64,000 nucleotides of DNA, taken from assembly GCA_963678705.1 (NCBI GenBank), contig OY783210.1, positions 14,695,331-14,759,330 of the forward strand, read 5' to 3'. Source of the stretch: Panorpa germanica. Its lineage: Eukaryota; Arthropoda; Insecta; Mecoptera; Panorpidae. The number at the start of each line of letters is the position of its first letter. The first letter of the stretch is position 1. The notes beneath the pieces were generated by a model, which was not told the origin of the DNA, did no database searches, and was given only the letters and a program-made list of their open reading frames with translations. A program made the position numbers and the translations under genes. This document shows, one piece after another, positions 1 through 64,000 of this stretch.

Positions 1-150
1 TCCCCTGCTTCCTTCTTTTTCATCCAAAAACATTTCCTCTTCTTTCTACTTCCTCCATTCATTCTCTCCTTATTTGTAGCAGCGTCTCTTGTGTCCCACA
101 AAATCTTTGCAGTGAAGTTCTTGCTTTGGCAAAAGATATGCCAAAATTAG
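1..150 (-). repeat. Pyrimidine-rich stretch, possible LINE-A remnant
   Basis: The first 150 bases are C/T-rich on the + strand, as are all clearer copies of the minus-strand LINE found elsewhere in this window. No conserved peptide survives here, so the assignment rests only on composition and style of sequence. Confidence 0.3.
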
Positions 151-1170
151 TACGATACAGAGAAGTTCAGCATGACCCCTACGCAAGGATGTTACTTTAG
201 TAATAGATCAACTTGTATATTTTCTATTTAAATATGATGTCTGGTTTAAGTTAGGGTTTATCGCTAATCAATATACACAAAGATTACCATTTGAAACCAC
301 AACAGGTTGTCATCCAAGCGTTCCAATTCATAGAGTTAGAATTCTGTCAGACACTTCGATCAAACAATGAATATGCTCCACGTTTACCATACTTTCTAAT
401 TATGTTAATTTTAAAATAACGTCAATATTGATTTTGTTTATGTAATGTTTACGCATGGGGGCATATTCTCTGGTGAGCCCCTGTCGTTCCCATTCCCGAT
501 CTATAACACTTTGGCGTCGTACAAATGGAGAGCTACTCAAAATTTGACGTGACAAACAGGTTCGCTCAAACATTATAATCGATTGGTTACATGAATATAC
601 GAGTATATGAATACACATTTTTTATTGACTTAACGGAATATTGTAGTTACAACATACAACGTAGACAACGCTGGAGGCTAAATGAGTCATGTGGATGTCT
701 TTGTTTTAAGATTGGGATGTATTTTTGGAAGCGCAAAGCTGTAATGTGTCTTCCCAACTTGAATTTATTTTTTTGGTAATGGCGTAAATAACTGTATGTA
801 AAATTTACCGTCGTCATGGGACCCATAGATCCAGTTAGCATTACATGTTAGTTGGGAACCAGGTAAATTTAGATGTGGAGCCTCTTCCATTTTGTTTTGG
901 ATATTCTTGCTGCAGTGTTCTAAATCTTGTTATAGCAAAGGCAATATCATTACCCTTAAGTTCTTCTTAATATAAGGAATAAAGTTTAGATATATTTTAT
1001 TTTATTTAAAATATATTCTTAGAGTTATGAATGTAGAATCAAAAAATAGAATGTTAAATTTAGAATTCATGTTGCATGCACGAAGCTTGAAACTAGAATG
1101 ATCCTCAGTTCAGAAGTAAAATAGTTCAAATGTATCTTCTTCTATAAGTTACAAATATCAAGAAACCATG
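151..1170. other. Left-flank noncoding DNA, nothing recognised
   Basis: AT-rich sequence with only short chance reading frames on both strands. I see no splice-bounded coding exon, tRNA or complete transposon. It may hold distal regulatory sequence of the array or of a gene lying to the left, but nothing here supports that directly. Confidence 0.4.
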
Positions 1171-1171
1171 G

Positions 1172-1267
1172 ATATAACACAGTGGGCAAGAGCACTGTTA
1201 CTGACGCTAGACTGCTGTGTCTTCAGTTTCAATCTGCGGACAAAAATTATATTTTCTGGGTTTGAAA
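1172..1267 (+). repeat. tRNA-derived SINE, copy 1
   Basis: A box-A-like stretch (AGTGGGCAAGAGCACT) is followed about 30 nt later by a degenerate box-B-like stretch, then by ACAAAAATTATATTTTCTGGG. The same order of motifs recurs at 11465-11545 and 53725-53820. This layout fits a tRNA-derived SINE head. The copy abuts a MITE-2 element directly on its right. Confidence 0.55.
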
Positions 1268-1566
1268 CCCAGTAAATATTTTGGAGTAAATTGTATTTCA
1301 TTTCTATTACTTTTCATGAGTTTTTTTGTCATGAACGCGTTTGTTTTCTATTCAGTAGTTCATAGGGAATGTCTCTTTTATGAGCTACAGACGGCGCAAC
1401 GACTGTTCACTATTGAATAAAAGCGACTCCTGTGACAGGTACGGAATCAATTTGAACTAAAATTGATTTTCTGTGTGTTGCTCCAACTTGTAAAACGTTA
1501 GAATTGAAATGTACGAGTGACTAGAACTTCACCTAGCCATTCTATGTCACCAAATGTTTACTGGGT
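1268..1566 (+). repeat. MITE-2 short copy with intact terminal inverted repeats
   Basis: The element begins CCCAGTAAATATTTTGG and ends CCAAATGTTTACTGGG, a nearly perfect inverted pair. The internal sequence matches the outer parts of the longer copies at 21156-21887, 28942-29807 and 48336-49185. It has no coding capacity and is a nonautonomous DNA transposon. I cannot name the superfamily because a clear target duplication is not visible. Confidence 0.75.
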
Positions 1567-2208
1567 AATTATTAAATTAAATCGATTATGTTGATTCATA
1601 ATCGTAAACTTATTAGGCAGCGGTGTGTAATTAAAAAATCTCTAGTTCTTTGAAAAGTTCTTGTGGATGAAAGACTGTAATAACAAAATCAAGAGTATTC
1701 TTTGTTTCTCATCCGGCCCTGATCATATGTAATGAAAACAAATAAAAAATACGTGGTTAATCAAAGTCGGAGTAAAAACAACAAAAATCTGAACCGGTTT
1801 TATTGTCAGCCAGTTCAGTCAGCCTGAAGTCTTACGCCTGGAGCTGGAACCTGGATCCAGGAACACAGAGCCTCCAGACAGAGTGGTAAACAACAAGATG
1901 TGAAGATCTACGGAGGCTGTGTGCAACTGCATATGGATCTCGAGGCATTGTAAAGTCAGATGCATTATATAATTATCATAGGTTTGTTCTTAAGCGGCAA
2001 AGAATCTTTATGCTCTTATGCCAAATTCAATTATAACTGTGGGAACCATTAAGCTTTAGCTCTTAAAGTAATAGCCATTAAAAGTTTTAGCTTGGTTAAT
2101 GGGCTTGTGAACCATGTCTTAATTTCTATGAAACTGTACTATATATAGATAAAGTCCAATGTCCACTTATTTCTTAATAACGCTTTGTATTTTAGGAGAT
2201 GAAATTTG
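1567..2208. other. Noncoding stretch with a MITE-1 fragment
   Basis: Positions about 2097-2200 match the terminal region of MITE-1 (ATGGGCTTGTG, then a segment ending in a TTTTAGGAGAT-like stretch). Around 1810-1950 lies a GC-richer patch that I could not assign to a gene or transposon. The rest is plain AT-rich DNA. Confidence 0.45.
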
Positions 2209-2530
2209 GATGCAGTTATGTTCCTCATGCTCTAAAATAAAAAAACTGCTTCATTACATTTTAAATATCTACGCGATTCTGGCTTTTATGCGACCTATTT
2301 TAAATTCATGAACTTGTTTTTCTAAAAATTTTTTTTTGATTTCTTGAAATATTTTGATGCAGTTATGTTCGCTAGGCTTTAACTTAAAGAACTGCTTCAT
2401 TACATTTTAAATATCTACGCGATTCTGACTTTTATGCGACCTTTTTTAAATTCATGGACTTTTTTCTAAATTTTTTTTTTTTGATTTTTTGAAATTGTTT
2501 GATGCAGTTATGTTCGCTATGCTTTAACTT
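2209..2530 (+). repeat. Tandem repeat, period about 146 bp, 2.2 copies
   Basis: Units start at 2209, 2356 and 2501 with GATGCAGTTATGTTC. Each full unit goes on through CTGCTTCATTACATTTTAAA, a TCTACGCGATTCTG stretch and a T-rich run. The third unit is truncated after about 30 bp. The spacing of 147 then 145 bp shows a simple local duplication. Confidence 0.85.
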
Positions 2531-4473
2531 GTGCTTTTCTCGTCAATCATCATCAAAAATACTTTCAATTTACTTAAATTACACAAAGAACAAGAGCCTC
2601 GCAATGACTAAGGCCGCCTCTGATTATATTGATGAAAGAACGGATATTATTAACCCTAAAATCAACATAATTAAATTAATTACATTAAAAGGGTTTAAAT
2701 TAAAAGTCATGGCTACTGATTACATAATGATGTTACAAAGAAGTGGTTTTTTTACGGAAAGAAGCTTCTTCAGCTAGCATCGTGTTGTAATATAGTCATA
2801 GGCGTCTGCAGGTAGGGACATTTGGACCAAGGACTTGCTAATGAGCCCCTCCCACAATCTACAAGAAGGTATCAATTGAGTAGATAATTATGGTAGGCAC
2901 CCATATTGAATATTGAAGCTCCCTATTATGTTTGGTTCGCAACTGTTTGCATCTGCCAGTTCTCTTTACATGAAAAGTAGAACTTTTTACCTAGTCCCTC
3001 AAACTTTCTGCCGACGCTTATGCATTTAGGTATATATTTAAATATATTTTAATATCTATTAAAGTGGTTTTAGGTATGCACACTAGTATTGAAATCTCCT
3101 CGTTTTACATCTTTTTGACACACGTGGTGCCATCTATCAACAAAAAGCTTAACTACAAAGAGCATTTGAATTGTGGAATAGGTAATTGTATTATAGAATT
3201 ATTATTATTATTATTATATGAATTTAAGATACACAAAGAATCTTTATTAAAAAGTTATATAATCCTGAATTAAATAGTAATATAGTACATAGATAAAAAA
3301 GCTTATAGGTAACTTTACATATATGTGAGGTTTATTTAAAATTAAAAAAATTACCAAACATTATTTTGTTCCATATAATATAAGATTACATAATAAAAGT
3401 TCACTTTAACACAATATATTAGTAATAAATAATTCGTACCCAGGCCAGCGTTGCCATATTTTATATTAGGTATTGAAATCCGTGTGAAATGAATTGTAAC
3501 TCGTTAAACCGTTAAAGAAAATTATTTCTTTTAAGTCTGTAACGAAGTCATTTGTATCTACTTCTAACTGTGCTAAATATTTTAATATTTATGCTAATTC
3601 CGAGACGCCTGTTATACCTGTCTCCAGCATTACATTTACAAAGGTTGCATTACCCCTTCGATAGGCAACACCTTTAACATTTCTTAAATTTAATATTAAA
3701 AGGAATTTGCAATAGACATTATCAGTGCTGTGTAAGCCAGCACGGGGCTTGTATCACATATTAAATAGTAACCTCTAACAAAAATATTATTGTAGTTTTA
3801 TTATATTTGCAGCTTGCTGTCTTGTTATAACAAGCCCTTGAACGTTTCTGTAACAATTTATAAAATTTCAGTTTATACTCATAAAATTTCGCTCTCTTTA
3901 TAATAAGTTTTATTAGTAAATACAAAATGGTGCCCATATCATATATTATTTCTGCTATGTGGCTAATTCCACACTGCAGGTTATGTAATATATTCAAATA
4001 GTTTGCGATTAATTACTTAATTATGCTATTCATTCTCTTTTTGATTTTAGTTTACCTAATTATCTGTTCTTCCACTGAGTTTCATACTGAACATATGCAA
4101 ACTAAACGAATATATAGGATATGAATACAAATATATTTTTGAATACTCGTACAATGTTTGAAACCTGAATCTCCGCGCAAAAAATATTACATATTAAGAG
4201 AAACGAGTTTTTGAAAGGCGTGTGTAAATGGATAATCTGTCAAAAGATATTATGTGTCCAACAAAAATCGTTTCGTAAGCATCACGGTCTTAAACACAAG
4301 TCTGGAAACCTAAATTTAAAGCGATTCTCTTTCAAATTCCACTATTCATTATTCCAAATAAAATAATATTTAATGTTAGAGTTGTGGTATCATTTCAGGG
4401 GTCATTATACATTAAAATATAAACTAGGACTGGATACGGAGCAGTGTGTCTAGATCTTTAAGAGAAGTATTGA
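2531..4473. other. AT-rich noncoding region, no gene seen
   Basis: Contains short unsupported frames, an ATT microsatellite near 3200, and no conserved peptide or transposon terminus that I recognise. The motif GAGCCTCGCAATGACTAAGG near 2597 recurs in slightly altered form near 52873, which suggests an otherwise unidentified dispersed repeat. Confidence 0.4.
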
Positions 4474-5106
4474 AATGGGCTTGTGTCCTATGTCTTAATT
4501 TCTATAAACGTGTACTATATATTGATAAAGTGGGTTACTAGAACCTCAAATGTTCAATTATTTTTAATAACTCCCTATATGTTAAGAGATATTAACAATT
4601 AAAAATTCATTTTGTCTCTTTAATTATTAAAGGTTCAACATTGTACACATTCCAAATGCATGTGACATCACAATCCTTGTGTAAGGTTACCAACTTTACA
4701 GATCATAAATCTCTGCTATATGTATTTATATATCAAAATATCAAATATTATTTACAGCTATTTCAAGGAACAATCAAATTTCAATATTATATCTGCCTTA
4801 GCAGAGTTAAGTAAAATAAAAACTTATTATTCTTTGACTTGACTTGATTATTTCAACTACCAACAGCTGCAGAACATTACCACAGCACTGACCTACTCAG
4901 CAAATAACTGACGTTAAAATGCATTTCATGTCATACAAATATGGCCGACCATTTCTAGCGCTAAAACAACAATTCAAACTTTTAATTGCTATATCTCCGT
5001 CAATATTTAGATATTTAATAAAATAGACACGCCAATACACATTTATTAACATCAATTTCAATCAACAATTGAAAAATCGACCACTAAAAAATGAGGACAC
5101 AATCCC
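4474..5106 (+). repeat. MITE-1 full-length copy
   Basis: The left end is AATGGGCTTGTGTCC and the right end is GGACACAATCCCATT, giving terminal inverted repeats of about 15 bp with one mismatch. The interior is noncoding and matches, inverted, the element at 15528-16074 over most of its length. Fragments of the same family lie near 2100, 7060, 31460, 44990, 48150, 53070 and 58385. It is a nonautonomous DNA transposon. Confidence 0.8.
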
Positions 5107-5534
5107 ATTGGCTGTTCTATCTTTACCAAATGAAATAAAAGTAACACTTTATGCTAATGTTGATGCTATTACCAGTGAAGACGCTTGTTTATTTTAACAT
5201 CAGTTGATTATGTTAATAATATATTTTCACTGCCAATGTGTCTTTCATAGTCGACAGAATATTGACATGTCATTTGATACTTTGGACATAAATATACCTT
5301 ACAAGTATTATGAACGTTGCCAGTGTTTCTTCAAAATATATTTGAGACTAGATTATTGTGAATATGAAGGTGGAGATGAAAACTAAAGAGAATTTAAAAA
5401 TTTGTGATATTTATGTTGCATAATTTTAGGAGCTTTTAGGAATTTTAGGAACAGCGGCTTTTTGATTGCGAAACCGAAATTTGCAACGGCTGATGCTATG
5501 AATACATCATTCTTGTTGTCGGGATATACAAAAC

Positions 5535-6411
5535 CAGTGGCGCAGCTAGGCAACTAAGGGCGCCGGTGCAAAAAAAAAAATCTGGGCCCCTAACTAAACT
5601 GTTTAGGTTTTTCAAGTCAGATATAAATATATATAAATACTTTAAAGGTACAAAGCTATTAGTTTATCATCAGCTCTTTATCGTGCACTGCATGGCACAG
5701 CAAAACTACTTACTACATGTATGTGTATGTGTGTCTTGTGTGAGCTTTAGTGATCGCCTAGGTGAAGAGTTTAGGAACGTATACTTGGATTTATATTATT
5801 GGTATTAATCAATAAAACGAAGTAAATCAAAAGATGTATGCAGGTATGTATGTAAAACATTTATTGTACATAAAACATTAATAGTATATTACACACCGAG
5901 GGAAGAAAGTAAGACACTCCTTCTATCTTATCCAGATCAATTATTATGATGTTTTAATAGTAGACCAAAGGAAATAAACATCTGCCTTTTCTGTATATTG
6001 TTAGCGATATTACGCTCTAAGACTCTAAGTACAATCCTGCAGCTACTTTTGTTTCAGCTTAATCTCAACATAAACAACTCTAGACCTCTGCCTGAGAGAA
6101 TTACGTAATAGACTTAGACTCTTGCCTGGTCCATGCTTCCCCCTCCCTCATGTTCAGCGATAAATTTGTACACAAGTGAGTACGAAAAACGCTCAATAAA
6201 AAAAATTCATTCCTATTTAGAATTTTTGTTATTGTTTATGTTTTTGTTATAAAAGTTTTGTAAGCATTGTCGGGAATAACTATTTACTAAGAGTATTACT
6301 TCACTGTCAAACCGTTAAAATATAAATATAAGTTATAAAAGTTCGAGGGCCCCCTGAGCTTGGGGGCCCCGGTGGACTGCACCGACTCGCCCATACCTAG
6401 CTACGCCAGTG
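5535..6411 (+). repeat. DNA transposon remnant with GTAGCTAGG-type ends
   Basis: The left end reads CAGTGGCGCAGCTAGG and the right end is the inverse of ACTGGCGTAGCTAGG. Both are followed inward by GC-rich subterminal sequence (GGGCGCCGGTGCA; GGGGCCCCGGTGG). About 880 bp separate the ends, with no usable transposase frame. A short relic with a related end (GGGGCGTACCTAGG) sits at about 41126-41140 inside gene 4. Confidence 0.7.
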
Positions 6412-7944
6412 TACAGAACGTATGTTTATAATAATATTAGGAATGTGAAGGAATCTGAGGAAGTGCCTATTTTGAATACCATTTATTTTTAATGCCTTCC
6501 ATGACGGGTCTGCTATTACATTTTTGATACATATTCTTGATCTGCCCATCTTGAGAAGCGCTGTATGTTACAAATCGGCTTAGACTGGTTCTTAGTCGAA
6601 TGTGCGCGAGTTGTAGGGGTTACCGGTTCTGCTGTTGGTCATTGCCGTCGTTGTTGCCGTTGTTTTGTAGTCGTACATCAAAATCCATCTGACGGAACTA
6701 TTCTGCAAGGCACATACCAAACTAGCCCGGTCCCACTCTAAGCAAATAGTATTTAGATTCAAAACCCGTCAAGAACTTTGCTGTGTTAGTTTTTATATAA
6801 AATTTATTTTATATGGATTCCAAATTTTTGATAGAATTATTTTAATAGAAAAAATAATTAATTATTATTATTTTGAATTGTGTAAATATCAGCATATAAA
6901 TAAAAGTGACAAAAATATGTGTAACTATAAGTTAATTTTACTAATTCCTAATCAGTGAACATATTACCACGATTTTTAGATTATTGGGAAAAAGGTTAGT
7001 GCATGTTTTATTATATTTATATTACATTTACATAAACATTTACATATATATCATAAAATGTGCTACATATTGATAAAGTTGACTATCAGGACCTCAAATG
7101 TCTAATTATTATTCATTTATATTAATAAATAAACGAAGAAATTTAATTTCAATCAATTGCTATCTCTTTTATACAATGCAAAAAAGATAGCTTACTTAAA
7201 CGATGCATACGTCAAATATTGATATTATGAAAGTAATAAACAACGTTAATTAAAATAGAAACAACGGTTTACGTGTACAACGTTTTGTAACCTACTTTAC
7301 TGCTTTTTGAAAAGTTATTCTATATTTTTGCGTATTATTATAAAACTTCTATAGAACACCTTATTAAGGATTAAAGGTTTTTATAATATCTATAAAATAT
7401 AAAATCAGACACTTTTAGATTAAATATTACTGCAAATATTTCCTGAATGTAAAGTGATATTAATATTTTGTGTATTGTGGTTATTACGCTCCATGCGTCT
7501 ATGCAACTTTTTGCAAAAGGTTCCACTGACCTTCCCGTCTGCAGAGTTGGTTCGTACAACGCTGCCTGGATCGCTAAACCACGAATATACTCCATAAATT
7601 TGTACACAATATAATTACGTTATCAATCGTTTCAAAACCTAAAGCTGTATCTAAATAGTGAAACGCATTTGCAATTGATACGTTGAGACTTATAAGGTTT
7701 CCAAGAGCATTGTCCGGTTTCGTTTCGATATCACTAAACTTACAATCCGCTAGAAAGGGATATTTGTTTCATTGTCAATTTTATAAACTTTAAATTACAA
7801 CCCTGATGACTGTTTTAACCTGTTTTAACCACAGCATTTTATGATTCTAATAACAATAAATTAGGTGACAGAACCTTAACGTCTTTTATGTAAAAGGTAA
7901 CTTATTTTTGGTAATTAAACCTCATATTCGATTAATCTTTTCAG
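6412..7944. other. Upstream region of MFSD12-like gene 1
   Basis: Mostly AT-rich noncoding DNA. A MITE-1 fragment lies near 7060-7110. A frame of 78 codons on the minus strand (7371-7607) sits in a slightly GC-richer patch, but it matches nothing I know. The gene 1 promoter should be in or left of this interval. The promoter block shared by genes 2-4 was not found here. Confidence 0.4.
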
Positions 7945-7985
7945 TGACCTAAATTACTACAGTAATCTTTCATGTGTGCTTCATC

Positions 7986-10900
7986 ATGACATCACCTTCC
8001 CTGTCTAACGAAAGCACACCACTTCTTCATCAAGCTAAAGAAGAAATTCACTCAAACGGCTTAACTCAAGAAGTCAATAACACAAAACATAAATCTAACG
8101 TAAAAAACAAAGAAGGCAAAGAAAAGAAATCGGCTAAGATGTCATCCTCGTTGCCATCAAGTTTCATCTTTGGATACAGCCTTGGACACGTCTTCAATGA
8201 CTTTTGTTCATCGATATGGTTTTCCTACATGTTGATATTCTTCGCGAATATTATGGAGCTTGGATCAGCTGCTGCTGGAGTTTTGATGCTCGTAGGACAA
8301 ATTGCTGATGCTCTAGCAACAGCATTAGCTGGGTGGATAATCGACAAGAGATGGAGATCAAAAGCATCCAATCATTTAATAGGTATTTATTCTAATAACA
8401 CAATATATTTTACATTGAACATTGAAATCTGTATCATAATTTTTCAGGTTCCATCCTCGTCTGGTTTTCATTCCCAGTTATGTTTTTGCCATATCCAGGA
8501 TATCCAAACAAAACCAATTCAACAGATATCTTTGCAATTTTATGGTATAGTGTCTTCATAATCGCTTTCCAAGTAGGTTGGGCTTTTGTCCAAATATCTC
8601 ATTTGTCAATGATACCAAAATTTGGTAAAAATGAAGAAGAGAGACAAGACTTAACAATTTTCAGGTAGATATACGATGGAGTTATTTCTAATACAAGTAC
8701 AGATCACAAGTTGCTAAGTAATTTTCATGAATTTTTTTCTCAGATTCTTGATGCAGATATTCTCTGGTGTCGTTGCTTACATAATCGTATGGTGTGTGTT
8801 TCATACGGGGAACACAGATCGAATGACTCCTAATCTCACTCCTGATGATCGACAACTGTTTATAGTACGTAAAACATCGCACTCCATTCTATGTAGTGTA
8901 AATTTGTCACAGATTTCATCCGTGGATTTATTGTATCATACGTGGAAGATAAGGGGAGCGGAAGGAAACGTTTAGCAACAAAAGATATAGAAATATATGG
9001 CAGATAACAAGAAACTGATATTGTGACAGAAATTAGAAGAAAATGCCGGATTAGTCGTATGGTAGAAGTAGCAAATGCTACTGGGCTTCGCGTTTCTCGA
9101 GGTCTCAACCATAGAACATAAAATGGACAATAGGAAGAAATGGCAAAAAGTATATAAAAGAGAATCCTTCGGAGAGAAATTGTACACGCACCTATAAATG
9201 CATTTTGATGACATTATTTGATGTAATTGATTTGTAGCGGATGTGCGTACACCTTCTTTCCCACTATACTTCCCCTTCAAGTTTGATACGATAAATCTAA
9301 TACATCTCATGCGATTCGTACAGATTTGTGGCTGCTTAACTTTAGATGCATTTGTCTTGATGATTTACCATCAGAAAAACAAACCAGTTTACAAATTTAT
9401 TGATTATTAATAAAAACAATTTGTTGCAGATAATAGCGGCAACTTTATGTGTATTGGGAGCTCTCTGTACTTGGGCATTTCAACATATAGTTATCGCATA
9501 TTCCAAAATTAAAAGAACAGTTCCTCGAATAACTGCTAAAGTAGCAGTTGATGAAGAACTCGGCGAGGAACCTAGAACACATAGTGCAACACTTTATCAA
9601 GTCGCCATAGTGTAAGTAAGACAATAAGATCGTATATGATCGTTTATATGATCGTAGCAACACTTCTGGATTTATAATCTCCTTTACGTTCTATTTAATC
9701 TTATTTACAATCAAAATTAAGTTAATTTTTAAAATATCTTTCTCTGCTTAGTCGCTCTTCTCTTTTTTCTTCCATGATCTTCCTTCCTCCTTCTCTTGTG
9801 ATATTTTCTCTAAGGCATGATCCATTTTTCACCTTCTCCCGACACCTACTATTCATGTGCTCCAATTTTTTCTCATCATTCCTACATGTTTTCTCGTCCT
9901 CTTGTCCCCAATAATGGCTTCCTCTTTCTTGTAATTTCTTTACTTTCCGTTACTGCTAAGAGTGTTAACCAGCATATTATAGTTTTACACTAGTTTTGCT
10001 CTCTTTCGACAATGAGAAGAATACAAAAACTCCGAAAGAACTATGATTAATTTATTACAATTCCAATTCTTAGTTTTTCAGTGATCTACTAGCTATCTTC
10101 TTAAATCATTCGAAACTGACCTTCCTTTTCCTTAATTTTTTCCTCGGTTTTCTCTAGCATTAAGCCGGTAAATGCGAGATATTATCAAAGACTTTTATGT
10201 TTCCTACGCAGATGGGTTGTTGCCAAAGTATACAGTGTTTTAAATGCCGTTTACGTGCCGCTGTGGATAGACGAGCGTGAAAAAGTAGCGAGAGGAATAG
10301 CAGTTGATAAGGTGGAATCGATTCCAAGTGATAAAATCACAGTCATTGCTGTTAAAGGTAGCGGAGGTGTAGAAGACATCGCTATGGTTCCACTATTGAT
10401 ATCCATAGCATCAGTATTTGGTGCAGCACTTGTGTTGAAATATCAGAAAAAACTGAAAAATTTGGTAAATATTTAATTTGATTGATATATTAGTGTATTT
10501 AAAAATAAAAAAGTAATAACTTTTTCATATTTCAGCGATTATACATGTTGGGAATTATTATATGTTCTCTCAGTGCCATCTATGTTTTCTTTCTACAACC
10601 AACAGACTCAGCGAATCATCTTTATGGAATAGCTGTTTTGATTGGTAATGACCCTAATACTATAACACTCAGCTATACTTTTCTCCGGGTTCGATTCCCG
10701 GAGCAATGATAAACAATGATAACAATTAATGCGAAATATAACCTAGCTGTTGACATCGCAGTAATTTAATAAAGAAAGATATCAAACGATTAATATAGAC
10801 AACAAATATGATGAATAATTAAAGCCTCATTCCCACTCACTGTTTTGATATTTAATTTACTGTTTTTATTTAATATTGTAATCTAGATATTGCATGTTTT

Positions 10901-13121
10901 CGTTTAAGCATTCCTTTTCACATTTGTAATATAAAATTTATATGTGTATGTGAAATAATTAAAATTGCTTTTTTTAATAACAATTAGTAATAGAAATTGT
11001 TTTCACTTCCATATTTTTCAAAATCTGACATTAAACTTCTTTTAAAAGTAAATCCTACTGCATTTTGATAGATTGTCACATCTTGGAGGTTATAATATAA
11101 TATAGTTTCTCTAAATTTAATATTTTTAATTTAAAACATTAGACTTTGTAAGGTTCTAAAAAAGCTAAGAAAACTTAAATTAAATTAAAAATGGTACTGT
11201 GAATGACTACGCGTATTGCCATATGCTAAACAATTTAAATTAAATACAAAATAAAATTAAAGCAGTGAGTGGGAATGATACTTAAAAGTGTGATTTTCAT
11301 AAACCTTTGTTTGGATAATCTCAAGACTTAGTAAAAGTCAAGATATCCAAGGTCAAGGGTCACAAAAATCAGTCTTTTGCAAATGTATCGGTCTCAATGT
11401 GATTAGAACTTACAATGAAACTTGTACAACATAAAATTCTTTATAAATTTGGACGTCACAATTTGATGCTTAACGACTGACTTCTGTGTCTTCGGATTCG
11501 ATCCCAGACCAGAATTATATCTTCTTGGGATTGTTTTTTATTGAATTAAATGGGTTATGTACGTAACATAAAATCAATATCGAATATCTTAATATATATA
11601 AATTACGTGTCACGTTGTTTGTCCGTGTTTGTCGCCGATGGACTCCTAAACTACTTAACCGATTTTAATCAAATTTGTACACCGTGTGCAGTTTGATTCG
11701 ACTTGAAAGATAGGATAGCTTACATCTCAATTTATGATTGCAATATTATCTTATTGCAAATTATTTGTCTATTAATTATCTGTTAGCTCCAAACGATTGT
11801 AAAAGATGGCGACATCTGTTGACTAGATTGAGTAAATATTCAATAGATGGCGCTATGTAATGTAATATGACAAAAACGTTAGTCACAGCAACGCGTGGCC
11901 GGGACAGCTAGTAATATAATAAAGTCAAATTTTGTTTAAATGAGAAACTTTATTTGTCATTTACATATTTATCATCTTGATTTACTTAGACATACTAATT
12001 AGCATATGTTATTAATAAAAGTGGTAAAAACTAAAACAAATGTATTCTTCTTCAACAGGGACTGGAAGTTCGATGTCTATAGTGACGAGTGGATTCATGG
12101 CCGCAGAAATTGCCAGTCGCTTCAGTCGTGGATTCACTTACGCGTTTGTAACATTTGCAGATAAAATAATTGTAGGCGTTCTAGTGGTAATTTCAGAATA
12201 TGTGTAAGTTTATATCAATATTATGCTTTGTTTCAAATAAACATAATTATTTATTAATATATAGTTTATTAATAAAAAGACATATCGGTGTAAGAGCGAT
12301 CTCACGATAGACTCACTTGTGTTAAGACAAGTTTTCTTAAAAATATAGAAACAACCTTATGAACACACTAAACACGGTTAACATAATTTAATTTAACACA
12401 TTTAATAATAATTACTACCTTATTTTAATATATATTATTAACATATATTCAATATAATTATTTTTATTTCGTTATATCTCACAAGCTGAAATTTACATTT
12501 AAGGTTAAAAGTTTTAAACATTTCAGCAAAGAAAAAAAATCATACGGATATTCTCTCTCTTTTCAACATCATACACTTAAGTGGAGATAAAATTGTTGTC
12601 TCTTTTACATTTCAAAATATTTATTTTAATATGTAGAATATCATAGAAAGAAAGAAAGAAACAAGATATATCTGTCTCTGTTACACTTTAATGGTTTATT
12701 TACAACTTCATTCAATACTGTTACGGTAGTGAGGACAGGTGAAGTGATTTACAATTTGTAGTTCATATCACTGACATTTTCTTAAACGAGTGAAATCAAA
12801 TTGAAATGTTTCATGATAAAAGAATCCTAAGGCATCTTCAATATGACTCCAAAATGTTTACCGTGGTGTTTTTAACATTGTTAAATAACCTTAAATACTC
12901 ATAACAGTTTTCAGCGAATACATTGACATTGACCTCTTTAACGGTTATGAGTATATGTTTTAGTTAATTGTTTTTATTTCTCTCTTTCCAGGAAATGCAC
13001 AAACTGGGAGCTCTGCCCTTACTATTACCAACACCTGTTGATCACGATCTCCGTGGGAGCAACATTTGTCGGCCTAGCAACATCTTTAAGTATAAGTTGC
13101 ACAACTCGTCGTCTCACTTAG
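7986..13121 (+). CDS. MFSD12-like transporter, gene 1 (canonical type)
   Basis: Eight coding exons: 7986-8382, 8448-8664, 8744-8864, 9430-9611, 10212-10464, 10536-10644, 12059-12203, 12992-13121; 517 aa. All introns are GT-AG and the frame is continuous. I chose the ATG at 7986; an apparent splice acceptor at 7944 implies an upstream noncoding exon. A 12-helix major facilitator protein is expected, by family in lysosome-related organelles. Seen: an acidic dileucine-like sorting motif ESTPLL (residues 9-14), TM1 with GHVFND from about 68, GQIAD at 104-108 followed by a DKR loop, QISHLSMIP in exon 2, WIDERE at 324-329, FVTFADK at 456-462, and a Cys pair at 477 and 483. MFSD12 relatives include the silkworm red egg (ommochrome) gene and the mammalian melanosomal cysteine importer. 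The substrate here is not determined. A polyadenylation signal lies at 13133. Introns 4, 6 and 7 hold a LINE relic, a Helitron and AT-rich DNA. Confidence 0.9.
9735..10150 (-). repeat. Degenerate LINE-A fragment in gene 1 intron 4
   Basis: C/T-rich on the + strand. Read on the minus strand it keeps a broken version of the zinc-knuckle neighbourhood (a Cys, then a LEH-like triplet) of the LINE seen more clearly at 39150-40075. No open frame remains. It is antisense to the host gene. Confidence 0.5.
10678..10706 (+). repeat. tRNA T-arm-like relic in gene 1 intron 6
   Basis: The stretch CTCCGGGTTCGATTCCCGGAG forms a perfect T-stem and a seven-base T-loop with the TTCGATT consensus. No D-arm or anticodon arm can be built upstream, so this is a tRNA fragment or SINE remnant and not a working tRNA gene. 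Confidence 0.5.
11465..11545 (+). repeat. tRNA-derived SINE, copy 2
   Basis: Carries GACTTCTGTGTCTTCGGATTCGATCCCAGACC with the box-B-like GGATTCGATCC, then AGAATTATATCTTCTTGGG. It aligns with copies at 1172-1267 and 53725-53820. It lies in intron 6 of gene 1, about 40 bp before a Helitron. Confidence 0.6.
11587..11911 (+). mobile_element. Nonautonomous Helitron, family 1, copy 1
   Basis: Begins with TCTTAATATATATAAATT and ends with GGCCGGGACAGCTAG. It sits between a host A and a host T, the hallmark insertion site of Helitrons, with TC at the 5' end and CTAG at the 3' end. Length is 325 bp with no coding capacity. An inverted copy lies at 45644-45978. It lies within intron 6 of gene 1. Confidence 0.85.
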
Positions 13122-13267
13122 GATAATTAGTAAATAAACAATAAATAAATAATGTAATTGTAAATTTTACTTGTAGAGACAAATTTTGATAAACTCTTTA
13201 CAGATTGTAACAATAAAACCAATTTCGTTTTTATTTCATAAATCGTTTGGTCAAAAAAATTCTTAAC

Positions 13268-13617
13268 ATTATGTATCTTATCACACAGTTTTTCGAACAA
13301 ATCTATGTTGCGCTAAAATTATTTATTATTGTAGAATAAAGGTTATAAAATGATTTACAGAATTCAACAAACAATGGCGGTATAAATTCTTTCTTTAAAA
13401 TTGTATTTTCTTAACCATTGCTTTGTTTAAAAAGTAAACAATTTCGGTGTCCTTAACAAAGCGTACAACAAGAAGTTGGCTCACAGTGTCGTTGAGATTT
13501 CAACGTTTCGTGTCGCTTAGTATTTTGTTAAAATACTGAAATTTGAATATCTGTTGTGGAAGTAAATTCGTTAGAATCAGTTGATTGGAATTAGTATACA
13601 GGTAATAGAAAACACAT
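13268..13617 (+). promoter_or_regulatory. Shared promoter and noncoding first exon of gene 2 (block A)
   Basis: This block matches 25505-25860 and 38050-38425 over more than 300 bp. It contains GGTATAAATTC (TATA-like, 13380), a TTGGCTCACAGTGTCG element near 13477, and ends at a splice donor, ACAG/GTAATAG, with the exon ending at 13601. Homology fades within about 20 bp after the donor. A matching acceptor lies at 14503, just before the coding exon of gene 2. The transcription start is not determined. The block begins only about 150 bp after the stop codon of gene 1. Confidence 0.7.
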
Positions 13618-13673
13618 TTTTTCATTGTTGTTTTAAATGTTACATATATAGTGGTATTTATCTTATCTGATCA

Positions 13674-14184
13674 TCCTATATTATAATCAGAAATTTAGAA
13701 ATTCAAAAATGTATAAAAGGGGCGCGGGGAAATTTGGGGGGTCCCGATAGGAAACTTTGGAGAAAACTCAAATTTTGGATTGTGTAATAATAGAATATCA
13801 TATTAAAAAAAAAAATTCAAAATTAAAAAAAATTATTTGGAGGCACATGGGCGGTTTTTCCCGAGAGTAAAAATTGTGCTAGAAAGTTGAAATTTTGTAT
13901 ATAATATAATATATAACTTTAGTATCTAATTTACAAATCGAAAATAAAACTTCCAAATTTTGAAAAAAAGTTGGTCAACTAACGAATAAATTGAAAATAT
14001 TTTATATTTTGTTGAAAAAACAAAGTTCTTTTTTTTTGTCAATTTATATGAAAAATTATTTTGTTATTAAACGAGTTAAATATTTCAATTTGAAAATAGA
14101 ATTAAATTTTGAAATGAAATTCGAATTATTTTATTGGATATTGGAGATAAAAAGACGTCGCTTTACGACGGGGATACATTCTAG
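13674..14184 (+). mobile_element. Nonautonomous Helitron, family 2, copy 1
   Basis: Starts TCCTATATTATAATC after a host A and ends ACGACGGGGATACATTCTAG. Related ends occur at 34037-34518, 41161-41891, about 18658-18822 and about 23300-23537. It is inserted in the 5' UTR intron of gene 2, so that intron has grown since the promoter block was duplicated. The base after the 3' end is C, not the expected T, probably from decay. Confidence 0.75.
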
Positions 14185-14595
14185 CCTTATTAAATTATAG
14201 TAATCTTAAAATATAAAGGCGATTTGATAACGTCTTTTATTACGTCATAAAATTAAAAATATTTGAGCAATCACAGAAAGTATAAAATGAAATACTAAGG
14301 AAGCCAGGGAGGGGAGTGGGGCTTACAGGATAAGAATACTATACTGCTACCAAATAAGTTTATGCTTATGTAATCAATTAAACCTAATACCGATATTACC
14401 CAATAGATATTGCTGTGGTAAATTCAAAAATATTATATTCGAACAATTACAAAAAGTCTGTTCTTCAGGTTAACATGAAATAAATTATTTTATTTTATTT
14501 TAGTTTCATAAACTGTCTTTGCATGCGTGGATGGGCATCACGTCTTCTCACTAATTAAAGCTAATTAAAGAAGAAGTTAATTTAATCGCAGAAAA

Positions 14596-17500
14596 ATGGC
14601 AGAAGGTGGAGAAAGTATAGAAATGTCATCATTGCGTAGAGTAGAACTAAGAGATGAACGACAGGAAGACAACGTGCAAATTAATATGCCTGCACTACCT
14701 ACAGTACGGCGGCGCACGATATTCGGGAATATATTTAGACCTGCTTATAGCATAATAGAAGATGACGGTACAATCGACATATTGGACTGGCATAGAGCAC
14801 GACTGGATTTACGAGTAGAAGGGTACATGCAAACTAATATTGGTGCAATACCATATTATACAATCAAAGATGCAGGTCAAGGGGGTGTATCAAGGGGAGA
14901 AAATATACGAAGATTTGGAAGGTATGGAGTACTCCAGATCAGAACACCTAGCGAGGGAGATGACAGGGTAATGCCACCACCGTATCAAGCGCAGAACATA
15001 GAACCCCGTCCAAGTACGTCATCCTATCAGGAGCCTCCTATTATCCAAATACAAGAAGGGGGAAATGAAGCCGTAATAGACGAGAATCTACCACCAGCAG
15101 TTGTTCTCTTAGTGCCAGAACAACCATTACATTACGTGTTAGCATACAACATGGGGCTCTTTTTTAGAAACGTTTCTTTAACGATTTGGGAGTCATACAT
15201 GATGGTATTTCTTACGCTGGTGATTCAAACAACTAAACTGAATGCTGCACTGTTTATGATAGCAGGATTATTTGTAAATATCTTTGCAACAAATATTGTA
15301 CGATATTGGAAGACATCAGCACTTAAAAAACATTGGATTGGTAAGTATCCTTAAATGAATAAAAAATTAATAACCTACTTTACTCTAATATAATTAAATA
15401 TTTCGTCTATATTGTAAAAATGTTGAAAAAATGTTATATACATATATGACTGATTACTGTATTGACTAGTTTGCTGTTCATTCGTTTGGTCATTTCGTCA
15501 TCGAACCGTGCATTTTAGGCAGCCAACAATGGGCTTGTGTCCTCATTTTTTAGTGATCGATTTTTCAATTGTTGATTGAAATTGATGTTAATAAATGTGT
15601 ATTGGCGTGTCTATTTTGTGAAATGCATTTTAACGTCAGTTATTTGTTGAGTAGGTCAGTGCTGTGGTAATGTTTTGTAGCTGCTGGTAGTCAAATATTC
15701 AAGTCAAGTCAAAGAATAATAAGTTTTTATTTTATTTAACCCTGCTAGGGCAGACATAATATTGTAATTTGAGTGTTCCTTGAAATAGCTGTAAATAATA
15801 TTTGATATTTTGATATATAAATACATATAGCAGAGATTTATGAGCTGTAAGGTTGGTAACCTTACACAAGGATTGTGATGTCACATGCACTTGGAATATG
15901 TACAACGTTGAATCCCTTTAATAATTAAAGAGACAAAATGACTTTTTTAATTGTTAATATCTTTTAACATATTAGGTTATTAAAAAATAATTGAACATAT
16001 GAGGTTGTAGTAACCCGCTTTATCAATATATAGTACACTTTTATAGAAATTAAGACATGGGACACAAGCCCATTCTGGTTGTTTGTATTTGCAAACTATT
16101 TCTTTAGCTTAGCTACCATTTACCTGGGGCAGCGAAGAGTCTGCCATCTCTGTAATCTATTCAAATAGTCATGCACAGTTTTTAGCTCGTTCTTCGTAAA
16201 TTATGGTGCAGAAATCCGGTAAGCATACAAGTTGGCTTTAATTTGCGTTGACTTATTGTCTTTCAAATGCAACAATTTCATTACAGCTCGATATTCGATT
16301 TTCCTTATCTTTATAGAAACACTAACATCGACTGACACAAATGACAAGTTATAATTCAGTGTATGCGCTTTTATATTAAAAAAAAATTGACAAGTAACAC
16401 CATTTTCATGTTAAAACTGAAAAGTTTTCAAGCAGCATATTTACTACTCTACTCGTATATTTTCAATATCAAAATCAAACCATTAAACAACTTTAATTTT
16501 TCAGGTGTCTTTCTTGCCGTGCTGTCATTTATACCAATGTTCACGCCATATCCAGAATATTACAAAAATGATTACACACTTATGTGGTATGGGTCATGCA
16601 TGGTGGTCTTTCAATTTGGCTGTGCGTTTATGGAATTATCTCATTTATTGGAGACTCCATTTCTTGCCGGTAGTCAATTCCTAACATTTCACAGGTTTGA
16701 AACGAACACAACACCGTGACACCTTCATTTTTAAAGCAATTTTGTGATTTAGAATAATTTATTACATTAATCGCAAAAATTACTTAAAAGCAAAGATTCC
16801 ACAGTGGTATATGAGGTAGACAAGCCAGTACATTGAAAAACTATCAAGAGTTTCATAAATGTCTTTTCCAGATTATTCTCCGAGTGTTTGTCTAAAGCCT
16901 CCGCGTATCTGTTCGTGTTAATCGCATTTGTTATCATAGATATATTTTATCCTAAGATAAGTAGCTCAAGCAATATAACTGAAGACAAATATGCTCTTAT
17001 GGTAAGAAAAAGATCTTTCCCACTCGGATTAATAAAACTATTTAAATCCCAAAGCAAAATTGAACCGATTATTATTATTTTATATTTAATGTTTTTGCCA
17101 TTTGGCACTACATTCTTGTGATACTTTCCCAGTATCTGTTTCCTTGTTCCTCATTTCCCAATCTAAACCTTGCTGTCCTTCTTATGCTTTTATGTCTTTT
17201 TCTATTAAGTACTGAGGTATATTACTTTCCCAAATCTTTTTATATCTTGTGTTGTAATTGCTCTTCTCGATTTTTTCCATTCTTTCCTGTTGTTATATCT
17301 CCTTATCCCTTCTCCTTAGCTCCTCTTCCACACTTGTGCCTCCTTCTCTTCTCCTCTCTGCCTCCTCGATCGCCATTCCATTCCTTTCAAAATACTCCTT
17401 TCTTCTTTATACTTTCCTCCCTTATTTTCTTTAAAATTTTGATTTCAGCACTGCTTATTTTCTCCTCATATTTTATTGCTCTTTTACCTGCTTTAATTCT

Positions 17501-20500
17501 TATCTTGTCCCTTTTTAGCTCCTCCATGATCATGTATCCTGGCGTGCACCTGTCCAGCCCTAGTATCCATTTAATGCATCTCTCCTGTATTCTTTCCAAC
17601 TTCTCTTGCTTCTGCCACCCCCATATCTCTGTTCCAAACATCATCATACTGGTTATCAATCTGTCGAACATCCATAGTCTCTTTTGTATGTCCCCCCCAA
17701 ATACCTTTTCTCATATTCCCCACTCCCGTCGCATTGCTCAGTAATATTAATGTTCTACTTATTTACTTTAGGTAGGTGCCGTCTTCATAACGGTACTGGG
17801 TTTTATATCATTTCTGATATTTCGAATGATGATTCACAACTTTACAGAGTGGCAAAAAGAAGACGTGAACTTAATACCCAATAACATCTTTTGTGCAAGA
17901 CGCTTCGATACAACCGCTCGTCATCGTTATTCGCATGCGTTAGTTTCATTTATGTAAGTTTTATTTTTGTTCATGATTTTTAGTGCCTTTTAATCAGAAA
18001 GCTTTTTATCGGTTTGAATAATGAATATTATTTTAGTTTTATACTTTATATCCTGACAAAAAGAATATATTTGTTACAAGAAGCAGTCATTGTGTAGAGT
18101 TGCCGAAATCTTCTGGGAATCATTCAGAACGCGCTAAAGTTAATACTGATTTTTGGCTTATCAAAATCTTAGAATGAATAACATTTAAACAGTATAGTTT
18201 CTTTTTTTTTAATATTTATTATTTTTAGTGCATCAACTTTAAATAGTTATTATTATTTATTTATTAATTGTGTGTGCCTTTCGGCTTTACAATCTACCGT
18301 ATTCTAATTACATTTCATTCCTATCTTAACAATTCAACCTTAAAACTAAACTTTAATAATTTTATTTACAACTAATTATTTACTTAAAAAAACTAATCTT
18401 TATTTATTAAAAACTAAAAAACTATAATTTCTTTAATAACTTCAATATTCATTTTTCCTTATACGAGTTCATTAATTCTTATTTCAACAACAATTGCACT
18501 ATGATATGATATAGGAATCGCCGCCACTGCGATGTCTCTTTATTGCATTTCCCTCTTCTTCGACCTTCTTCCGTTGAAGTACTATTTTCCATATGTCTTC
18601 CGATTGTTTACTTTCTTTAATAATATCTATTTTCTTTTATAACCAAACCCAGAAAATATAACTTTGATAAAAATCTAGTCACGGTATAAAAATCTTGTCA
18701 CGATAAAAAAAATCTCGTAATTTGAAAATGAAATTAAAATTTGAAATGAAATTACGAATTATTTTATTGGATTCAAATTTGACACACTAAAAAGACGTCG
18801 TTTTGCAACGGAGGTAAACTAGTAATTTTATATTTTTCTTATTTCCTGATTACAGTATTAATTTTTAGGCTGGTCAAGGTTATGATATTTCTATTACCAT
18901 CATTTAAAAAAATGTATCGATATCGGAGTATGATGGACGAACTATGTAACGCGTTGCTTATTAATTCTGAATTTGACAGGAGAGTGTAAAACTATAGATT
19001 CCAATCACATCACGAATTGTATTCTATCTACTTTATTATCATCTAATATATAACTTGATATCTCGTAGAGTTATTTTCTGTTACTGGTTTAGTTTACATC
19101 AATTTAATTTTTTATTATTCTGTGCAGGTATGTATTCGTCAGGATATTGCTTTTACTTGTGACCATTTATTTTCCGATGTCGATTAGCGAGCGCGAAGTA
19201 CAAGCCAGTCTTATGGACTTTGAAAAACAGTTTAACAATCCAGAAGTTCCAGTAGGCCCACTGGGACAACCACCTTTGCGACTCAGTAACACCCTCGGTA
19301 TAAGAACTGCTGACTTACGAAGCACTACCACTACCACTGCCATGTCGCCACTCGTTACCGCCTATACCAGTCGCTTTGTGTACGATATATTCATCATTCC
19401 TTTGTTAATGTGGCTTTCTGCAACAGTTGGTGGTATCCTATATAACAACATTATAAGTTCGATAACAAGAATGGTAAATACTTTGTCTAAGTTACGAGTA
19501 CAGTATAACACCCCTATAAACCGACTTTCTGCAAAAATAATTCATATACCATGATTGTTTTTGTTCAAAGCGTTTTTCCATACAAAAATACACTGCTAAA
19601 AATATTAACACAACTTTTATAAGAAATATTTTAACTGTGCACAACATCCCCTCCCCCCCTCCCCCTGAAATCGTTTCGTCACCAATGAAATCCTCCCTAG
19701 TAAGTTGGGAAATATGCGAGTTGAGTCTACTGAAAATATTGCAAGTCGCAAGGAAACCATTGCATTGTGAGAGACCCTTATATTTAGCAGAATTATTCAC
19801 TACAATGCTATTTCATTTTACGCGTAATACATTAAAAACGTTATATGGGGCTCCACTGTACACTGTACTCTACTTTAGGCGCCTTTTTCTTAGACTAGAG
19901 CCACACTGCAATTTTTATGCGACTTTTAAATCAGCAGAGTGCGTGTTCATTTATATGATTCGATTAATTCCATAATTATGGATTTATTTCCGCGCTATTG
20001 TTTTTCGCAGTGCAGCTTTAGACTAAGAAGAAGGTGTCTAAAGCATTTTTCGATAAATTTTCTTTATAGTGTATACAATAATGTGTAAATAGTCCTTTGG
20101 GGAGGGGGTGGGGGGTTTGGGGCTACGGTAAGGTCAAAACGATAAAAAAAAGTATATTTTCGATAATGTTTTTTGACGACACAGTTAATATATAATTATT
20201 TCTATAAATACTACATGATAAAATGACATTTGAAGAATACTTCGTGAAGGTTTTATTAATAAATATTAAGAAATGAGGTATTGACAGCGAATCTCCGCAG
20301 ACGTCACAAAAAAAGTTTCATTGCGATGTCCCTCATAACTCATCAATGGATTATTTCAAATCAAAAAACCAAAATGATTTTATTACTTGATAAGTTTCTG
20401 CAGGTAACGCTGTTGAGTTTTTTTTAGTTTATTAATTTTTTACAGCACTTAAAAGTCAAAATACCGATTTTTCATGCAAAAAATGAGAAACTTTGTTATT

Positions 20501-23500
20501 TTAAAATACGTTAAAATTAGAAATAATAATAAAAATTAAAAAATAAAATAAAACTCTACAGCGTTACCTCGGCATTTATGTAAAGAAAGGGTGTGCAAGT
20601 GTGTTTTGAGCTAGAGAGGGCACCGACTCTGAAAACACTGAGTGTGAGAACAACGCGTTTAAAAGTTTCAAAGAAATACGAAACCAGATAATAAAACAAA
20701 TTTAATGTGTTGTACATTAATATAAATAAATATAAAAAAGGGTGAAATCTTAAAGCACCATCGCCCCCCCCCCCCTCACCCCTTTAACTTACCGAAAAAG
20801 CTTGAAACCACAAACATGTTTATATAAATGGTTTGCTTGGTTTTTGTTGTTTATTTCAACGTTGAATAAGTAGGACAAAGCTCATTACGAATAAAATTAA
20901 TTTTTTTAATTTGTTTTAGCAATTATTTTCTTTAGCACTCTTCCCGGGATTGGCCAGCGGCATTTATATGTATTTTATTCAACCTGCGAGCTCCAGTGTT
21001 CATTTATATCTCATATCTATTTTATTTGGTAATCAAAACTGTGTAACTGCACAATGAATATGCAAGCAACATAATTATATTACAGCATTTATTGTAAAAT
21101 ACGAGTAGATACACGTTCTATTAGTTATAACCAGTTTATCAAGAAAGCATCCATCACAGTAAACAATTTGGTAAAGTGCCCTATTTGGTGAAGTTCGAGT
21201 CACTCGTAACGAGTCATTCTATTCTAACGCTTTACAAGTTCTCTACCTGTCACAGATTTTATGTTAGTTGTTAGAATTTTTTCATAATAATATTCTTTCT
21301 TTTTCCAACATCATTCATTAAGTAGCAGTTGTTTCTTTCATATTTTTCTTAGTTCACTTTCATTCCAAAGTAAGAGAGAAACGAGATGCGGTTAGAAAAG
21401 TAAAATATATTTTTCACCGTTACACTTGTATACTTGTATAGTATTTTGTTCAGTACAGTATGTTTAAAGTATATGCTATCCTTTTTCAACAAATATTTCT
21501 TTAATGGTAATAGGCACACGCTGTCTCCCTCAATCCCCGAATATAATGTATTTAAACGAAGATGAATAATATTCATTAAAAAATCACGATCCGTACTAAA
21601 GATTACATCTATTTATTTCTTCATTTAAATATTTATATTTTGCAGACTCTAAAAGGTAGAATTCAATTAAGTTTTATACCCCTGCTAGTGTCAAGTTTAT
21701 AACTCCGGTCATAAATCATAAACCGACTCCGCTTTTAATTCAGCAGTGAACCGTCGTTGCGATCTCTGTAGCTCATAAAAAGGGTCTTTCCTATGAACGA
21801 CTGAATAGAAACCGAACACGTTCCAGACAAAAAACTCATGATATGTAATAGAAATTAAGTAGAATTTACTCCAAAATGTTTACTGGGATATTTCCTCACA
21901 TACATGTAAAATTTTACTTAAAAAATTATAGTAATAATACTTAATCTGAAAAGGTTCCAATTTTAATTAAAATCAGTTAATTGTTTTATTCTAAAGATAC
22001 CTTATAATCACTTAATCATTAAAAATGTCAGACGTCAAGATGGGGGCGACAATTTCTAATCTTGCCCTGAAAACATTTCTATTTTGTAATACAATAATGT
22101 AATAGATCAAAAGTTACTTGCATATACATATTATTTTGTTGTAATGTTTTTGTCAGTATGTAAAAATTACATATCATTGTGATTAATTGTATACAATCTA
22201 CCCATTCTCACTCCTTACCCTATTTCTACTCTACTCTTCCTTCTCTTTCCCCGCTCCTTTTTTCTATCTTCGTCATCCACTACCTCCCTTTAATAACTGC
22301 ACAATCTTCTTTTCACTTTTACTCTTTTCTCACATTAATTCTTTAGCGTTTCTATATCTCTCCAGCACACCTTGCTCATCCTTTCCTCTCTATTTTCCCA
22401 GCATCTGATGCCTTAAATATATATATACATATATATACCATCCTGCCAGAAGGGGCTCTTAGTATAAGTCAGTATATCGTTCAGATTGTGACTGCGGTGG
22501 TATGCGAGGAAATCCGTTGACATTGCACTTCCCATGCCAGCGGTGAACAGTGTTCGATTCGCCACCATAATTTTGTAAAATATAAATGATCTTTCCCAGG
22601 GCTTTCATGTTCGGTGTGTTTATTTACAAGCGCAGATTTGGTCTATATAACCATGGAAATATGCCATGACGATTTAGAACCTTCGTCAGTTACAGATATT
22701 CCTTTGAGATACGGTATTCAAACCATTGTATCCTGCATTATACTACTATTAATATGGTAAGCTTCTAGAAAAATTATGATTTTATTTTAATTAAGTGTGA
22801 TGTCATATGATTTCACGGGACTTTGCGTACACTCTTAAAAACCTTTATAAACTTTAGAATATTTCTAAAGCATATTTTGAATATTAATTTGACAGCATAT
22901 TGACAGTATATTAATTTTCATAACAAATACATGCAGTGCATTTTAAGGAGATCGTAGTAGCACAGTGTAAATAATTTCGGTTATTACTTTTTACATCTAT
23001 ATGAAAAATAATTTTAAAATTTATAGATAATATTACAATGTTAATTTAAAAAAAAATAGTTACTTAAAATGTATAAACATTGATTTGACTAAAAAACCGC
23101 TAGAGTATATAACGTGAAAACTTAGACGTAATTCTAATCTTTTCGAATATTCGCGATTACTCATGCGGCGATTAACTGCGCAAGCGACGTTTCCAAATCT
23201 TACATGGTGTTTGGAACAGGAGAAGTAACGGATGATTGTGATGATATTTTTTATAAAACAAATCTTTTAATCGAAAGCTTGATGTTTTCTGTTTAAAACT
23301 TTATTTGGAGGCAGTTTTTGTCGAGGTCAAAAATTGTGCTATAAAGTTGAAATTTTATATATAGGCTAACTTTACTACCTAATTTACGAATCGAAAAAAA
23401 AATCCCAAATTTTGAAAAAAAGTTGGTCAAAAATAATGAATAAATTGAAAATATTTTTTATTTTGTTGAGAAAATATATTTTGTTGGTTCAAATCATACA

Positions 23501-23739
23501 CACCAAAAAGTCGTCGTTTGACAGGGGTAAACTCTAGAAAATTTAAATTTTCCGTTGTGAATTATTCAATTCATTTAAAGTGTAATAATTTTTTATTTTC
23601 TTTCAGGCTTCACACAACATTTGAAATACCTTACCTCAATATAATGTGCTATTTAACTATCATCTTCCCAGTGTGCGGTCTACTTTCGTTATACGTTCTC
23701 TCAAAAATCTCAAGAGATAACCGCCCCCGAGCCGATTAA
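14596..23739 (+). CDS. MFSD12-like transporter, gene 2 (most diverged, long N-tail)
   Basis: Eight coding exons: 14596-15340, 16505-16694, 16872-17001, 17772-17953, 19128-19473, 20920-21028, 22600-22756, 23607-23739; 663 aa, continuous frame, all GT-AG. Exon order and phases equal those of gene 1, so homology is secure. The first 183 residues form a hydrophilic, charged and proline-containing tail before TM1 (YNMGLFFRN at 184). The usual GQIAD is GLFVN (224-228), and the following DKR-type loop is gone. The ERE motif survives as SISERE (433-438). Exon 7 lacks the TFADK motif, and the C-terminal Cys pair is absent. No acidic dileucine signal like that of genes 1 and 5 was seen. It is probably a membrane protein with altered transport chemistry or a non-transport role. 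A noncoding exon at 13268-13601 is inferred. A polyadenylation signal lies at 23770. Its introns carry MITE-1, LINE-A, MITE-2 and Helitron copies. Confidence 0.85.
15528..16074 (-). repeat. MITE-1 copy in gene 2 intron 1
   Basis: Ends are AATGGGCTTGTGTCC and GGACACAAGCCCATT, perfect 15-bp inverted repeats. The body is the inverse of 4474-5106 with small deletions. It is noncoding. Confidence 0.85.
17100..17740 (-). mobile_element. LINE-A 3' fragment in gene 2 intron 3
   Basis: The minus strand encodes a 94-codon frame (17387-17671) with ERIQERCIKWILGLDRCTPGY, the region between reverse transcriptase and the C-terminal zinc knuckle of an R1/jockey-like non-LTR retrotransposon. Adjacent frames are broken by shifts and stops. 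It is antisense to gene 2, with its 5' end about 30 nt before the exon 4 acceptor. Confidence 0.75.
18240..18640 (-). repeat. LINE-A 3' UTR fragment in gene 2 intron 4
   Basis: Contains TGTGTGCCTTTCGGCTTTAC next to an ATT-rich run, as do the elements ending near 39180 and 55810. The ATT run is the (TAA)n-type tail of the minus-strand element. No coding part is left. Confidence 0.65.
18658..18822 (+). mobile_element. Helitron family 2, truncated copy
   Basis: Retains the 3' end (AAAAAGACGTCGTTTTGC, then GGAGGTAAACTAG) followed by a host T. The 5' part is missing or unrecognisable. It lies in intron 4 of gene 2. Confidence 0.6.
20130..20700 (+). repeat. Intron 5 repeat of gene 2, also in gene 3 intron 5
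   Basis: Nearly 600 bp align colinearly with 32579-33140 in the equivalent intron of gene 3. Landmarks in both are AATCTCCGCAGACGTCAC, CTCATAACTCATCA and a foldback in which GTAACGCTGTTGAG pairs with the CTCTACAGCGTTACC stretch. It is noncoding. It may be an unclassified transposon or retained intron sequence. Confidence 0.75.
21156..21887 (+). repeat. MITE-2 long copy in gene 2 intron 6
   Basis: Starts ACAGTAAACAATTTGG and ends CCAAAATGTTTACTGGG. The interior matches 28942-29807 directly and 48336-49185 inverted. No transposase frame. The larger copies differ by a roughly 115-bp segment that is absent here. Confidence 0.8.
22190..22410 (-). repeat. LINE-A relic in gene 2 intron 6
   Basis: C/T-rich block with the order of short motifs seen in the antisense LINE copies at 23875 and 51000. 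It is heavily decayed. A T-arm-like GTTCGATTCGCC relic follows near 22552-22565, so a tRNA-derived fragment is also present in this intron. Confidence 0.5.
23300..23537 (+). mobile_element. Helitron family 2, 5'-truncated copy
   Basis: Shares AAAAATTGTGCTATAAAGTTG and the terminal GGGGTAAACTCTAG with the other family 2 Helitrons. It lies just before the last exon of gene 2. Confidence 0.6.
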
Positions 23740-23874
23740 AATGGCATACTACCAATAAAGGAATATTTAAATAAAATTTGTATTAATAAGTTATATTCAT
23801 GTAGAAGGATTAAAAAAAAAAACATTTTTTTGTTTATCGATAAAACAAATAATAAATAAACTTAATTCTGCTGT

Positions 23875-24190
23875 TTCTCTCTTCCTGCTACACTCCCTCC
23901 TGTTTCTACTCTACCTTTCCTTCCCTTTCCTTACTCCTTCTCTCTACCTCCGCCATCCACCGCTTTCCTTCACAGCCTCCCTTTAATAACTTCTTTCTAC
24001 TTTTTCTCTTTTCTCACATGAAGACTTAATGTGCTCCAGTGTTTCTATCTCTCTCCAGCACACCTTGCACATTATTTCCTCTCTATTTTCCCAGTACCAG
24101 CTGCCTTTTTCATCGTTTCCCAATTTAAATCTTACGAATGTTCTTATGTTTCTCGTCTCTTTTTCTCGTATGTATTCCGGTATCTCTTTA
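23875..24190 (-). repeat. LINE-A fragment between genes 2 and 3
   Basis: The minus strand keeps the zinc-knuckle area of LINE-A (the antisense of the CACCTTGCACATT stretch), with frames interrupted. It follows the gene 2 polyadenylation region by about 100 bp. Confidence 0.6.
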
Positions 24191-24769
24191 TATCACTGTA
24201 CATCTCCACTATCTGCATCATTTTCCCCCTACTTGATACAACTTACGTTATGTACGAATATGCATGTATCCCACTATGATTCGGACCGTTGCAACAATAA
24301 GTAGATCTTAGTGCGGTTCTTTGATGTACAAATATTTGAACCTTATTTTGAATACGAATATATGAAATTCATGCGGTATCTTAATATATAAAAATTCAGC
24401 CTGCTTATATTTGTGCTAGGAAAACTCGAAAAGTAGTCTTGAAATTTTGTTACAACGAAAATAGTTTCTTTCCAGTAGATCGCCGGCTGTCTTTGTATCT
24501 TTTATTTACTTTTCCATTCATTTCACATCAGACTGAGCTACAGCAATGCGTGCCCGGATTCAACTAGCATTATTATACATTAAACAATAAATAATAAATC
24601 TAACCGCAAGAGTTGGCGACACCATCATTTTTAAGTTATTCAGGTTCTAAGTATACGTATCTGGTCATTTTTGCCATTTCAGTCCAATTACATATATCCT
24701 CAATAAGTACTAACTGGTATTAACTATATTGTATTAGAAAAAACTTGCGAAAGTCATTTGACGGAATTA

Positions 24770-25490
24770 TTATTGAAGCAATAGATGGGGATGAGGTTTG
24801 TGAGAAGAATTGTAAATAATAAAAGAGCAGTGAATGAGAAACTGATGACTACATGGCAGAACAGATGGGATATAACGAAAAAAGGAAGAACAACTTATCA
24901 CCACATTAAGAATGTCAAGTTTGTAAAGCAAAATAAGTGGTTTCAACCTGGACTGTATTTATCCTTTTTAATAAGCGGCCATGGATCCATTAAAGCAAAG
25001 TTAGTCCAGCTTGGAGTTGAGAGTGATGATAGGTGCAGATGTGGTGAACGGGAAACACTGATGCATATATTAAAAGAATGCCCAATTGCCCAGGCTACTG
25101 CGAAACGAGCGTAAAATTACAAGATGGAATAAAGAAATTGAAAGTCTAGAGTATCTAGTAAATGAAGAGATTAGGTATCGATATTATAATGACTATGCGA
25201 AGGAGATTTTTGAAACTAGGAAAATGCTAATGAAGAATAATGAAGTAAGAAGAAGAAGAGATGCAGAGACAATAGGAAGTGAAGGAGAAGAATTAGAGCA
25301 AGCGATTTGGGATAATTACACGGCTGATGAGTTTGAACGGTAAATTAGATAAATTGAGTTATAATAAGTTCCTTTGTACATCTTTTATTTGTTCCTATAT
25401 AAGTATATATTAATGTAATTCAAATGTAAAAAATTAAGGGGGATAGATCCTTCTAGCGTCTGTTCTATCAGCAAGTTTCAAATAAATAAA
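24770..25490 (+). mobile_element. LINE-B 3' fragment (R1/jockey-like RNase H and C-terminal region)
   Basis: Frames at 24785-25114 and 25086-25343 overlap and differ by a frameshift near 25110. The first contains WQNRWDITKKGRTTY and then a zinc-knuckle-like CRCGERETLMHILKEC, the C-terminal signature of R1-like non-LTR retrotransposons. The 3' end is an A-rich stretch (AATAAATAAACTTAAAAAA). It lies directly upstream of the gene 3 promoter block and in the same orientation as the genes. Confidence 0.75.
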
Positions 25491-25504
25491 CTTAAAAAAT
25501 TACG

Positions 25505-25860
25505 TGTCTTATGACACAGTTTTTCGAACAAATCAATGTTGCGCTAAAATTATTTATTATTTTAAAATAAAGGTTATAACATGATTTAGAAAATTTAACA
25601 AACAATAGCGGTATAAATTCTTTCTTTAAAATTGTATTTCTTTAACCATTGCTTTGTTTAAAAAGTAAACAATAACAAAATAACAATTTCGGTATCCTTA
25701 ACAAAGTGCACAGCAAGAAGTTGGCTCACAGTGTCGTAGAGATCTCAACGTTTCGTGTCTTGTTAAAATTTGTCTTGTGTTATTCAATATTTGTTGTGAA
25801 AGTAAATTCGTTTGGATTGAAACAGAAGGAGATTAGCACACAGGTAATAGAAAATACGTC
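25505..25860 (+). promoter_or_regulatory. Shared promoter and noncoding first exon of gene 3 (block B)
   Basis: Closest to block C at 38050-38425; both share an insertion (ACAATAACAAAATAAC) absent from block A. The TATA-like GGTATAAATTC is at 25610. The inferred noncoding exon ends at 25843 with the donor CAG/GTAATAG. The acceptor at 27848 joins it to the exon holding the gene 3 start codon. The small frame at 25706-25909 crosses the donor and is probably fortuitous. Confidence 0.7.
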
Positions 25861-27039
25861 AAATATTATTTACTTATTCTTAAATATGATAATTTATATA
25901 AAATTCTGACAACGCGGTTTAAATATATAATTCGCACTACGCATTATAACGCAGCTCGAGAAAAGGTACAATCGGAAGCATCTCTCAATAAGAGTGCCAG
26001 ATTTCGTATCATCTCATATGAAACACATTGATAAAACTTATATGAATATACTGGGTGTCTGTTTTATTTGAGATGATACTAAATTCGGAGCTATTAATAA
26101 AACACCCTGTATAAGTAAGGTATAAAACATGACACAAAATAACTCAGATTTTTTTGTGGATCCTAATATATTGGCATCCTTTGTCGCTATTACATATTCA
26201 CTCACTTAGTTTATATATATAAAAAATGAAATAAATTAAATAACGAGTATTATATCTTTTTTAATTTAATTTTTTCAAGTCTGAGTCTCACATATTCTTT
26301 AAGAAACGATAATACGCAAAAGTCTTCCAAAGTTTTTGCGTTTACCGTCAGACAGTCGGTTAGGCAAAGTATAATCAAAATATCCTGATGCGTCGTAGAG
26401 TTTTAAAGGTATTTTACGTGATAAGTTTAAGAAATATAGTACACTCATGTGCGTGTTGGAGTCACACTGGTGTGACTGATACTTTTTTTAAATTTCTTAA
26501 GTGATTAGCACATAAAAATCAGCGATCGCTTTTTAAAAAATTAGAGCAATCTTAAAATGTAATGATGTCTTTTATTACGTAATCAAATTACAAATATTTT
26601 ACCAATCACGACAAGTCCAAAATAAAATAAATACAAAAAACATGTAAAATGCCAGTTGTTTATCCATATTAAACAAAGCCTACGATAACTTAAAAGAAAT
26701 TTTTATTATAAATAGATATTTGAAATGTTCATCCACAGCTTGTGCAAAATAAGCAACTGTTCTTTTGGCTGTTGTTGCATAAATTTAGAGAGGGCCGGGC
26801 GGGATTCTCATTGACTTTTAGTTCCTCTGTTCGGGAAAGATACTCAATTTAATAGGCGGTATATATTTAAAAAAAACACTGAAATGAAAGATTATTTCTA
26901 AATAATAATAGGTTTAGATATTTTAAAATTAACAAATCGATATTGAAAATGTAATAGTACTTTCGTCACTTATAATAAATTAAATTATTATTTTTAAATA
27001 TCTATCAGATTTTTTTTTTAATATTAATACTTCACGGGT

Positions 27040-27465
27040 TTATTAGAACCACGGTCCATTTTTTGCCCTTCTTACTTCATTTTATTTACATTTTATCTAT
27101 TTACATTTCATTATTATAATTACTACCTAAACTTTTAAACCCTCTATATGCCATAACCTGTCTATGACTAAGCACACTGCTCACCTTGGATATTTTAGTA
27201 TTTCTTCCATACTCGTAGGCAACTCCAATCCATTTTTCACCAAAACTCTGTACAAATTATTTCTGTAGGTCTCCGTTTCTGCACATTTGTAACATCAAAT
27301 GTTCTGGATCTGCTAAACCTTCTCCACAACTGCACATATCTTCTTCTACCAAGTGATTTCTTTTAAGATGTGCCAATGCCCCTGTATGGTCTACCCTCAG
27401 TCTCGAGATAAGTGATAACACTCTTCTCGGACCTTGGGCTTTCCACCACCAACGACGTGTCTATC
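27040..27465 (-). mobile_element. LINE-C 3' fragment
   Basis: Translating the minus strand gives a run without a stop that includes RRVLSLISRLRVDHTGALAH, then CSCGEGLADPEHLML, a zinc-knuckle-type C-terminus of a non-LTR retrotransposon different from LINE-A and LINE-B. It has no start codon. It sits in the 5' UTR intron of gene 3, antisense. Confidence 0.7.
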
Positions 27466-27931
27466 AGATTTAGAAAGTCGATTTCCCACCAAAAATATAA
27501 ATAATAAGAAATGTGCATAATAACTAGAAAGCATGTCTTGTTATATAAGGATTTAACCTCGAAATAAGAGGTTATAAACTAAAAACCTTGAATATATCTT
27601 TATTTTGATATTTTATAAGTTCTCTCAAATATCTGATAGAATCCCGTGTATACAAGTCGTAGTTTTTTGTAAATATCTTGTTACCTTTGCATAAAATGAC
27701 ACTTAGAATAATTAGTAAAGTTGGAGAGCGTAAAATTCTCTATAAATTTGATCTTATTCATTTTTTTGTATGATTACCGTTCTTCAGATATAGCGTATAT
27801 GTTAACACGGGATACATAGTAGTAGAGTATAGATTTGATTGATTTCAGATTGTCATCACGCCTTCTCACTCTAAACCTGATTTCAAAAAAAGCTCGCCGA
27901 TTAAATAAGAAATTAAATTGCTTGCCAAAAA

Positions 27932-30900
27932 ATGGAAATAAATATAAAAATGGAAGTATTTAAGATAAACAAATCAACAAAAAGACAAGAGAGTAGAACA
28001 AAGGAAGAACAAGGCGAAGTCGATGACAGTGAAGATTCTGGGGGCACAATAGAAGAACAAGGAGGAGAGGATAAGAAGATAATTTCTAGGAACACAGGAA
28101 AAAAACAAGGAGAACAGTCAGACACAATTGATATTGCTGACAAAGAGCAAGATTCTGAGAACTTAGAAAAAGAAGAAGAAGAACAGTCTGACACAGCAGA
28201 CTCTCTTTTATCAGGGATAGAGTCTAAAGACACAATAAGTGAAAGACAAGTCGAAGAAGAAGGATTAAAAAGAAACGATGAAACAATACACTATTATAGA
28301 TATTTATACAACTTGGGACACGTTTTCAAAAACATGGCTTTAACAACATGGTATTCGTATATGTTGCTATTTTTAACGGCAGCAGTAAAAATGAATCACA
28401 CCATCAGCGGAATGCTAATTATGATAGGACTATTTGTGAATGGCTTATGCATATTTTTTTTAAAGTATATTAAGTTATCAGCTGTTAACAAGTTTGATTA
28501 TGGTAATTATTCTAAAATTAATATATTTAAATGGCTTGATAGTGATATCTTAAAAACAATTTCTTTTTTGTTTATCCCGAAAACTAAAACTTCCACTAAA
28601 AAATTATAATAAGCTTTCTTGTTAAATTTTTTTTATTAAGGTTCATGTTCAACTTTTATATATATCTTAATAAATAAGTTATAAGCAAAAGTAAATTTGA
28701 AATTTAGTGATTAAGTTTCGTTACAAATATAGTTGTAGTATAGATGCGTAACACATTTACAAAAGTAACAACAAAAAATTGCATTCTTTTGCTCATTTAG
28801 TTGTGGAATATTTATTGTTATTGTTTAACGCGTGTCGTTAGACTTTACATCGGTTCAATACTAAATCACATAATTGGAGCCATCCAATTGGGGGTGGTTG
28901 GAAAGCGTCCAAAAATTGTAACAACATGGCTCAGAAGCGTTCCCAGTAAACAATTTGGTGAAGTGCCCTATTTGGTGAAGTTCGAGTCACTCGTACAATT
29001 CTATTCTAACGCTTTACAAGTTCTCTACCTGTCACAGATTTTGTGTTAGTGTTAGAATTTTTTCATAATAATATTTTTTCTTTTTCCATCATTTACATCA
29101 TTCATTAAGTATTTCTGTTTCTTTCACACATGGATATATTTTTTTAAGTTCACTTTCATCTCAGTTATTCCAAAGTGAGAGAGAAACGAGATGCGATTAG
29201 ACAAGTAAAATATATTTTTCACTGTTACACTTGTATGCTTGTATAGTATTTCGTTCAGTACAGTATGTTTAAAGTAAATGCTATCCTTTTTCAACAAATA
29301 TTTCTTTAATGGTAATAGGCACACGCTGTCTCCCTCAATCTCCGAATATAATGTGTTTAAACGAATATTCTAAGCTGCGAGGGTAAGACAGAGGTTTTAA
29401 ACCTAACGCAGACCTGCCGATCGTGGATTTTTGAATCACCAAAACAATGTAAAAAACTAATATAACGAGTATTGTTGAAGATGAATAATATTCATTAAAA
29501 AAATCACGATCCGTACTAAAGATTACATCTATTTATTTCTTAATTTAAATATTTATATTTTGCAGACTCTAAAAAGTAGAATTCCATTAAGTTTTATACC
29601 CCTGCTAGTGTCAAGTTTATAACTCCGGTCATAAATCATAAACCGACTCCGCTTTTAATTCAGCAGTGAACCGTCGTTGCAATGTCTGTAGCTCATAAAA
29701 AGAGCCTTTCCTATGAACGACTGAATAGAAAACGAACACGTTCCAGACAAAAAACTCATGATATATAATAGAAATTAAGTAGAATTTACTCCAAAATGTT
29801 TACTAGGTTGTGACGTCACATGCAACATAAAATATGAAAGGCCTGAAAAATGATGTTTTTAAAAAGATTAAAAAAAATATTATTTCCTGAAAAAAGTAGA
29901 AATTTTCATGAGAACTAAAAAAAAGGGAAAGGTCATTTATTCCAAAATCTTTCAAAATACTAAAAATTAACAAAAAAATTGTATTAATTGAAATGAGTGC
30001 AGTGATAACGAAGCAAACCTTTCATTTCAAGAAATATTTAAACAGTTATTATTTTTCAGGTACCGTATATGTAATGTTTTTTGGATTGGGTATGTATAGT
30101 AATGGCATAGCGTTTCACACCGGCGGCCCAACCCTTTTCCTATTTATATACTTTACTATGTTTATAACGGTTTTTCAAGGGGGTTGCGCTTTTATACAAT
30201 TCACTGATATGATGGAGGCACCACGTATTAAAGAAAACGTACAGTTCAAATTTCACAGGTAGGTATACATTGTGATTATTTAAGGGAAAACAACATCGTC
30301 ACACCTTCATTTTTAAAGCAACTTTTTGATTTCTTTATGGTATAATAATCGGGTCTGAGATCTGCTGAAATTTATTAACTGTAGGGACAAAGCGTCATAA
30401 CTTTAACGCCACCTGGTGGTAAAAATGTGTATTTTACGGATAATTTATCAAACTGTCATTATATGTCATTTATCCTTTGACACTGACTCACTTATTTTTC
30501 TATAATGTATATGGAAACGAATAAGATAAAATTCAGTATAGCATTATAGATTTATACCACTTTTAAGTATAAGTCGATATTTTGGCATTGGATACACTTG
30601 TTTGGGGTACAACTTTACAGTTATATTGACAGGAATCCTTATTAAATGCGCCAACTTTTGGTGTTATTTGCCAATCTCGCATAGTACTTTTTTCTAAGTA
30701 CAGTCACTCAAAGTTATGCGAAGAATTAATCTTGAATATTTGGTAACTCTTTAAATTAATCAACAATACAATTAGTAAATTTGCTTTGAGATATTTACTA
30801 TGTTATGCGCAAGAATTACTTAAAAATAAAGATGTGTTAGTTGTCCTTGTAATATAGGTTTAGTCAATAAATAGAAAAATGATCAAGAATTTCGTAATTT

Positions 30901-33900
30901 TTTCCCCAGATTCATCTTTGAAGACGTGTCGAAAGTGTTAGCTTATATATTAACAATAGTCGGCTTTTTTATCACGAATCTTTATTTCAAAAGTACTGAG
31001 CCTGACAGAACTTTTACATATACCATTACATATCCGGTAAGAAAAAGATATTTTGCAAGAAGACAGTTTAACAAAACTGTTTAAATCATTGAGCAATATT
31101 CAATGGATTTATTCACTAACCGTAATATTAACATGCCAATTATTTCTTTTAGGTATTCATGGGCCTTATATGGTTAGCGGGTACTGCTGCGAGTTGTAGT
31201 TTTTCGAAAAAAAGATATAGGTATACAGATGAAGATAGAATCGCTGTTGGATTGCAACTGCCTCGTGCTAACAAAAGGATGGTCCAGAGAGTCTATGAGG
31301 AGCCAATAGCAAATGTTTTAACTGCGTTCATGTAAGTTAAAACAAAAAGACGAGTCTTGCCCTTTCGTTGCCAAAATTTTTCGGAAAAAAAGAGGCTCAA
31401 TTTTGAACTTGTAAAGGTTGTAATATTTGAATATATCAACATTTAAAAAACTTCGGGTTTCATGGCCTTATGAACCATGTATTAATTCTATAAAATTATG
31501 CTATATATTGATTAACTTGGCTACTATATATTATTTTTTAATAACTGGCTATATTTTAGGAGATATTAATAATTAAAATAGTTATAGAAAATCCCAATAC
31601 ATGTAACGTCACGTCTACTAAGGTGCCATCTCTTTTATACAAACGAGCGTAAAAGAGATAGCATACAAGGAACTGACCTATCCCTTAATAGTGCGACATG
31701 TTACGACATGTTACATGTGCGTTATGAGTAACGCTAATGAGTAGCATTAGGCCGTCTGCACACGGGTCGACTGATTGCAAACTAGTCGCCCAACGAAAAT
31801 GAAAAACGAGCCATGTCGAGTCGTGTTTTGTGACTCTATAGAATTTTTAATAATAGCATAATAGGAGATTTTATGGTGTCGTATTTGTATGTATTTAAAT
31901 ACTTTTGAATAGTGTTTGTGCACATCTCTGCTCATGATGTCAAAAGCATGCAACGTAATTGCCCTCCGACCAAGACACACAGTCGCTCAAAACTGCCCAA
32001 AACCAATTTGAAATCAGTTTAGTTTCGTTCGTGCCGTGTGCGTTCTCTCACTAACAACACAGTTGCATTCTCATTCGGTTCGGGCAGATTCGGGGCTCGC
32101 GTTTGCAATCAGTCGACCCATATGCGGACGACCAAAATATACATAAATTAAGAAAAAAAAAGTCTATTCTTCATCAAATTGATTTTGTATTAATTTGTGC
32201 AGGTATGTTGCGGTAAAGGTGTACCTTATTCTAAATTTGATCTATTTGTCATTATGGATAAGTGAACGAGAATTTGCTGCCAGAGGGGAACAACCAAAAG
32301 AGGATACACCTCTGCATCCAATATTAACATTCGCTATTCCAAACAATAGTACAGCGCAACTCGATGAACTCATAACATTTACCTGGTACGACCTAGCCTA
32401 CGTTCCGCTTTCCATTTGGAGTTCTTCAATCGTTGGTGTTGTCCTGTATTGGGCTCTTGAAGATCGAATTGCAAGTTTGGTAAATACTTTAATTAACTTA
32501 AGAATGCAGTAAAAAGATATGTGTTCACTTATAAGAATTGAATTCATTGCACATATCGTATTAAGAGTCTAAGAGTATAAGGTCAAAACTGTAAAAAAAA
32601 AGCATATTTTCGATAATGTTTTCTTAAGACACAGTTAATATATAATTATTTCTATAATTACTACATGATAAAATGACATTAGAAGAATACTTTGTAAAGT
32701 TTTCATAAATAAATATTAAGAAATGAGGCATTGACAGCGAATCTCCGCAGACGTCACAAAAGAAAGTAACATTGTTGTGTCACTCATAACTCATCACTGG
32801 ATTATCTGAAATCAAAAAACCAAAATGATTTCATTAGTGGATAAGTTTCTGCAGATAACTCTTTCGAGTTTTTCAGTTTTATTAATTTTTCAATTTTTTA
32901 CAGCACTTAAAAATCAAAATACCGATTTTTCATGAAAAAAATCAGAAACTTTGTTTTTTTAAAATATGTTAAAATTGAAAAATAAAAAAAACTCGACAGC
33001 GTTACCTCGGCATTTATGTGACCGTCTGCACTGTCTATGAGAGTGTGCAATATTTAAAAAATAAACGGTTCAGTAGATTTTGAGCTAGAGAGGACACCGA
33101 CTCTGAAAAAGTTATGTGTGAGAAAAACGGATTTAAAAGTCTCAAAGTAAGAAGAACCAAACCAGAGAGGTGAAGACTTAAAACTCTCTATCTGCGACGG
33201 TTTTACTCCAATCGATTTCAAATTTTCACACAATAAATCATTAAAGGGTTACATACAGTTATGAGGCCCAAAAAAAGCAACTGGGACTAACCGTACTAAG
33301 CTATACTTTCGTGAACTTTAAGAATACAAGTAACTTGTTTTATTTTGTTTCAGAAATTATACATGCTAACATTTATGCTCGCTAGTTTGAACGCCATCTA
33401 CATATTGCTTCATCAATCTGATCAGACAAATATTCATCTTTATTTAATAGCTTCTGTGATTGGTAATATAAAGTGACACATGATAACTATGATTAAAAAA
33501 CAACAATTGGATTGTGAACCTTAACTGAATTTATATAAAACTGCACTGTACGAGTATGTTGATAACGTTGTCTATCAAATCTTAAAATATCCTATTATTT
33601 TTATTCAATTTTCAATATTATAGAAGTAATTAACGTTATATAACGATTGAGTTCACAACCCAATTATTATAAAATAGGTTAAAAAAGAAAACATGAATTT
33701 TTTCTCAAATCGATATCGACCAGTTCACGTGTTGATCAAATGCGGAGTGCGAGGGGGGCACATTTAATCTAAAATTCGTGTTCCAAAAAACATAAATGAT
33801 AACTCATAAATGTAACCAAAAAAATTTATAATATAGATATTATCTCAAAATTCACTAATGAACTGGGAGATAGATATCCATATAAAATGTTCCTTAAACA

Positions 33901-36566
33901 AATCCTAGCCCGCTAAACACAGTTATAGTTCAAATTACGAGAGTTCGGCAGCGACTCATACTTAAAACAAGTTGTGTGGTATAAACTGCCGATATAACTA
34001 AAAAGCACTGACTCACTTACTTTTCTATAATGTATACTAGAGTTTACCCCCGTCGCAAGCAACGACTGTCTTTTGTGAGTGGCTTTAATTACATATCAAA
34101 TTTATATTCTATTTTTAAATTGAAATATTTAACTAGTTCTATATAAATTTTACTTATAAAAACAAATATCTTAATCTTCTTCTTATATTATAATGTTCCA
34201 GGTGTATATTTATGATCTTATATTCTTATGGTATTATATTCTTATGATTTTATATGTTTGGTAGTGAATTTGTTAAGGTAGCTCGAAAACGGCTCCGCCA
34301 ATGTTTTTGAAAATCGTCTATTTTGTAGAGAAAAAAATTCTGAGACTTTTGGCTGAGAAATTCAGGGAAAAATCCGAGGATGCCAAAAGTCTTAGAATGT
34401 TCTTCTCTACGAAATAGGAAATTTTCAAAAAGTTGCATGGAACTGTTTTCGAGCTACCATATTAATCGCGGGAGCATATAAACATATAAACTCTCACTTG
34501 GAACATTATAATATAGGATAGAAACGAAGAAGGAAAAATTCATTATCGTATTATAGATTTATACCGCTCTTATAACCTCTTTTAAGTATATGTCGCCGCC
34601 GAACTCTCGTGATTTAGACTATATGTACACATATATAAGGTTCATTTAATATAAAAAAATTACCTTTTATCATAATACATCATTTTTTTAGCTTGGTATA
34701 AAAATTATCTTTCGACCTAAATTTATATTTTCTGATGTTAAATAAGTTTTTCATTCAAGAGGAAATAATGTTACGTATTAAATTAATACATTAGTATAAG
34801 CTAAAAGCATTTATTTAATAATTGTCAACTACATCTGTCCTTTTCTGACCTTACGAATCTGAAAAGGACAGATGTAGATGGCAAAGATTTACGTCTCAAG
34901 ATACTATCTTAAAAACAAATTTTTAAATTTCTTACTTATACTACAGTGCAAACTCTCTTATCCGGATCTTCTCATAACAAAAAGTAAAAAAAAAACCATT
35001 ACAATTATTTCACATATACTAGCTTACCATAAGCTAATTCCAAGCTAATTCATTTTCTACCTGGGTAGACGGTTTGCGATAATAAAATAAAAATATTTCC
35101 CGGGAATTCCCGACAGCATATCTCTATTAACCATGCAAATAATATCTTTTCTTTACCAGGGCTTTCAGGTTCGCTGAGTAAATTGTCGAGTGGTAATATG
35201 ATTTATCATATTATAGATAGCCCTGTGTTCGAAGGAGGACCAGCACATCAAATTATGTTATGTGGTGATAAATTCGCTGCAGCCATCATAGTGTTCCTCA
35301 TATCAATGTTGTAAGTTTCAAAAAAAATTATATTTTTATTTTTAGTTAGGTCACTAGTGACAATCGTACGCATTCAGTCAGTCAGATATGAAGCTACGTG
35401 CAATATTTTTCGGACTTTTCTTCTTTTAAACTTTTTAACTTTGAATATTAATTTTGTAATTAAATTTAGGACACTTAACACATCATTCAATAAGTTTGTA
35501 GGATGACATATCGTTTGGGAAAAAATACAGAGCCCGAATAACACTTGTCCAACTTGAACGGTTAACGAAAATTCAGATTGTTTTGAAAATTACGAAAGGA
35601 GCGTTACTAAAACCGCTGTAACTGGTAAACTATTGGTCGGAATACCATGAAATTTTGACATATATCATTTAAGGTTGGTACTATTTGAAAATCATATGGA
35701 TTTGTCAACAATGGCGCCACTTACATGTCAGTATGACATCCTACGAACTTATTGAGTGATATGATTAAACTGCGACTTTGCTTGTGAACTATTTTATATA
35801 AAAATTTGTACTGATCTATTTTACATATTATTCAAATAAATTTAGCTTGAAAAAAAGTAATGTCCCGGGTAGAACATGATTTGGTCCTCGTCAGACATAT
35901 CGGGTAAAGCCGTCAAGCTTTATAAATGTTACAGAACTTATGTTACCATATACGTACGATTACATAAAAACATATATGTAACTGACACATGCTAAATCAT
36001 TCTTGTCAGAGATTGACAAGGTCCTGGTTCGGTGCATCCCAATCAGGATAATCTCATCACAACCAGACCGGAACCTTATGTGGTATTCTTTGTGATTAGC
36101 CGGAAGGGCTATCCTTACGAGGGCCTTACTAGGCCCCTGTCCTGATAAGACATTTCTTGCTAGATTATGAGTATGCTCTTATCGGATACGTCTCGATCAG
36201 GAAAATCTCATGATTACTAATAGAGGTAGAAATGTGGAATTCCTTACAATTACCCTTATATTAAGACCTGACTAGGGCCCTGTCGGGCATATCGGGTACC
36301 ATATATTTATTTTTTACACTACATTAAATATTAAATTTAATTTTCTGTTTTATTTGTATTTTTTCTTTAATACTCACCTAAAGTTTAATTTCTGTGTTTT
36401 TTTTTTCAGGAGGTGCCCCAATGATGAAAAGTGTGCCAAATATTACCACTTTGTGGTTTTCAATATCTCTGTCTTCATACCATTAGTCGGCTTATTGTGT
36501 GCAATACTTTTATTTTTTATACATCGTGCCCAAGAACGTCATTTCAATAGAACAGTAGCGGTGTAA
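27932..36566 (+). CDS. MFSD12-like transporter, gene 3 (diverged, acidic N-tail)
   Basis: Eight coding exons: 27932-28502, 30060-30258, 30910-31036, 31153-31331, 32203-32479, 33354-33462, 35160-35310, 36410-36566; 589 aa, continuous frame, all GT-AG, same phases as the other four. I used the first ATG; a second lies six codons on. The 125-residue N-tail is rich in Glu, Asp, Lys and Gln and contains two related segments around EQSDTIDIAD and EQSDTADSL. TM1 starts near YNLGHVFKN (126). GQIAD is replaced by GLFVN (166-170), and the following acidic-basic loop is lost. SLWISERE spans 375-382. A reduced CGDK remains at 522-525, and the Cys pair at 540 and 546 is kept. This is likely a transporter-fold membrane protein with changed coupling or substrate. 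Regulation is probably from block B. A polyadenylation signal lies at 36651. Confidence 0.87.
28942..29807 (+). repeat. MITE-2 long copy in gene 3 intron 1
   Basis: Begins CCCAGTAAACAATTTGG and ends CCAAAATGTTTACTAGG. Compared with the copy at 21156-21887 it has an extra segment (about 29365-29480), also present, inverted, at about 48670-48790. No coding capacity. Confidence 0.8.
30479..30575 (-). repeat. MITE-3 fragment in gene 3 intron 2
   Basis: Matches the middle of the foldback element seen complete at 55215-55436 (CACTGACTCACTTATTTTTC, then CATTATAGATTTATACC). It preserves the empty junction into which a Helitron inserted in the copy at 33930-34620. Confidence 0.65.
31460..31610 (+). 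repeat. MITE-1 fragment in gene 3 intron 4
   Basis: Retains the terminal portion of MITE-1 (ATGAACCATGTATTAATTC, then GCTATATATTGATTAA and TTTTAGGAGATATTAA). The outer inverted repeat is degraded. Confidence 0.55.
31749..32133 (+). repeat. Inverted-repeat element (MITE-5) in gene 3 intron 4
   Basis: The left end GGCCGTCTGCACACGG, then GTCGACTGATTGCAAAC, is mirrored by the right end (inverse of GGTCGTCCGCATATGG, then the same GTCGACTGATTGCAAAC). These are long terminal inverted repeats of about 33 bp. The interior is GC-richer than the intron and noncoding. The end sequence is reminiscent of PIF/Harbinger elements, but no target duplication is clear. The right end lies about 70 bp before exon 5. 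Confidence 0.75.
32579..33140 (+). repeat. Intron 5 repeat of gene 3, also in gene 2 intron 5
   Basis: Colinear partner of 20130-20700. It starts only about 100 bp after exon 5, while the gene 2 copy starts about 650 bp after its exon 5. It contains the same foldback and the CGCAGACGTCACAAAA landmark. Confidence 0.75.
34037..34518 (-). mobile_element. Nonautonomous Helitron, family 2, nested copy
   Basis: On the minus strand it starts TCCTATATTATAATG after a host A and ends GGGGGTAAACTCTAG before a host T, exactly the Helitron rule. Length is 482 bp. It contains a further foldback element at 34276-34459. Confidence 0.85.
34276..34459. repeat. Foldback element inside the Helitron
   Basis: Ends are GGTAGCTCGAAAAC and GTTTTCGAGCTACC, perfect inverses. 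The arms pair further inward (CTATTTTGTAGAGAA with TTCTCTACGAAATAG, and GACTTTTGGC with GCCAAAAGTC), giving a hairpin of about 180 bp. Part of it recurs at about 41520-41615 in another family 2 Helitron. Confidence 0.85.
34829..34877. repeat. Perfect 17-bp stem-loop in gene 3 intron 6
   Basis: CTACATCTGTCCTTTTC at 34829-34845 is exactly complementary to 34861-34877, with a 15-nt loop. It is more GC-rich than its surroundings. It could be a transposon end pair, a hairpin RNA or a cruciform. It is too short for a typical microRNA precursor. Confidence 0.8.
35482..35760 (+). repeat. Mariner-like MITE in gene 3 intron 7
   Basis: Terminal inverted repeats are ATCATTCAATAAGTTTGTAG and the inverse of ATCACTCAATAAGTTCGTAG. 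The style of these ends resembles mariner-group elements. Partial copies lie at 43471-43650 (gene 4 intron 4) and about 55640-55790 (gene 5 intron 3). No transposase is present. Confidence 0.75.
35865..36300. repeat. Unclassified GC-richer repeat in gene 3 intron 7
   Basis: Two related segments alternate (ATCAGGATAATCTCAT versus ATCAGGAAAATCTCAT; GGCCCCTGTCCTGATA versus GGGCCCTGTCGGGCATA). ACATATCGGGTA-type motifs occur near both ends. This suggests an internally duplicated transposon or satellite-like unit. No family was recognised. Confidence 0.45.
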
Positions 36567-36651
36567 ACAATAACGGAATACTTAAATCAAAATTTATTTA
36601 ATAATTTATATTAGTGTTGGAGAATTTAAAAAAATATGTATTTATAGATTA

Positions 36652-37189
36652 ATAAAAAAATTGTATAATAATTAAGAATCAATAAATGATAATATATAAT
36701 ATTTTTATTTAGTTTGTTGTTTAGCATTGCTGTATTGTATGTGTATGTTATTAATTTAATATGTGAACAAAAATTAACTATATTAAATAAAATAATTTAT
36801 ATTTAAATGAAACGATACTTGGCCATTTTTTCTAGCGAAATATAGATGGCGATACTATACAGCAGGTTAAATATTATCAAAAAAACCGAGTTTTTTTATG
36901 TTTTAATCGTTTTATGTAAGTTACTATAAACGCGAATCAAAATCTAAAGCTGCAATTAGTTAGATGAATAACGTATCTACATTTTAAGCTTTCTTCCACT
37001 GACTTTTAATGAATTGGAACCGGAAAAATTATTTTGAAAATTAATATTGCTATATTTTCTAATTTTTTTTCTAATATGAATTTTAGTATCTTTTCTATAA
37101 ATAGTTATTTATCTTTGAATAAACTATTAAAGGGTTGCGCTTCTTTTTCTTATTATTTTCACTTCTGCCAATACACAACTCAATAAACA
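36652..37189. other. Intergenic DNA between genes 3 and 4
   Basis: AT-rich sequence after the gene 3 polyadenylation signal. No gene or repeat terminus recognised here. Confidence 0.4.
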
Positions 37190-37428
37190 TTTTAGAGTCA
37201 CTTTGCCATCATATTGAAGATGCGTATGTTTTTTTTTTGTCATGAAAGAGTTTATTTACAGTTCAGTTTCTCACAGTCGTTCATATGAAATGTCTATTTT
37301 ATCGGCTACAAAAAGCGACACTACTCAATCTGCGGAATACAAATGAAGATACAGTTGATGCGATCTATAATTGAAGTGCAATAGTGATAGAAACGTCACA
37401 AAAAGGGACATTTTGTTTACTGGAAGTA
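37190..37428 (+). repeat. MITE-2-related short element
   Basis: Ends resemble AATAAACATTTTAGAG and TTTTGTTTACTGG. The middle (CTATTTTATCGGCTAC, then GATAGAAACGTCACAAAA) also occurs at 47338-47490, after gene 4. Copies of this variant thus lie just downstream of both genes 3 and 4. Confidence 0.6.
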
Positions 37429-38049
37429 TACATAACTAGGTCTTCGTCTCTTACCCATTTCCTCGACTAGTACCCTTTACTAGTGAGTACAGAATTAAGG
37501 TCAGAAAGCCATTAACTATCCATTTATTACTCTTTTAATGAAATTGTTTTAAACAAACCGACAAATACTGATTTGTGAACGCATGTATATCACCATCACA
37601 GCTGACGTCACATGCAGTAAAATAAACGAAACTGGAAAGATGCTGCCATTTCGGTACATACGATACTAAACAAAATCACTTGTATACAAAGAATTTTTAA
37701 TACGACACGTGTCTCAAAGGAAGCATCTAAAAGTTCGCATCAAACGCATTGGATATTCTGTTCTTTTCCACAGTGCAGTCTTGGCCTAAGAAAGAGGCAC
37801 CTAAAACACGTTTTTGACCAATTTTTTTTACAGTGCAGACTTACCCGTACAAATACACAGACAACGAGATTGTTGCGAAGAACCTTTCCTTCCATATTTT
37901 ATACGATAAATTTTATAATTCTAATAAATTTAAGGTTACGCGATATATTATTCAGAAGAACGTACATTTCTAAATTTGCCTCCTCAATTCCTTCTAGCGC
38001 ATGTTCATAAGTTTCAAATAAATCCACTTCATTAAAAAGAAACTCCAAA

Positions 38050-38425
38050 TTTATGACACAATTTTTCGGACAGCTCCACCAATAAATGAAGAACAAATCA
38101 ATGATGTTCTAAAATTATTTATTATTTTAAAATAAAGGTTATAAGATGATTTAGAGAATTCAACACTCAATAGCGGTATAAATTCTTTCTTTAAAATTGT
38201 ATTTCTTTAACCATTGCTTTGTTTAAAAAGTAAACAATAACAAAATAACAATTTCGGTGTCCTTAACAATGTGCACAGCAAGAAGTTGGCTCACAGTGTC
38301 GTAGAGATCTGAACGTTTCGTGTCTTGTTAAAATTTGTCTTGTCTTGTTCAATATTTGTTGTGGAAGTAAATTCATTTGGATTAAAGCAGAAAGAGATTA
38401 GCATACAGGTAATAGAAAATACCTC
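38050..38425 (+). promoter_or_regulatory. Shared promoter and noncoding first exon of gene 4 (block C)
   Basis: Third copy of the block described at 13268 and 25505. The TATA-like GGTATAAATTC is at 38175; the noncoding exon ends at 38408 with the donor CAG/GTAATAG. The acceptor is at 40102, followed by TTTCTTTGCATGG, which resembles the gene 2 second exon (GTCTTTGCATGCG). Similarity to block B also extends weakly leftward to about 37990. Confidence 0.7.
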
Positions 38426-38959
38426 TAATATAATTTACTACAAATTATTTTATTGCTTCAAAATGGCAGCATTTATTAAAAATAATGTAAAAAATGTAAG
38501 ACATGTTAGAAAAACAATAGTCTAGTTCCAATGTGTCTCGCTGAATGCGGAAGAGCTGTCCTGTACACCTTTCTAACTAATTTGAGTGCGCTGATTCCCA
38601 ATTTGACATTTGCCAGCCTCAATTATGATGATTTACACCTCCATCTTGTAATAATGGCGGTTAAAGATGTTTTCTTTTAATATCTCCTTAACAGTGGATC
38701 CTAAGATCAAAATAGCTGCTATCAATCTACGATTTCATTTCTTACAATTTCTGCACAACACAGTTTTGCACATCTGATAGATATTAAAGTCCATAACTGT
38801 AAAATAGAGCACTTTATTAAAAATTAGTGATGATTGAAAACGTCGGATGACATTCAACTAAGTCTAAGTACCTACACTACAAGGAATTTAGCTATAATTT
38901 TCTTCCAAACACTGTAGCGAAACTAAATCGGGTTCTTCCCGTTACGCAAAAATAAATAT

Positions 38960-39005
38960 AAGTTCTAATTACGAGAATTCGGAGGCGACTCATGCTTAAT
39001 AGAGG
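38960..39005 (-). repeat. MITE-3 end fragment
   Basis: Matches one arm of MITE-3 (ATTACGAGAATTCGG, then GGCGACTCATGCTTAA). The rest of the element is absent. Confidence 0.55.
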
Positions 39006-39149
39006 TCTTTCATGAATGGAGAAATACATTTCTTTATTTGGGTAGATTCAACTACATTTACTAGATAAATTTTCATATTTCGCTATTCACAAAACTTATA
39101 AAACTTGCAATATTTATCCCAACGTTACGTTCTATTATTTACATGGTAT

Positions 39150-40080
39150 TTATATTTTTTATTTATTATATTAATTGTGTGACTTTCGGCTTTACAATCT
39201 ACAGTATTATATTTCTTAATACATTTCATTCCTAAATACATTCAAACTTAAAACTAAACTTAAATTTTTCTAAACTTTTACTACTTCCAAAAGTGCTTTC
39301 TGCTTCTTCTTCTCTTGACCCTCTCTGTTCATGTTCCCCATGCAGACCAGATAACGAGAACGTTCGTTTTTTCTATTTCCGCCATCCACCTCTTTTCTAA
39401 TAGCTGCACAATATTCTTCTCGCTCATTACTCTTTCCTGACAAGCAAACTTAATGTGCTCCAGTGTTTCAATATCCGTTCCGCGCACTCTACACATTCTT
39501 TTCTCGCTATTTGCCCCGTATCTGCTTCCTTTCTCCCCGTTTCCCAATCTAAACCTTACAATCATTCTCATGTTTTTTATGTCTTTTTCTATTAAGTACT
39601 GTGGTATCTCTTTCTCCCAAGTCCTCATATATCTTGTGTTGCAATTGCTCTTCTCGATGTTTTCCATTCTTTCCTGTTGCTGTATCTCCTTGTTCCTTCT
39701 CCTTAGCTCCTCTTCTACATTTGCGCCTCCTTTTCTTCTTCTCTCTGCCTCCTTGATCGCCATTGCATTCCTTTCAAAATACTCCTTTCTCTTTTTCGGG
39801 ACTCCTCCTCCCCCTTTCTTTATACTCTCCTTCCTTATTTTCTTTATAATTTTACTTTCAGCGCTGCTAATGTTCTCCACATATTTTACTGTTCTTTTAC
39901 CTGCTTTAATTCTTATCTTGCCCCTTTTTAGTTTTTCCATTATCAAGTATCCTGGCGTGCACCTCTCCAGCACTAGTATCCATTTAATGCATCTCTCCTG
40001 TATTCTTTCCAACTTCTCTTGCTCCTTTCACCCCCATATCTCTGTTCCATACATCAACATACTGGTTATCAATCTATCGT
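39150..40080 (-). mobile_element. LINE-A 3' fragment, best-preserved copy
   Basis: The minus strand has a 227-codon frame (39329-40012) starting in RIQERCIKWILVLERCTPGY. It continues through a basic, coiled-coil-like stretch, WEKEIPQYLIEKD and RFRLGN, to a zinc-knuckle region CRVRGTDIETLEHIKFAC in which the second Cys is replaced by Arg. The 3' UTR with TGTGACTTTCGGCTTTAC and an ATT-rich tail is at the left. The 5' end is truncated about 20 nt before the splice acceptor of gene 4. Related frames occur in R1/jockey-like LINEs, typical of hymenopteran genomes (established style; not searched). Confidence 0.8.
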
Positions 40081-40195
40081 TTATTCAATTGTTTTATTTC
40101 AGTTTCTTTGCATGGTAGATCCTCTACTCGTTTTAAATATAATCCAGAAAGAAACTACTTCAGATTAAAGAAGAAGTCAATTAATCCGGCTAAGA

Positions 40196-43100
40196 ATGGA
40201 TACGACAGTAACAATTAATAGAAAAAAAAAGAGGAACAAGGTCGAGCTGCCATCAAATTTCGTCGAAATATACAGTGTTGGACACTTTTTCAAAGACGTT
40301 TGCCAGACGATATGGTATTCGTATATGACACTATTCTTGGTGAATGTTACAGGGCTGCCTACATTCGATGCAGCACTTTTGATGACCGTTGGACAAATAG
40401 CAAATATCATAGGAACTAAAATGTCAAAGGATTCGAAATCATCAGCAGTAACTAGTCATGGAATTGGTATGATTTTCTTAAAATTACACTAAGACACGTT
40501 TATAGACGGGTCGGTGGCCTAACTGTGCGACGCGACTTGTACGCGGTATATATTAGTTTAGGTACACATTTGACAAACGTCAAAAAATAAAACAATTAAC
40601 ATACCCACTTAAATTGGGTCACTTTTAGCATTTAACTGTCAGAAATTGGGTTCTTATAAAAAAAACTTAAAGTACGAGTATTATTATAAACTTTAAAGTA
40701 TTATTATAAACATTTAGGAAAAGTGTTTTCATCACATCTAAAATTTCACTGTGAAATTCTGATCTTTGTAAACTGTAATTTATGCATTCAAATATAATAT
40801 GATCTAAAATTTCTAATTCGACACATTGGCATCTATCGTCAGATTTAAGATTAATTTTATACAAGGTCATACTAAAATATTATTTTTCAGGTTTCGTACT
40901 GGCCGCAATGTCATTTGTGTTAATATTTTTCCCATATTCGGAGCATAACACGGAATGGGATGGCTCCCCAAAACGGTTTGAATCGTTTATATTCCATGGC
41001 GGTCTGATATTTGTTTTTCAAATCGGATGTGCATTTATGCAACTAACTCACATAGTGGCAGTACCATACACTATAAAAAAACAAGAGGAGAGGCAGCAAG
41101 TAGTAGCTTACAGGTAATAACAGCAGGGGCGTACCTAGGTTGTGGGGACTTTATAAGTTACTAGAATTTACCCCCGTCTACCCCGATTCGTAAATAAGTT
41201 ACCAAGGTTAGCCTATATACAAAATTTCAACTTTCTAGCACAATTTTTACTCTCGGCAAATACTGCCCCCAAATAAAATTTTAAATTTTTTTTATTAATA
41301 ATATACCTAATTATTCTAGAATCCAGAATATGAACTTTCTCTAAAGTTCCCTACCGGACCCCCGAATTTCTTCAACTCCCCCTTTTTCAGTTTTTGAATT
41401 TCTAATTTTTGAGAAATGTCAGCATTGAATACCTTAATACACATGCAAAATTTAAACTTTCTATCTTTTACGAATTAAAAGTAATACATCAAAAAAAGAC
41501 TCACTTTTTTTCCAGTTTTCCAAAATTACGGGTTTCCAAGAAATTCAGGGAAAAATCCGGGGACGCCAAAAGTCTTAGAATTTTTTTCGCTACGAAATAG
41601 GAAATTTTCAAACACATTGATGAAACCAAACATATAAGAATATAAACATATATAAGTCAAAATCACGATAGATCGGCGGTGACTTATTCTTAAAAGAGGT
41701 TATAAGAGCGGTATAAATTTATAATACGATAATGAATTTTGTCTTATTCGTTTCTATATACATTATAGAAAAATAAATGAGTCAGTGCCTTTTAGTTATA
41801 TCAGCAGTTTATACCTCACAACTTGTTTTAAATATGAGTCACCGCCGAACTCTCGTAACTTCAATCATAGTTGGAACATTAAAATATAGGATAACATTGT
41901 ATTTCTGAAGTTTTCCATTCCAAATGTATAAATCAATTTAATATTGCAACTGTAAAAACAGTATAGTCAAAAGATGTAAAATATCTTCTTTGGATAAATC
42001 ATAATTTTAGTTAGCAATGAATAGAATGCATAAATCAAATATCTTACTCTCCAGAAAACATTTGGATATACATACTATATTCAATGTATATCCTCTGTAT
42101 ACGCTGTTGCGATGTAGAACCTACAGTGTATGTCTTATGTATATACAAATGCAAAGGTATGTTATGTCTATTCATTTCATTATTTTGTTATTCATTTGGT
42201 TATTAAAAACGGTCAATTTATATTTCTTCAATAATTTAACAGAACCTTTTTACAGTTATAACGCTTATAATTTTTCACTTAATATATTTCAATAAAAACT
42301 TTTAATTCATAAATAGTAAAAAATAAAGTAGAGGCAACAAATATTGAGGAAGAGTATTTAATTTACAGTTTATGGTTAGATAAAAACAAAGTGATCTGAA
42401 AAGTGATAAGAAAACTGATTACGTCCTTATTTTCAAGAATGGTACTCCCTTCCCCGCCCTGAAAATTCAAATTCAAATACAGTTTTAAACTTTTTTACAT
42501 ATTGAAATAAAAAAATAGTTGCTTACCGAAGATGCATGAAAGATTGGTTACTTTTTCTTCTATTTTCTTCTATTTTATGAGGCTTCCATAAATTTTGGTT
42601 CCAGATTCTTGCTCCAGTCGTCGGGTAAAGGGTTTGTTTATGCAATGGTATGGCTGGTACTTACTTTCACGGATGTCCAGCGTGAGAAACCTATTCTAAT
42701 TCATGCTGATGTCTTTGGATTCTTGGTAAGAAAAGCTACATTTCATTTGATTACGTCAGCTTACTAGTGACAATCATACACAAAAGCATAGTCGAATATT
42801 AAGTACAAAAAATAAGTATACTTCATATAGAATATTATTTTATTTTTATCGTAGATCTTTTTTTCTTATGTGCATGCTAACTGGTCACTGGTCTGGATTG
42901 AGAACAGCCTTTGCACTGCTTACGTTATGTACGAATATGCAAGTAGATCCTATTGCGGCACGTATGAACCATATTATAAATATACATGAACGCATGAATT
43001 ACATTTTATAGTGTTGTAGTTATATATCTTGTCTTGTTAATGCATATTCAAAAAAAAATGCCGACAATAGCATATGGATTTTGATGAATTAATTCCGCAG

Positions 43101-46100
43101 TGCGTGTGTCCACATTCAACTAAAAACCGCTAGTACCATATGTGCATGTTCATATGATTCCATGGGTTATTCCTCAGTCAATAAAACATAAATGCTTAGT
43201 TTGTGAATCATGCAACTTATTTATTCCAGTGCGTCGCCTCAGGCTTAACTTCGGGAGCTATAATCATGTATTGTATATTTCATAATAAAATTATGAACTA
43301 TTCAGAAAAAGAACAGGTTGCTTTGGAGTTAATTCCAAGAAAACCGAGTGATACAGGGAGACGGATCAAGATAGATCAGAATGCGTTAGACTTCTTAAGA
43401 GCTGTCGTGTAAGTAATAACTAAGTTCTGATAATAAGACAATTTTCTTTCGAAGTTGCAAAATGCAAAATTTAGAACACTCAATAAGTTCGTAGGATGAT
43501 TGAAAAAAAATCATATGATTTTTACATAGTACCAACCTTCAAACGATACGTGTCAAAATTTCATGACATACTAACTATTAGTTTACGAGTTACAGTAGTT
43601 TTAGTGACGCTACTTTTGTAGTTTTAAAAACAATGTAAAAATCTGAAATTCGTGTATTAATACCATTGCTTTTTAATAGGAAATTATCAAAAACTTTTTC
43701 CATTTTTTTGAAAAATTACAAATATAGCGTAACCCGTAGATACACCCTAATATTTCTTTTGATGGAACTCATTTTTTTTCCTACTAAGTCCAGGAGATAT
43801 TCAGAGTTTTCTATTAACAAAGTATTTAAAAATTATGGAGAATAAAAATGAACAAGACCGATATTTGCTTTATATATTTTGTCACTCAAATGGTCTTTTC
43901 TTAGAGCTTGACTCTACCTACCCTCACACCGTACGTAGCCTTGCAAAGCTCTCTTCCTATATTTCCTCCCCCACTGGATCAAGCCACGTGGAATCTGTAC
44001 GTCTCGTATCTTGAGATTATGATATATATTTACGATATATAGTTACGATATATTGTTACGATATATTGTTACGATATATTGTTGCGATATATGTTGCTAA
44101 TTTTATATTAATTTGTGCAGATACTCTTTTATAAAACTACACTACCTATGTGTTCTAATGTTTTTCCCCCTGTGGATTGACGAGCGTGAACTAACAGCCT
44201 ACAAAATGGGAGAAACAGAGGCCCAAATGCATGGTATCCAAATTGAATATGAGCCATTTGACACCCCAGGAAGTGGTGGAATTATGATTGTAGCTCTGGT
44301 TCCGATGACAATGTCCATATTTTTTGCAATCACTGCTAAATTTCTTATAAAATATCGATTAAGCGTTATTCACTATATGGTAATTACTTTTATTGATGTA
44401 CATATTTAGACCACTTCAAAAGCCAATGAGGTTAGGTCAATTTCTTAAATTGTCTGTTTCTTAAGTACCTTCTTCTCTTTTCATATTTTAAAGATATTAT
44501 TTATTTGTTAACACTCTCTCCGGTTTCTACTCTGCCATTCTTTCCCTTTCCTCGTTCCTACTCTACCTCCGAAATCCACTTCTCCCCTTCACTGCCACTC
44601 TTTAATTACTGCACAATCTTGTTTTTCACTTTTTACTTTTTTCTCAAATGACTACTTAATGTGCTTCAGCGTTTCTCTCTCTCCAGCACACCTTATTCAT
44701 CCTTTCCTCTCTATTTTATCAGTATCTGCTGCCTTTCTCTTCGTTTCCCAGTCTAAATCATGCTATTCTTCTTATGTCTCTTCTCTTGACTCTTTTTTAT
44801 GTATTCCGATATCTCTTTCTTTCAAATCCTCTTGTACCTCATTATATTTGCTGTTATCAATTTTTGTGTTAACGCTTGTACCTTTATTAAGTTTTATATC
44901 GCGATGGTTGTGAAAAACGAAAAATAATCTTGATTACTTATTTCTTTAGTGACGTCATACGAAGAGTTAAAATTGAAATTCAAATTTCTCGGTCATTTTT
45001 TGGATATTAAAAAAAATAAAAACGTCAATGTACATATATTAACCTATATTTCAATGGAAAATTTTAAAAACGACCGCTAAAAATGAGTTTACAGGCCTAT
45101 GAAATAATAAATATCTTCAATTTGTCTTAATTCAATTTTCGTTTCAGAATGTAGGTTTGGTGGGAATAATGCTTTGCTTATCAGCCGCCTTCTATGTATT
45201 CTATCTTCATCCAACTATGTCACCTTTACATCTGTATGTAATAGCTATGCTTCTAGGTAATATTAAACTCTTTATACGATTACATTATCTTATACTAACC
45301 CAAAATTACACTTATGTACTAAAAATGTATTTTAAGAACGTTCCCAAGAAATATATATACCCACATAATCGAGATCTTCTAGTCACTAGGTTACGTGAGG
45401 AAAGTCGAAAACGATCAAAAGTAGCTTCATCACTTTCAACATATTTATGAAAAAACGAATACCGCTTGCTGTAATTTTCTTTACATGACAATATTTGTCA
45501 TATTCTCAATTAATGATACTAAGTTTTTTTCTTAGGAACGACCTTAAATTAAACACATAATTTTAAATTCTATGTTAAATTAAAGTTTTAATGTAAGTTT
45601 CAACTTGTGAAATATAAATAAATAAAATTATTTATATTAAATACTAGCTGTCCCGGCCACGCGTTGCTGTGTCTAACGTTTTTCTCATATTACATTACAT
45701 AGCGCCATCTATTGAATATTTACTCAATCTAGTCAACAGAATATTTACTCAATCTAGTCAACAGATGTCGCCATCATCGTCGCCAGATGTCATCGATAAT
45801 TAATAGACAAATAATTTGCAATAAGATAATATTGCAATCATAAATTGAGATGTAAGCTATCCTATATTTCAAGTTGGATCAAACTGCACACGGTGTACAA
45901 ATTTGATTAAAATCGGTTAAGTAGTTTAGGAGTCCATCGCGGACATACAACGTGACACGTAATTTATATATATTAAGATAATAATTAAAATAGTAGGTAA
46001 TTATTATTAAATAAAGTCTATTACGGACTAACAACGCATGATTTTACAAGCTGAAACTTACATTTAAGGATAAAACTCAAACTAAAACTAAAACAAGTGG

Positions 46101-47200
46101 AAATAGTACTTAAGCAATTTTATTTCTTCGATATGTAAAGGAGTCAAAGCCGGATTTATATATAAATTTTCGAGGTGAGAAAACCTCAATTCGGTCGCTG
46201 TCTTAAAAATAAAGTTGTAATCAATTATTTGTATTTATCTTAGAAACTATAACTTCCACAAATATTTTGTAAAGAGCTTAATTGTAGATAATATCATTAT
46301 CTACAACTTTTATTAATAGCTTTTTGTTGTAACTTTTATAATAAAAAAGTTATAAGCAAAAAGAAATCTCAAATTTAGTTGTGTATTGAATAAATTTTTC
46401 TTTCAAAATATTCTCAAAATATTTTCAAAAATTAAAATAATTTTAGATAAAAACTTTCAATGCGATCCCCTCAAACTTTCATTTCATTTTGAATTGGCTC
46501 TTTTAGCATCAAACCACTAAAATATTTACGTAAAAAATTTTCTCAATGTTAAATACAAATAACTATGTTTATCAAATAATATTTCCTTTTTTGACAGGAG
46601 TTGGAAATGCAGCGGCTCAAATAACCAGTGGATCCAAAGTTGCTCAAATTATTCACCAATATCGTGGACAAAAGACACATACGATGGTGTGTTTCCTGGA
46701 CAAAATACTTATAATCATTCCGATATTACTCGTTGGATATTAGTAAGTATTAAACACAATTACAATTTTAATAGCTGACCTGACAGACCTTCTCGTGTCC
46801 AAATTTCAATTAATTCTTTCACAATATAAGTAATAATAAAGTAATAAAAAAAATAACAAAAAATAGAGAGAGAGTGCTGGGAAGGGGTGAAGAAACTAGG
46901 GAAGGGAGGGTTGTTACCATTATTGGGTTAGTTACGGAGAGGCGCAAGTTACTCACTTGCCACAAACGCTTCACTCCCTCGTTACGGCACTGATATAGTG
47001 CAATAAAAAGCGTGACACTGAATTTTGTCCTTAACCTTAAAACTAATATAATATTATTTCCTTTCAGCAAATGCGAAGTCCATAGTGAATGCCATTACTA
47101 TTATCATCAAGCTTTTAATCCAATGCTTTTTTCAATACCGCTTGTGAGTCTATGTGGTGCTCTCGTTCTATATATAGCGTATCTCTGTGGCATTAAATAA
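40196..47200 (+). CDS. MFSD12-like transporter, gene 4 (intermediate, short N-tail)
   Basis: Eight coding exons: 40196-40466, 40891-41113, 42605-42725, 43230-43408, 44121-44379, 45148-45256, 46598-46742, 47068-47200; 479 aa, the shortest of the five. The frame is continuous, introns are GT-AG and phases are as in the others. The N-terminus is about 25 basic residues before TM1 (YSVGHFFKD at 26). It keeps GQIA but ends in Asn (GQIAN, 66-70; Asn70). The loop that follows is serine/lysine-rich without the DR/DK pair. QLTHIVAVP, PLWIDERE (281-288), FLDK (420-423) and the Cys pair at 438 and 444 are retained. It is thus a link between the canonical pair and genes 2 and 3. Expected to be a multi-pass membrane transporter; substrate unknown. 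A polyadenylation signal lies at 47303. Confidence 0.88.
40667..40870 (-). mobile_element. LINE-B-like C-terminal fragment in gene 4 intron 1
   Basis: The minus-strand frame reads LKSDDRCQCVELEILDHIIF followed by EC, matching the zinc-knuckle region of LINE-B at 24785-25114 (ESDDRCRCGERETLMHILKEC). It ends about 20 nt before exon 2 of gene 4. Confidence 0.65.
41161..41891 (-). mobile_element. Helitron family 2 with a nested MITE-3
   Basis: On the minus strand it starts TCCTATATTTTAATGTTCC after A and ends GACGGGGGTAAATTCTAG before T. A complete MITE-3 occupies about 41658-41870 and interrupts the Helitron subterminal sequence seen intact at 34500. It lies in gene 4 intron 2. Confidence 0.8.
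41658..41870 (+). repeat. MITE-3 foldback element
   Basis: Left end: AATCACGATAGATCGGCGGTG; right end: the inverse of GTTACGAGAGTTCGGCGGTG. Arms of about 60 bp pair imperfectly through the TAAGAGCGGTATAAA and TTTATACCTC regions. Noncoding. Confidence 0.8.
43471..43650 (+). repeat. Mariner-like MITE fragment in gene 4 intron 4
   Basis: Starts ACTCAATAAGTTCGTAGGATG, as in the complete element at 35482-35760, and shares the internal AATTTCATGACATAC-type segment. The right end is missing. Confidence 0.65.
44021..44096 (+). repeat. Short tandem repeat, unit of about 13 bp
   Basis: About six units of a GATATATTGTTAC-type motif with small variations. It ends about 25 nt before the exon 5 acceptor of gene 4. 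Expected to be length-polymorphic. Confidence 0.9.
44500..44890 (-). repeat. LINE-A fragment in gene 4 intron 5
   Basis: The minus strand carries decayed zinc-knuckle and RFRLGN-region sequence of LINE-A (seen in reverse as the CAGCACACC and CTTTCTCTTCGTTTCCCAGT stretches). A MITE-1-like fragment follows at about 44990-45090. Confidence 0.6.
45644..45978 (-). mobile_element. Nonautonomous Helitron, family 1, copy 2
   Basis: Inverted copy of 11587-11911. Minus-strand start TCTTAATATATATAAATT follows A, and the end GGCCGGGACAGCTAG precedes T. It differs by a local 26-bp duplication around 45713-45765 (AATATTTACTCAATCTAGTC twice). It lies in gene 4 intron 6. Confidence 0.85.
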
Positions 47201-47337
47201 GATAGAAATGTAGATATAGATTTAGAAAAATTGTAAATTTCATTGTGTTTAATTTGTAAAAAAAATAATTAAATATTCAGCGTTATATATTTCTTAAACG
47301 ATAATAAATAAATTATTTTATATATCATAATTTAATC

Positions 47338-47490
47338 ATATGAAATATCTATTTTATTGGCTACAAATGACGAAACCACTCCACCTGTCGGAATACAAAT
47401 GAAGATAAAGTTGATGCGAACTATAATTGAAGAGCAATAGTGATAGAAACGTCACAAAATAGGACACTTCACCAATTTATTTACTGAGAC
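47338..47490 (+). repeat. MITE-2-variant fragment downstream of gene 4
   Basis: Matches the middle and right part of the element at 37190-37428 (GATAGAAACGTCACAAAA). It is separated from the gene 4 stop codon by about 140 bp. Confidence 0.55.
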
Positions 47491-48149
47491 ATATATAAAA
47501 ACTATTCATAATAATTTCACGCAGGTGAATATGAAGGTTCTTATATACCTTTCGCACCTGCGATCTGTTAAAGACCCCCACTTTCAAGCTACTAAGTACG
47601 TACTCGGTCTTTACTACATATTACACTTAATTTTATAAAAAAATATTTAAATTATTATCCCTATAGAAATAGTAGAGGTTCAAACCAAAATGATTTGTAT
47701 ACACCGAAGAAACACACCTCAATTTTAACAATAAAATAAATATAATCAAATGCGCATTTGATATTATCTTTATACTATGACCGCACACAAGTTATTGAAC
47801 ATTATATTTGGACTCATCTGGGTTCATCTCATTAAACATTTGAGATACGAATTTTTCCTATATACATTGATTTATACTTGAATGTGGTGAAACATATCGG
47901 TGTAAACAAATAGTTTGAAATAAAATTTCCTATGCTATAGGAGATTGTTACTGAAATACAAAATGCAATTACGAACTATTATTTCTACAATTCATTCAAA
48001 TTCACTTGTTTGTTTACGATTAGTTTGTTTATATTTACTACATAACGTTTATTTTTCTATTCATATATATGTGTATTTGTCGATAATACAGTCAAATAAG
48101 CTCGCATCCAGGGTAGGATTGGTAACGGGTTCGTAAACTCTTCTTTTAC
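47491..48149. other. Intergenic DNA, nothing recognised
   Basis: AT-rich DNA with only short chance frames. A MITE-1 fragment starts at its right edge (about 48150-48330). Confidence 0.4.
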
Positions 48150-48335
48150 GGGATTTTTCAATTGTTGATTGAAATTGATGTTGATAAGTAAATGTATATT
48201 GGCATTTTTATTTTAATAAATATCTAAATGTTGACGGAGATAAAACAATTGAAAATTCAAATTGTAGTTTTAGCGGTACTGATGTCGGCCATATTTATGA
48301 CGTAACATGTCTGTACCATTAAGAGTAGGTCAGTT
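48150..48335 (-). repeat. MITE-1 fragment
   Basis: Carries GGGATTTTTCAATTGTTGAT, TTGACGGAGATA and GGCCATATTTATGACG, the inverse of the right half of 4474-5106. It is cut off at the left edge of a MITE-2 insertion at 48336. Confidence 0.7.
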
Positions 48336-49185
48336 CCCAGTAAACATTTTAGAGTATATTCTACTTAATTTCTATTACATATCATGAATTTTTTGTCTGG
48401 AACGTGTTCGTTTTCTATTCAGTCATTCATAGGAAAGGCTTTTTTTATGAGCTACAGACATTGCAACGACGGTTCACTGCTGAATTAAAAGCGGAGTCGG
48501 TTTATGATTTATGACCGGAGTTATAAACTTGATACTAGCAGGGGTATAAAACTTAATGGAATTCTACTTTTTAGGGTCTGCAAAATATAAATATTTAAAT
48601 GAAGAAATAAATAGATGTAATCTTTAGTACGGATCGTGATTCTTTTAATGAATATTATTCATCTTCAACAATACTCGTTATATTAGTTTTTTACATTGTT
48701 TTGATGATTCAAAAATCCACGATCGGCAGGTCTGCGTTAGGTTTAAAACCTCTGTCTTACCATCGCTAGATGCTAACTTCGTTTATATACATTATATTCG
48801 GGGATTGAGGGAGATAGCGTCTGTCTATTACCATTAAAGAAATATTTGTTGAAAAAGGATAGCATATACTTTAAACTACTGTACTGAACGAATTATTATA
48901 CAAGTATACAAGTGTAACGGTGAAAAATATATTTTACTTGTCTAACCGCATCTCGTTTCTCTCTCACTTTGGAATAAATGAGATGAAAGTGAACTTAAAA
49001 AAAATATATACATGTGGGAAAGAAACAGAAATACTTAATGAATGATGTTGGAAAAAGAAGGAATACTAGAAAGAATAACTAACACAAAATCTGTGACAGG
49101 TAGAGAACTTGTAAAGCGTTAGAATAGAATTGTACGAGTGACTCGAACTTCACCAAATAGGGCAATTCACCAAATTGTTTACTGG
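48336..49185 (-). repeat. MITE-2 long copy, inverted
   Basis: Begins CCCAGTAAACATTTTAGAG and ends CCAAATTGTTTACTGG. The interior is the inverse of 28942-29807, including the extra segment at about 48670-48790. It abuts a MITE-1 fragment on its left, which suggests insertion into or beside that element. Confidence 0.8.
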
Positions 49186-50560
49186 TTATTACTTCTATGG
49201 ATACGCTCTGTTCACATAACACATAAAAATCTTTTACAACTTCATTAATATAATATTTAATATGTAATATAGACATCAGAGAACATAAATTTACATCGAA
49301 GAATAACTTTTCTTATGTAATATTACATTATATTAACCTAAAAATAATTATGTAATTTTTTATGTTAAATAAAGCTTATTTATACATAGCTGTGTTAATC
49401 GGGTAAATAAAAAGCAAAAAATATTTTATACGTATATAAATTTAACATGTGTCATAATAAAATGTTGCATAAAAAGCTTTATTAACGTCAGAAAACATAC
49501 ATTTATGGATAGATAAATTTTGTTATGTAACCTTTGCAGCAATTCATTAATTACGTCACACGAAAAAAGAGGGGGGAGTAGTCATGTTCTGTAACGTCAC
49601 ATCTAATCTAAAATCGACTTCAAAAACAAATTTAAAACAAGAACAAAAAACAAAGTAACACTAAAAGAAATTTTGACATGAGGGGGAGTATTCCATGTGT
49701 GACAAGACGTGATAATGGGGGGGAGGTATATGCTAAGAAATTTGTGTGACATAATTTATGGATGACCCCTTACATTATATTAATTTAAAAAATGTTAAAA
49801 CAAGTTTAACTTTTTTTTGTTAAATAGACCTAACACAGGATTACTTTCAGGCTTAGTGTTCATAGAGAAAGTGAAGTGGAGGTCACTGAATTCATTGACA
49901 AGGTGTTGAACAAATTTGGACAATAACCTTAATAATAAGTTGCCTTATTGCAGCTCTGTTATGTACATATTTGTTATATCCATCATGCGATAACAAACTT
50001 CGAGTTTCAAGTTTCAAAAATCAAAATTTTGATTTAGTTAGAGACTCGGGACATTTGACTTTTCAAGTAGCCGTAAAAAATTGGCTGCTACCAAAGAATG
50101 CATAGCGCTTTTTTGGACAAAAGTTACATGTCGTATTCAATACTTTTCTACTACAGAAAATTTAAGAAAAATATTAATTAGTTTTTAAAGAAAGTGGTGA
50201 AATTCGATTGATTAAAACTCAGGTGAGTTTAAAATTATTCTACTACACCAGTACCTGCCTAATATACGAAATCTGACAGTATCAAAACATAACGTCCTCA
50301 AAAAAGATCATATAAATTGCATTTCAACCGGGTTTGAACTATTTTTAAAAATTTATTGAAACATATAGAGTATTGAAGTCTGTAACATAATAAGTAATCG
50401 ATTTTATTTACTCTTGTTTATAACTTTATAATATCAAAGCTTCATGGGTTTCTTGAGACAGCTGTAAGAAGTATCCGAAGTTTAAGTATATATATATTTT
50501 ATTTTATATGCGTTAACAAACTCGTTACATTTACTTTATATTCCATTTCCGAATTTAAAA
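49186..50560. other. Intergenic DNA between genes 4 and 5, left part
   Basis: AT-rich, with no conserved frame, transposon end or RNA gene that I can recognise. Confidence 0.4.
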
Positions 50561-50569
50561 AAAACTTAA

Positions 50570-51552
50570 ATTAAATTCTTTTCTGGCATTTAAATGTTTC
50601 TGGCCTTCTTTTCTTCCTTCCTCCTGCTTCCCTCCATCAACCAACCTCTTCCTTCTGTCGTCCATACTAACAGTTCTCTAAAGTCAACCTATTTTCTATC
50701 TGCTCCATAATTCTCTCTCTTTTCCTATTTCTTGTTCCTACCTCTTTCTACCTTCGCCATCCACTTCCTTCTTTCCCTGTCTCTGTTCTATTGTATTTCT
50801 CGCATACAAATTAGGTTTAAGTATTTATTGTTATTATTTATTATTTATATTAATGTTTTTGCCATTTGGCACTACATTCCTCTGCCTTAACTCATTTATT
50901 TACATATCATTGTGCTTAATTCAATTTTGATCCTTATTATATCTAAACATTCTCACTCCTTCCAAACGAAAAAAAAAATTCTTATAAAAATAAAAACAAA
51001 ACTGCTACTGCTATTGCTTCGCTCCTCCTGCTACTCTCCCTCCTGTTTCTACGCTGCCATTCCTTTTCTTTCCTCGTTCCTTTTCTCTATACCCGTCATC
51101 CACCTCTTCTCTTCATTGCCTCCCTTTAATAACTGCCCAATATTCTTTTCGCTTATTACCTTTTTCTCACATGAAAACTTAATGTGCTCTAATGTTTCTA
51201 TCTCCATTCCACACACCCTGCACATCCTTTCCTCGCTATTTGCCAAGTATCTGTTTCCTTTCTCCTCGTTTCCCAATCTAAATCTGGCAATCCTTCTCAT
51301 GTTTTTTGTGTCTTTTTCTATTAAGTATTCTAGTATCTCTCTCTCCCAAAATTGGCTGTGAAGAGTGTCTGAAAGAGATGGCATAGTAATACGATAAGGA
51401 CGACATAGTGTACCAGAGCAATGATGCTTGATAATGGCTGCTGTGCCTTTTAGCATCACGCCACGGATATAAGAAAACATATTTTTTGAAAGCAATATCA
51501 GCATAACGGAAGTAAACATCTTACACACAATATTAGAAATTCCCAAGGTCAA
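50570..51552 (-). mobile_element. LINE-A fragment fused to unidentified coding-like sequence
   Basis: A 167-codon minus-strand frame (51049-51552) joins two parts. Its C-terminal half is LINE-A: WEREILEYLIEKDTKNM, RFRLGNEEKGN and an intact zinc knuckle, CRVCGMEIETLEHIKFSC. Its first 68 codons (about 51350-51552) do not match LINE-A copies elsewhere and include SYIRGVMLKGTAAI and CSGTLCRPYRI. Left of 51049 more decayed LINE-A sequence extends to about 50570. Confidence 0.65.
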
Positions 51553-53069
51553 TTTACATTATATATAAAAAAAAATGGATTAGAAATTATTTGTCAATAT
51601 ACATATTTTGTTATCAGTCTAGTAATTACTCGTAGTAATTAGTTGCATTAACTATATATCAAAAAAAAATTAAATAAATATAATACATATGCAACCTTTG
51701 ACCTGTTCACAGAGTCGTCATTAATTTCGTGATAAAATAATCCATACATTTATGGAATGGATTTTAGTTTATTAAAGGATCGCAGAACAATAACATCTGT
51801 ATCAAATAGAACAAGTCTTTGACATTCTTGCAATTGTGACATCAAAACAACACTGTTCTAGAAGTTGTTAGTATTAGTAAATGCACAAACATATACAACT
51901 AAAGAAAAACACATTTAAATCAAGTAATTTAATTAAAAACACGTGTTATTTATTATAAATTGTAAGTAGACATAATATTCATTATATTTTAATTGATTTT
52001 ATGTTAATAAATTCACTGCTTAGTATTAATATTTGCTTGGATATGTTACATCCAATAGACATGACATACTCATATTTTGTGAGGTTATGTTCTTTTATAT
52101 ATAAGAGCATATGTCAGTTTTCACTGTTTAAATCTCCCAGCATTGACAATTGTTTTATTGATTGGATATTTTAATCTATTATTTAATGGTAAGTTCACTG
52201 TTTTCATAACTTAAGAAAAAATCAAAGAGTTGAAGGATGACGAAAAGTTTTAATTGCGTTTTACCGGTAAATCGTTATCGAATGCAATCCACTTACCTTA
52301 TTCGTGACGTCAGCTAGCTTTAAAAATAACGTGGTGAATGTTATTTTAAATTAGGCGTTCATATGTTCCTATTGCTCTCATTAAACGCATTGGCTTTATT
52401 GAATAAAACGTAGAAGAGAAGATAAGCGGGAAGGTAGGCGAATGCAGCTACAGCTACGGTTTTTATTACCAAAGTAAACTTTGTTTAATTTGGCATTCTA
52501 TGGTTCGATACCTATTGAAACATATGGTACTTATAAAGTGAATTTAAATCGACAAAAGCGTAACATTCAAGAATATCAATACTCAATGCTTATATCAAAT
52601 TTGGAACTCTATGTCTTTGAACCTTTTTAAACTTACCTGCACAGATTCAGAATGTGGGGTCTCTTGTAGGGGCCTCGCATTCTCGCGCAACAACCCAAGT
52701 AGAAAAATTCATTACTATATATCTATTTGAATCTCCTGCCTCGCTCTTAAGAAATCCCACTTGAATCACTGTATCTTCTTTTAAGGTATTCATGTACCTT
52801 AGTTTATCATCATTAATATTTGTCATCTTTGTGCTTGTTAACTTTTATAACACTTCGCAAAGATCTGCTGCCCGGAGCCTCGCAATGGCTAAGGCCCCTG
52901 CTTATAAGGTATATTGCAGGTTTCGTATATGTAGATTGTTTTTTGTTCAAGGGTCATTAGGGGCGCAAAAAATATACATATATTAATTAGCGATAGAATT
53001 AAAATTGAAAATATTATTTTTTTCGCGGTGAAAATATTATTTTTTAAGATTACGTATTTTATTCTAATG
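51553..53069. other. Intergenic DNA left of gene 5
   Basis: AT-rich. Near 52873 lies GAGCCTCGCAATGGCTAAGG, a variant of the motif near 2597; the frame around it (52792-52986) is short and unsupported. No other structure recognised. Confidence 0.4.
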
Positions 53070-53215
53070 AGTTGTTTTTCGATATTTTATCAAACAAAAA
53101 CGCCAATATACATTATTTTCATATAATAACATTTCCATATATTTATCCATAACCAATATTTTAGTATAGTAATAAAAAATCGATCCCTAAAAAATCAATT
53201 CATCCAGAGACAAGA
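53070..53215 (-). repeat. MITE-1-like fragment upstream of gene 5
   Basis: Shares the CAAAAACGCCAATATACATT and AAAAATCGATCCCTAAAAAAT parts of MITE-1 (compare 5020-5100). It is degraded and has no terminal repeats. Confidence 0.5.
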
Positions 53216-53724
53216 GTGTATTTCAACATAATGTATTACAAATAGTAAAATGACGTCACACTGCGTTTAGCCTGAAAAAAAAATCAAATTTTAAATAAAT
53301 ATAACTGCGTCAATTCTTTTTATTTGTTAAATTTAGAACTTGGACTATAGTACTAGAAACTGAACTATTTTATTTAAATTGGTCAAAATATTATTTTGAC
53401 CTTGACTCATATCACACTTTCTTTTTTAATATCTGAATTGTATAAAGTAATTTTTGAATTTATTGCATCATTCATGTTTTGTATATATTATACGTTGTAT
53501 TATAATTATGCGTGCTATTGAATTTTAAAAGTGATCCTTGCACTGCATTTATGCACTGATAACAAATCGACGGTATTTCCCAGAGATATGAAAAAAAAAC
53601 CCCATCTCTAAACGATCGTTGATACTGACAGCATAATGTTAGGTTAGGTTGAACATCAGTTGTATTCAGAGCCAGATTAATGTGTCATTCCCGAGTTTTA
53701 TGCTTTAATAATAATTAATAATAA

Positions 53725-53820
53725 CAAGGCAGTGTGCGAAAGCATTGATCATTGACGCTAATTACCGTGTCTTCGAGTTCGATATCCGAACCAGAGTTAT
53801 ATTTTCTAGATTTGATTGTT
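53725..53820 (+). repeat. tRNA-derived SINE, copy 3
   Basis: Contains AGTGTGCGAAAGCATTGATC (box-A-like region), CGTGTCTTCGAGTTCGATATC (box-B-like) and AGAGTTATATTTTCTAGA, in the order seen in the other two copies. It lies about 400 bp upstream of gene 5. Confidence 0.6.
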
Positions 53821-54230
53821 ATCAAATTTACTTCATAATGTATATACATAATAATAATAAACTTATTAGACAGACTTATTATCACGACATTATATTTAAA
53901 CATATGGATCGACGCAACAGCTGCTATAGCTTTGACGTTTAATACTGCATCTCTTTTGCACTTCTCTTGCTTAACAGTGATAGTAAAGGTTGGCAAATGA
54001 TAGTGAGGAAGAAGTATTGACGTCATAAACTGAAGTCATTTTTTTGTAAATGTCTCTTTAATTATTAACGAGATAAACATGATTGTTGTAATCCGTAATA
54101 GTTTCTATAATAATACAAATTGAATAAAAATATACAGTACCAATTCATCCTTTAATAATATATTTTTTATTATTTTTCAGGACCATTATTTTTTTAACCT
54201 AGTCTTCAAACATATATTACGAGTATAAAC

Positions 54231-57200
54231 ATGTCCAATTCAAAAGCAAATGAAAGAACACATTTACTAGCACAAAATTATGAAGAAATCGATTCCTATA
54301 TACCTGAAGTCACCACAAGTAAAACTATCGACCGTATACAAGGAGAACCAAAACACGAACCTAAATTATCTAGACTCTTTAAACTAGGATTCAGTTTAGG
54401 ACACGTCAACAATGACTTATGTGCTTCCTTATGGTTTTCTTATTTACTTCTATTCCTCACAAGTATCAGAGGTCTTTCTAGCGGTGTTGCTGGAGGATTA
54501 TTGTTATTAGGACAAATTGCGGATGCTGTAGCCACACCAATTGTAGGGTATTTGACGGACAGAATAGGAACTAAAAAACAATGGTATATTTTTGGTAAGT
54601 AGTTTTAGTAAACCAAAATATTTTACGTTTTAAAAAAATCGTTTTTGATCATTACGAGGATGGGGTCACTACGTTTCCCGTATTGAGATATAGGTTACTT
54701 TTGATTTGGCATCCATTTGTATTAAACGTTTTAGTGTTTTTTGACATAATGGGAAAAGAGCAATATCGATCCGTTTATTGCAGCTCTCGGTCGTAATTCG
54801 TTCGTCCCTTTCATAATCATCTTTTCCATTTCCCTTTCTTCATATAATTAAATCAACTTTTCAAAAAAGGACTTGTTCTCTTTCAGCATGAACTGATTCA
54901 AATAATATTTTGTTTCCTAATTGCAGGTTCACTTACGGTTATGATTACATTCCCCTTAATCTTCTCCGGATGCCCCGGATGTAACCGCAATGATGACTCT
55001 CTTTACGTAGCGGATCTAGCGTTCTATGCAATTGTTACTGCAGCTGTTCAAATAGCCTGGGCCGTTGTACAAATATCACATTTGGCAATGATACCACAGT
55101 ATGGAAAAACTCAAAACGATCGGGCAGATTTGACCGCTATTAGGTAATTCATTTTATTTACCAAATGAACACGAAATTTGTGTCTCCAAAGTCATATAAA
55201 AACATAAAATATGGTATAGTCCAAATCACGATAGTTTGGCGGTGACTTATACTTAAAAGAGGTTATAAGAGCGGTATAACTCTATAATACGATAATGAAT
55301 TTATCTTATTTGTTTCTAAATACATTATAGAAAAATAAGTGAGTCAGTGCTTTTTAGTTATATTGGCAGTATATACCTCACAACTTGTAGTAAGTATGAG
55401 TCGCCGCCGAACTCTCGTAATTTGAATTATATCACGTTTTAATTTATTTATGTTTCCATCATTTTAGATACGCCGGAACGGTCGTTTCTAGTGTAACGGT
55501 TTTCATCGTAACCTGGGCAGTACTACATAGTAATAATCGAGAATCAGGCACTTTGGGGAAAGAAGATAAAGCTACATTCAGAGTAAGTGTAATTAAAAAA
55601 TATAGTAGCGTTATCTTTTCATTTACTGATTAAGTTTGACCCTCATCTTACGCCTTACATTGTTTTTAAAATTACAAAAGTAGCATCACTGTAATTCATA
55701 AGCTAATGGTCGCAATGTCATGATATTGTGACACATATCTTTTGAAGGTCGATACAATCTAAAAATCATATAGATTTGTCAATAGTGGATAAAAGATTTT
55801 TAATGTGTTTAGTTATTATTACTTATTATTTATTATTAATTGTGTGTGCCTTTCGGCTTTACAATCTACCGTATTCTATTTCTTAATACATTTCATTCCT
55901 ATCTTAACAATTCAACCTTAAAACTCAACTTTATTAATTTTCTTTAAAATTAATTATTTACTTAAAAGTAAACTTTATTTATTTATTAAAACTAAAAAAA
56001 ATATTCTAGTCTTTTACTACTTCCAAACAGTGCTTTCTGTTTCTTCTTCTCTTGACCCTCTCTCCTCATATTCCCCATGCAAACCAGATCACGAGATTAT
56101 TTATTGTCATGTTTTTCATTCCTTTTTTCTATTTCCGTCATCCACCTCTTTCCTTCACTGCCTCCCTTTAATAGCTGCACAATATTCTTCTCTCTCATTA
56201 CTTTTTCCTGACAAGCAAACTTAATGTGCTCCAGTGTTTCAATCTCCGTTCCGCACACTCTACACATTCTTTCCTCGCTATTTGCCCAGTATATGTTTCC
56301 TTTCTCCTCGTTTCCCAATCTAAACCTTGCAAATCCTTCTCATGTTTTTTTGTGTCTTTTTCTCTTAAGTACTGTGGTATCTCTGTCTTCCAAATCCTTT
56401 TATATCTTGTTTTGTAATTACTCTTCTCGATTTTTACCATTCTTTCCTGTTGCTGTACCTCCTTGTCCCCTCTACTCTTCTACACTTGCGCCTCCTTCTC
56501 TTCTTCTCTCTGCCTCCTCGATCGCCATTCCATTCAATGTCTTTAGCATTTATTCAATGATTAACACTAAGATATTTTATGTTGATATTTTTCAGAATAT
56601 CTCCATTATTTTAACTGCAATTGGAGCTATAGCTACTGTTGTATTTCACTTAACTTTGACAGTGCATGAAAAAAGACAACGATGTAGCGTTTTATCGAAC
56701 AGAAGCATAGAACCTCTGGAAACTGGACTAGCGAAGAAAACAAATGAAGAAAATAATGAAATAGATGAAGAAAAACGAAATGAAGAACACGTCTATAAAT
56801 CAAATACCAACAGCCTCCTACGATGTCCACTGCTATACCAAGTTACTCTATTGTAAGTATCATTTAAGCTATCTTTGGAACTTATTACATTCGACCAACT
56901 TCAATACACCATACTGAAAAGAAAATAGCCAATGTCGCAAACAGTATGTTCCAGTCTGAGAGACTCTTATTCTACAGTAATAAATAAATAGTTAATTCTT
57001 TATAAACTCCAGTTTATTATTTAAATTCATTACGTACTTAAAGTACCATTCCTAGCTACTGTTTTAATTTTATACATCAAAATGTACCAATCCTATTCTG
57101 AAAACATATAATTTAGAATCTATTTAAAACTAAAATGGAATAGAATTTAATTTTTATTTCATTAATGTTTAATTCGTTGGATTTACAGATATGTGTCAGC

Positions 57201-58945
57201 ACGTTTGTTCCAAACTTTAGCACTGGTTTATATGCCACTGTGGCTGGATGAAAGAGAAGCTGTTTCTAAATTAAGATTCATCAACCATGCCAATGACACT
57301 TCTTATGTTGAGCTGATGTCTACACCAGCAACTACCGGTGTTGAAGATATTGCTCTTGTTCCACTTGTGTCTTTTATAGCATCGTTCTTTGCGGCATTGT
57401 TTTTAAAATTGTCGAATAATGTATGCAGCTCACAGGTAATTTTCTTAATATGTATTATTTGATATAAAACATAAATTTAAATCATATAGAGTCTGCGTAC
57501 AAAGTTTGAGCTCAATAACTGATCAGTAAATAATTTAAAATTCGATTCGTATAACCACCACGATCGAGATTAATAAAAACTTTTAATTGTGTATTTATTT
57601 GTACAGTTAATACATTCATCATGTATATTTTAGATGGAATACTTCTTTGGCCTGGTTGCCAGCATATCCGCATGCATTTGGGTGTACGAGGTCACACCAG
57701 AATTTGTAAGAGCAAATCTCTATGGCATTGCTATTCTATTTGGTAAGAATCTTTATAATAATTTAACTGCTTAAACCAATTGTATTATTTTTTAATTAGT
57801 CGTTAGTATTAGCAATTAAAACATGTCCGCGCCATTTTTTCAATGATTCTTTCATTGTGTAAAATTTATTCATTTATTTAAGACAAACATTCAAAAGAGT
57901 ATTTTTTTCTACGTTTTAGATGAGTGTGCCAATTAGGATTTGTCCCTAATTTCTGGGGATAGGCGCTAATATTATTGCTTATCTATGACCTTATTTCTGA
58001 AACCTCAATTTTTCCATTATCAGTGACCCATTATCCCCGGAAGCCAAAACAAATATATGAGCGCCTTATTTTAATTTCAATGTTATCTTTTTTAGGAATA
58101 CCGTAGAATAAAAAAAATATTTCAAAACAAAATTTATCATTTACTTTATATTTAATTAGGATTTGGCGGTTCTGTGACGCAGATCAGCAGCCTCTGCTTG
58201 ACAGCAGAAATCGCAGGAGAAATTGTGAGCAGTGGAGGCTTCATTTACGCGGCCGTGACATTTGCTGATAAACTGATAACTGGTTTAGTAGTGATAGTTA
58301 TTGAAAATATGTAAGTTCATGTCGTCAAGTAATATGTCATCATTAATTTAAGGGGTTATTCTACTTTGTTTAATAAAAATAAGATGAATCATATCTTAAT
58401 TTCTATGAAACTGTAATATTAATTGATATTTACAATTAAACAATAGAAGATAGAAGAGAACCGTAGAATTAATTAACAATACATGATATTAACAATTAAA
58501 ATAAACAATTGTCCATTTCATTATTAAAGACTGGAGTTCCACGAACTTAAAGAAAATTGTTTAAGTATTATAGCCTATATAATTGGTATCGTTTGTTGCT
58601 CTTGGCTTACCAATCAAATTTAAAACACATCTTTTTGAAACTTCAACCTTTTTGAAAAATAAATCAAAAATTACTAAGTCTTGAAATAAATAATTACAAT
58701 GTTTGCGACTCTTATTTTCTATATAACTAGCGAATGAGATATTAAAATATATAATAATAAAGTATTATATCCATCTCATCTAGCGTCCACAAACTAATTT
58801 AACTAAAATTTCATTTTATTTCAGGAAATGTACTTCTCTAGACCAATGCCCAACCTACTATCAATCAGTGTTAGCTAACGTCTGCGGAGGATCTGCTATT
58901 TTAGGAGTAGTTACACTGATTACATTAAGATTTAAAAAATCATAA
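54231..58945 (+). CDS. MFSD12-like transporter, gene 5 (canonical type)
   Basis: Eight coding exons: 54231-54594, 54927-55143, 55468-55582, 56596-56852, 57189-57435, 57634-57742, 58160-58310, 58825-58945; 526 aa, continuous frame, all GT-AG. An acceptor at 54180 suggests a noncoding first exon, but the promoter block of genes 2-4 is absent. Seen: dileucine-like ERTHLL (8-13), GHVNNDLC in TM1, GQIAD (94-98) followed by YLTDRIG with the Asp-Arg pair (110-111), QISHLAMIPQ in exon 2, a charged cytosolic loop in exon 4 (many Glu/Lys/Asn), PLWLDERE (334-341), YAAVTFADK (466-474), and the Cys pair at 489 and 495. It has every family hallmark, including LTAEIAG and SGGFIYA in the last quarter, as in vertebrate MFSD12. 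It and gene 1 are the best candidates for the ancestral lysosomal/pigment-granule function. A polyadenylation signal lies at 58964. Confidence 0.92.
55200..55436 (+). repeat. MITE-3 in gene 5 intron 2
   Basis: Left arm AATCACGATAGTTTGGCGG, right arm the inverse of AATTACGAGAGTTCGGCGG. The arms pair inward over about 50 bp with mismatches. It ends about 30 bp before exon 3. Complete and uninterrupted, it serves as the reference copy. Confidence 0.8.
55640..55790 (-). repeat. Mariner-like MITE fragment in gene 5 intron 3
   Basis: Shares CATTGTTTTTAAAATTACAA and AAAATCATATAGATTTGTCAA with the elements at 35482 and 43471. Both terminal repeats are missing. Confidence 0.5.
55800..56540 (-). mobile_element. 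LINE-A 3' fragment in gene 5 intron 3
   Basis: On the minus strand it shows the 3' UTR (TGTGTGCCTTTCGGCTTTAC in reverse view), an ATT-rich tail at the left, and two overlapping frames (56097-56318 and 56198-56440) that together give the LINE-A C-terminus: WKTEIPQYL, GNEEKGN, and CRVCGTEIETLEHIKFAC intact. A frameshift separates them. It ends about 55 nt before exon 4, antisense to the host gene. Confidence 0.8.
58385..58500 (+). repeat. MITE-1 fragment in gene 5 intron 7
   Basis: Resembles the MITE-1 left region (ATGAATCATATCTTAATTTC, then GAAACTGTAATATTAATTGAT). It is heavily degraded. Confidence 0.4.
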
Positions 58946-58969
58946 TATTTATACTGTTACAATAATAAA

Positions 58970-60365
58970 AGATTTTATTAATAAAGCTCACTTGAAAATG
59001 ATTAAATAATTATATGTGACAGACTGTACAAAGGAGCTTTAAAGACTCTTAAATAAAGACGATTTTTAATATTTAAAACTATTTTTACAATTATGTTTTT
59101 AAAAGAATACTGAATTTAGTACTATCATGGCTTCATAAAAATGCCACTCTGCCAATTTACAAGAATAAAAGAGCGAAGTGGTTACTTCAAATGAAAAGAA
59201 CTTATCTGGTATATAGTTTTTATAAATGCAAATAAATTATATTTATACAAAATGAAATAATTCAAACGGTAAGAGAAGTGGCGCTGAAAGAATAATTGTA
59301 ATATTGGGTATGTAAAGTCAATAATAAATACAAAATATAGAAAGTAATACATATATTTTAATTTTCAATTAAAGTACATTGATAAATACATATACAATGA
59401 GAAACCAGCTTCAACGTGTTTTTGCTGATTCTAAAATACATGTATATCTTATGGCTATTACCATTAGTGGACTTCTCTTATAAATAAATCTGGATAACAA
59501 AAAACAATGTAAGTATCACCTCTTATTTTTTGTCTAGCTTCTGCTCTTCCATTCTCAATAGACATTTAGATAAAATTCGAGCGTTGTTAAACGCATGCAT
59601 AGGTATGATGTAATCCCCAATAATATTAAATACAATCTATTTGTCTAATATAATTTTGTATTATAAAGTCTTATAAAAAATCTCCGTAATCATTCTTGTG
59701 GCCGATTGTTCCATAGTCAGTTAACTTTGGTTTATTTTAAATCTTGGTTGATACTTTTGTAACTCAGCTCTCATTTCAACCTAAATGACTAAGTTAAATT
59801 TTTTGTTTATTAAATGTAGGTCCCTTTTGACTGAACTGCATGTTTTAGCTTAACTTCAGTTATGCCATAACTGATGTTTAACTGACTATTGGAAAATCGG
59901 CACCTAGTGTTTTCAAACTGCTTCATCTCCTAAATCATATTAAAATCATTTATGATTTTATGACGATTTTCACAGTTCGTAATAATGGTTCTACCAAATC
60001 ACAGTCAAGACTATATTAAATAAACATCGCTTCAAATAAAAATAAGTCTTTGTATTTATCTTTTTGAACAAGTCTTTTTTTGTTTCGCATTCATGATGTA
60101 TTTAGTTACTTCATCTTTGCCCTGATGCTATCTAGAGCCTTCGGCGTTAGTGCAAATGTACTAAATCTTTTTAATTTGTCAAAACAAATTAATTTTAAAC
60201 AGATATTATTGCTCTAATAATTTTAAACAAATAAATAATAATACATTTATTACAAAGAAAATATATTTCTTAGATAAATACTAGATAGGATACCATATAG
60301 TTTAAAAGACATAATTATAATAGAAATAAATGTACATTGAAAAAATTTCAAAAATTAAATTCTAC
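58970..60365. other. Intergenic DNA between gene 5 and NR2C2AP
   Basis: The two genes converge here. The sequence is AT-rich, with no gene or transposon that I can support. A TTTATT (AATAAA on the minus strand) near 60247 could serve the NR2C2AP transcript. Confidence 0.45.
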
Positions 60366-61527
60366 TTAAAATAATGATAACTTATAAATAATAATTCTGC
60401 CAAAAAAGTCACTACTAGCGTTAAATGTAAAACGTAGACTTTTAGTTGTAACCGGTGTATCCAATTTAAACTCTTGTTGACTATTATTATCTTCTGGATA
60501 AAACTCTTGCCAACGAACAATTTTACTCGTGCAGTTGGTGTCTACTGGAATAACATCCAAGTGACAATTTTCGCCCACATAACCTCCTTGAAATTGAATT
60601 TGGAAGCATGTTATTTCGACGGGTTTATCCAATTCTAATTGTATCCATTGTGGGAATCCCTGAGATAACAAATGTGTGTTAATATAATGACTGCCTTCTA
60701 TATTCTTGCAAACATCAACAACTTTGAATTCTACTGGTGTGAAGGAGTATCGAAACAAATTCCACGATTGAATAATATTTGAGGACACTAAATGTTACTT
60801 TCTGCGTAAGTAACAGGATTTGTATTATTACAAAAAATCACTGATTTGTAGCAACTCTCAAGACAGTACCTACTTGGGGTAAATTTATGAACAGATGCCG
60901 TAAATAATCAACCCTTCACAACACTAACTTTTGAGTGCAACGTTATGAAAATAGTTTATATTAATAGTTAAATTGACTCTTTAATCGAACTCTACGCCTA
61001 GAAGAATTCTTTAAAACAAGATAAAAAATAAAATTACCTGATCAGAGCTCCAGCAGGTGTCCCGATTTACATCAAACATGCCGGACTTGCCATAAAGTTT
61101 CACATCTCTGTTGAATACGGAACTCACTCTGTATAAAAAAAAATATAAATTAGAAATGGAACTAGAAGAAATATTATCAGTTTTCCACTTTTTTGATTTT
61201 ATACAAAAGTAAACAAGAGCCAAATATATATTACAAAGAATATGTATTAACAGGTGGAATCTGCAATGTAATAGATTAGGTGAACTGCGACTAAACCTTA
61301 CATTTTAGATATTTTAAGGAGAGAATTTTTAAATTATTTATTATATAATAAAACAAAATTTGTTTATGCAGAAAATATGTCATAATAGTGGGGCAATTTT
61401 GCAAAAACCATGTGTAATGATAACATGACGCATATATAAACAATGTATAAAAATTCGAATAATTAAATAAATGAAACTATTACCTGCACTGAAATTTCAT
61501 ATTTTTCAATATACAGCTTTTCGTCAT
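60366..61527 (-). CDS. NR2C2AP: NR2C2AP-like protein (nuclear receptor 2C2-associated)
   Basis: Three coding exons on the minus strand: 61527-61484, 61128-61038, 60659-60366; 142 aa, close to the length of the animal family. The N-terminal exon starts MTKSCILKNMK. Exon 2 gives VSSVFNRDVKLYGKSGMFDV and ends in CWSSDQ. Exon 3 begins GFPQWIQLELDKPVEI and holds IQFQGGY, FYPEDNN and DFFGRIIIY. These match the hallmark blocks of vertebrate NR2C2AP (SDQG.SQW, QIQFQGG, FYPEDNNS, DFFGRVVIY), a small beta-rich, galactose-binding-like domain protein described as a partner of the TR4 nuclear receptor. The splice acceptor before GFPQW lies inside a longer open frame (up to 60788), so that frame's first 43 codons are intronic. 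The start is divergent from the next gene, 320 bp away. Confidence 0.88.
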
Positions 61528-61847
61528 ACTGATAGCTTAATTGATTTATTTATTAAATATAAGATATTTTTAATAATTCCTCTCACACAGTTGTCAAACT
61601 TTCTTTGCAGATGTTACAAGTAGTGCCACCTACAATAAATGTTTTCAAGAACCAAATATTCAAACCTTCTATTGCAAACAACTGAGTCTGAGGTTTGACA
61701 TATCTCTAGTTTTTATCTTGTGTGCTTATCTAATTATGGTTGAATTGGTTTTATTTTTACGTGGTTAAATATTGTAAATAGATAAAAATTATCAGTTAGA
61801 AAGTTCCACGTTATTAATATATAGTAAACACGACGGCATTAAAAAAA
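61528..61847. promoter_or_regulatory. Bidirectional promoter region
   Basis: 320 bp separate the two divergent start codons of NR2C2AP (61527, minus) and the cyclotransferase gene (61848, plus). It must hold both 5' UTRs and core promoters. No clear TATA box or known element stands out. Confidence 0.55.
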
Positions 61848-62409
61848 ATGACATCCCTTCTTCATAGAGTTTTTGTGTATGGGACTTTAAAACAAGGTGA
61901 AGCAAATCATCACTGGTTACAAAATGTATCGAATGGAAATTCAAACTTTGTAACTTCTGCAAAGACAACAACTAAATATCCATTGGTAATTGGTACTCGA
62001 TATAACATTCCATTTCTATTAGATAAACAAGGTACTGGAAATTTTGTATCTGGAGAAGTGTATGAAGTTGATGAAAAGATGTTATCCAAGTTAGATATCC
62101 TCGAAGATCATCCAAATTTTTACGTAAGAGAGCAGTATGATGTTGTTCCTGTCAACAGTGAAAAGTATTGTATATTTATATAACAAGTATATTATTTATA
62201 CAAATCAATATGTCTTTAACTAATAAGTGTCTTTTTGCAGTACTATAAATTGCTGGATTTATTTGTTGAAAACATTCCCCGTACATATGTTGTCGAAACC
62301 ACATCTTGAAAGCTACTCTGGTGCTCCTCCTAATCCGCCATATATTGAAAGGTCTGCACGAACAGCAAATGTTTCGGCAAAAAATGATTTGGATTATATT
62401 ACTGCATAA
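61848..62409 (+). CDS. Gamma-glutamylamine cyclotransferase / AIG2-like protein
   Basis: Two coding exons: 61848-62164 and 62241-62409; 161 aa. The GGCT-fold family motif YGTLKQG is at residues 11-17, and the region KLDILEDHP (81-89) includes Glu86, which aligns with the catalytic acid of gamma-glutamylcyclotransferases. LLDKQGTGNFVSGEVYEV is the conserved beta-strand part. The second exon encodes NCWIYLLKTFP, then YSGAPPNPPYIERS near the C-terminus. Family members (GGACT; the insect Tina-1 type) cleave gamma-glutamyl-epsilon-lysine to 5-oxoproline and free lysine in the cytosol. Residue identity favours this function, but substrate is inferred. Failure to splice would add six codons (KYCIFI) and a stop at 62183. 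The 5' end faces NR2C2AP. Confidence 0.88.
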
Positions 62410-63535
62410 AAATCACGCATAACATTCACTTTTTATGGAATTGAATTCATTATTTTATGAATACTTACGGAATAATTTGTAATTCAAAATTTTAATTAAC
62501 GCGTTGTTCTTGCAGCGAAAACGAGCTTACACCAGAAGATTTATTAGTGTGACGATCATCTCCAAGTAGGACCTCCCAATTGACCAAAAATATAATATAT
62601 ATAGTTATATAAATAACATTTGTATATGTAAAAAAAATATAAGAGTTTTTAATATATGTATATTTTATATATTCATTATTTGTTTTCATATTTATTAATT
62701 AGTAACTTATTAGTTAATCTAATTAGAATCACTAGACTTATTAATTCCAACATAATTTCTTTTAAAACTAATAACGCCATCTAGATTTCATATCCATATT
62801 GAGATGAAACTTACAAGATAAGTACAGAGACGAAATCATGGTGTAGTAACTCATATAGGGACAACTGGTACTATGATAACTTCATGTCGAACTAAGATTT
62901 GCCCTGTATTTTATAAGAAAGTTTATAGGCTTGACTGTACATATTTTAGACATACGCCATTTAATCCAGGTACCACTTCAGAAAGAGTTATTTAAGTGCC
63001 CTAGAATAATAAAAAATTTAAATTATCTTATTTAAACAAAAAAAAAATTAACAGACATAGAAAATCAAAGAACCAAATATTTATATTTGCCTTTAATGTT
63101 GATTTTAGTTATAATTATTTCGAATAAGTACTTTAGGGTCACCATTAGAAGAATTGGATCTTTTATATTAAGTATAGACGTAATTAATTACATTTTCTTA
63201 CAGATAAAATCAGGAAATGTTGTAATGTACAAATAATAATAGGTTTTTGAGTCTTTGCTTTAGATTACTTTGAGTATTTTAACAAAACAACTGTGCTTTT
63301 AAAGAACGCCTTCAATGAAACTTCTAAATACGCCTCTTACTAATATCCATATTTATGTTAGTTCTCTGACGTCATATCTCTGAATTTAATGCATACGGAA
63401 CAAAATATTAATACTTGTTATTATCTTCAAGTACACAAACTCGCTTCTGGTGTTATGGTGAATTCAATATATTATCTTTGATTCAATATAACAAATCATA
63501 CTTATAAACTATAGTCACCGATTTTAAACTCTAAA
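62410..63535. other. Intergenic DNA, possible extra exon
   Basis: AT-rich. At about 62507-62552 an acceptor-like TTCTTGCAG is followed by a short open stretch ending at a TGA, which could be an alternative last exon of the cyclotransferase gene; evidence is thin. No transposon or RNA gene recognised in the rest. Confidence 0.35.
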
Positions 63536-64000
63536 ATGGAAAAATATAGAATGCTTTGTAGTGTTCCGGAGTGTAAAGATAAGGAGTCTAGGAGGCATCG
63601 TTTTCCTGAAGATCCTGTGCTTTTTAAAATATGGTTGGAACGAATTGGCAATTCCAAGTTATTAAATAAAGACAAGAAAGCTGTTCGAAGAACTAATCTG
63701 GTTTGTGAAAGACATTTTTCAGAAAAATGTCTAATTACATCTAAACTGAAAAAGAATTCACTTCCTACGCTACATATTCCAGGTATGATTTTAATATATT
63801 TATAATCTTATTAGATGTTATTATCTTTTGTCTTTTCTTCACTAATTACTATTATTAATTATATAATATTACATTACCAACTTTTATAGGACTCTCAAAG
63901 AATTTAGCAGAGAATTCTTTTTATATTCCTCCGGATCCTCCAATAGTTCGTCATCATTCTGAACATGCATATTGCAAAAAAATGGATTTGAAAGAAACGC
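63536..64000 (+). CDS. THAP-domain protein, 5' part (runs off window)
   Basis: Exon 1 is 63536-63782; exon 2 starts at 63890 and continues past the window end (G/GA split codon, frame open). The first about 82 residues form a THAP zinc finger: CSVPEC, the RHRFPEDP core, KIWLERIG with the invariant Trp, LVCERHF (Cys and His ligands) and LPTLHIPG matching the AVPTIF-like C-terminal box. THAP proteins bind DNA; many derive from P-element transposases. What follows the domain (SLKNL... NSFYIPPDPPIVRHH in part) is too short to tell a host gene from a transposon-derived one. The start ATG is the first in frame. Confidence 0.88.

Follow-up and report, generated by a model that had tools for sequence, protein, structure and literature searches.

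A tandem array of five MFSD12-like genes in Panorpa germanica with a diverged inner trio that shares an upstream module and may have lost cation coupling

MFSD12, which encodes a cysteine importer of lysosomes and melanosomes, is a gene of pigmentation and the lysosome whose coupling mechanism is still little known, and the silkworm protein Bm-re is probably akin to it. Excerpts of one study report that cysteine transport by MFSD12 depends on an H+ gradient and that human MFSD12 reaches the cell surface once Leu253/254 are changed (PMC10246716). In excerpts of two others, an MFSD12 peptide containing GEHTPLL serves as an AP3 dileucine cargo (PMC13178560), and the silkworm red egg mutation is attributed to an MFS gene linked to ommin formation (PMC7413551). 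The solved structures nearest to a predicted model of one canonical relative are MFSD2A and then MelB. Both belong to MFS_2 and the GPH-type cation symporters, and Asp19, Asp55 and Asp59 of MelB can be aligned to canonical MFSD12. According to an excerpt on MelB mutants, D55C has lost Na+/Li+ and kept H+ coupling, and D59C is a uniporter (PMC11259710). Among the titles found in the open-licence PubMed Central literature there was no insect MFSD12 array, and that literature yielded no paper joining MFSD12 with ommochrome or MFSD12-like with insect.

We analysed a 64,000-nucleotide stretch of the Panorpa germanica genome (the window; contig OY783210.1 of GCA_963678705.1, positions 14,695,331 to 14,759,330) and rebuilt from its DNA all five models of a tandem, + strand gene array (g1 to g5). 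Each model has eight coding exons, intron phases 1-2-0-2-0-1-2, a 109-nt exon 6 and an open frame with a single terminal stop, in full agreement with the architecture given in the original prediction. g1 (7986-13121, 517 aa) has exons 1-4 at 7986-8382, 8448-8664, 8744-8864 and 9430-9611 and exons 5-8 at 10212-10464, 10536-10644, 12059-12203 and 12992-13121, with an acceptor-like site before 7945. g2 (14596-23739, 663 aa) has exons 1-4 at 14596-15340, 16505-16694, 16872-17001 and 17772-17953 and exons 5-8 at 19128-19473, 20920-21028, 22600-22756 and 23607-23739; it is the most diverged gene of the array, and its N-terminal tail of ~180 residues carries one PPPY. g3 (27932-36566, 589 aa), whose N-terminal tail is acidic, has exons 1-4 at 27932-28502, 30060-30258, 30910-31036 and 31153-31331 and exons 5-8 at 32203-32479, 33354-33462, 35160-35310 and 36410-36566. 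g4 (40196-47200, 479 aa) has exons 1-4 at 40196-40466, 40891-41113, 42605-42725 and 43230-43408 and exons 5-8 at 44121-44379, 45148-45256, 46598-46742 and 47068-47200. Finally, g5 (54231-58945, 526 aa) has exons 1-4 at 54231-54594, 54927-55143, 55468-55582 and 56596-56852 and exons 5-8 at 57189-57435, 57634-57742, 58160-58310 and 58825-58945, with an acceptor-like site before 54181. CpG observed/expected ratios run from 0.80 to 0.95 across the five genes and do not separate inner from outer copies. Under curated thresholds, U6 RNA was the only Rfam match in the window.

The exon scan for g2-g4 accepted only stop-free stretches running from AG to GT or GC in a fitting phase. The absence of stops is therefore partly built in for these genes: base composition predicts 32-47 in-frame stops per gene, and the five models contain none, which upholds the earlier claim of intact frames, partly by construction for the trio. 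Chance open frames as the source of the five models were rejected. Similarity to g1/g5 is weak (score <=12) in 7 of the 24 inner exons (g2 exons 3, 4, 7 and 8; g3 exons 3 and 4; g4 exon 4); these were placed by phase, order and an uninterrupted frame. At exon 3 of g3 we chose a GT donor (score 12) over a longer, higher-scoring form with a GC donor (22), and the candidate for g3 exon 4 ranked fourth, the higher-ranked ones having fallen in exon 1.

A profile built from six canonical animal MFSD12-type proteins recognized every gene of the array, at 370 bits for g5, 261 for g1, 102 for g4, 72 for g3 and 47 for g2; the best of 100 shuffled controls reached 3.1. By this match, all five are MFSD12-like (MFS_2) in the broad sense. 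Pfam MFS_2 (PF13347) matched g1 (E 4e-24) and g5 (E 2.5e-20), g4 matched MFS_1 only, and g2 and g3 matched no Pfam family at E 0.1. In NCBIfam, to which just two genes were sent, g1 had matches far below cut-off only and g4 had none. Among 118 columns invariant in the canonical proteins, g5 retains 82, g1 64, g4 46, g3 39 and g2 38. The inner genes have lost many conserved positions, as predicted (38-46 of the 118 columns left), and the claim that the family motifs persist in the outer pair is true only in relative terms. Protein identity is 27-36% between g1/g5 and the canonical proteins, 42-60% among the canonical proteins and 21-38% between pairs within the array. A search with the g1 protein returned six matches, all MFSD12-type. 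For g3 residues 115-585, no relative appeared among the 7996 scored candidates sharing most words, of 5.8 billion proteins, and g1 residues 299-442 had no match among 849 candidates. With 7996 top-word candidates scored and six matches for g1, distant animal relatives are thinly covered; and because two of the three protein searches came back empty, relatives are hardly sampled, which we count against our best reading.

A protein tree with the six canonical proteins as outgroup and sole references places these on one side of a branch and all five array genes outside (100/100), so that relative to these six references none of g1-g5 belongs to the canonical clade. Two further features set the array genes apart from canonical MFSD12: the loop that follows helix 7 is longer, and all five carry a W-[IL]-[DS]-E-R-E motif, whose W is replaced by S in g2. 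From the outgroup, g5 branches first, then g1, then the trio, which forms one clade (100/99) on branches so long that the tree may group its members wrongly; each trio member alone still places on the g1 side. An AU test rejects g1 and g5 as sister copies (p 0.001), so the flanks of the array are two successive branches and the trio derives from the g1 side. The predicted picture of a fast inner trio between two conservative copies therefore survives as to rate, although those copies are not sisters: g5, then g1, are the conservative members, and g2-g4 are a fast clade from the g1 side.

g1 and g5 carry candidate dileucine signals resembling those of MFSD12, of TPLL type in g1 (ESTPLL, residues 9-14) and with HLL in g5 (ERTHLL, residues 8-13). 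These lie in the N-terminal tail, whereas the residues whose change brings human MFSD12 to the surface are Leu253/254. The pattern [DE]xxxL[LI], present in the tails of g1 and g5, occurs outside the tail in g2 (twice) and g4 (once); a scan of g3 found none. We then aligned the canonical profile to MelB, which equates Asp35 with Asp19, Asp71 with Asp55 and Thr75 with Asp59. Unlike MelB, canonical MFSD12 thus has Thr at the Asp59 site, and it shares with g1 and g5 an acid at the Asp55 site only. The trio differs from both systems in having no helix-II acid: Asp71 is Asn in all three inner genes, and the Asp59 site is also without an acid. The helix II-III loop motif is likewise gone from the whole trio. 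Asp35 has become Asn in g2 and g3 and is retained in g1, g4 and g5. Loss of Asp71 alone is no proof of lost coupling, because the MelB Asp55 mutant is still H+-coupled and canonical MFSD12 already lacks an Asp59 equivalent.

We favour, at a probability of roughly 55%, a five-gene array descended from an MFSD12-like (MFS_2) ancestor, in which g1 and g5 are conservative lysosome-type members and g2-g4 form a co-regulated, fast-evolving trio that no longer couples cations as MFSD12 or MelB does. Because they keep N-terminal dileucine signals and coupling acids, g1 and g5 would each have 12 helices and act as transporters in lysosomes or in lysosome-related organelles and, by analogy with what is reported for MFSD12, might carry a small amino-acid-like solute in a proton-coupled manner. 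The trio would be switched on jointly from matching putative promoters in a restricted tissue, and its products may be uncoupled facilitators or non-transporting partners in place of proton-coupled transporters.

A competing account, which we consider possible and less probable, is plain subfunctionalization, with the trio still coupled, its substrate altered (for example, to pigment precursors) and the changed residues merely retuning the pocket. Arg172 is retained in all five genes, Asp35 in g4 and the Asp-Lys pair of helix XI in g3 and g4, all of which speak against lost coupling; the frames are open, and a crude window finds hydrophobic peaks along the whole core (15, 11 and 13 in g2, g3 and g4, compared with 12 in g1 and 16 in g5). 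That all three inner genes lack both the helix-II acid and the loop motif does not fit this account, nor does g2, which in addition has neither Asp35 nor the helix XI pair. The long branches, the lost conserved residues and the seven inner exons recognized chiefly by phase and open frame could instead reflect relaxed constraint, with g2-g4 drifting toward pseudogenes. NG86 estimates between copies (dS 1.15-2.32, dN 0.61-1.05) yield dN/dS values that are unusable because dS is near saturation. Yet the 1731 modelled g2-g4 codons hold no stop where composition predicts ~117 (in a scan that required stop-free exons), exon 6 is exactly 109 nt throughout, and all 21 modelled trio introns are GT-AG, partly as the scan required. 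We set decay aside as improbable on these grounds.

The case for joint regulation of the trio comes from a module comprising a TATA-like box, a putative leader exon and a splice donor. The window holds three copies, all on the + strand: one 5' of g2 at 13265-13615 (TATA-like box 13381, putative leader exon end 13601, donor ACAG/GTAATAG), one 5' of g3 at 25496-25874 (box 25612, leader end 25843) and one 5' of g4 at 38091-38439 (box 38177, leader end 38408). Within the window, no copy precedes g1 or g5. From TATA to donor, gaps aside, the copies are 82-95% identical, compared with 45-46% for trio coding DNA. This identity would be uninformative about co-regulation if gene conversion or a mobile element, and not selection on a promoter, lay behind the module, a doubtful but serious alternative. 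Repeats are abundant in the window, and some occupy corresponding introns of two genes (intron 2 of g4 and of g5), with inverted copies elsewhere. The module is 95% identical between g3 and g4 but 82% between g2 and g3, although the proteins are equally distant; conversion would yield such a pattern. The protein tree pairs g2 with g3 (91/91), at odds with a module that is closest between g3 and g4, which we count against our favoured reading. Moreover, g2 and g3 share a second block in intron 5 (20129-20682 and 32578-33156, + strand, at nearly the same distance to exon 6), in which 466 of 542 compared bases (86%) are identical, 68 gapped columns aside. Weighing on the other side are the restriction to three copies, none inverted and one before each inner gene; such a placement arising by chance in 33 of 200,000 trials, a figure uncorrected for the 24 direct-repeat families; and homology that fades ~15-30 nt past the conserved donor-like site while the left ends are unequal.

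The putative leader parts of exon 1 in the trio lie, on the + strand, at 14504-14595 (g2, block ATTAAAGAAGAAGTTAA at 14564-14580), 27849-27931 (g3, block ATTAAATAAGAAATTAA at 27900-27916) and 40103-40195 (g4, block ATTAAAGAAGAAGTCAA at 40164-40180). Leader similarity exceeds all 500 shuffles for g2-g3 (33 versus a maximum of 32) and g2-g4 (36 versus 32); the remaining eight pairs were matched by 14-402 of the 500 (g3-g4 by 34, g2-g5 by 14). When the pyrimidine requirement is tightened, g1 and g3 no longer have a qualifying leader acceptor. The leader block pattern has three matches in the window against 0.05 expected, a count that is no independent test because the pattern was drawn from g2-g4 themselves.

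A conserved upstream module joined to a diverged protein is, in our judgement, an inverted pattern that is unusual among transporter families. We offer more speculatively that the inner trio has been freed from a transport role, its proteins diverging almost without limit while selection or conversion holds the shared promoter and leader module near constant; g2-g4 might then be co-expressed pseudo-transporters derived from a lysosomal cysteine-type carrier, acting perhaps in the germ line, a gland or a host-parasite conflict. As natural copies without the helix-II acid but with open frames, these genes provide ready test cases for identifying the residues that coupling requires.

Models for the two outer, more conservative copies of the MFSD12-like array, g1 (7986-13121) and g5 (54231-58945), were taken directly from the sequence reading. 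For the inner trio, g2 (14596-23739), g3 (27932-36566) and g4 (40196-47200), we scored all stop-free stretches of the right phase bounded by AG and GT (or GC) against g1 and g5. The rebuilt models bear out the original prediction of a five-gene array with an eight-exon structure and open frames: each plus-strand gene has eight coding exons, phases 1-2-0-2-0-1-2, a 109-nt exon 6 and a single terminal stop. No in-frame stop was observed, versus 32-47 expected per gene from base composition, with the scan for g2-g4 itself demanding stop-free exons; in their two remaining frames, the joined coding sequences contain 22-48. Seventeen of the 24 inner exons have a similarity score of at least 33 or are first exons whose open frame is clear, and the other seven (g2 exons 3, 4, 7 and 8; g3 exons 3 and 4; g4 exon 4) score 12 or less and were placed by phase, order and open frame. 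Every stop is followed 11-102 nt downstream by AATAAA, a motif not rare in DNA so AT-rich (28-33% GC in 4-kb blocks). When the window was searched by tblastn with the five proteins and six relatives, the matches listed, which reached ~55.1 kb, fell at exons, with weak ones elsewhere, and no extra dead gene copy stood out among them.

A profile of six animal MFSD12-type proteins (the canonical six) scored g5 at 370 bits, g1 at 261, g4 at 102, g3 at 72 and g2 at 47, and reached at most 3.1 bits on 100 shuffled sequences. All five genes are thus relatives, spread along a steep gradient. Pfam placed MFS_2 in g1 and g5 and MFS_1 alone in g4, and matched no family in g2 or g3. Helix 7 ends in W-[IL]-[DS]-E-R-E in all five genes (S replaces W in g2) and is followed by a longer loop; in the canonical six, a short loop follows Y-L-x-x-x-L at this place. 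Two beetles and one wasp are the sources of three of the six proteins matched by g1.

In a mixture-model tree of 11 proteins (g1-g5 and the canonical six), the canonical six formed one side (100/100), followed by g5, then g1, then the trio (100/99). Change from the g1 node amounted to 0.4 per column for g1 versus ~3.5-4.8 for trio members; together with the profile gradient, this upholds in outline the earlier interpretation of conservative outer copies around a fast inner trio. Trio branch lengths are saturated, and the tree program gave a warning about long branches that meet. With a single trio member retained, g2, g3 and g4 each still fell on the g1 side, with g5 joining the canonical six at 99-100% bootstrap; with one member removed, the remaining two grouped together (96-100). 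Clades of g1 with g5 (p 0.001) and of g1 with g4 (p 0.0007) were rejected. The trio has in common a gap over the helix II-III loop, and this gap and the homology of the leaders point the same way as the tree.

Comparing the window with itself revealed a module in the spacer 5' of each inner gene, on the plus strand at 13265-13615 (g2), 25496-25874 (g3) and 38091-38439 (g4). A profile built from the three copies, which match it by construction, found no fourth copy above threshold in the window, so that g1 and g5 have no such copy in front of them here. In alignment the copies have TATAAATTC in common, and a splice-donor-like ACAG/GTAATAG near the module's 3' end occurs three times on the window's plus strand, exactly at these copies. 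From TATA-like box to donor, g3 and g4 agree at 223/234 ungapped positions (5 gapped), g2 and g3 at 179/218 and g2 and g4 at 180/218 (21 gapped each). Farther than 15 nt beyond the donor, identity drops to 24/38 (g3-g4), 17/32 (g2-g3) and 16/34 (g2-g4). We read this arrangement as a putative promoter and leader exon, with the splice junction of the leader, that all three genes have retained. Acceptor-like sites chosen by eye lie 83-93 nt before the inner ATGs, giving exon starts at 14504, 27849 and 40103; of the five genes, g2, g4 and g5 qualify when pyrimidines are judged more strictly and g1 and g3 fail. Leader alignments of g2 with g3 and g4 exceeded 500/500 shuffles, the other eight pairs were matched by 14 to 402 of 500, and a 17-nt block ending 15 nt before the ATG occurs in all three inner genes. 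Simulated random placement of three copies reproduced the module arrangement in 33 of 200,000 trials, a figure that takes no account of there being 24 direct-repeat families in the self-comparison.

Trio coding DNA, in contrast to the module, is 45-46% identical, with third positions at 40-45%. An intron 5 block common to g2 (20129-20682) and g3 (32578-33156) agrees at 466/542 ungapped positions (86%), far above the coding identity of the two genes; it holds an inverted repeat, lies at nearly equal distance from exon 6 in both and possibly stems from an old insertion. Synonymous sites are far more diverged, so the age that the genes share does not explain islands at 82-95% identity, which must reflect selection, gene conversion or later insertion.

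Introns and spacers of the array also carry reverse-transcriptase-type fragments in minus-strand frames, apparently of one element (17110-17666, 23847-24196, 39248-40079, 44511-44839, 51006-51350, 55986-56535), which look insect-like. This look and the beetle and wasp origin of three proteins matched by g1 suggest that the window comes from an insect, or at least an arthropod. A second dispersed repeat, in direct and inverted copies (1266-1567, 21154-21904, 28941-29824, 48335-49185), sits in g2 intron 6, g3 intron 1 and spacers. Intron 2 of g4 (41626-41869) and intron 2 of g5 (55186-55431) share a further repeat (88%); since inverted copies also occur in g3 introns 2 and 6, same-intron position alone is no proof of shared descent. 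The flanks hold a U6 spliceosomal RNA (118-223; full-length Rfam match, 66 bits), a 146-nt tandem repeat of 2.2 copies (2204-2530) and neighbouring genes with Pfam matches to an F5/8 type C domain (60366-60794, minus strand, just under cut-off), a gamma-glutamyl cyclotransferase-like GGACT domain (61818-62183, plus) and a THAP domain (63515-63805, plus).

The long N-terminal tail of g2 has a single PPPY (residues 127-130, exon 1), a possible WW-domain ligase site. Dileucine-type motifs occur in the N-terminal tails of g1 (ESTPLL, residues 9-14) and g5 (ERTHLL, residues 8-13), and a motif scan found no such signal in the tails of g2-g4. An MFSD12 peptide used as AP3 cargo is reported to contain GEHTPLL (PMC13178560), and the short motif is a lead for possible lysosomal or pigment-granule placement of g1 and g5.

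The predicted structure of P0002, a canonical relative from outside the window (mean pLDDT 73.8, six sequences in the alignment), is closest among solved structures to MFSD2A and MelB. Aligning the profile to MelB, with the Asp59 site marked by a D59C entry in the output, equated canonical Asp35 with MelB Asp19, Asp71 with Asp55 and Thr75 with Asp59. Both acids, Asp35 and Asp71, are retained in g1 and g5. Asn replaces Asp71 throughout the trio and Asp35 in g2 and g3, with g4 keeping Asp35. Asp402-Lys403 is lost in g2 only, and Arg172 is kept in all five genes. The three inner genes have Cys at Trp144 and lack the loop stretch Y-G-x-R-K-x-W, which is largely changed in g1. It is reported that MelB D55C couples to H+ only and D59C is a uniporter (PMC11259710), and that cysteine movement by MFSD12 depends on the H+ gradient (PMC10246716). 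Reading the residue losses against these mutants and this dependence, we infer that the usual helix-II cation site would not be usable by the trio. Branching order, loss of the coupling acid and the shared 5' module are what this analysis adds to the earlier reading, and a novel function of the trio is put forward as a hypothesis.
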